From IMG/VR virus record IMGVR_UViG_3300027974_000100, positions 1-31,549 of that record: 31,549 nt of DNA; one strand, written 5' to 3'. Within the stretch, counting starts at the first letter, position 1; each line of letters opens with the position of its first letter. Origin of the DNA: a virus. Below are positions 1 to 31,549 of this stretch, in pieces. The translations under genes and the position numbers were made by a program. The notes beneath the pieces are model-generated. The model was not told where the DNA came from. It did no database searches and worked only from the letters and a program-made list of their open reading frames with translations.

Positions 1-11
1 TCTTCCGATCT
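1..11. other. Sequencing adapter remnant
   Basis: The first 11 bases (TCTTCCGATCT) equal the 3' end of the common Illumina adapter. The sequence agrees with the far end of the contig only from base 12 on, so these bases are not part of the genome. Confidence 0.9.
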
Positions 12-137
12 GTGATCTAAAAATGATTGAAAAAGCAGTATCTACAAGTCCTGATAACTATATTTCTAAAGTAATGGCTATAATCTTTAAGAGAACTGAC
101 TTAACTAAAGCTGAACACTACGGTGATTCACATCTTG
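12..137. repeat. Terminal direct repeat, left copy (assembly overlap)
   Basis: These 126 bases are identical to 31424-31549. The joint restores one uninterrupted reading frame across the ends, which shows that the genome is circular or circularly permuted. An overlap close to 127 bases is typical of k-mer assembly, so it should not be read as a biological terminal repeat. Confidence 0.9.
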
Positions 138-265
138 CGTTAAAATCAAAGATGTTTAAAGAACAAAAAGCAAATATTGCTATTCCTTTTATGGCTTATA
201 TTGGTGCAAAGTTAGGTAATACTGCTAAAGATATGCAAGTTGAAGCTGCCGAAATCGTGGAATGA
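12..265 (+). CDS. Putative tail assembly chaperone, 3' part (gene continues from 31120)
   Basis: This is the C-terminal part of a protein of about 185 residues whose start is at 31120, cut by the contig ends. The frame continues exactly over the 126-bp overlap, so the ATG at 23 is internal. The joined product is acidic, mixed helical and has no membrane segment or catalytic motif. Its size, and its pairing with an overlapping second ORF (240-974), fit the G/T tail-assembly chaperones of siphoviruses, which coat the tape measure protein before tube assembly. No residue motif proves this; the call rests on context and general resemblance. Confidence 0.55.
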
Positions 266-974
266 TATAACTGTAGAACAGTTTATTGAATTAAGGTCGC
301 TAAATGGTAGCGACTTTGATTCTTTGTTTAGTTATGAAATAGAATGTTTATCTATTTTAACAGATATTGACGTAGATGATTTTGACGATATGGATATTGA
401 CGAACTAGCAAAGATAGTTAAGCAAGTTACATTTATAAAAAAGCAACCGACAAACATCTACAAGAATAAAGTAAACAATTTTGTTTATATTGGATTAGAT
501 AATTTGAAGTTAGGCGAGTTCATAGATTTGGAATACTACTTCGCTAATGATTATGTCAAACATCTAACTTATATCTGTTCTGTTTTGTATCGTAAAACTA
601 AACTAAGCGAATGGGAAGAATTGATTTATGAAGATTATTCATTCAATATTGAGAAACGCAAAGAACAGTTTAACGAGTTACCTATTACATCAGTCTACGG
701 AATTTGCTCCGAGTATATGAAGTATCGTGAGAACTTCTTAAAAGTATATGAAAATCTATTTAACCCAATCTTTGACGAAGATGAACTAGCTGAAGAACTA
801 GATGAAGAAGATGTCAAAGAACAAGAACAAGAAGATAAGATTAATAGATGGTCGTGGGAGCATACGTTGTATAATTTAGCGAATGAAGATGTGACTAAAA
901 TAAAAGACGTACTAGAGTTGAATCTAGTATTCGCGTTTAATATGTTAGGAATGAAAAAAGAATTAGAGATTTAA
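240..974 (+). CDS. Putative second tail assembly chaperone (T-like), TTG start
   Basis: The protein has 244 residues and a long acidic stretch at about 176-198. It overlaps the upstream gene by 26 bases in the +1 frame. No ATG fits the N-terminus; a TTG at 240 gives the natural-looking beginning MKLPKSWNDI. The frame is open only from base 216, so the alternative is a +1 (or -2) ribosomal frameshift from the first chaperone, as known for G/GT pairs. It runs toward the minus-strand tail operon and their stop codons overlap (971-974). Placing this pair on the strand opposite to the tape measure gene is unusual. Confidence 0.5.
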   Translation: MKLPKSWNDITVEQFIELRSLNGSDFDSLFSYEIECLSILTDIDVDDFDDMDIDELAKIVKQVTFIKKQPTNIYKNKVNNFVYIGLDNLKLGEFIDLEYYFANDYVKHLTYICSVLYRKTKLSEWEELIYEDYSFNIEKRKEQFNELPITSVYGICSEYMKYRENFLKVYENLFNPIFDEDELAEELDEEDVKEQEQEDKINRWSWEHTLYNLANEDVTKIKDVLELNLVFAFNMLGMKKELEI

Positions 975-1396
975 AGTAAAGTAGAAGACTCAGGCAAACT
1001 ATAAGGTAATTCTTCTTCGTCTATCCAATTGAACTCTAAAAACATTTTTGGATTGTTTAGAATCCTAGCCATCTCCAAAAGTGGATATACTTCAAATTGC
1101 CATCTTATAAAGTCTTGCATAATCTCTGAAGTGATTGCTTGAACTTCTGAACTTGCTAACCACTTCTGTATAATTTTTTGAGGAGCAATATAAATTGTTC
1201 CTTTGTCTAAAAAGAAAAAGTAATACAAAGCATTTACAGTAATAGTAATGTTATTAAAGTTATCTGATTGCATAGCAGAAATTCTAATACTATCATACAA
1301 AGAGCCAGTATCTATTAAGCCAAGTTTTTTGACTTCCATCTGCAAAGCTCTTGCTAGTTTATTCCTAGTTGCGTATTTTACTTTGTATGTTGGCAT
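971..1396 (-). CDS. Putative tail completion / head-tail joining protein
   Basis: The protein has 141 residues and is the last gene of the leftward tail operon. Near residue 30 it has a TGSLYDSI segment resembling the TGxLxxSI stretch of HK97 gp10-type neck proteins, but the rest does not clearly match. It is basic at the N-terminus and acidic at the C-terminus. It converges with the plus-strand chaperone gene, and no terminator hairpin is visible between them. A structural or assembly role follows mainly from position. Confidence 0.35.
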   Translation of the reverse strand: MPTYKVKYATRNKLARALQMEVKKLGLIDTGSLYDSIRISAMQSDNFNNITITVNALYYFFFLDKGTIYIAPQKIIQKWLASSEVQAITSEIMQDFIRWQFEVYPLLEMARILNNPKMFLEFNWIDEEELPYSLPESSTLL

Positions 1397-1409
1397 ACTG
1401 TAAATATAG

Positions 1410-1613
1410 TTAAAATAAATTAGTTGTTTCTTTTGGTAAATATTCGATTAAAGGTAAATCTTTTACCCAATAAATATCGCATTGCCTTTGTTCTTCAAGC
1501 GAAATAATCCAATTATCGTTAATATCTTGAATAGGATTAAAAAAAGAATCTTGTCTAAATTCAAATCCTTTCAATTGTTCGGCTTGTTTGGGTATTAATT
1601 GTGCTACTATCAT
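1410..1613 (-). CDS. Small tail-operon protein, possible fibre accessory
   Basis: A 67-residue protein immediately downstream of two putative fibre genes, starting within the stop region of the preceding gene (4-base overlap). It is rich in Gln, Ile and aromatic residues, with no signal peptide or membrane helix. Small genes after a fibre often encode fibre chaperones or tips, but no family is recognised here. Confidence 0.45.
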   Translation of the reverse strand: MIVAQLIPKQAEQLKGFEFRQDSFFNPIQDINDNWIISLEEQRQCDIYWVKDLPLIEYLPKETTNLF

Positions 1614-2407
1614 ATTTGTCTAGATAAACTTGTTTGAAATGCTTGTACGGCGGTGTAGAAATTAGACGCTTCTGTGTCGCTTAATCCGTCACCAATTGAA
1701 GCGAATGCACACTGAGCATTACTGTATGTGTCAGTTGTACCATTTGCATTATTACCTCCAAAATAAATAGGCACAGTTGTTAAAGCTGTCGGTGTATTTG
1801 TGCTAGTTGCTTTTTTTATTCCACCTTGCCAAGCATTACTTAAATTACTTGCTGTTCTATTTGCTATCAGCATTGAAAGTGAATTTGCACTTCCGTAAGA
1901 AAAATAAAATGATGGTAAAGTATAAATTGCAATATAATTATTTGAGCCTCCAAACTGCCACAAAGTCCTATTTGTAAGACCTATATTTGCAGCTCCAAAG
2001 CAATTTCCTACTGCTCCAGTAGTTCTTGAATAATAACTTATGTGTGTTGAATTTAAATTCAAAGAAGTTGAAGGTGTAATGAAGGAATTTGCGTACGCAT
2101 TTGTACCATTAGGCAAAGCTCCATTTGCGCTGTGAGTCCATCCACCGATAAAAGAAAGTCTAAACGCGCCATCAGTGTCTAATGGATTTTTCAAGTTAAA
2201 TTTGTGAGTCGTTGCAGTTCCACCTACAAATGGATATAACGCATTGAATTTAGTCCAAATAGAATAACCTTTTAAATCTAATACAAGTTGGTTAACAGCG
2301 TTCTTTTGCGTTACATCAGTTATTCCCGTAGCTGTTATAAATGCTTGTGCATCGGCATCGTAGGCGGGTGCTTTTGGCATTAAAGAAATTATTTTGTAAT
2401 AACTCAT
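1610..2407 (-). CDS. Putative tail fibre / receptor-binding protein
   Basis: The protein has 265 residues. A short N-terminal region (about 1-50) is followed by a Ser/Thr/Asn/Gly-rich, strongly beta-predicted body resembling a LamG/concanavalin-like jelly roll, with many aromatic residues as found in glycan-binding surfaces. It starts one base inside the stop of the previous gene, so the two are likely translated together. Its position at the distal end of the tail operon and its composition suggest host recognition. No catalytic motif is seen. Confidence 0.5.
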   Translation of the reverse strand: MSYYKIISLMPKAPAYDADAQAFITATGITDVTQKNAVNQLVLDLKGYSIWTKFNALYPFVGGTATTHKFNLKNPLDTDGAFRLSFIGGWTHSANGALPNGTNAYANSFITPSTSLNLNSTHISYYSRTTGAVGNCFGAANIGLTNRTLWQFGGSNNYIAIYTLPSFYFSYGSANSLSMLIANRTASNLSNAWQGGIKKATSTNTPTALTTVPIYFGGNNANGTTDTYSNAQCAFASIGDGLSDTEASNFYTAVQAFQTSLSRQI

Positions 2408-3603
2408 TATGCTTGTGTTGTTACTCCGACAACATCAAAAGTATCATCCGTTGCGTTATAAATAAGACCTAAATAAGTTGTTTTACTTACAACCGTTGTT
2501 GTTGGTAAAGTAACTCCTATCACTCTGTATTTCGTTCCGTATGCAATACTTCGAGCAGTTCCGTTATCCTTAATTCTTATGATTAAATCTTTACCCTCAT
2601 CCCAAGTTCCAGTTGGATTTGCTAAAGTTAATCCAACCGCTTGAGCTGTAATTTTTACAAAGTCATTTGTGCTTGTTGGCGTTACCGTTGCCGAACTTGT
2701 TACACTTTGAACACGTGGCGTTAATGGTGCTTTTAAAGCCAAAGCATCGAACACTCCGTTTGAACTTACAGCGTTTGCGCTTGCATCCGTAGGAACAGAA
2801 TCAACTGCAGGAATATTTGAGGTTAAAGCAATAGTTCCGCTTGCATCGGGTAAATAATGGTCTCTACTTTGAGTTAATCCACTTGTAAAAAGATTAGATT
2901 GTATAGCGTCGGTCAAATGTATTTGCATAAATCCATCTTCAATAACTAACATTTTATGACCTTCGGAATCTTCAATGTGAAAGTCATTATCAGTTAAATG
3001 AATGCTACCATACGCATCGTTTGGCGCGTCGTAAAGCCATACTTTGTTTGCGTACAAATCTTGATTTCCTAAGTTTACATCTGCAGTTGCGCCATTGTAA
3101 GGTACTAATTCGTCTAAACTATTTAATTTTTCCCAAACTGCATTTGTTGCCGTGCTATCTGTACAAATATAAATATCTCCATCGTCTAGAATCCATCTAG
3201 AACCAACGTAAAAGCCTTGTGTACTGTCGTTGTTTAAGTCAGGAACAATATTGAATTTATGGTTTACTTCACGAACTAACGTACCGTTACCATCCATTAC
3301 ATATTGACTGCCAGCTTCCCACTTCAACTCGTAACCTACAGCGCAAATTTGAGCAATACCTTTATAACCGCCAGTTTGTGCATCTATTGTACCCTCTCTA
3401 AGTCTTGAAGTGTTCTCTAATAAGATACCAGCGGTATCAATAAATGCAATATCGTTTGTAGTTGTATTTCCTACGTCTGTTACACTTTGTAAATCTGAAA
3501 CTGCAAGCCCTGCCAAAGCGTCAAAAACTGCATTACTAGTTACAGGATTTAAACTGCCATCTGTAACCGCATCTTCTATTGGTATATTTATATTTATTGC
3601 CAT
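2407..3603 (-). CDS. Putative tail fibre protein
   Basis: The protein has 398 residues. A motif of the type SNAVFDAL occurs twice, near residue 25 (TSNAVFDALAG) and near residue 285 (SSNGVFDALAL), suggesting repeated modules that attach or trimerise. The C-terminal quarter is a Thr/Val-rich beta region. Repeat-built shaft plus beta tip is the usual fibre layout. It overlaps the upstream gene by 10 bases and is followed directly by a second putative receptor-binding gene. Confidence 0.55.
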   Translation of the reverse strand: MAININIPIEDAVTDGSLNPVTSNAVFDALAGLAVSDLQSVTDVGNTTTNDIAFIDTAGILLENTSRLREGTIDAQTGGYKGIAQICAVGYELKWEAGSQYVMDGNGTLVREVNHKFNIVPDLNNDSTQGFYVGSRWILDDGDIYICTDSTATNAVWEKLNSLDELVPYNGATADVNLGNQDLYANKVWLYDAPNDAYGSIHLTDNDFHIEDSEGHKMLVIEDGFMQIHLTDAIQSNLFTSGLTQSRDHYLPDASGTIALTSNIPAVDSVPTDASANAVSSNGVFDALALKAPLTPRVQSVTSSATVTPTSTNDFVKITAQAVGLTLANPTGTWDEGKDLIIRIKDNGTARSIAYGTKYRVIGVTLPTTTVVSKTTYLGLIYNATDDTFDVVGVTTQA

Positions 3604-4226
3604 ACTATATTGAATGTTTCATCTGTTAAACTTGGAACGGTTACGGTTGTTGTATTTCCGTTCACTATAAAATTGTAGGTTGTATCTGGCAAAATCAATA
3701 AACCACCACTAACAACCGTTTCTGAATATGTACCATCTGAATTTTCAACAGTTGCCTCTTCACAAACAATAGGAGGATTAGGAGAAATTGGATTCATTGG
3801 AATAGCACAACTTCCATAACTTGCTACTTCAAATGTAATACTCATAACCCAACCTGCAACATAATCTAAATCAAGATTGTTTAAAGGCGACATAGTTGCA
3901 CTTCCAACAACATCTAATTCAATGTCGTTATCATTAGTGTAATATACATACATATCTTTTAGTATCAACTGACAATCAGATATAATATTATTAAGATTTG
4001 CTCTATCAGCTTGTATTAAATCAACGCAATATATGTCTACTGTGAATTGATTTGTGTTTAGATTCTCGGTATCACTTGTTGGTGTAACAAATACAACTGG
4101 ATACTTCTCATCTATTGTAGCAAAGTTAGGCATCTGCTCTCTGAATTCTCCTCCGTACTTTTTTATTTGTAGGTGAGCATTGCAGAATGCTTCTATTTTA
4201 TTTAATAGTGATTTGTAGCTTGTCAT
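3594..4226 (-). CDS. Tail-associated structural protein, possible tail terminator
   Basis: The protein has 210 residues. The N-terminal 140 residues have the mixed alpha/beta look of small tail-terminator-like proteins of Bacteroidota phages. Residues from about 145 to the end form a Pro/Thr/Val-rich appendage that looks like an added beta domain. It overlaps the tape measure gene by 4 bases (ATGA-type). Position suggests a tail completion role; the sequence has no decisive motif. Confidence 0.4.
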   Translation of the reverse strand: MTSYKSLLNKIEAFCNAHLQIKKYGGEFREQMPNFATIDEKYPVVFVTPTSDTENLNTNQFTVDIYCVDLIQADRANLNNIISDCQLILKDMYVYYTNDNDIELDVVGSATMSPLNNLDLDYVAGWVMSITFEVASYGSCAIPMNPISPNPPIVCEEATVENSDGTYSETVVSGGLLILPDTTYNFIVNGNTTTVTVPSLTDETFNIVWQ

Positions 4227-6343
4227 AACGTTGCTGATTGTTGTATTTTATTCATCTTGTTTTGCACAGAAGTAATATCAGATTCTACTACTACTGCCTT
4301 GACTATCATTTGACCACCTTGATTCTGTTGTCCGTTTGCTCCAAATGTATTTGCGTTGTTATTAGCACCGTTTAAAGTAACGCTAGGAGTGGCTGCTTGT
4401 GTAGAAGTATCACCTCCACCACCTCCTGCTGCTGTTGGTGATGCAGTTGTTGTTGGTGTTCCTTTACCACCATATCTCGCAGAAGCAATCTTTAAGATAT
4501 TACCTGCAGCCATTGCTGAAGTAGCAACAAGTCCTGCTATTGCACCAGGATTTGGTAAACCTAAAACAGTTAACGGATTTGTTGACAAGAAAGAAGTAAT
4601 TGCTTTATACCCATCTATTGTAGCCATTCCTAGATTCATTGCTTTTTGAATATAGAACTGTTTTTTTGCTCTTTCTTCTTTTGACTTCTCATCTTGCTTA
4701 CCATAGCTATTAGATACTGCAAACATTCCTTCAGCTAAAGAGTTTACACTTTGTGCATACTTAGACGCAATATCTGCTTTCTCACTTAATAGTTTAAAAT
4801 GATTTGCTCTTTCAATCTCAGCATATTTAGCATCAATCTCAGCAATTCTTTCAGCAGTTTGCTCAGCTAAAAATACCTTTGCATCTGCACTACTTCCTAA
4901 AGCTATTAAATCTGCTTCACTCTTTGCTTTTACATCTGCTATTTCTTTGTCTTTAGCAGTTTGACTTGCAGCATCTTTCATTGATTTTAACAAAGCTATT
5001 TGCTCTAATTCTTTAGCTGCATCTGCTGCCTTCTTTTCTTTTTCTTTTTCAGCTTCTTTTTGATTTATCTTATCTCTTGCATCCCCCGCTAAAAGACCAT
5101 ACATTTCAATTAGCTTTAACTTTTCTTCTTGTTCTTGTTTCGTCTTAGCAACCTTAGCTTGTGTATCTTCAATCAATCTATTGTAAGCAATCTGAGATAC
5201 TTTCAATTCTTTTTGAACTCCTTCATCCATTAACTGAATATCCAAGTCTTGATACATTCGAGCAGCTGCTAATCTGTCTGCTTGATATTTCTTTTCTGCT
5301 TCAATTTTTTTAGCATTAATTTCTCGTTGTTTATCTGCATTAGATTTAGCATTTTTAGAACTTTCATCTGATTGTTTTTTAGCATCTTCCTTTTTACGAT
5401 TAGCTTCGGTCTTATCAATCACCTCAATCTGATGCATAGAATCTTTGACTACTTCTCTTTGCTCGTTATATGATTTTCTTAAAGCTAAAATCTCCTCCTC
5501 ATCTAAATCACCACTCAATCTCGCAGCAATCATTTTTTGTTTAATTGCCTCTAGTCTTGCAGCTGCAGTTTTTAAAAGCCAGTACTGTTTTTGCTTTTCC
5601 ATATAAACAGTATTCTGACCATCAAGTTTAGCCATTTCAATCTCTCTATCGAAACCTGCTACTACTGCTGCACTCTTTTCTTCGTATGCTGCTGCAGTTT
5701 TTTCGGCTGCTGCTGCTTGTGCATCTGCTGCATCTTCTGCTGCGTTATTAGATAAGCCTAACCAATCGCACAAATCTTTGAATGCTTGAACAACCATATC
5801 AATAGCATCACCTATCCAACCGAATACTTTACCTACTGCATTAAGAATTGGCTTTAAGATTCCGAGTTTATTCATCACCAAAGCAATGACTGCGACAATG
5901 GCTACAATCGCAGCAACTAATAAAAAGATAGGATTTGCTAGTAATGAAATACCAAACTGAATGAAGGCTTTAGATAAACTACCAACAACTGAAACTAAAC
6001 CTTTAATACTATTTCCAATCGTAGCAGGTGATATACTTCCTAATGTTTGCTGAAACATCTTAGCTTTACTAGCAGCTTCTTCAAAGTCCAAAGACATCAA
6101 AGAATCTTTCATTGAACCGAATGAATTTGAAACCTGCTCAAACTTACTACCTGATGCAAATACTGCTACTTGTTCATTAGCATCTGCAAGTTGGTCTTTA
6201 AGCTCACCTGCTCTCATAGCAAGTTCCTGCATCTGTTTTGGGTCTGTTGCATTTGCAAGGTCGCCTTTCAGCTCACGAAGTTCTGCCTTAATAGCTGCTA
6301 AGCCATTTAATTTAATAGGAATCTCAATCGGTGATGCTGCCAT
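4223..6343 (-). CDS. Tape measure protein
   Basis: The protein has 706 residues with the classic layout: an N-terminal helical region, a hydrophobic stretch at about 112-160 containing at least one membrane-capable helix (around 137-157), a long charged Ala/Lys/Glu-rich coiled coil from about 200 to 540, a small hydrophobic region near 580-615, and a Gly/Thr-rich tail. Tape measure length scales with tail length at roughly 0.15 nm per residue, which would give a tail near 100 nm. It begins a transcription unit: a late-promoter-like signal lies directly in front of the ATG (6348-6376). Confidence 0.88.
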   Translation of the reverse strand: MAASPIEIPIKLNGLAAIKAELRELKGDLANATDPKQMQELAMRAGELKDQLADANEQVAVFASGSKFEQVSNSFGSMKDSLMSLDFEEAASKAKMFQQTLGSISPATIGNSIKGLVSVVGSLSKAFIQFGISLLANPIFLLVAAIVAIVAVIALVMNKLGILKPILNAVGKVFGWIGDAIDMVVQAFKDLCDWLGLSNNAAEDAADAQAAAAEKTAAAYEEKSAAVVAGFDREIEMAKLDGQNTVYMEKQKQYWLLKTAAARLEAIKQKMIAARLSGDLDEEEILALRKSYNEQREVVKDSMHQIEVIDKTEANRKKEDAKKQSDESSKNAKSNADKQREINAKKIEAEKKYQADRLAAARMYQDLDIQLMDEGVQKELKVSQIAYNRLIEDTQAKVAKTKQEQEEKLKLIEMYGLLAGDARDKINQKEAEKEKEKKAADAAKELEQIALLKSMKDAASQTAKDKEIADVKAKSEADLIALGSSADAKVFLAEQTAERIAEIDAKYAEIERANHFKLLSEKADIASKYAQSVNSLAEGMFAVSNSYGKQDEKSKEERAKKQFYIQKAMNLGMATIDGYKAITSFLSTNPLTVLGLPNPGAIAGLVATSAMAAGNILKIASARYGGKGTPTTTASPTAAGGGGGDTSTQAATPSVTLNGANNNANTFGANGQQNQGGQMIVKAVVVESDITSVQNKMNKIQQSATL

Positions 6344-6347
6344 ATTA

Positions 6348-6376
6348 TATAATGGTGATTATTGAAGTTGTGTTTT
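6348..6376 (-). promoter_or_regulatory. Candidate phage late promoter (tape measure operon)
   Basis: Read on the minus strand, AAAACAC (6370-6376) is followed after 14 bases by CCATTATA (6348-6355), and then exactly 4 bases before the ATG. The same arrangement recurs at 11194, 28530, 31063 and, with CCATTATG, at 13392. The transcript would have almost no leader. Confidence 0.6.
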
Positions 6377-6394
6377 AAATGATTAGAATGACAC

Positions 6395-9300
6395 CTATAC
6401 AATTGTAAATATTCTGTTTGCTAATACTACTTTGCCTATGTCTGTTCGCCATCTAACACTTATTGATTCTGTGCCATTAACAGTTGTTGTTCCTTGCAGT
6501 GTAACATCTTCAACATAGGTATTATAATATCTAGACCTTTCTGTAAACGGTATTTGAGTATTGCCTTTATAAAGTGAAAAAACATTAGTATCACCAAGTG
6601 ACTGTGTAGGGTCAAAAGCAACCCCATTAAATACACTACCTAAAAATATAACAACGGTAGCACTTCCTGTTCCTAGATTTCCAGTAATTTTTGCTAAAGC
6701 TGTATTTGTTATCCCTCCTGAATTTGTAAACGCCAAAAAGCTATCTAAAATCCCCATTGGAATAAGGCTTACATCAGTTGGCTTACTTATTGTTCCAGCG
6801 CCAAATGCAATTGACCCCGCAGTTGACAGTAATCTACCATTAAATGTAGCATTTGCTCCTAATGCCGCTGCCGCAGCAACCGCAATGAAATTACCATTTA
6901 GAACATTATTTGCTCCCAACCCTAAAGCACCATTTGCTAAGAAAAATACATTAGCAGATTTCACTCCCCCAGTAAGTTGAACTGTTGTAGATGGTGTTGT
7001 GTTTAGAGCTCCAGTCGACCTAAATACAAATATATCATTTACACCACCATTTAAGGTTAGAACCCCAGTTATTGACATTGCGCCAGCAACATCATAAATC
7101 CCAGCTGTTAATGTTTCTCCACTACCGAATGATAATCCGTGAGTGCCTGTTGCTGTAAGGTTGTTGATATATAAAGTTAATGCTTGCAAATCTATCGTAG
7201 CAATTTGAACAACGTTTCCTGGTATTGAAAGATAGTGCCCATTGAAATCTACCTTATACGTTCCTGCAGGAGGAGTAAATTCTAACCCTGAAGCAACAAC
7301 ATCAATATTTGAGGTTGTTTCAATTTGAGTGCCTGAAGTTATAGAATATACAGCTCCAGATAAAAGCGTATTAACTCCATCCACAAATCTATAAATACCA
7401 TCTTCGGTAACTACACCATCGTCACCTTCTATGATGCCTTTAACACCAGGCATTACAATGTTATTCCTACCTTTAATAATTACATCTGCTCCCACCCCTA
7501 CTGCATTTGTATTATTTGCAATTGTTTCATTCACTCCTGTGTAAACATGAGTAAAAGCACCTTGAGGTTGTTTGGTAATCTTTGTTTTAAATGGAGCAAA
7601 ATCTATCTCACTATCTGTAGATAATAGTTCAACTTTTGTTAGTTGTTTGTTGTTAGCATCGTAATCTATTACCTTGTTTATTGACCACCAAGAATTATCT
7701 ATTCTAATCTTGTCATTTAGCTTTAAACTCTGAATATCATCTTCTTTCAAATTGAAGTAGGCAATCAACATCTTGCCAGTATTAATTTGGTTTATTGTAC
7801 GCCTCCAATATGAATTATAAAGATTATTATCTGTCGGTGTGTAGAAGTCGTAATACATATAATCACACAACGCAAAGTTGATGTCTAATGTAGGATTCAA
7901 CGCATCGTCATAGTGATGCATCAAAGGATATTCTAAGATACCATACATTCCTGCAGAGCCTGAATCTATAATTGTATATTGGCTACAAGACTTCATGCCA
8001 CCATCATACAAAATTCGAATGTTAGTCTTAGGAGAACTACCTGCCACTATTGGCACATAAGCACCAAATGTTGTTTGACCAATTGGTGAAGGGGAAAAGA
8101 TTAATTCTTTTGTATCAATTTTTTTTACATACTCGTTATCAAAGATATATTCTACTTGACCGTATACTTCTCTTGTAGTATCGTAGTAAGTTACGTTAGG
8201 TGTATCCTTGTCTTGCTTGTATGTAAGTATAAGTTTTTTTGATGCTAGTTCTGGTAAGAAGTTTAATACTTGTTCTTTGTCTTTTGCTAGTTTGTAAGTC
8301 CAGTCTTTTTCTATGCCACTATCATAGAAGTCATCTCTAGTTTTTAATATTAGTGTATTTGCATTGTCCGTATCTATTTCAACATATAGATTGAACATTT
8401 GAAATATTGACTTAACAAAATCTTTTTGCTTTATCTTGTCAGGTACAAATTGATTCATATTTAACACCGTGCCTACTGCCAAAGTATTAGATGAAATATT
8501 AGCAGTCAATTTTAAAGATGTGTAGTTTAACTGAGGTGTCATTATAGCAGGAACAACTGCAGGAGTTACCCAGTGTAATGTTGTATTTGAGTTATCTACA
8601 CCTACACCTATTTTAAATGTTAATTGTGTTCCTGCATTGACATTGCTTATTGGTAACGTGAAATGATTGTTTAAACTGATTATCGTTGTTGTACCAGGCG
8701 CATATGGTGCAGAATTTATACCATTAGTAATTACATCATAAGGAGTAGAAAAAACAAATATTGGTATGGTTGGAAAATTACTTCTAAACACTTGTATTTC
8801 TAAAACATATCTTTGTCTAGGAAGCGTAGAATAAGAATAGTCGGTATTATACAAACTTAAATTAACACCAGTTGCATTGACAAGCTGAATATCCCCTATA
8901 ATATCTATACCAATGTTAATTACCTCTGCCCCTGATGCAGGAAATGGACAAGTGTAAACGCCAGTAGTAGGATTGAATAAGTTTTGACCGTCTAGTATCT
9001 CAGTAAATGAAGTTAACTGCTCTGAAAATCCTATAGTGTACGGTGTTTGAACTATACTTACAATATCCGCAGCGTGAGTTTCTTCAACTGCATAGTTCGA
9101 ATAAGGCATAGTAACTAAATCGCCACTATATGGAATAATAAGTTTATCAAATCCACACGCAACTAACGAAGACCATTCATAATTATATCCTGCATTTTGA
9201 AAGATTCTATCAAAGTAAACCTTTGCATAAATAGCAGGTCGAAATTCAGCAAGACTGTATAAGTTACCAGTATTCCAAGTCAAGCCATATTTATAGCCAT

Positions 9301-9775
9301 CTGTTACATCATGCGTAAACGACGAATAAATATTAGCTGAAGATATAGCATGATTCAAATCTGAATAGTCAATGTCTTTTAGCTCTTTAGTATCAATATC
9401 AGTAAAGAATGTTGACGCTTGGTCTTTAATCAATACCGAGTATTCAATATCTTGTTCAAAGCTAGAGTCCTTTTGAATCTTATTAACTGACAACAACTGC
9501 ACAAACGCATCTGATAGAATAGGAATACCATTTTGAACAACTGTACATTTAGTCAAGGCATTGATATTAAATGTACCCGCTACTATATTGACATCGTAGT
9601 AATGGTTAAGCAAGTCGTGGTTATTCTTCGTTCCAACAAGTGTGATAGTCTTCGAGAATGCACCTGCTCTTTTGCTTACATCTCGAATGTCTGCTATACC
9701 AAAGTTTAAAGGAAAAGCAGTATCTTCTTTGACATCTAAATAACCTGTTGCTAGTTGTATTCTTACATTATACAT
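6395..9775 (-). CDS. Large tail protein with ice-binding-like (DUF3494) domain
   Basis: The protein has 1126 residues. The N-terminal 750 or so resemble the baseplate/tail-hub proteins of Bacteroidota siphophages. Residues of about 835-995 carry repeats characteristic of the DUF3494 beta-solenoid family of ice-binding proteins: GETLTAGIYDV, SITGVLTLNGG, a VFRSTGAL-type strand, ANVFFLANGAL and ATFNGRLLSTAGSI. The final 130 residues look like a compact beta tip (ending in an SVRWRTDIGKV-type strand). The fold may serve as an adhesion or shaft module rather than bind ice. The gene overlaps the upstream tail gene by 8 bases. Confidence 0.75.
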   Translation of the reverse strand: MYNVRIQLATGYLDVKEDTAFPLNFGIADIRDVSKRAGAFSKTITLVGTKNNHDLLNHYYDVNIVAGTFNINALTKCTVVQNGIPILSDAFVQLLSVNKIQKDSSFEQDIEYSVLIKDQASTFFTDIDTKELKDIDYSDLNHAISSANIYSSFTHDVTDGYKYGLTWNTGNLYSLAEFRPAIYAKVYFDRIFQNAGYNYEWSSLVACGFDKLIIPYSGDLVTMPYSNYAVEETHAADIVSIVQTPYTIGFSEQLTSFTEILDGQNLFNPTTGVYTCPFPASGAEVINIGIDIIGDIQLVNATGVNLSLYNTDYSYSTLPRQRYVLEIQVFRSNFPTIPIFVFSTPYDVITNGINSAPYAPGTTTIISLNNHFTLPISNVNAGTQLTFKIGVGVDNSNTTLHWVTPAVVPAIMTPQLNYTSLKLTANISSNTLAVGTVLNMNQFVPDKIKQKDFVKSIFQMFNLYVEIDTDNANTLILKTRDDFYDSGIEKDWTYKLAKDKEQVLNFLPELASKKLILTYKQDKDTPNVTYYDTTREVYGQVEYIFDNEYVKKIDTKELIFSPSPIGQTTFGAYVPIVAGSSPKTNIRILYDGGMKSCSQYTIIDSGSAGMYGILEYPLMHHYDDALNPTLDINFALCDYMYYDFYTPTDNNLYNSYWRRTINQINTGKMLIAYFNLKEDDIQSLKLNDKIRIDNSWWSINKVIDYDANNKQLTKVELLSTDSEIDFAPFKTKITKQPQGAFTHVYTGVNETIANNTNAVGVGADVIIKGRNNIVMPGVKGIIEGDDGVVTEDGIYRFVDGVNTLLSGAVYSITSGTQIETTSNIDVVASGLEFTPPAGTYKVDFNGHYLSIPGNVVQIATIDLQALTLYINNLTATGTHGLSFGSGETLTAGIYDVAGAMSITGVLTLNGGVNDIFVFRSTGALNTTPSTTVQLTGGVKSANVFFLANGALGLGANNVLNGNFIAVAAAAALGANATFNGRLLSTAGSIAFGAGTISKPTDVSLIPMGILDSFLAFTNSGGITNTALAKITGNLGTGSATVVIFLGSVFNGVAFDPTQSLGDTNVFSLYKGNTQIPFTERSRYYNTYVEDVTLQGTTTVNGTESISVRWRTDIGKVVLANRIFTIV

Positions 9776-11189
9776 TGATAGTGTTTTGATTTGCGAATGT
9801 AACTGTTATTGACTTCTTAAATAGTTTCTTGTTTCTTTGCTTATTCACTTCAAATGAATTTTCATTTATTATAACTGCTGCATAAGTTTCGTCAGGCATT
9901 TTTAAATAAACCAAAGGCGAAGTTATCAACTGCTCAAAGTAGATAGACATTTCTTCAGTCATCCAGTTAGTATTCAAGTCTAATGTTTTAGTAACATTAG
10001 ATGAATAGATGCTTTGCCCGAATGATTCTGAAGTGTAACCCCATTCTTGACTTGTAATACTTCCTTGAACATCTCTATTGAATCCTTGTTTTTGAACCGT
10101 TCCTTTCTCATACGCTCTCAACTGAAAAGCAAATGATCCATAGCTTCCCATCCTATCTAAGAACAATAAAGAATAATCTTCTATTACACATCTCTTGTCA
10201 ATGTTCACACGGTACTTTTGTGAATGCTGAACACCTGCAGAATTTGTATACCAAAAATCATAATACTCAGTAGTTGTATTGATAAGAGGACCAGCACCAC
10301 TTACTACGGTCAAACTACCATAATTACTAGGACCTACTGGTACACCTGAAATATACGAGCTTGTGTTAATTGCTTTCTTAAAAATGCTACCTGCATTATT
10401 TTGAAAGTACACAAATCCTGTGTCTACTTTGGCATTACCAAAATTAATTATCAAGTCTTGATTATATGTAGAATAAAAGCCATTTGTCGGCATATCAGTA
10501 AGTAATAAATCTAAACTATTGTTTAAGATATAATTTGCACTTTCAAAAGTAATCCAATTTTGAAAAGACATTGCACCATTAAACACATAGCTATTTGTAA
10601 CACCTAGTATATTTTGTATAACAGTTTTTCTATTGTCTGAGTAGCTTACCGTTCCATCTATCAAAGCATTTGTTACTTGCGACCAAAGAGAGTTGACTGT
10701 AAACGAAGTAGTACCAACAACTGACAATACGGTAAACAATCCTTCCAAGTTTGGATTAGCTGCTCCACCATCTGATTGTATTATTCTAACTTGGTCACCT
10801 ACTACATACGAATGTGTTGCAGTTATTCTTACGTTACCTGCGTTATTTGTCAATGAAGATGTATAACTTACTGTTGTTATAAACTCCTCACCTACCATTA
10901 CATCATACTTATAATATGAATTAGCAGCATCGTAAGCCGTAGTGTTATACAAATTACTATCGTAACTTACTTTAGTTTGAAGTAGCTTTGATATATCTAT
11001 CTCACCATAACCAGTTAAGTACTGCGGAAACACTCTGTACTGCGCTATTTGAACATCCGTAACCGCATCGTAAACATCAAATATGTATCTGAATCCTAGT
11101 TCATTTTTGTTTGTTGAATCTACTATAAACTTGCATGGGTTATACGCAGGTGTGAATACTTGGGGTGATGCTAATTTTGTCGTTGCCAT
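9768..11189 (-). CDS. Tail protein, distal-tail/baseplate type
   Basis: The protein has 473 residues and is beta-rich. At about 110-185 an inserted module (YVVGDQVRI, then GLFTVLSV and TSFTVNS strands) resembles the small FCCH-like beta domain often found in phage tail proteins. The C-terminal part contains a conserved-looking segment around VIINENSFEVNKQRN. It lies between TerL and the large tail protein and has its own late-promoter-like signal directly upstream. A distal tail or baseplate role is inferred from position. Confidence 0.6.
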   Translation of the reverse strand: MATTKLASPQVFTPAYNPCKFIVDSTNKNELGFRYIFDVYDAVTDVQIAQYRVFPQYLTGYGEIDISKLLQTKVSYDSNLYNTTAYDAANSYYKYDVMVGEEFITTVSYTSSLTNNAGNVRITATHSYVVGDQVRIIQSDGGAANPNLEGLFTVLSVVGTTSFTVNSLWSQVTNALIDGTVSYSDNRKTVIQNILGVTNSYVFNGAMSFQNWITFESANYILNNSLDLLLTDMPTNGFYSTYNQDLIINFGNAKVDTGFVYFQNNAGSIFKKAINTSSYISGVPVGPSNYGSLTVVSGAGPLINTTTEYYDFWYTNSAGVQHSQKYRVNIDKRCVIEDYSLLFLDRMGSYGSFAFQLRAYEKGTVQKQGFNRDVQGSITSQEWGYTSESFGQSIYSSNVTKTLDLNTNWMTEEMSIYFEQLITSPLVYLKMPDETYAAVIINENSFEVNKQRNKKLFKKSITVTFANQNTINV

Positions 11190-11193
11190 ATCT

Positions 11194-11222
11194 TATAATG
11201 GTTAATTTTTTATTCGTGTTTT
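11194..11222 (-). promoter_or_regulatory. Candidate phage late promoter (tail genes)
   Basis: On the minus strand AAAACAC (11216-11222), 14 bases, CCATTATA (11194-11201), 4 bases, ATG. The upstream box overlaps the TerL stop codon, so transcription could restart between packaging and tail genes. Confidence 0.6.
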
Positions 11223-12372
11223 AGAAGCTGAAGTAACTATCGTCAGTATAGTAATTGTCTTTTATGAATCGACCTGCATACTGAATCGCATCCATTGCAT
11301 CGTCAAATAGTTTCACAGGCTCATCCGTAATTGAATCGCCTACCTTCTTCCACTTGTAGTTCTCATATTCTCTTTTAAGATTTGGATTATCAAGGCATAT
11401 CACTCCGAATGTTTTAACGTTGTCAATTCCTTTTTTAACGCCCTTCGTTGCGTTGTTTATATTGTACCCTGCGATTTGTATCTCTGCTATTATTTCAGGC
11501 CTTGAATGGTCGCCTAAGATGTCAGCATTCTTATCAACTCCAATCTCATTCATTCTCTCTATCAACATAGTGGTAGTTAGATAGCTTTCATAGATTACTG
11601 ATTCAATGAATATATCTTTCTCATGCCAGTATACCTTTATTAATGCAGTTGGATGGTTATATCCAAAGTCTAACCCATAACAGAATGATTCAAACCTAGC
11701 AGGTCTTTCTTTAACAAATTGCCAGTTACTATAGATGTTCGTTTTAGATGTTGTCTTCTCACCTAATGCATAGATTTGATACAATGCTTCATCTGTTCGT
11801 TTCAAGTCTTCTATCTGTCGCTTGATTGAATCAGGTAGGAATGGATTGTCTTTGTATGTAGATTTTATTAGGATGCTTTCGTCTTCAGGAAGTTCGTATA
11901 ACCAACTTGAACTATCAGAAGGATTATAGTCAAATATCATTGTCGATTCAGTTCGCATATTCAACTGCTGAAAATCTTCAAACCATAACTCATTGGCTTC
12001 ATTACACCAACCGATATCTCTTTTTCGACCTCTTATCTTTTGCTCGTCATCTACTGAAAAAAACTCAACTATAGATCCGTTACCAAAACGATATATATTC
12101 TCACTCTTATTATGGCTCGTCACCTCATAGATTTCTAAGTCTTTCATTATCTCAAAGAAATCACGCATCACAGTTGCTCTTAAAGCAGGAAACGTCTTTC
12201 TAACTATTGATACTACCTTGTTAGGATTCTGAAGGCAGTAGACAATTATAACCTGACAAAGTGAATAGGTCTTGCTTGAACGTGAGCCACCTTGATTGAT
12301 TATGAATCGTGTAGCTGAATCAGATAAGGCAGTATAATTCTGCTCAAAGATTTTAGTTGCTTTGATTTCCAC
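11221..12372 (-). CDS. terL: Terminase large subunit
   Basis: This 383-residue packaging motor has Walker A GGSRSSKT (28-35), a Walker B/catalytic Glu in IGWCNEAN (about 120-127), and RNase H-like nuclease acidic residues in YGLDFGYNHP (Asp235), LGDHS (Asp288) and LFDDAMDA (Asp357/358/361). ATPase followed by nuclease is the normal domain order, though the length is at the short end. Its start lies inside the TerS gene (20-base overlap). The G-S-R-S-S-K-T form of Walker A is common in PBSX/SPP1-type enzymes, which package by headful; that would fit the circular assembly, but it is inference. Confidence 0.95.
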   Translation of the reverse strand: MEIKATKIFEQNYTALSDSATRFIINQGGSRSSKTYSLCQVIIVYCLQNPNKVVSIVRKTFPALRATVMRDFFEIMKDLEIYEVTSHNKSENIYRFGNGSIVEFFSVDDEQKIRGRKRDIGWCNEANELWFEDFQQLNMRTESTMIFDYNPSDSSSWLYELPEDESILIKSTYKDNPFLPDSIKRQIEDLKRTDEALYQIYALGEKTTSKTNIYSNWQFVKERPARFESFCYGLDFGYNHPTALIKVYWHEKDIFIESVIYESYLTTTMLIERMNEIGVDKNADILGDHSRPEIIAEIQIAGYNINNATKGVKKGIDNVKTFGVICLDNPNLKREYENYKWKKVGDSITDEPVKLFDDAMDAIQYAGRFIKDNYYTDDSYFSF

Positions 12373-12769
12373 TTACAATTGTTACTTTGATTTCGTTTAT
12401 CTTTTCTCCTTGAGATGTAACATCTGTTTTTTCAGTAAGTGAATTTAATCGTTGTGTAATACTTGGATTGAATTGCCCGACCATACCTCCTTCGATTTGG
12501 TCTTGACGAATGACTTTCTTTATATGTGAACAGATAGTCCTATAATCGTTATATCTCTCATCTGTATTATCAAAGTAATGATGTATATCTGAATAATTTA
12601 TAAAGCAAAAGTTCTCAAATCCTTCCATTGTAAACGGTGGTGTATGAAATTCAGACTTCACTCCTGCTGCAGTTGCTTTCTGTATCTCTCTTGGCTTTAT
12701 GCTTGCCTTATACTCTTGGAATAGTTCGTATAGTTTCTCAGGTGTTTCTATATACTTATGTTTTGCCAT
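12353..12769 (-). CDS. terS: Terminase small subunit
   Basis: The protein has 138 residues, directly upstream of and overlapping TerL. It starts with a helical segment (IETPEKLYELFQEY) and contains FTMEGFENFCF, both typical of small terminase subunits of Bacteroidota phages. The C-terminal 40 residues are polar and end in a beta-like tail that would contact TerL. It recognises phage DNA and regulates TerL. Assignment rests on position plus these segments. Confidence 0.8.
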   Translation of the reverse strand: MAKHKYIETPEKLYELFQEYKASIKPREIQKATAAGVKSEFHTPPFTMEGFENFCFINYSDIHHYFDNTDERYNDYRTICSHIKKVIRQDQIEGGMVGQFNPSITQRLNSLTEKTDVTSQGEKINEIKVTIVSGNQSN

Positions 12770-12799
12770 TATTCGTATTTTTCTAGTTTTCTAAATAAC

Positions 12800-12826
12800 A
12801 CATTTTGTGTAATACATTTTGTGTAA
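12800..12826. repeat. Tandem 13-bp direct repeat upstream of TerS
   Basis: ACATTTTGTGTAA occurs twice (12800-12812 and 12814-12826), 14 bases apart, in the short gap between a small ORF and TerS. On the coding strand each unit is TTACACAAAATGT, which contains a partly palindromic ACAC/GTGT core. This could be a protein-binding site or part of a packaging signal. Confidence 0.5.
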
Positions 12827-12830
12827 CTTT

Positions 12831-12986
12831 CTATCCTTTGACACTTTGAATGTAGTTGAATGCTTGATAAAGTAGTTGTATTTGTCTTACATCTGATTTA
12901 ATGAAGTTTGAGTCAATATCTATACTCATTCCTTTCTGTTGAAATATGTATTCTTTAACGGATGCTATCATATAGTCAAGATTCAT
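12831..12986 (-). CDS. Small hypothetical protein, 51 aa
   Basis: A short ORF encoding MNLDYMIASVKEYIFQ and so on. Its ATG overlaps the stop of the preceding gene in an ATGA arrangement, the standard coupling in this genome, and it fills an otherwise empty stretch before TerS. The product is soluble and helical. No family is recognised. Confidence 0.6.
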   Translation of the reverse strand: MNLDYMIASVKEYIFQQKGMSIDIDSNFIKSDVRQIQLLYQAFNYIQSVKG

Positions 12987-13255
12987 TTCTTCTTAGTTCG
13001 TGTTTTTTTCACTACTGGAACTTGCTCAGGTGCTTTCACTCCAGATAATTGAGCCATAGCAAGAGTATATGCTTCATCTACAATCTCTTCAACTGTAGCT
13101 TCAGCTTCAAAGATATGACCTAATCCGTTTCTTGAATACCAATCATAATGCTTTGGTAGTATTTTATCAATTATTACATTTTGATTGCCTAATACACTAT
13201 TATACACAATAACAGTCTTGCCTTTATATTCATCCTTTATTTGCATTTTTCTCAT
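12983..13255 (-). CDS. Small hypothetical protein with basic tail, 90 aa
   Basis: The protein has 90 residues, with a beta-like N-terminal part, an acidic helix around 50-70 and a Lys/Arg-rich C-terminus (VVKKTRTKKK). The basic tail suggests nucleic-acid or capsid binding. A second ATG 9 bases downstream (MQIKDEYK) is an equally good start. It sits between a sigma-like gene and TerS. Function unknown. Confidence 0.55.
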   Translation of the reverse strand: MRKMQIKDEYKGKTVIVYNSVLGNQNVIIDKILPKHYDWYSRNGLGHIFEAEATVEEIVDEAYTLAMAQLSGVKAPEQVPVVKKTRTKKK

Positions 13256-13394
13256 ATTCGTTTATTAATAAAAATATTATATGACTAAGAATCGCAGCAG
13301 CAACAAACTTGTTTGTGTATTCATAATCATTCCATATTGCTACAGTCATTCCAATAGATAGAACAAATGTTATTAATGCTATCCATCTACTCAT
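13230..13394 (-). CDS. Small two-helix membrane protein, 54 aa
   Basis: A short ORF whose product starts MSRWIALITFVLSIG. Two hydrophobic segments (about 4-21 and 31-44) are separated by a polar loop, giving a hairpin membrane protein. Start and stop overlap the neighbouring genes (8 bases with the sigma-like gene, 26 with the next). The candidate late promoter at 13392-13420 overlaps its start codon, so this gene is probably expressed from the upstream transcript. Function unknown. Confidence 0.6.
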   Translation of the reverse strand: MSRWIALITFVLSIGMTVAIWNDYEYTNKFVAAAILSHIIFLLINEYEKNANKG

Positions 13395-13923
13395 AATGGT
13401 CTTTTTTCAATTCGTGTTTTAATCGTCTTAAATCTGATTTCATTTCAGTTATCATTGCGTGTGCCGTGAACACAGATATATTAAAATGGTCTGCAATGCT
13501 TCTAGTCGTGTTATATCCTTTGTCGTGAAACGTCTCAAAGAATATTAGTTTGATTCTGTCATCTACTGTATTACGATATATTTCTATAACTGACTTCTGC
13601 TCCTGGTAGTTCAATTCAAATAGAATCTTATCTTTCAATTCATCTTCTGCTTCTTCAATAGGCATATTACTTTCTACACTATTGACTATCTCTATCTTGC
13701 TATTTGTATCTCTAAACAGTAACTCACATTTGATAAAATGAAATAGAAAGTCTTGAACGTTTCCGTATTTAAACTTTGACTCGTTTTTTAAACAATTCAG
13801 ATAAGCATTAGAAATAACAGTATCTGCTTCAATTCGTATTTTTATACGATTCAAAAGATACATTGTGTATTTCTTCACATCAATGTAGTGCAGTTGAATA
13901 TATCTATCTAGTGAGTCCTTCAT
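13387..13923 (-). CDS. Sigma-70 family-like (ECF-type) transcription factor
   Basis: The protein has 178 residues, the usual size for a two-domain ECF sigma factor. Residues 5-70 resemble region 2: helices ending in a DTVISNAYLNCLKN-type segment and FLFHFIKCELLF. Residues 125-172 resemble region 4, with helix-turn-helix TTRSIADHFNISVFTAHAMI followed by a basic helix. It is divergent, so it could bind DNA without being a true sigma factor. It sits between early and late genes. Five late-promoter-like sites with an AAC-containing upstream box, as ECF sigma factors use, make it the likely late activator; one site lies inside its own 3' end. Confidence 0.65.
   Translation of the reverse strand: MKDSLDRYIQLHYIDVKKYTMYLLNRIKIRIEADTVISNAYLNCLKNESKFKYGNVQDFLFHFIKCELLFRDTNSKIEIVNSVESNMPIEEAEDELKDKILFELNYQEQKSVIEIYRNTVDDRIKLIFFETFHDKGYNTTRSIADHFNISVFTAHAMITEMKSDLRRLKHELKKDHYE
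13392..13420 (-). promoter_or_regulatory. Candidate phage late promoter inside sigma-like gene
   Basis: On the minus strand AAAACAC (13414-13420), 14 bases, CCATTATG (13392-13399). It lies in the last codons of the sigma-like gene and would drive the small genes at 13255-12831 and then TerS and TerL. It differs from the other four sites in the last base of the -10-like box. Confidence 0.5.
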
Positions 13924-14110
13924 ACCAAATAAAAAAGTCTTTAATGAATATCTTTCGTCTCACCATTGAACAGAAACAATCTTTGCTTTTGATCCCGTTT
14001 ACTCTTGCGTAAATTGCATCTAACTTCTTACAAGTTATCTTCGCAGTTTGAATAGTTGAATCAGCTATCTTGATTGATTCGATATAGATTAATTCATCTT
14101 GCTCAAACAT
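13904..14110 (-). CDS. Small hypothetical protein, 68 aa
   Basis: The chosen start (MFEQDELIYIES) avoids a long overlap with the upstream gene that a start at 14197 would create. The product is helical, has two Cys in CFCS and a basic, aromatic C-terminal third. It overlaps the sigma-like gene by 20 bases, so the two are co-translated. Its role is unknown; a small partner of the sigma factor is conceivable from context only. Confidence 0.55.
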   Translation of the reverse strand: MFEQDELIYIESIKIADSTIQTAKITCKKLDAIYARVNGIKSKDCFCSMVRRKIFIKDFFIWYEGLTR

Positions 14111-14343
14111 AATGATGTAATGTAAGTTAATAACGATGTGATACAAGCAAACGTAAAACTGCCTGAGTAGATTAAGCCACTCCAAAACCCCATACATTTA
14201 AAACAACCTAAGCCTGAATAAATCCAGTCGGTTAGAAAGTGAATAGGCAAATAGTTGAAAGTCCAATCTATTACAAACTGAATAGGCTCGAATTCTACAA
14301 ACCACCAAGCAAAAGCAATTACTGATATTATTTCTAGTAACAT
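14089..14343 (-). CDS. Small integral membrane protein with CxxC motif
   Basis: The protein has 84 residues, with hydrophobic helices at about 3-17 and 52-78 and an amphipathic aromatic middle. A GCFKCMGFWSG segment near residue 46 places a CxxC pair at a membrane face. It overlaps both neighbours (10 bases upstream, 22 downstream). Function unknown; membrane action during infection is inferred from composition. Confidence 0.6.
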   Translation of the reverse strand: MLLEIISVIAFAWWFVEFEPIQFVIDWTFNYLPIHFLTDWIYSGLGCFKCMGFWSGLIYSGSFTFACITSLLTYITSLCLSKMN

Positions 14344-14564
14344 ACGATTTTGTATCTATTTATTAATGAAGGATATAAATATGTTCCAGTTGCTTTAGCA
14401 CATAAGTCAGGTTGTGCAGTAGTATTATAATCTGATATCCAAGCACCATTTGCAACCATTTGTTCGTGTTGTTCGTAACAACTACAAGTATTACTAACAG
14501 GCACAGTTGCTTCTTTTTTACAACTTACTAGAAATAATACTGATATTATAATTAATTTCTTCAT
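14334..14564 (-). CDS. Small Cys-containing lipoprotein
   Basis: The protein has 76 residues. A type II signal peptide (MKKLIIISVLFLVSC) places the lipobox LVSC at residues 12-15, followed by KKE and a Ser/Thr-rich linker with CSC and two further Cys. The ATG at 14564 is chosen because the only extension is a TTG inside a promoter-like box. A mature lipidated peptide of about 62 residues at the cell envelope could act in superinfection exclusion, a role known for phage lipoproteins but not shown here. Confidence 0.65.
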   Translation of the reverse strand: MKKLIIISVLFLVSCKKEATVPVSNTCSCYEQHEQMVANGAWISDYNTTAQPDLCAKATGTYLYPSLINRYKIVCY

Positions 14565-14579
14565 AGACGTTTTTTTCTT

Positions 14580-14587
14580 CAAATATA
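14580..14587 (-). promoter_or_regulatory. Possible host-type promoter -7 box (lipoprotein gene)
   Basis: TATATTTG on the minus strand matches the Bacteroidota -7 consensus TAnnTTTG, 15 bases before the lipoprotein ATG. No TTTG lies 19-21 bases upstream, so the site is weaker than those at 19024 and 23489. Confidence 0.3.
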
Positions 14588-14650
14588 AGATTAAATTCTA
14601 ATCAATTTGCTTATATAACAAATTAATTATAAATATGTATATTAAATTTC

Positions 14651-15046
14651 TCATTCTTTCGTGTTTTTAGTTAGTCCATCTTTCCAACCTCGCATGTATT
14701 CAGCGTGTTTTTCTTGCTTTTCCATTTCTTGGGCTTCATTCATTATAGAATCAATCCATTGATAATTGTTACCATAAAAAGCTGAATAACTTGGTATTGT
14801 TTCAAGTTCTTTTCGCAACCATTCTACTGCTGTCATAATTTTAGTTTTAAAGGTTGTGTTAAAATATTCTTCTGCTGTGGTAACTCCATCTGTTCCAACA
14901 TCTTCCCAAGCATTTATTATTTGTTGTGTTTCCTTCTCTAATAGTGTATCTTCAATCCAATGCACAAGTCCTTGAGTATCTATTTGATGACCTTCTAAAA
15001 TTAATTTTTTACAATGTTCTAGTATTTCTGTTACGGCTGTTTCCAT
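14651..15046 (-). CDS. Hypothetical protein, 131 aa
   Basis: A helical, acidic protein with a segment KIMTAVEWLRKELE and a following QWIDSIMNEAQEMEKQEK helix, a type of sequence common in Bacteroidota phages and genomes but without known function. It follows the attC-like repeat at 15123-15169. A 20-codon ORF (15031-15093) overlaps its start and might be a leader peptide, with little support. Confidence 0.6.
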   Translation of the reverse strand: METAVTEILEHCKKLILEGHQIDTQGLVHWIEDTLLEKETQQIINAWEDVGTDGVTTAEEYFNTTFKTKIMTAVEWLRKELETIPSYSAFYGNNYQWIDSIMNEAQEMEKQEKHAEYMRGWKDGLTKNTKE

Positions 15047-15122
15047 CTTATTAATCCAATGGCTATTACACCTATTATTATTTCTCTACTCATCTTATCT
15101 ATTTGTTTATGTCAACACTATG

Positions 15123-15169
15123 ATAACGTTACCTAACAGACATTGAAACGTCAGTTAGCCTTTCGTTAT
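15123..15169. repeat. attC-like folded repeat A
   Basis: Outer arms ATAACG (15123-15128) and CGTTAT (15164-15169) pair perfectly. Inner arms 15133-15141 and 15150-15158 pair at 8 of 9 positions around an 8-base loop, with unpaired spacers between outer and inner arms. This two-box stem is the architecture of integron attC sites, though the strict GTTRRRY core is absent. It lies between two small genes. Confidence 0.45.
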
Positions 15170-15177
15170 ATGCCATT

Positions 15178-15396
15178 TTAATACACCCTTGCAATCTCAT
15201 AGACTTCATCAATTAAATGATAATGGGTTGCAAATTTTACCATTGCATCATTTAAACTACTTGCTTCTATATGTACCATTAAATCCTTATCCATACTTCG
15301 GTATTGGAATAAAAAACGGCACATAACAGCACCTACCAAAAAGGCGGGGCTTTCGGCTTCGTTAGAAGCATTTGTTGGTTTATTAAATTTTATCAT
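15178..15396 (-). CDS. Small hypothetical protein, 72 aa (cassette-like)
   Basis: A soluble protein with a hydrophobic middle (AFLVGAVMCRFLFQY) and a C-terminal helix. No family is recognised. It is bounded by attC-like repeats B upstream and A downstream, with its stop codon close to repeat A, as in integron gene cassettes. Confidence 0.5.
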   Translation of the reverse strand: MIKFNKPTNASNEAESPAFLVGAVMCRFLFQYRSMDKDLMVHIEASSLNDAMVKFATHYHLIDEVYEIARVY

Positions 15397-15429
15397 TTCT
15401 ATTAAATTTTGTGGTTAAAATTCCGCCCT

Positions 15430-15460
15430 TTTGGTAGCTACCAAACGTTACCAGTAATGC
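15430..15460. repeat. attC-like repeat B (degenerate)
   Basis: A perfect 16-bp palindrome, TTTGGTAGCTACCAAA (15430-15445), adjoins a 14-base arm (15447-15460). That arm is complementary at 13 of 14 positions to 15724-15737 on the other side of the 77-residue ORF. It overlaps that ORF's stop codon. Confidence 0.45.
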
Positions 15461-15693
15461 TACGAAACCGACTCACCTGACAACATTTCGTTTAGTGTGT
15501 AAAAAAACTTTCCTTTTTCTAAATCACACCCTTCAACTTTCAAAGCAAGTTCTTGTATATGCTTATTAGCTACTCTTATTTGACCTAACGAATACGAATA
15601 TTTGTCATTAGCAACTTCATTCCACACTTCAATAAGACTTTGTAAGTCTTTAGCTTTATCTGCTTTATCTGTTATTTTTTTAATGTTTGACAT
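15460..15693 (-). CDS. Small hypothetical protein, 77 aa (cassette-like)
   Basis: A soluble helical protein starting MSNIKKITDKADKAKD, with a SLIEVWNEVAND segment. No family is recognised. It is enclosed by inverted 14-base arms (15447-15460 and 15724-15737), so gene and arms form a compact 291-bp unit that looks movable. Confidence 0.5.
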   Translation of the reverse strand: MSNIKKITDKADKAKDLQSLIEVWNEVANDKYSYSLGQIRVANKHIQELALKVEGCDLEKGKFFYTLNEMLSGESVS

Positions 15694-15723
15694 ATAATTA
15701 ATTTTTAAGTTTATAAATAAAAA

Positions 15724-15806
15724 GCACTACTGGTAACAATCACTATACAGCAGTTGCCGAATCTACTAAACCGCATAGGCAACCGCAGTATAGTTTTAAC
15801 GTTATA
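15724..15806. repeat. attC-like folded repeat C
   Basis: Arms at 15743-15758 and 15778-15793 pair at 14 of 16 positions around a 19-base loop. Outside them, TAAC (15734-15737) faces GTTA (15801-15804). The right outer arm contains the NinG stop codon. The layout matches repeat A, but the arms differ in sequence, so this is shared structure and not a simple copy. Confidence 0.5.
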
Positions 15807-16329
15807 CATCTTTTAACTTTGCTTTATATTTCAAAAGTAACTCTTTTAATTCAATCTTCGTGTATTTTTTTGTTAAATATGCTTTTTCACGCAAAATAAT
15901 GAATTCGTCTTTTCCTATTTTCTTTTCTAAATTAACACCGTACAAAATTAAGTTTCCGTGTAAAAAAGTGTTACAATATTCACATTGAAGATGTACGTTA
16001 TTCTCATCAAATCTCACATTTGCGTGTCCTCCACTTGAAAAGTAGTGTCCTGCGTTCTCTTTTTTACAAGGCTTGTCGCAAGATATACAATTCAATCCTG
16101 CATCACGTTTGCGAATCCAAGAATTAAACACCTGCTGTGTCATCTTCAAGTAGTCTTGCAACGTTAACATATCTTCTTTCTGCTTAATCTTCTTTTCTTT
16201 CTTTATACTGGCAAGATTCTTCAATGCTTGTGCAGTTTTTAAACATACTTCGCAACGATTAGTTGATAAAGTAGAATTAAACTTTTGTTTAGGCTCAAAT
16301 GATTCTTTACAATCCTTACAATATTTCAT
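15802..16329 (-). CDS. ninG: NinG-family recombination protein (Rap-like)
   Basis: The protein has 175 residues. An N-terminal zinc site (C4xxC7 and C26xxC29) is followed by a basic helix, then the NinG core: SWIRKRDAGLNCISC, AGHYFSSGG and HLQCEYCNTFLHGN (about 70-126), with Cys81/84/88, His95 and Cys116/119 as probable metal ligands. Lambda NinG (Rap) is a structure-specific nuclease acting on recombination intermediates, which fits ERF and the YqaJ exonuclease in the same early region. It overlaps the upstream gene by 14 bases. Confidence 0.85.
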   Translation of the reverse strand: MKYCKDCKESFEPKQKFNSTLSTNRCEVCLKTAQALKNLASIKKEKKIKQKEDMLTLQDYLKMTQQVFNSWIRKRDAGLNCISCDKPCKKENAGHYFSSGGHANVRFDENNVHLQCEYCNTFLHGNLILYGVNLEKKIGKDEFIILREKAYLTKKYTKIELKELLLKYKAKLKDV

Positions 16330-16582
16330 CTTCTTGTTGTTTAATTAGTTCCTTCTTCAAATATAGTATTTGTAATCTTAAAGCATCATTTGTTCGTGTT
16401 AATGCAGTATTATCGTCTTGAAGCATTTTAAAGACTTCTAAGCTATAGTTCAAATCATTTGCTTCACGTAGTATCACTTTTTGTTTTTCTTCGCTTACAC
16501 GTTCTAATGCACTTCTAAAAAGCAATCTATTGATGCTTATCTTTATGTTTAGTCTTGCAGTTGCTATATCTGTATCTTTCAT
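16316..16582 (-). CDS. Coiled-coil protein, 88 aa
   Basis: The product is almost entirely helical, with heptad-like leucines in the C-terminal half (ALRLQILYLKKELIKQ). It overlaps the helicase gene by 4 bases upstream and NinG by 14 downstream. Its position suggests a replication accessory or helicase partner, but no family is recognised. Confidence 0.55.
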   Translation of the reverse strand: MKDTDIATARLNIKISINRLLFRSALERVSEEKQKVILREANDLNYSLEVFKMLQDDNTALTRTNDALRLQILYLKKELIKQQEDEIL

Positions 16583-17427
16583 AATACGTTTTTTCCTTCG
16601 TTTAAAAATTGTGTTCCGTTCTGTAATTTAAACATAACTGGCTCAGCAGCGAATGTAGGCTTACCACCAGTTTCAGTTTCTTTAACTTTCTTAATGTGAA
16701 CTTCTGTAAACATCCAAAAGTTAGTGTGCATTGGATATCTATGAATAACAACAAAATCATCTGCACGATTTCCCCACTTACCACCACCTTCAGCATCTGC
16801 CATATTTGGTGCTTGTGGCATACCTTCATAATCACCTGCTTTGTGCGTTTTTCTTAATGCTTCTGTTGCTGCGTGAATACACATATAAATTGAAGTATTC
16901 GTTTTTTTAGCAAACAATCGAAGTTTAGTAGCCATTTCATAATCCAAATCGTGTGCATTAGCAAACTTTGGCTTTAAGAATGAATTGTGAGGGTCAATCA
17001 TTAAAGTATCATAATCACCTAACACTTGAACTTCTTTCATAAATTCTTCTATAGTCCAAGCCTTTTGTGCATCTATAAAATCAAAATGCGATTCAATAAA
17101 GTTTTTGCAGTTGTCTAGTTGTTTAGGTAACATATCTTTAATCTTGCATCCAGCGTATAATTCAATCAAATTGCGTTTCAATCCGTTAACACTATTTTCG
17201 GCTGAATAAATTAGATGTTTAAGATTATGCTTTTTAGCCAAACAAAGCAAGTACCATAAAACCCAATACGTCTTACCTACATTTGCGTGTCCTAACACAA
17301 TATTGAACGAAGCACGTTTGAATCTTAAGTTAACATCTAAATCAATACCTAATCCTAAACCCAAAGGTATTTTATCTAACCTAGACAATTCTAAAAATTC
17401 ATCACTACTTCTGTGGTTAACTATCAT
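16579..17427 (-). CDS. RecA-fold (DnaB-like) helicase ATPase
   Basis: The protein has 282 residues, with Walker A GHANVGKT (46-53), Walker B LMIDP (142-146) and a sensor-like CIHAATEA at about 183-190. This is the C-terminal ATPase half of replicative SF4 helicases; the N-terminal primase-binding domain of full DnaB (about 450 residues) is missing. It probably unwinds phage DNA at the fork, perhaps with the DUF6291-like protein encoded just upstream (4-base overlap) as partner. No phage DNA polymerase is seen, so host polymerase is likely used. Confidence 0.8.
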   Translation of the reverse strand: MIVNHRSSDEFLELSRLDKIPLGLGLGIDLDVNLRFKRASFNIVLGHANVGKTYWVLWYLLCLAKKHNLKHLIYSAENSVNGLKRNLIELYAGCKIKDMLPKQLDNCKNFIESHFDFIDAQKAWTIEEFMKEVQVLGDYDTLMIDPHNSFLKPKFANAHDLDYEMATKLRLFAKKTNTSIYMCIHAATEALRKTHKAGDYEGMPQAPNMADAEGGGKWGNRADDFVVIHRYPMHTNFWMFTEVHIKKVKETETGGKPTFAAEPVMFKLQNGTQFLNEGKNVL

Positions 17428-17849
17428 TTCTTTTTTGTTTTTATGTGAAAGCCATTTACATCAATTTCATTTCCCCATTGGTCGGTAGAAATTACATCCG
17501 CTTTTGTATTTATTACATTATCATTTACATTATCATTAACAGTTATGTTTGTTATCGTTTGTAATGATTTGTTATCATTTGTTATAGATGACCATCTTTT
17601 CGCCATTCCTTTCTTACCTGCTTCACTACGTTTACACTTGATTTCTAAGAACTTAACTAAATCACGTTTTAATTGTTGTTTGATTGGTGTAAATGCTAAA
17701 TTAATAATAATATCTTCACTAATTGGATTTTCATCATTAACGTAGGCAAAGATGAACTTTATTAGTTCACCCGCCTTTTCGTTAGATAATTGATTAAACA
17801 GAGCATTCTGGTCTGCGTATAGGATAAATCCTTTTTTATCTTCTGCCAT
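17424..17849 (-). CDS. DUF6291-like protein, possible replication initiator or loader
   Basis: The protein has 141 residues. The first 80 (FILYADQNALFNQLSNEKAG, then INLAFTPIKQQLKRD) resemble a domain common in phage replication modules of Bacteroidota. The C-terminal 50 are low complexity, with repeated TNDN/VNDN units. It overlaps the helicase gene by 4 bases, which points to a replication role. The biochemical activity of this domain is not known to me. Confidence 0.6.
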   Translation of the reverse strand: MAEDKKGFILYADQNALFNQLSNEKAGELIKFIFAYVNDENPISEDIIINLAFTPIKQQLKRDLVKFLEIKCKRSEAGKKGMAKRWSSITNDNKSLQTITNITVNDNVNDNVINTKADVISTDQWGNEIDVNGFHIKTKKK

Positions 17850-17854
17850 AATAT

Positions 17855-18274
17855 TTATATAAATAATTCTTTTTGTAATAAATCACTTGAGTACAAAAAA
17901 CAACTTTTCTCTGTTACAAATGATTTTTTTAGTTTATTTATAATTTCTTGCTTACTTTTAAAATACTCAATATAAGCATACTTATTTTCTAATTGAATAC
18001 AAACGTATACTTCTGCCTTTAAGTGCTCTGTAATACGTTCTAAACAGCAATTAAACGTAAATGTTTTTGCTTTAGTAGTTTTTATTTGGTAAGTAAAACC
18101 TTTCTCATCTGAAAAATCAATTTTTTGGTAGTCTCTATCCGCTTTTTGTTTAAATAATTGCTCTCCTTGATAGGTAGCCAAGAACCATAATTCAAATATT
18201 TTTTCTCCTATAAAGCCTGTAGACTCCAGTTTAATTTCTTCAGGTATTCTAATTTTCGCTAAATACGTTCTCAT
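17855..18274 (-). CDS. Putative PD-(D/E)XK resolvase-like nuclease
   Basis: The protein has 139 residues. An N-terminal helix with FIGEKIFELWFL is followed by QKIDFSDEKG and YQIKTTKAK. This Glu-helix, Asp, Gln-x-Lys order matches Holliday-junction-resolvase-type PD-(D/E)XK nucleases, with Gln replacing the usual Glu. Its ATG shares one base with the stop of the thymidylate-synthase-like gene (TAATG), so the two are tightly coupled. It may process recombination intermediates or cut unmodified host DNA; both are inference. Confidence 0.5.
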   Translation of the reverse strand: MRTYLAKIRIPEEIKLESTGFIGEKIFELWFLATYQGEQLFKQKADRDYQKIDFSDEKGFTYQIKTTKAKTFTFNCCLERITEHLKAEVYVCIQLENKYAYIEYFKSKQEIINKLKKSFVTEKSCFLYSSDLLQKELFI

Positions 18275-18906
18275 TATACATTAAGATTAAATTTATATAA
18301 TTCTCCTTTTAGTAATTTTTTTGTTTCTTCAATATTGTTTTCATAAATATGAGCATTACCAATAAAAAAAGTAATATTATTTAAAGGCATATTAATTAAT
18401 TGACTAACTAAATAAATTTGGAATAAGTCGCTAGGCAAACCTAAACAGCAATCTGCACTTCGTTGATATACGGTTAAGTTAATTTTTCCCTCTAAATTTT
18501 GAAATTGTATTAAACTTAAGCAAGGCAACTGATTTGTTTCTACACCTGTTTCCCCTATAAATAGTACATAATTTTTTGAAGGCCTTAAAGAATTAATTTT
18601 TTCTATTAACTCAGGTAACTTCTTGAAATAAGTAGGATAAGAATTTATTAACTTAGGGGCACAATAATCCCACCAAAAAATGTCTTTATTATTATATTCT
18701 TTAATTAAAGTCTCCCCCTCCATATATAAATCTAGTTCTTTACTTAACTTGTTCTTTGCCACTTTGTGCTCTAAAAATAATTTTTCTAATTCATTTTTAG
18801 AAAAACTTAAAGTCTGGTTTATTAAATAAATTGACCCATTTTTTTTAGCTGTTTGGAATTTTCCTTGTTTTAAAATTTTGTTCAGCAACTTGTAATACTT
18901 GTTCAT
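18274..18906 (-). CDS. Thymidylate synthase-like enzyme, predicted dCMP (hydroxy)methylase
   Basis: The protein has 210 residues against about 264 for bacterial ThyA. The C-terminal half matches well: catalytic Cys129 in LPCLSLIQF, QRSAD (Arg149, Asp152), LGLPSD and GNAHIY (His186, Tyr188). Three changes stand out. Asp160 takes the place of the Asn that reads the uracil ring in ThyA; the same Asn-to-Asp change is found in T4 dCMP hydroxymethylase and turns ThyA toward dCMP. The His after the catalytic Cys is Leu130. The paired Arg of the phosphate site appears as Lys-Asn near 111-112. The N-terminal third is unlike ThyA. The gene has its own promoter and structured leader. Confidence 0.65.
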   Translation of the reverse strand: MNKYYKLLNKILKQGKFQTAKKNGSIYLINQTLSFSKNELEKLFLEHKVAKNKLSKELDLYMEGETLIKEYNNKDIFWWDYCAPKLINSYPTYFKKLPELIEKINSLRPSKNYVLFIGETGVETNQLPCLSLIQFQNLEGKINLTVYQRSADCCLGLPSDLFQIYLVSQLINMPLNNITFFIGNAHIYENNIEETKKLLKGELYKFNLNV

Positions 18907-18927
18907 AATAATAAAAATTAAATAAAT

Positions 18928-19016
18928 AAAAAAGCCCTTAATAAATCCGTTGCGTCTGACTTCAACTTCATTAAAAAGGGCAATAATTTCTTAAGTTCCT
19001 ATATTGTCAGACGGAA
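18928..19016 (-). promoter_or_regulatory. Structured 5' leader: attenuator or riboswitch candidate
   Basis: In transcript order, CGTCTGAC (19013-19006), GCCCTT (18981-18976), GTCAGACG (18960-18953) and AAGGGC (18939-18934) form two interleaved stems, the topology of an H-type pseudoknot. The second stem, extended by AAT/ATT, is followed directly by six T (18933-18928), as in an intrinsic terminator. It lies between a promoter and the thymidylate-synthase-like gene, 21 bases before the ATG. It might also be only a terminator for upstream transcripts. Confidence 0.5.
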
Positions 19017-19023
19017 ACTTTTA

Positions 19024-19054
19024 CAAATATAACTAAATATTCTTAATATTCAAA
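19024..19054 (-). promoter_or_regulatory. Bacteroidota-type promoter for the synthase/nuclease pair
   Basis: On the minus strand TTTG (19051-19054), 19 bases, TATATTTG (19024-19031), an exact fit to the -33/-7 consensus. Transcription would start near 19016, just before the structured leader. Confidence 0.6.
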
Positions 19055-19236
19055 TCTTTTTTGCTAATTATTCCTCTTCTGCTATCGCATTCATCTTCCC
19101 ATTCATCTAATAGCCAAACATCGTATATTAAAGTTGGTAATACATCAGCTTTTAATATCGCATCTTCTTTGGAATTAGCTTTGCCAATCCAGTATGCTGG
19201 TTGGTTGTTTCGTGTGTAAAATACTTTATAATACAT
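19033..19236 (-). CDS. Small hypothetical protein, 67 aa
   Basis: The start MYYKVFYTRN is chosen because a start at 19281 would overlap the upstream gene by 56 bases. The segment PAYWIGKANSKEDAILKA suggests a compact alpha/beta protein, and the C-terminus is basic. Its end overlaps the promoter of the next unit. No family is recognised. Confidence 0.5.
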   Translation of the reverse strand: MYYKVFYTRNNQPAYWIGKANSKEDAILKADVLPTLIYDVWLLDEWEDECDSRRGIISKKDLNIKNI

Positions 19237-19498
19237 TTCGTTTAAATTTAGGTGAGCATCCAAATAAAATAGTTCTTTCAAACATTCCTCTATAACCTTT
19301 CTTGATTTTGTGCTTTTTGATTATATCAATAATAATTTTATTAAACACATCTTCTTCAATCTCATAGAAATCATAGTTAATTACTTTTTGTCCTTGTGCA
19401 TTTAATACTGCATTTTCAACTAATAAATCAAAGTTAGCTGAAGGTGTTGCATTGAAATATAGCAACTGGTAACATTCTAATATAGCTTTATCGTACAT
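19226..19498 (-). CDS. Hypothetical protein, 90 aa
   Basis: A soluble, mainly helical product with a Lys/Ile-rich C-terminal half. It follows the SSB-like gene after a terminator-like hairpin. No motif or family is recognised, and no promoter is seen in the short gap upstream. Confidence 0.5.
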   Translation of the reverse strand: MYDKAILECYQLLYFNATPSANFDLLVENAVLNAQGQKVINYDFYEIEEDVFNKIIIDIIKKHKIKKGYRGMFERTILFGCSPKFKRNVL

Positions 19499-19502
19499 AG
19501 TT

Positions 19503-19533
19503 AAAAAATTAAGGGGCTTTTACACCCCGTTAA
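19503..19533 (-). terminator. Intrinsic terminator after the SSB-like gene
   Basis: On the minus strand TTAA-C-GGGG pairs with CCCC-TTAA around a short loop, and a run of six T follows (19508-19503). It sits directly after the stop codon at 19535. Confidence 0.6.
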
Positions 19534-19534
19534 A

Positions 19535-19834
19535 TCAAAAAGGCAAATCGTTTGCTTCAGATAGTTTAGAACTCGTTGACTGCATCGACATACCAGTAGG
19601 TTTTGCTTCTACTCTTTCAACGAATTCAGCTTTAATAATCTTGCCGTCAGTCCAAGCTACTTTACCGTTACCTACAAAGTTCTTTTTAACTTTTGATTCT
19701 CGGTCTTCTTTTGATTGCTGAACAAAGATACTAGCATTGTTGCCATAGTCATCTTGTTTGTCGTTTACACTCATAGTATACTTATCGTAACCACCTTGTG
19801 CATTTTTGATACTGAAATTAATTAAACTACTCAT
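19535..19834 (-). CDS. SSB-like single-strand DNA-binding protein
   Basis: The protein has 99 residues, with a beta-rich N-terminal domain (INFSIKNAQGGYDKY, then VAWTDGKIIKAEFVE), a Ser/Thr linker and a C-terminus ending NDLPF. This resembles the acidic DDxPF tip by which SSB proteins recruit partners. It is shorter than bacterial SSB (about 175). It follows the recombination nuclease gene with a 4-base overlap and probably protects single-stranded phage DNA. The OB fold is inferred. Confidence 0.65.
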   Translation of the reverse strand: MSSLINFSIKNAQGGYDKYTMSVNDKQDDYGNNASIFVQQSKEDRESKVKKNFVGNGKVAWTDGKIIKAEFVERVEAKPTGMSMQSTSSKLSEANDLPF

Positions 19835-20514
19835 CTTAAAATTGTTTTTAATTGTTCGTAATATTGACGTGCCACCTTGACACGTTCAATTATCTTTGCT
19901 TGTGCTTCTTCGTCTTTTTGCACAATAAATCTTTTTACTCTTAATTCATTCGGTATTTGGTCGAAATTGTGTGAAAGCTGAACTGCATCTCTTACATCTA
20001 AATCTTCATCAATTAAATGTAACTTCCAATGTTCACGTCTTACTTCATCTTCCACTATCTCAAATGGTGTATTCATCAAACAATAAACTAACTCACTACT
20101 ATTGTGATTCGTTAGCATCATATAACCTTGTAACTGCCAAAAATAATCTTTATTTTTCAAAGCAGAATCAAACATCGGAAATGTACTACCGTTCCAACTG
20201 CATTTAATGTCTGCTAAAAGATTATCTGTACAAATATCAGGCTCTCCTGTTAACCACTCATTGTTAAATCTTGTTTCGTTTTTTACTACGAAATCCCATT
20301 TAAGAACTTCTGATGCAAACTGGATAGCTTCATCTTCCATTTGTATTCCTTTGTCGGTATAACGTGAACTGAAGTCTTTATAAATTCCTAATTCTTTCTC
20401 TTTGAATACATCTTGAATGTATGTCTTTGCAGTTTCAGACAAAACCTCGCTTTTTGTACGAGATTCCGTCATTAACTTTCCTAGTGAACTGCATCTAAAT
20501 AGTAATTCGCTCAT
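19831..20514 (-). CDS. YqaJ/lambda-exonuclease-type recombination nuclease
   Basis: The protein has 227 residues. The PD-(D/E)XK core is clear: GEPD (Asp93), then ADIKCSW (Asp102, Lys104) and WQLQGYM (126-132), the Gln-rich helix typical of YqaJ-family exonucleases; the acidic residue before the Lys is Asp. These enzymes resect double-strand ends to give single strands for annealing. The gene overlaps ERF by 4 bases and is followed by the SSB-like gene, giving a complete recombination set. Confidence 0.85.
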   Translation of the reverse strand: MSELLFRCSSLGKLMTESRTKSEVLSETAKTYIQDVFKEKELGIYKDFSSRYTDKGIQMEDEAIQFASEVLKWDFVVKNETRFNNEWLTGEPDICTDNLLADIKCSWNGSTFPMFDSALKNKDYFWQLQGYMMLTNHNSSELVYCLMNTPFEIVEDEVRREHWKLHLIDEDLDVRDAVQLSHNFDQIPNELRVKRFIVQKDEEAQAKIIERVKVARQYYEQLKTILR

Positions 20515-21092
20515 AATAATTTGATTGTTGACTTTTGTAACTCAGTTAATTCAAATTGGTTTAAATCTGAAACTTTAGCTTTGCCTTCAGATATTGCAGT
20601 CATTGCTTTCTCAAATCGTTCTTGTGGCATTGTAGGTTTTTTATTAACGTGTTTAGTAACATCGTTTGCATCGTCATCTTGCATAGATAAAGATAACAAA
20701 GATTGAAGTGTGTAACGTCTAAAATAAGAAATACATCCTCCTAACTTTTGAGGATCATTCAACTCAGGTAGTTTAATCTCAGCATTAATATCTACACCGC
20801 TTTCAATGTCAACTATTACACTATGCACACATCCATTCATAATAGGCTGTAATAGCAGTAAATTGTACTTATGTAGTATCGGTTCAACTACATCTAAAAT
20901 AGTGTTTAAATCAGCGTATTTTGATTTAAAGAATGGATTGTCAGCAGATTTGTTAATCTTACCAATTTCTTGTTTAGCTAAATGTAGCTTGAAATAAATT
21001 CCGTTTGGTCTTGGAATTGCGTCTTCAAAAGAAATAGATTGTTTCTCTTGTAATTCTCCTTTGATGTCAAAGGCTTTTGTTTCGTTTTTCAT
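20511..21092 (-). CDS. erf: ERF-family single-strand annealing protein
   Basis: The protein has 193 residues with the hallmark segments NPFFKSKYADLNTILD (52-67) and GGCISYFRRYTLQSLL (118-133), followed by an acidic QDDDAND. ERF anneals complementary single strands during recombination and genome circularisation. It pairs with the exonuclease downstream. Its leader shares two sequence blocks with that of the first early gene at 23458. Confidence 0.9.
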   Translation of the reverse strand: MKNETKAFDIKGELQEKQSISFEDAIPRPNGIYFKLHLAKQEIGKINKSADNPFFKSKYADLNTILDVVEPILHKYNLLLLQPIMNGCVHSVIVDIESGVDINAEIKLPELNDPQKLGGCISYFRRYTLQSLLSLSMQDDDANDVTKHVNKKPTMPQERFEKAMTAISEGKAKVSDLNQFELTELQKSTIKLL

Positions 21093-21116
21093 CTTGTTTT
21101 ATTTTTAGATTGTTTA

Positions 21117-21124
21117 CAAATATA
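21117..21124 (-). promoter_or_regulatory. Possible host-type promoter -7 box (ERF unit)
   Basis: TATATTTG on the minus strand, followed by TGTAAACAATC, a block also present at the main early promoter. No good -33 TTTG is found at the expected distance, so this may be an internal promoter of low strength. Confidence 0.35.
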
Positions 21125-21493
21125 CTATTTATTAACTAATATATAACTAATTGTCGATATTTTTTCTTTATTTCTGCTATCATATTCATAAATAGTAGCA
21201 GTCATTGGATAAAGTTTATTCAAAATCCACTCATCAAAGTTAGCTAATACAATACTTTCAGCTACTTTATCAACTTTCTTTGTGTTTATGTGATGTATTG
21301 CAGCATCGTGATTTTTTAAATTAATTATTTTGGCAATGTCTTCGTAAATTATTCCTTTTTTTCTAAGCAATTTTGCTGCATTAGTCTTCATTTGTTGATA
21401 GAATACACCACGATATTTAAACTTAAAGTAATCTTTAATATCTCTTTCTGTTACTTCAGTATTACTGTTAATATATGTTTCAATTTCTGTCAT
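21125..21493 (-). CDS. DnaA domain IV-like DNA-binding protein
   Basis: The protein has 122 residues. The segment EDIAKIINLKNHDAAIHHINT (51-71) resembles the DnaA C-terminal helix-turn-helix and signature, where a GxxHSTV-type stretch contacts the DnaA box. No AAA+ motor is present, so this is a stand-alone DNA-binding domain. In context (early replication genes, iteron-like repeats at 23682-23762) it could be an origin-binding protein or an early regulator. Confidence 0.55.
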   Translation of the reverse strand: MTEIETYINSNTEVTERDIKDYFKFKYRGVFYQQMKTNAAKLLRKKGIIYEDIAKIINLKNHDAAIHHINTKKVDKVAESIVLANFDEWILNKLYPMTATIYEYDSRNKEKISTISYILVNK

Positions 21494-21719
21494 TTTCCAT
21501 TGATTTAAGCCATTGTCTAAAGGCTAGTTGAATATTTACTTGTTGGTCGATTAATTCGATGTCAGCATCTCGCATAAAGTAGTTGTCGAATCTTCTGATT
21601 GATGCTATTAAATCATTCGCTACCATCTTCATTTGTTGATTGAAATTTTGGTCTTCTAAGAAATCTGCTAGTACTGGCATTATTCCGATTGCTCCAAGTA
21701 GTTTTGTTTCTTGTTTCAT
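21480..21719 (-). CDS. Hypothetical protein, 79 aa
   Basis: A helical, soluble product starting MKQETKLLGAIGIMPV, with an acidic middle and a QLAFRQWLKSMEND C-terminus. It overlaps both neighbours by 4-14 bases. This type of small early protein is common in Bacteroidota phages; function unknown. Confidence 0.55.
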   Translation of the reverse strand: MKQETKLLGAIGIMPVLADFLEDQNFNQQMKMVANDLIASIRRFDNYFMRDADIELIDQQVNIQLAFRQWLKSMENDRN

Positions 21720-21946
21720 AATGCTTCTATTTCTTGTTTAACTTCATTCCAATATTTGAATTGGTCATAACAGAATGCCGTTTCAATCATCAATACTTTA
21801 TATTCAATCAATATCTCATCAACTGCGATTAATGCACATTGTTTGGCGTTAATTCTTGATTCAATTAATTCTTCAATTGTCATATCGAATACTGATTTAA
21901 ATACAAATTTATTTGCTAACTCATTTGCTTTGTCTTTTGGTGTCAT
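21716..21946 (-). CDS. Hypothetical protein, 76 aa
   Basis: An all-helical product, with KANELANKF near the start and AKQCALIAVDEILIEY in the middle. The latter is a type of sequence often seen in small phage proteins of this host group. It overlaps its neighbours by 4 bases each. Function unknown. Confidence 0.6.
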   Translation of the reverse strand: MTPKDKANELANKFVFKSVFDMTIEELIESRINAKQCALIAVDEILIEYKVLMIETAFCYDQFKYWNEVKQEIEAL

Positions 21947-22125
21947 TTCATTTGTTTTATAAGTCCGAAAATATGATTCGCCTTTTGATTAAAATCTAAT
22001 CCTTTGCCTTCATCTACTGTAGACTGTATTCTAATCTTTGTCTTCGTTGGTTCAACGTAGGTATTAACTGCCTTCGTTGGTTTAACATTTCTGTTTAACC
22101 ACGTTTGAAAATTTTCTGCTCTCAT
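21943..22125 (-). CDS. Small hypothetical protein, 60 aa
   Basis: A basic product starting MRAENFQTWLNRN. Leader and first codons are identical over 24 bases to those of the methyltransferase gene upstream, so the two products share their first four residues. Function unknown. Confidence 0.55.
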   Translation of the reverse strand: MRAENFQTWLNRNVKPTKAVNTYVEPTKTKIRIQSTVDEGKGLDFNQKANHIFGLIKQMK

Positions 22126-22137
22126 TTCTTTAGTTTT
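22114..22137. repeat. 24-bp direct repeat, copy 1
   Basis: Identical to 22928-22951. It covers the leader and first codons (MRAE) of the 60-residue gene and touches the end of the methyltransferase gene. The two copies enclose that gene as an 814-bp unit. Confidence 0.75.
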
Positions 22138-22939
22138 AAAATAGTTTTTTTTGTATATTTTTTAAAGTTTTTTCAGTTGCTAATTTAAAAAAATCTTTTT
22201 TTATCTCAAATCCATATGCTTGTCTTTCGCATTGAACTGCTGCTAAAAGCGAACTTCCACTTCCTGCACAAGGGTCGATTACTACATCTCCTTTATCTGT
22301 GAAAATTTCTATTAATTGTTCTAATAAATTAACTGGCTTTTGTGTTGGATGTACTTTTTCAATATTTTTATCTTTTACCCAATCCAAACAATTAAAAACC
22401 ATTTTACCATTATTATTAAATTTTGGCAATTTATCTCTATAAAGTAAAATAGCATATTCACAATTACCAACTACACGCATATTTGCTTTAAGAACTTGAG
22501 CCGAAAAGTTTTTGCGAAATACTAAATTAATATACTTATTTAAACCGTATTTCTTGGCTTTTTCAATTAATTCAAACTGTTGCTCAAATGCACAAAACAC
22601 AATCATACACGGTGCTTTTCCAGTTTCTTTAGGTTCAGGCTTCATCATTGTTGAACAAAAATGCAAAAATTCAGTTATTCTAAAATCTTTATCAGTATCA
22701 AAAAATTCTTTATTTGCATATTCGCTTTCACCATTTTTGTTATCACCATCTTTATACCAAGCTGGATTAGAAGCATAAGCATTATTACCTAAATTATAAG
22801 GTATATCTGCTATTATTAATTGTGCTTTCGGAATATTATAACGTTTATAATTTTGAAAATGATCATTGTGTAATTGTGGTTTATAATTATTATTATCTTT
22901 TATAAAATTACTATAATCTTTTTTTTCTTCTGCTCTCAT
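22136..22939 (-). CDS. DNA methyltransferase, beta class (N6-adenine or N4-cytosine)
   Basis: The protein has 267 residues. DIPYNLG (45-51) is the catalytic (D/N)PPY-type motif IV with Ile in second place. HPTQKP (197-202) and DPCAGSGSSLLAA (222-234) form the AdoMet-binding end. Motif IV before motif I is the beta-class order. No target recognition domain of known specificity is recognised. It may protect phage DNA from host restriction, and no cognate nuclease lies next to it. It is framed by 24-bp direct repeats and so may be exchangeable. Confidence 0.85.
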   Translation of the reverse strand: MRAEEKKDYSNFIKDNNNYKPQLHNDHFQNYKRYNIPKAQLIIADIPYNLGNNAYASNPAWYKDGDNKNGESEYANKEFFDTDKDFRITEFLHFCSTMMKPEPKETGKAPCMIVFCAFEQQFELIEKAKKYGLNKYINLVFRKNFSAQVLKANMRVVGNCEYAILLYRDKLPKFNNNGKMVFNCLDWVKDKNIEKVHPTQKPVNLLEQLIEIFTDKGDVVIDPCAGSGSSLLAAVQCERQAYGFEIKKDFFKLATEKTLKNIQKKLF

Positions 22940-22951
22940 TTCTTTAGTTTT
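22928..22951. repeat. 24-bp direct repeat, copy 2
   Basis: Identical to 22114-22137. It spans the leader and first codons of the methyltransferase gene. Confidence 0.75.
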
Positions 22952-23088
22952 TTAAGTTCATTCTGTATTAACATTCTTTCGTATTCTTCTCTTTCAGCAG
23001 CATCAAATTCGTTGTTTCGATTATACTTTTTGATTCTGAAATCTGATAAGTATAACTGGTGTTCTAATTCTTTTATTCTCTCGTTCAT
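22936..23088 (-). CDS. Small coiled-coil protein, 50 aa
   Basis: A short ORF starting MNERIKELEHQLYL. The product is almost entirely charged helix and ends in a Lys-rich stretch. ATGA overlaps tie it to the genes on both sides, which supports translation. Function unknown. Confidence 0.6.
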   Translation of the reverse strand: MNERIKELEHQLYLSDFRIKKYNRNNEFDAAEREEYERMLIQNELKKLKK

Positions 23089-23225
23089 CTTGTTTGTTGT
23101 TTAATTGTAAAATAATAATTTTCTGCAACATCTATTGCTAGTGTAATTTGATTCGCTGAATCCCAATCGCCTTCTTGAATGTAATAGGCTTTGATTTCTT
23201 CTAGTTCTTTGATTGTATCGTTCAT
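23085..23225 (-). CDS. Small acidic protein, 46 aa
   Basis: A short ORF starting MNDTIKELEEIKAY, with a GDWDSANQITLAIDVAEN segment. ATGA overlaps link it to both neighbours. It looks like a small soluble helical hairpin. Function unknown. Confidence 0.6.
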   Translation of the reverse strand: MNDTIKELEEIKAYYIQEGDWDSANQITLAIDVAENYYFTIKQQTR

Positions 23226-23458
23226 AACTCAAATGCTTTAATCTCGTTAATAACTCTGAAATAACTAGCCATAATTCTCTTGGTAACAACCATTTGAAAC
23301 TCGATTACTAAATCTGATTTTGGCTTGAATCCATTAGGTGCAGCAATTTCTACATTATACCTGCACATTGAATCGTACTTTTGATTTGATTGTTCTGCTA
23401 AATCTAATAAGTCGATTGCTTGATTAGTTAGCTTTGAAAGTTGTTTAATGTTTTTCAT
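23222..23458 (-). CDS. First early-operon gene, hypothetical protein, 78 aa
   Basis: The product has a helical N-terminus (MKNIKQLSKLTNQAIDLL) and a beta/alpha C-terminal part. No family is recognised. It is the first gene after the strongest host-type promoter (23489-23519), so it is probably made immediately after infection and may take part in host takeover; that is inference from position. Confidence 0.6.
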   Translation of the reverse strand: MKNIKQLSKLTNQAIDLLDLAEQSNQKYDSMCRYNVEIAAPNGFKPKSDLVIEFQMVVTKRIMASYFRVINEIKAFEL

Positions 23459-23488
23459 TTTGTTTTATTTTTAGTTAATTGATATATG

Positions 23489-23519
23489 CAAATATACAAC
23501 GATTGTTTACAAATACAAA
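23489..23519 (-). promoter_or_regulatory. Main early promoter, Bacteroidota type
   Basis: On the minus strand TTTG (23516-23519), 19 bases, TATATTTG (23489-23496). Both boxes and spacing fit the -33/-7 consensus. It faces the whole early region beginning at 23458. Confidence 0.7.
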
Positions 23520-23591
23520 CTTTATTAACAAATATTTTCATTTATTTTTAAGATGTCAATGTTTACAAGGCTTTCAAGATGGAGAAAAATA

Positions 23592-23642
23592 CTTAATTAA
23601 CGATATAAACTTACAAAATGTTAATTATAACGTTTAATTAAG
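23592..23642. repeat. Inverted repeat in the non-coding control region
   Basis: CTTAATTAACG (23592-23602) faces CGTTTAATTAAG (23631-23642), complementary apart from one extra base, in an AT-rich stretch. It could act as a DNA-unwinding or binding element next to the iteron-like repeats. Confidence 0.4.
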
Positions 23643-23681
23643 ACAAAAATTTTCCACTATAGATGGATTTAATACTGCTAA

Positions 23682-23762
23682 AAGTGTACTATACGGCACT
23701 TTTAAGTGTTTATTACGTTTATTAAGTGTTTTTCTCCTTCACAAGTGTACTATACTGCACTT
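23682..23762. repeat. Iteron-like array, candidate origin or operator
   Basis: AAGTGT occurs at 23682, 23704, 23724 and 23743, that is, every 19-22 bases or about two helix turns. The outer two belong to imperfect 20-bp palindromes (23682-23701 and 23743-23762) that agree at 19 of 20 positions and have AAGTG/CACTT ends around a TATA centre. This lies in the only gene-free stretch over 300 bases (23459-23845). Evenly phased sites fit a replication origin or a multi-operator switch. Confidence 0.5.
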
Positions 23763-23769
23763 TAGGCAC

Positions 23770-23796
23770 AAAAAAAAGGAGGCTATTACACCTCCT
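23770..23796 (-). terminator. Intrinsic terminator after the metallophosphoesterase gene
   Basis: On the minus strand AGGAGG (from 23796), loop TGTAATAG, CCTCCT, then a run of T down to 23770. It separates the late leftward transcript from the early promoter. Confidence 0.75.
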
Positions 23797-23845
23797 CATT
23801 CAATCCAAACCTAAACAAAACAAAAATTTTAACTCTGCAAATATA

Positions 23846-24880
23846 TTAAAAAATATGTGTTAACCTAGCAACTTGCCCATTATATTTTGAATGTATATAT
23901 CCTTCTATTGCTTTTACACCACCACAAAAACCGTTTCTGTGATGCCAAGAATCTGTACCTGAAGGTGAACGTAAACTTTCAATCGTTATACCCGGAAAGT
24001 CTTTACCACTTTTGTGATGAATGTGATGTGTGTAAACGTATCTGTGTTTAGTGTTAGCCCAAAGTATAGAATGTTCTGTAGCATATAGCAATGGTAATGC
24101 TTCTAATTTGGCACCGTCTCCGTGTGTAGTGCCTATGAAGTTATCATAGTACTGAAATGCTTTGCGATGTTTTAAATCAACGTTAAAAACGATGTTTTCA
24201 GCTTTATGAAAATGTGCTTCAATAAGTTGTAGCAAAAAGAATCCGTGTGTGTAATCGTGATTAGATGGATTGTACACTACTTCAACATCTGCAATATGTA
24301 CTAACATTTCTAATAGATCAATGTACAACTGTTTTGCAGTTAAAAAATTATCATACCACATTCCATCGGTATCTTGTGGTGTTCCTGCAGTTGTAGAACT
24401 TTTAGTATTATCTGTGTGAAGAATATCGTTTCCTGCAACAAAAAGAATTTTATCTATTGTATAACCTTTGCTCTTTTGAATAATACCAATCAATCCTTCC
24501 TTTGCTCTTTGTACTGCGATTTGGCAATTATAAGTTTCTCCAGTTTCAAATGCACTAGATAATTTACCGATATGCAAATCGGCAATATCAATTACTAATA
24601 GATTAGAATCTTTATCCTCAACGCGTTCTATCTTCTTGTACTTTGGTGAATGCTTTTTTGTAGCTTCAATCGTTGCCTGTTGTATTATAGAAAATCCTTG
24701 TTCAACTTCTGTTTTAAAGTTTGGATTTTTAAAGAACAAACTTGCTTTATCTGTTTTTAACCAACCGTGTTTAACGTCTTCGTCATTTACATCAGCTGAA
24801 TCAGTAGCATTCTTTATTCCTCTATATTGTTTAATTATTTCTAGTTCATCTGGTTTCAATCGTATTCTATTATTCGACAT
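23846..24880 (-). CDS. Calcineurin-like metallophosphoesterase
   Basis: The protein has 344 residues. The metal-binding motifs are in normal order: DLH (Asp101, His103), GNDILHTDN (150-158), NPSNHD (204-209), THGD (252-255) and YTHHIHH (283-289). Such enzymes hydrolyse phosphoesters of nucleotides or DNA; a nuclease or nucleotidase role is likely, but the substrate cannot be read from the sequence. The N-terminal 90 residues are a separate helical region. The gene lies between lysozyme and the control region, with terminators on both sides. Confidence 0.85.
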   Translation of the reverse strand: MSNNRIRLKPDELEIIKQYRGIKNATDSADVNDEDVKHGWLKTDKASLFFKNPNFKTEVEQGFSIIQQATIEATKKHSPKYKKIERVEDKDSNLLVIDIADLHIGKLSSAFETGETYNCQIAVQRAKEGLIGIIQKSKGYTIDKILFVAGNDILHTDNTKSSTTAGTPQDTDGMWYDNFLTAKQLYIDLLEMLVHIADVEVVYNPSNHDYTHGFFLLQLIEAHFHKAENIVFNVDLKHRKAFQYYDNFIGTTHGDGAKLEALPLLYATEHSILWANTKHRYVYTHHIHHKSGKDFPGITIESLRSPSGTDSWHHRNGFCGGVKAIEGYIHSKYNGQVARLTHIF

Positions 24881-24942
24881 TTTTATCTGTTTTAGGTGAA
24901 TATTTTGTCTAGTTTTTTAAGCAATAAACTTGACATTTTGAA

Positions 24943-24968
24943 ATAAAAAAACCTACTGATTAGTAGGT
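24943..24968 (-). terminator. Intrinsic terminator at the lysozyme gene end
   Basis: On the minus strand ACCTACT, loop AATC, AGTAGGT, followed by T7. The perfect 7-bp stem contains the lysozyme stop codon, so terminating ribosomes would cover the hairpin. Confidence 0.75.
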
Positions 24969-25489
24969 CTAAAGCACTTAATATAATCATTGGCTCTATT
25001 TAACCAACCTTTTAAAAACTTATTATTTGTTTTTCCAACTGCTCCGATTGACTTGAAAAAAGCAATTCTTAAACGCATCAACTCATCAAATAATTCTAAG
25101 TCATTACAACTGTTCGCAGCTTCAATAGTTTTCATTCCAACCTTGCCATCAACAGTAACTTGTTTGCCTAGTTTATTCAATGCCGTTTGTAGTGTTATTC
25201 CTGCTCTTGACGCACCACTTCCCCAAGCCATACCTGTTACAATAACTGCAATTGAAAAGCATTTATAGTCATCTCCTTTGACTGAATCCCAGTATAAAGT
25301 TTTGAAGACCTTAAACCAATCTTCATTTGACATCTTCATAAATCTTGTGTGATTGTCGTGACCAAAAACTGAACACCATACTTTATAAGTTATTCCGATA
25401 TTTGTTTCACCACCTGAATCTTGAGGGTCGTTAACCCATCCACCTTCCCACTTCTTAGTAAAAGCTACATAATCTTTAATTGTTTTCAT
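24953..25489 (-). CDS. GH108-family endolysin (lysozyme)
   Basis: The protein has 178 residues. KKWEGGWVNDPQDSGGETN (12-30) holds the catalytic Glu15 in the pattern EGGxxNDPxDxGGxTxxGIT of glycoside hydrolase family 108 muramidases. A C-terminal part with VTVDGKVGMKTIEA resembles the peptidoglycan-binding-3 domain that accompanies it. The start at 25489 is preferred to 25522, whose first 11 residues do not fit the family. There is no signal peptide, so release to the wall needs the holin. The spanin gene is just upstream. Confidence 0.9.
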   Translation of the reverse strand: MKTIKDYVAFTKKWEGGWVNDPQDSGGETNIGITYKVWCSVFGHDNHTRFMKMSNEDWFKVFKTLYWDSVKGDDYKCFSIAVIVTGMAWGSGASRAGITLQTALNKLGKQVTVDGKVGMKTIEAANSCNDLELFDELMRLRIAFFKSIGAVGKTNNKFLKGWLNRANDYIKCFRPTNQ

Positions 25490-25496
25490 ATTTGTT

Positions 25497-25940
25497 TTAT
25501 TTAAATTTAAACAAAAGTACAATTAATAAGATAAGAAATGCAATTATTCCAAGAAATCTAAAGTTGTAAGCAAAACCTTTTCTTTTATCGTTTTTAATCG
25601 TTTTAACGGCTTCTTTAGTTCTCCACTTTGTATTGTACTTAATTAGCTTTAAAGTATCTCTAATCGTTTTATATTGGTATCTAATTTCATATCGTGTTAA
25701 TGGCGCTTGTAACTCAGGACATTTTACAGAAACTTCACGGTAAATAATTGAATCTTTGCCATCCTTACCTTTGATAATAGTGTTTACAGTAACCACCGTA
25801 GTGTCGCATACAATCTTACCACCTTTTTCAATGAATTTTCTTTGATGAAATTTCGCTGAACAAGAAATCAAAAAGAATAAATAGATAGATAATAGAATCA
25901 TAAAGATAAAAGTCGAAAGTTGTGTATAGTTTATTTTCAT
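25497..25940 (-). CDS. Putative unimolecular spanin (lipoprotein with C-terminal membrane anchor)
   Basis: The protein has 147 residues. A type II signal sequence with lipobox LISC (24-27) anchors the N-terminus in the outer membrane. The central periplasmic region is about 95 residues of beta/helical type, and residues 128-146 form a strong C-terminal membrane helix (GIIAFLILLIVLLF). Outer-membrane lipid plus inner-membrane helix in one chain defines u-spanins such as T1 gp11, which fuse the membranes in the last step of lysis. It lies between a holin candidate and the lysozyme. Confidence 0.75.
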   Translation of the reverse strand: MKINYTQLSTFIFMILLSIYLFFLISCSAKFHQRKFIEKGGKIVCDTTVVTVNTIIKGKDGKDSIIYREVSVKCPELQAPLTRYEIRYQYKTIRDTLKLIKYNTKWRTKEAVKTIKNDKRKGFAYNFRFLGIIAFLILLIVLLFKFK

Positions 25941-26158
25941 TTTTCTAGTTTTTTACTGAATGAATCCGAAATCTTACTACCTACTGCAACCGAAAGAAAC
26001 CCAAAGAATACTTCTGAATTATAACCATGCACAAAGAAATCGATTAAGCCAACAAGCACACATATAGAAAAAGAAGTAAACATTGTAAGCGAAGTTCTTG
26101 ACCATTTACCGTCTTTCTTTAAAGTATCACGAAATAACTCTTTTATTTTTTCTTTCAT
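25937..26158 (-). CDS. Putative holin
   Basis: The protein has 73 residues from the ATG at 26158 (MKEKIKELFRD); a start at 26173 adds five residues. A charged N-terminus is followed by a membrane helix (about 26-44), a short loop and a second weaker hydrophobic segment, with a Lys-rich end. Size, topology and position next to spanin and lysozyme support a holin that releases the lysozyme. It overlaps the next gene by 4 bases. Confidence 0.65.
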   Translation of the reverse strand: MKEKIKELFRDTLKKDGKWSRTSLTMFTSFSICVLVGLIDFFVHGYNSEVFFGFLSVAVGSKISDSFSKKLEK

Positions 26159-26357
26159 TTGGAAGTATAGCAACTAATTTCTCTTTTATTAATATCTCAC
26201 TTCTATGTGTAGATGCTTGTTTTATTTCTTGCCTATCATTTAAGCAATGGAATAATCGTTCTTCTACAGATGATAATCTACTGTTCATCCAAATTAAAGC
26301 AATAACGGTCATTCCTAAAGCACCGTGTTTTTTTATGGTTTCTAAAATTTCAAGCAT
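26127..26357 (-). CDS. Small membrane protein, possible holin partner
   Basis: The protein has 76 residues, with one N-terminal membrane helix (HGALGMTVIALIWMN) followed by a soluble, charged helical part. This is the shape of an antiholin or a second holin-like protein. It overlaps the putative holin gene by 32 bases and begins the lysis cassette after the connector gene. The role is inferred from position and topology. Confidence 0.5.
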   Translation of the reverse strand: MLEILETIKKHGALGMTVIALIWMNSRLSSVEERLFHCLNDRQEIKQASTHRSEILIKEKLVAILPNERKNKRVIS

Positions 26358-26367
26358 TGTGGTTTAT

Positions 26368-26877
26368 TTATAAAAAAAGTATTGAATCGTTAAATCCTTG
26401 TGTTTGTTGTACTGCAGGTCTGATGTCTGAATCTCTATTTAACTGTGAAATGAAGTTAGCAAACAAGTCTCTATTCGTATCTAAATACTTCCATAAACGT
26501 GATTCGTAGAAACTAGCTTTCTGTGCATAGTGGTCTTGAACAAAGTTAACTTCGCTTTGATTCACGTTATTTGAGTAGTCACCGTTTTGCGTTTGGATTC
26601 CTTTATTTTTAAGTTGGTAAGATAAACCGAAAGCAGCATCTTCTGCACTTCGCCAAGCTATAGCAGGTTGAATATATGTCACTAGTTCTTCTTCGTCAAC
26701 TGTTAACGTTTGGTCATTATATGCAGTCAATATGTAGTTATAAAAATAAGTACCTAAAATCGGCATTATTCTCATGTCACTTTGAGTTTTAATAAAAGGC
26801 ACAATATTGTTAATGTCAATATTCGCAGTTATTGGTGTTTGCGTTTTTAAATAGTTTTCTGTTACAAAATAAATCAT
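26368..26877 (-). CDS. Head-tail connector/adaptor protein
   Basis: The protein has 169 residues, mostly helical, with IMPILGTYFYNYI (37-49) and AIAWRSAEDAAFGLSYQLKN in the middle. This resembles the gp6-like adaptor proteins (DUF6712-type) of Bacteroidota phages. Such proteins form the ring under the portal to which the tail binds. It overlaps the portal gene by 4 bases, which supports the role. Confidence 0.65.
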   Translation of the reverse strand: MIYFVTENYLKTQTPITANIDINNIVPFIKTQSDMRIMPILGTYFYNYILTAYNDQTLTVDEEELVTYIQPAIAWRSAEDAAFGLSYQLKNKGIQTQNGDYSNNVNQSEVNFVQDHYAQKASFYESRLWKYLDTNRDLFANFISQLNRDSDIRPAVQQTQGFNDSILFL

Positions 26878-28169
26878 AGTGCAGGAGGTGTTTCAATTGG
26901 TTTTAATCCTAGTAATTCTCTCAACTCGTTTTGAGTCATTGAATCAATTAATTTAGTAGCTAAAGCAGGATTTACTGTTGCAATAATATTAGAGATTTCA
27001 CTAGTTCGCTCATCCATTTCAACAATCGTTTCATTAACAATCTGAAAGTTATTGATTACTACTTTTGCTTTGATTTTGCAAATTTCTAAAATCTCGTTAA
27101 AGATTTCTTCGACTGAATTACGCAAAGGAATAATACTATTCTTTTCAAATATTACATAAGACTGTTTAATGTCGCTCCCACTTCCTAACTTACCACTTAC
27201 ACGAATACCCATTAAGATAGGATCTATAATATGTGCCTGACAAATCTTTGAATCTATGCTTTCAGTAGTAACCTGAAACAAGCCATCATTTGAATTTGTA
27301 GGTATTGCTTCAATCGTTGGTAAAGATTCCTTGTTGTTAGCAAAGAATGCAATAGCTTTTCCTGCATTTGTAGCACCTTTTGCTCTATCAATAGTAGTTT
27401 TTATATTCTGCTTTTCTTCTTCGTTCTGTGGCTTCTTTGGAAACATCATAGCAAACGATGGAAAAATAGAATTTTGTATGTTAGACTTTTGCAAGTATGA
27501 CATTTCGCCATCTAAAAACGCCCAATTCATACAAGAAGAATACTGTGGAAGTGTGTAAACGTCTTGACCTACTGAATAGTCTTCGTAACAGTATAGGAAT
27601 TCACGTTCTTTAGTGTTGAATTTATAAGGACAAATGGTCTGAATATTTATCTGTGTACTCCAATCATCACAAATGTAGTATAAATCACCTATTGCATTCT
27701 TTCTTACCTTGTCTGCCGCTATATGCTTACAGAAAATAAGTGTTCCAGTTTGATTAAATCGCAAGTGAAAGTATACTCTTCCGTGAATGATTTTTTCTTT
27801 AGTAACTGCAGGAAGTATCTTTTTTAGATTCATTCGCTTTTCAAAAGCATAGATGTCTACTTTCTCCATTGGTGAAGTAGTTTGAAGATATTGCAATTCA
27901 TATCCACCTCCAACCGTAGCATTCGTTTTAAAGTCCACTACTGCACCATGCAACGGCGAAGTATAGTACATTTGATTTAATAGCTGAGGATAAAGATTGT
28001 CGTTTCCAAATCTAACGTAGTTACCAACGTTTAACCTAGCATTAACATAAGGTAGAGATAAGTCTCCTCTACCTACTTTTAAGAATGGTGTAGAAAACGC
28101 TTGATATCCTCCTACTTCTTCTACTTCTACGGATTTGTTTGCTCCGAATTCAAAACCTAAAATTTTCAT
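26874..28169 (-). CDS. Portal protein
   Basis: The protein has 431 residues, within portal range. The N-terminal segment YVRFGNDNLYPQLLNQMYY, followed by SPLHGAVVDFKTNATVGGG, is the typical opening of portal proteins from Bacteroidota phages. The long helical middle and the Leu/Glu C-terminus fit the stem and crown. It forms the dodecameric ring through which TerL pumps DNA. It overlaps the connector gene and shares one base with the preceding gene. Confidence 0.88.
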   Translation of the reverse strand: MKILGFEFGANKSVEVEEVGGYQAFSTPFLKVGRGDLSLPYVNARLNVGNYVRFGNDNLYPQLLNQMYYTSPLHGAVVDFKTNATVGGGYELQYLQTTSPMEKVDIYAFEKRMNLKKILPAVTKEKIIHGRVYFHLRFNQTGTLIFCKHIAADKVRKNAIGDLYYICDDWSTQINIQTICPYKFNTKEREFLYCYEDYSVGQDVYTLPQYSSCMNWAFLDGEMSYLQKSNIQNSIFPSFAMMFPKKPQNEEEKQNIKTTIDRAKGATNAGKAIAFFANNKESLPTIEAIPTNSNDGLFQVTTESIDSKICQAHIIDPILMGIRVSGKLGSGSDIKQSYVIFEKNSIIPLRNSVEEIFNEILEICKIKAKVVINNFQIVNETIVEMDERTSEISNIIATVNPALATKLIDSMTQNELRELLGLKPIETPPAL

Positions 28170-28525
28170 TAATCGTAAATTGTGTTTGTTACTACTCCTG
28201 CAACTACCATTCTGCCTTCTTCTACTACATTTAAACCAGTATAGTAATCTATAGCTTGGTCTACAATGACAATAGGATTTGCAGATTCATAAACAGTATA
28301 TGTATATTGCCCAATTACAAAAGTGGCATCTACACCTTCTTCTAATTGGAATAAATTATATCTTTCTATGTAAGCTGATGTATCTGTACCCATCCATTGA
28401 AAGCCTTGTAAATCTTTGTTAAATTCATTTTGGAAAAGAAAAAGATAGTAAGGATTCGTAATAGTCGAAGTCTCAGCTAAAGTGAGTACAAAAGTGTTTA
28501 CAGAATCTTTTTCAAAGTATATCAT
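28169..28525 (-). CDS. Small structural protein, 118 aa
   Basis: A beta-rich product starting MIYFEKDSVNTFVLTLAE, with an NPYYLFLFQNEF segment. Similar short proteins occur in virion gene blocks of Bacteroidota phages. It is the first gene after a terminator and has its own late-promoter-like signal, which suggests separate control of the portal unit. Specific function unknown. Confidence 0.5.
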   Translation of the reverse strand: MIYFEKDSVNTFVLTLAETSTITNPYYLFLFQNEFNKDLQGFQWMGTDTSAYIERYNLFQLEEGVDATFVIGQYTYTVYESANPIVIVDQAIDYYTGLNVVEEGRMVVAGVVTNTIYD

Positions 28526-28529
28526 ATAT

Positions 28530-28558
28530 TATAATGGTTATTAATTACGATTTGTTAT
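28530..28558 (-). promoter_or_regulatory. Candidate phage late promoter (portal/lysis unit)
   Basis: On the minus strand ATAACAA (28552-28558), 14 bases, CCATTATA (28530-28537), 4 bases, ATG. It stands directly downstream of an intrinsic terminator, the expected place for a new promoter. Confidence 0.65.
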
Positions 28559-28562
28559 AAAA

Positions 28563-28590
28563 CAAAAAACCCCCACTAATAAAGTGAGGG
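28563..28590 (-). terminator. Intrinsic terminator after the tail-tube gene
   Basis: On the minus strand CCCTCAC pairs with GTGGGG (one bulge) around a TTTATTA-like loop and is followed by T6. It ends the protease-capsid-tube unit. Confidence 0.75.
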
Positions 28591-28611
28591 TAGGGATAGC
28601 AAAGTTTACTT

Positions 28612-29121
28612 TTAAACTAGTAAACCTGCAATGATAGTAGGATCAACTTCGTATGCTAAGTTTTCGTTTTCAGCAACCATCGTGATAGAATATTTACTAC
28701 CGTCAGCTTTTGCAGTTCCACTTCCTTCAGCTACTGCAGTAACTTGTGCAGTTGGAAAATACCAATACTTACCGTTAGCATCTAAAACGATTACTGCTAA
28801 GTCTCTTTGTCCTTCTCCTAAGATTTTGATTGAACGAGATTTTGCTGCTTCACGTCTGTGAAACATTAGTGTAATAGTTGCAGTTACGAATGAAGAGCCA
28901 TTGATTAAATCATTCGCTTGGTCTTCCGTGTACATTCCTGTGTTACGTTTAAACTCAAAAGGAATGAAAGGGTGTCCATTAGTTATAGCAGTTACTTCCC
29001 AGTTAGCATCGTCTACAGTTACTGCAGTTACTTCTGATTGGTCGTTTATGAATACTGTTTGGATACCACCGATATTATTGTCGCATCCTTTAGTTATTGT
29101 CGTTATTGTATTACAAGCCAT
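28612..29121 (-). CDS. Putative major tail (tube) protein
   Basis: The protein has 169 residues and is beta-rich, with few charged clusters. Segments NGHPFIPFEFKRNTG and YSITMVAENENLAYEVD resemble small tail-tube proteins of Bacteroidota siphophages. It follows the capsid gene between two terminators, an arrangement that would allow a separately tuned high dose. A capsid decoration protein is the main alternative. Confidence 0.5.
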   Translation of the reverse strand: MACNTITTITKGCDNNIGGIQTVFINDQSEVTAVTVDDANWEVTAITNGHPFIPFEFKRNTGMYTEDQANDLINGSSFVTATITLMFHRREAAKSRSIKILGEGQRDLAVIVLDANGKYWYFPTAQVTAVAEGSGTAKADGSKYSITMVAENENLAYEVDPTIIAGLLV

Positions 29122-29135
29122 TTTTTTTATGTATT

Positions 29136-29168
29136 AAAAAAGGGTAGGCGAATCCACCCACCCTTTTT
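29136..29168 (-). terminator. Intrinsic terminator after the capsid gene
   Basis: On the minus strand AAAAAGGGT pairs with ACCCTTTTT, with GGG/CCU inside and an 8-base loop. The flanking A and T runs make it symmetrical. With no clear promoter after it, it probably works partially, lowering expression of downstream genes relative to capsid. Confidence 0.65.
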
Positions 29169-29190
29169 AGTTAATTAATAAAACTAGTTC

Positions 29191-30108
29191 TTAAGAATAA
29201 AGAACAATTTCAGTAGGATTAGTATACCAAAATCCTACCTTCAAGTTAGCACGAGTTCTCAAATACGGCTCAGCAACTGTATCATTCAAGTTAACTGCTC
29301 TCAATGCTTTAGCATCAGCTTCAGAATCGAATGCATAAATCAAATTGTTCTTCAAAGTAAGAACTGCAGTATTGTTAGGAAGACCTTCAGCAACTACCAT
29401 CTTAATTCCTAAGAAAGTCAAAGCTAAAGGAATAGTAACGAATGTCTGTGTGTTACCTTGTGCAGCAGCTAATTCATAAGCAGTAGCAATGTTAGAAGAA
29501 ACATAAAATCGTAAATCCGCTTTCTTACGTTTGATAGTAGCAGGAGCAGCATTTAAAATCAAAGTTAATTGTGCAATAACGTTACCTGATGTAATAGCAA
29601 CATTTGCAACATCAACTACTGCAGCATCAGCTAACAATCTCTTAAGATATCCATCGCACAAAGCAAGTAATGTATCTTCAGATTCTGTATCACCATTCCA
29701 TCTTAATAACTCAATATCTTCACCAATTTGCATTGACATTGTCTCCCAGTAGTAAGACATAAATGAAGCAACTTCAAAACTTCCGTTAGAACCTGCAGCC
29801 ATTTGTAAAGAAAGGAATGATTGCTCTAAGTCAAACTGACAGATTTGAGCCATAGCGGATAAAGCACATACGTCAATATCGATTGCATCTAATGTATCAT
29901 TAGGTGCAGAGAATGCACAAGTACTTGATTGTAGGATTGAGCCAAAAGCGATATTAGCTAATTTAGTAGCTGATTTAATACCAGGCAAAGTTCTGTAGTT
30001 GTCTACAATATCTTCTGTAATATAAGCACGAGAATAAAACTCGTTAGGGTTAGCACATAAAAGTGCGTTTGTTTCAATATCTAAATTGAATTTTAAGTTT
30101 CTTGACAT
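29191..30108 (-). CDS. Major capsid protein
   Basis: The protein has 305 residues. It follows the prohead protease gene with a 2-base gap and is flanked downstream by a strong hairpin, as expected for the most abundant virion protein. The sequence has the mixed helix/beta layout of HK97-fold capsids: N-arm to about 50, a long helical region with EDIELLRWNGD near 135, an ADLRFYVSSNIATAYE domain, and a C-terminal NLKVGFWYTNPTEIVLYS strand. Five Cys lie in the N-terminal half. Confidence 0.8.
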   Translation of the reverse strand: MSRNLKFNLDIETNALLCANPNEFYSRAYITEDIVDNYRTLPGIKSATKLANIAFGSILQSSTCAFSAPNDTLDAIDIDVCALSAMAQICQFDLEQSFLSLQMAAGSNGSFEVASFMSYYWETMSMQIGEDIELLRWNGDTESEDTLLALCDGYLKRLLADAAVVDVANVAITSGNVIAQLTLILNAAPATIKRKKADLRFYVSSNIATAYELAAAQGNTQTFVTIPLALTFLGIKMVVAEGLPNNTAVLTLKNNLIYAFDSEADAKALRAVNLNDTVAEPYLRTRANLKVGFWYTNPTEIVLYS

Positions 30109-30110
30109 TT

Positions 30111-31058
30111 TTAGTCTTTGTTAAATTGGTTAAACTTCATTAATTTTTCGTGAGCAGTTAATTTTTGCTCGGTAACATCCGTAACTTCTTCTTCAAGTGT
30201 TGGAATCATTGCTTTTACTTCTGCAATAAGTTGAATTAGTTCGTTGTATTTTTCATCGATTGTAGGCATAACGATTGCTAGGATAGCTTCAGCATCAGCC
30301 GTTGGATCAACAGACATTTCTGCCTCTTCAACAACTACCTCTTCTTCTACTACTTCTTCAGCCATTACTACCTCTTCTTCAACTACTTCTTCAGCTTCTA
30401 CTTCAGTTGCAGGTGCATCTTTCACTTCAACAATTTCTCCGTCTGTTACAACGTAGATTTTGCCTTCAATCAGATGTTCTCCGTCAGGTAAATTCATACT
30501 ATTATTTATTATTTGATTACTGTTTAATTTCAATCCTAAGAATCCTTCGATTGAGAATCCTAACTGCTCACTTTCAACTAGCTTATTGTAATACTCTTTG
30601 TCAGTAATTTGAGCAGTCAACATTAAAGTTCCTTTAGGCACTTCAATACCGTATGAACTAAATGCTTTATCGGATTTCGGATTCTCAACTATCCAACTTT
30701 CAAGAATGTATGCTGGTACTGTTTGCCCTGCATCGTGTTCTAAGTTGAATAAGTTTTTGTTGTTTAGATTCTGCATAAAATCGGAGTAGATAGTTTCAAT
30801 CTCTTGTTCAGAAAATTGAACGTAATATTCTCCTTCTTCATCGTTTCTATAAATATCCATTGGAATCATCGCAGGTGCTACAATTCTCATCTTTGGCTCA
30901 TCTGCAAACTGCATTACTTTAGTGTGACTATTAAAAGCCATACCTTTGACTAAGATAGCAGGTTTAGAAGTGAAAGCGACTTGTTCAATTCCTAGTACTT
31001 CACCGTCAGAATATTCTTCGTCAATCGTAACTTTAAAAATTGGAATATCATTCGCCAT
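30111..31058 (-). CDS. Prohead protease (XkdF/S78-like) fused to scaffold
   Basis: The protein has 315 residues. The protease part (about 55-180) contains FNLEHD (catalytic His108), ESWIVENPKSDKA (120-132) and LGFSIEGFLG (catalytic Ser169), the pattern of XkdF-type serine proteases. Residues 218-255 are an extreme Glu/Val repeat and the rest is a charged coiled coil, consistent with an internal scaffold that is cleaved away. It starts the head operon, immediately after a late-promoter-like signal. Confidence 0.85.
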   Translation of the reverse strand: MANDIPIFKVTIDEEYSDGEVLGIEQVAFTSKPAILVKGMAFNSHTKVMQFADEPKMRIVAPAMIPMDIYRNDEEGEYYVQFSEQEIETIYSDFMQNLNNKNLFNLEHDAGQTVPAYILESWIVENPKSDKAFSSYGIEVPKGTLMLTAQITDKEYYNKLVESEQLGFSIEGFLGLKLNSNQIINNSMNLPDGEHLIEGKIYVVTDGEIVEVKDAPATEVEAEEVVEEEVVMAEEVVEEEVVVEEAEMSVDPTADAEAILAIVMPTIDEKYNELIQLIAEVKAMIPTLEEEVTDVTEQKLTAHEKLMKFNQFNKD

Positions 31059-31062
31059 ACAT

Positions 31063-31090
31063 TATAATGGCATATACTTTTTTTTGTTAT
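31063..31090 (-). promoter_or_regulatory. Candidate phage late promoter (head operon)
   Basis: On the minus strand ATAACAA (31084-31090), 13 bases, CCATTATA (31063-31070), 4 bases, ATG at 31058. The upstream box equals that at 28552-28558. Confidence 0.65.
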
Positions 31091-31098
31091 ATTTTTTG

Positions 31099-31106
31099 TA
31101 TATTTG
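31099..31106 (+). promoter_or_regulatory. Possible host-type promoter -7 box (chaperone pair)
   Basis: TATATTTG on the plus strand, 13 bases before the ATG at 31120. No TTTG stands at the standard 19-base distance, so confidence is limited. With the minus-strand signal at 31063 it makes this 61-bp gap a divergent control region. Confidence 0.35.
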
Positions 31107-31119
31107 TAAAAAAAACGTT

Positions 31120-31549
31120 ATGATAAAAATCGGAACTAAAAAGATTAACAATGAAGTTACTGAACTGACTATTGAACAGTTTGAGAAACTTAGTACAACT
31201 ATTAACAATAAAGAACTTGACCAGTTTGAAAAGTGGGCAAAAATATTTGTTGACTTAGGAGCAGATGAAGATGAAGTGTATGATTTAGACTTCGATAAGT
31301 TTACAGAAATTGTAAAGAAATTTTCTGATACCAAGAAAAAGCCTGATGCAAAGTTTTTAAAATCAATCGAAGTTGATGGTTACACTTACCAATCTTACGA
31401 AGATGAATTTAAACTAAATGTGCGTGATCTAAAAATGATTGAAAAAGCAGTATCTACAAGTCCTGATAACTATATTTCTAAAGTAATGGCTATAATCTTT
31501 AAGAGAACTGACTTAACTAAAGCTGAACACTACGGTGATTCACATCTTG
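31120..31549 (+). CDS. Putative tail assembly chaperone, 5' part (continues at 12)
   Basis: The first 143 codons of the gene that ends at 265. The product starts MIKIGTKKINNEV and contains TELTIEQFEKLS and an acidic ADEDEVYDLD stretch. After joining the circle the protein has about 185 residues. It is the first gene on the plus strand, diverging from the protease gene, and is followed by the overlapping second chaperone ORF. See the 3' part for the reasons behind the call. Confidence 0.55.
   Translation, partial: MIKIGTKKINNEVTELTIEQFEKLSTTINNKELDQFEKWAKIFVDLGADEDEVYDLDFDKFTEIVKKFSDTKKKPDAKFLKSIEVDGYTYQSYEDEFKLNVRDLKMIEKAVSTSPDNYISKVMAIIFKRTDLTKAEHYGDSHL
31424..31549. repeat. Terminal direct repeat, right copy
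   Basis: Identical to 12-137. It marks the joint of the circular assembly. Confidence 0.9.

Follow-up and report, generated by a model that had tools for sequence, protein, structure and literature searches.

The phage genome analysed here very probably carries a late regulon of nearly leaderless mRNAs controlled by an ECF-like sigma factor that the phage itself encodes; it is from the sequence that we infer sigma binding, transcript starts and late timing. The window, that is, the whole stretch of DNA that was analysed (31,549 nucleotides), is an IMG/VR record of a Bacteroidota phage with 32.6% G+C and nearly all genes on the minus strand. Five copies of a two-part element, one of them degenerate at its ATG, would be promoters read by the sigma-like protein (13387-13923) together with the host RNA polymerase core: sigma4 would read the invariant AAC at about -31, sigma2 would read a -10 octamer specific to each phage group (CCATTATA in the window), and transcription would start exactly on the A of the start codon or no more than about two bases from it. 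The late mRNAs that encode the protease/capsid, portal, tail and tape-measure proteins would then be leaderless or nearly so. In the simplest reading, a host sigma factor transcribes the early genes and the phage sigma factor subsequently drives the late blocks; the sigma gene stands close to where the leftward early/middle cluster ends, and from this place at the end of the operon its synthesis would switch on the late blocks.

It also seems rather likely that a widespread clade of Bacteroidota phages makes its late switch in this way, by means of a fast-diversifying ECF-like sigma factor, promoters fused to the start codon and leaderless virion mRNAs, in hosts whose own messages are mostly leadered, and that Nonlabens phage P12024L achieves this too, using a separate sigma-like protein that shows no recognisable homology.

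Promoter candidates in the window

The preliminary description of this DNA listed five minus-strand sites, and all of them were present when the sequence was read back. The sites and the hairpin next to one of them are:

31063..31090, minus strand: putative late promoter of the protease/capsid block, ATAACA-N..-CCATTATA (octamer 31070-31063; AAC 31088-31086; ATG 31058)
28530..28558, minus strand: putative late promoter of gene 28169-28525 and the portal gene, directly 3' of a terminator-like hairpin
28569..28591, minus strand: terminator-like hairpin ending the preceding transcription unit, before the 28530-28558 site
11194..11222, minus strand: putative late promoter of tail gene 9768-11189
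6348..6376, minus strand: putative late promoter of tape measure gene 4223-6343
13392..13420, minus strand: fifth site, in the 3' end (last codons) of the sigma-like gene and 5' of a 54-aa ORF and TerS/TerL

The genes that begin at these sites are:

30111..31058, minus strand: head maturation protease (Peptidase_S78_2/XkdF-like), first gene of its block
28169..28525, minus strand: 118-aa gene before the portal gene, first gene of its block
9768..11189, minus strand: tail-block protein with no family match, first gene of its block
4223..6343, minus strand: tape measure protein, first gene of its block
13230..13394, minus strand: 54-aa ORF (MSRWIALITFVL...), small membrane-protein-like, first gene after the sigma-like gene

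Four sites have the form AAC-N15/16-CCATTATA-N4-ATG and stand at the heads of the protease, pre-portal, tail and tape-measure genes, which agrees with the earlier assignment of the sites to first genes of virion blocks. The AAC core and its spacing had been compared with those used by ECF sigma factors, and the comparison holds: measured in the ECF style, the spacing is AAC-N16-CCAT, with N15 at the protease site. The portal unit, described as following a terminator, is indeed preceded by the hairpin at 28591-28569. A distance of exactly 4 nt between octamer and ATG, also part of that description, was confirmed at 6343, 11189, 28525 and 31058 and is absent at the fifth site in the window. There the sequence reads CCATTATGAGTAG, whose ATG is the start codon of the 54-aa ORF; in the window's phage group the site carries CCATTATG, overlapping the ATG of that 54-codon ORF (13394 leftwards), and it also overlaps the sigma-like ORF at its stop codon. 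Groups B, C and F have a canonical site behind the sigma gene (CATTATAATT-ATG, CATTATAAACT-ATG and TATTATCAATT-ATG); in the window's group this site is degenerate at its ATG, where the spacing is lost.

Other features were seen along the same strand. A second terminator-like hairpin (29142-29163, minus strand) lies just upstream of gene 28612-29121; relatives keep it in front of the gene, in the form of a G+C-rich hairpin with a T run behind it. Besides, the large tail protein at 6395-9775 (minus strand) contains an Ice_binding-like domain (PF11999, E 1.7e-20), which could be a receptor-binding or adhesion module.

Motif counts and unbiased search

The pattern as first described, (AAAACAC or ATAACAA)-N13-14-CCATTAT[AG], occurs five times on the minus strand of the window and 0 times on the plus strand; in 200 dinucleotide-preserving shuffles, where five or more hits had been named as the refuting outcome, its count was 0. 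The form AAC-N15-17-CCATTATA-N4-ATG is found 4 times in the window versus 0 in the 200 dinucleotide shuffles. An unbiased dyad search was also carried out, in which the octamer was not given and every hexamer lying 2-7 nt ahead of the ATG of an ORF was considered if an AAC stood 15-19 nt upstream. The top words in the window were ATTATA, CATTAT and CCATTA, at 4 ORFs each, a result equalled in 0 of 200 control draws, and the same search found a counterpart motif in P12024L (0/200 controls). For a group F phage (G023) the motif was not singled out by this search; sites are nonetheless seen at its gene heads. Together with the number of sites per genome in relatives (mostly 3-5, against shuffle means of at most 0.15), the shuffle counts and the unbiased search exclude a chance occurrence in an AT-rich genome.

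Five TerL-related isolates (hattifnatt9-1, snork6-1, Fpv5, BU2-2 and BT16) have neither a homologue of the sigma-like gene nor a comparable motif that is not A-rich; four of the five come from Flavobacterium, Bacteroides uniformis or B. thetaiotaomicron hosts. The top word of hattifnatt9-1, AAATAA (4 ORFs), exceeded nearly all controls and is A-rich and leader-like.

Two other promoter types were considered and rejected. A scan for E. coli-type sigma70 promoters gave 87 hits versus 97.7 in shuffles, i.e. no excess, and promoters of the host primary sigma factor are discarded since the TAnnTTTG box is missing from all of the late sites.

Start codons and leaders

In ECF promoters the +1 position lies about 6-8 nt past the CGT/CCAT core. 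From this geometry and the position of the sites, +1 would fall at the A of the ATG or within about 2 nt of it, which lends support to the earlier proposal that the short distance to the ATG implies nearly leaderless late mRNAs, with 5' ends placed by geometry. Across groups, the N-termini of the four proteins align from the site-linked ATG and in-frame stops are found 6-54 nt upstream of it, so that wrongly assigned start codons can be discarded. It is rather unlikely that the promoters are as proposed and the term leaderless is wrong in detail, the messages having a short leader or starting inside the codon. The AAC-to-ATG distance goes from 26 to 29 nt, so +1 may shift a few bases, but the ECF geometry sets it about 0-2 nt from the A and the conserved N-termini begin at that same ATG.

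The late heads are without the A-rich leader typical of the other genes. Among 27 late heads pooled from 8 phages, which are not independent, A is found at -3 in 33% versus 59% of other genes, and at -12 in 15% versus 75%. In F. johnsoniae, A at -3 favours initiation, and leaders exceed 10 nt in 87% of the predicted transcripts (PMC6847099). Of 37 Bacteroidetes/Chlorobi genomes in a survey, only 1 was found to have leaderless genes (PMC3160421). The late mRNAs of the window would probably be leaderless or nearly so.

Variation of the -10 half among relatives

Relatives were gathered by scanning IMG/VR with the protease and the sigma-like protein, and many were found; 77 loci were read upstream of the protease start, and the contigs of 22 relatives were examined for gene heads. 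Across the 77 loci the two-part element is recognisable in group-specific forms, with AAC upstream of the protease start in every group:

group A: ...CCATTATAATGT-ATG
group B: ...TTCATTATTGTT-ATG
group C: ...CTATTATAAGGT-ATG
groups D/G: ...TTAATATATAC or TTAATATAGGC-ATG
groups E/F: ...CTATTAT...-ATG

The protease promoter keeps its position in relatives down to 57-64% protein identity (protease gene). Conservation in relatives had been proposed as a check, and in the 22 contigs the element stands at the same heads as in the window (protease, pre-portal, tail, tape measure and just after the sigma gene), the architecture at orthologous gene heads being the same in groups A-G. The protease, pre-portal, tail and tape-measure heads all carry sites in groups A, B, C and E, and subsets of them do so elsewhere; in group D the tail (tail9768) and tape-measure heads are without a site and other late heads carry it. 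Orthologous sites are not independent, and the strength of the comparison comes from different gene heads, different groups and P12024L.

The -10 half changes with the phage group (CCATTATA, CATTATA, CTATTATA or TTAATATA), and the distance from AAC to the octamer stays at 15-17 while the position relative to the ATG shifts by 1-3 nt. Octamer mismatches (of 8) were 0.77 among gene heads within a phage versus 2.95 between groups (0/5000 permutations), exact values that hinge on hand alignment of the octamers. Because unrelated sites change together, a shared trans-acting reader that differs between phages is suggested; the group-wise variation of the -10 half points to a factor co-evolving with its sites. 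A -10 that varies by group and is uniform within a phage is what a phage-encoded specificity factor would be predicted to produce.

One 33-kb contig (G005; loci L111/L112) contains two sets of protease and late genes with different -10 variants. The second virion gene set has CATATA as its -10, and a sigma-like ORF of greater divergence (E 1.3e-11) lies on the contig as well. This contig is probably two genomes or a chimeric assembly.

The sigma-like protein

The factor proposed as the reader of these sites is encoded as follows:

13387..13923, minus strand: predicted 178-aa ECF-like sigma factor (full-length TIGR02937 matches; AlphaFold2 model; Foldseek matches to ECF sigma factors)

The preliminary description had called this 178-residue protein (13923-13387) ECF-like, and the profile and the predicted fold support that name. 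The NCBIfam profile TIGR02937 (sigma-70 ECF) aligns with it end to end (residues 4-166), taking in the sigma2 motif (ADTVISNAYL against the ADDLVQE type), with 17 bits, below the curated NCBIfam cutoff of 42.9 bits; among 49 orthologs, 27 are matched (E up to 0.1; best E 7.9e-6). The Pfam families Sigma70_r2/r4 do not match the protein, whose only Pfam match is the Mga HTH. An AlphaFold2 model built from the 49 orthologs (mean pLDDT 77, pTM 0.41) has two helical domains (helices 2-70 and 95-177) joined by a low-confidence disordered linker (73-93). The predicted layout, sigma2 at about 1-72, linker at 73-93 and sigma4 HTH at about 122-166, with neither sigma1.1 nor sigma3, is that of ECF sigma factors. 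When the model was compared with the PDB by Foldseek, the top matches were almost all ECF sigma factors (SigL and SigH of M. tuberculosis, and also AlgU, RpoE and SigW), spanning both domains, with probability 0.9-1.0 and a modest best E of 1.7e-3; whole-chain TM-scores are low (about 0.3) because the arrangement of the two domains is not confidently modelled. Foldseek against BFVD gave phage proteins annotated as RpoE/ECF sigma. Sequence searches of the PDB, with the sigma-like protein alone or as a profile, gave no matches, and a scan of genome contigs found no encoded relative of it. The HTH is the domain best conserved between groups (60% identity versus 41% for sigma2); a conserved HTH fits the invariant AAC, and a drifting sigma2 would fit the variable -10.

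It is decidedly unlikely that the protein is instead a small late activator (RinA/ArpU-like, with only a sigma4-like HTH) acting on the AAC, while a host sigma factor reads ATTATA as an ordinary -10. Phage late activators of such size exist, TIGR01636 (phage_rinA) matches 4 of the 49 orthologs (E 0.008), the sole Pfam match is an HTH, and there are TATAAT-like letters near the ATG. However, TIGR02937 and the Foldseek matches cover both domains, it is the -10 half and not the -35 half that varies by group, as would follow from a phage factor that reads the -10, and TAnnTTTG, the -7 consensus of the Bacteroidota primary sigma factor, is missing from the sites.

Recognition by an alternative (ECF) sigma factor of the host is very unlikely. 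Bacteroidota hosts encode many ECF sigma factors with AAC-type -35 elements, but the variants differ between phage groups and agree within one phage, and the five TerL-related phages without the sigma-like gene are also without a comparable motif. That the element is no promoter at all, and works at the start codon as an operator or as a signal in the RNA (a repressor site or translational enhancer), is scarcely credible: the distance to the ATG is fixed, but the two-part spacing fits ECF promoters, the ATG and not the AAC-to-octamer distance moves by group, Kozak-like A's are depleted at late heads, and one copy immediately follows a terminator-like hairpin, a place that calls for a new promoter.

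Genome context

The host was probably a member of the Bacteroidota (Flavobacterium-like), as the phage's relatives, its TAnnTTTG boxes and its lack of Shine-Dalgarno sequences indicate. One such box faces the protease promoter:

31099..31106, plus strand: TATATTTG, Bacteroidota-type -7 box (TAnnTTTG), candidate divergent host-type promoter back to back with the protease late promoter

Most relatives also have this box, which on the late strand reads CAAATATA. Intergenic TATATTTG boxes are also found in the early/middle region (23845, 23496, 21124, 19031 and 14587). In the window the plus-strand box abuts the minus-strand protease promoter (31086-31106), and in P12024L, too, CAAATATA adjoins late sites that neighbour small divergent genes; early and late promoters that overlap could act as a switch.

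The only plus-strand genes are two ORFs divergent from the protease (31120-31549 joined to 12-265, and 240-974), which overlap in different frames and resemble a tail-assembly-chaperone pair with a possible programmed frameshift. Bases 1-11 (TCTTCCGATCT) resemble an Illumina adapter remnant. Bases 12-137 are repeated exactly at the right end (31424-31549), which makes it probable that the record represents a complete genome of about 31.4 kb, either circular or terminally redundant.

A parallel case in a cultured phage

The Nonlabens (Persicivirga) phages P12024L and P12024S (Inhavirus) have a gene order broadly similar to that of the window, including, in P12024L, a sigma-like gene shortly before TerL (gp35, Pfam Sigma-70 region 2), whose product passes the Pfam Sigma70_r2 cutoff. 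The protease of P12024L has about 32% identity with that of the window over half its length. Seven gene heads of this phage, with ATGs at 179, 3031, 5412, 22090, 24771, 26011 and 27612, carry AAC-N16/17-CGTTAATA-N3/4-ATG, with the -10 variants CGTTATTA and CGTTAATT; most of these sites stand before the opening gene of a unit in the virion region, and one follows the sigma gene at a short distance. Unlike the window, where the -10 is CCATTATA, P12024L has CGTTAATA. AAC...CGT with 16-17 nt is the textbook form of an ECF promoter, and the P12024L sites match this classical geometry.

Direct homology between the window sigma-like protein and gp35 is not detectable by profile comparison. As far as the factor is concerned, P12024L would be an analogous case, giving parallel support to the mechanism and not to a common descent of the factor. 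In both phages the sigma-like protein and these promoters would be cognate.

Significance and comparison with other known systems

Little seems to be published on late-gene timing in Bacteroidota phages, and the set of literature that was searched yielded neither a described late ECF or leaderless phage regulon nor a paper describing a late regulon for P12024L, in which the prediction is directly testable. Since factor and promoter set can be read from sequence and many natural variants of both halves exist, these phages offer a data set on sigma-promoter co-evolution. If the late mRNAs are leaderless, the phage would use a mode of translation uncommon in its likely hosts.

A close parallel is with the ECF (group IV) sigma factors (E. 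coli RpoE, B. subtilis SigW, M. tuberculosis SigL/SigH), which share with the window system the sigma2-linker-sigma4 layout, the predicted fold, the AAC -35 and the 16-17 nt spacing. However, identity is very low (10-16%), and the window factor differs from them in being phage-encoded, in having late genes as its targets and in its A+T-rich -10. Annotated ECF-like sigma factors of other phages (Citrobacter phage CVT22, Salinivibrio phage CW02, Cronobacter phage GAP52 and Agrobacterium phage Atu_ph04) have a similar predicted fold (BFVD); they belong to other hosts and phage types.

T4 gp55 and SPO1 gp28/gp33-34 are phage-encoded factors that redirect the host RNA polymerase to late promoters, the role proposed here for the window protein. 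On the other hand, T4 gp55 reads a -10-only promoter and needs the clamp and gp33, the SPO1 factors are not two-domain proteins of the ECF type, and the late mRNAs of T4 and SPO1 are leadered, whereas those of the window would begin at or next to their start codons.
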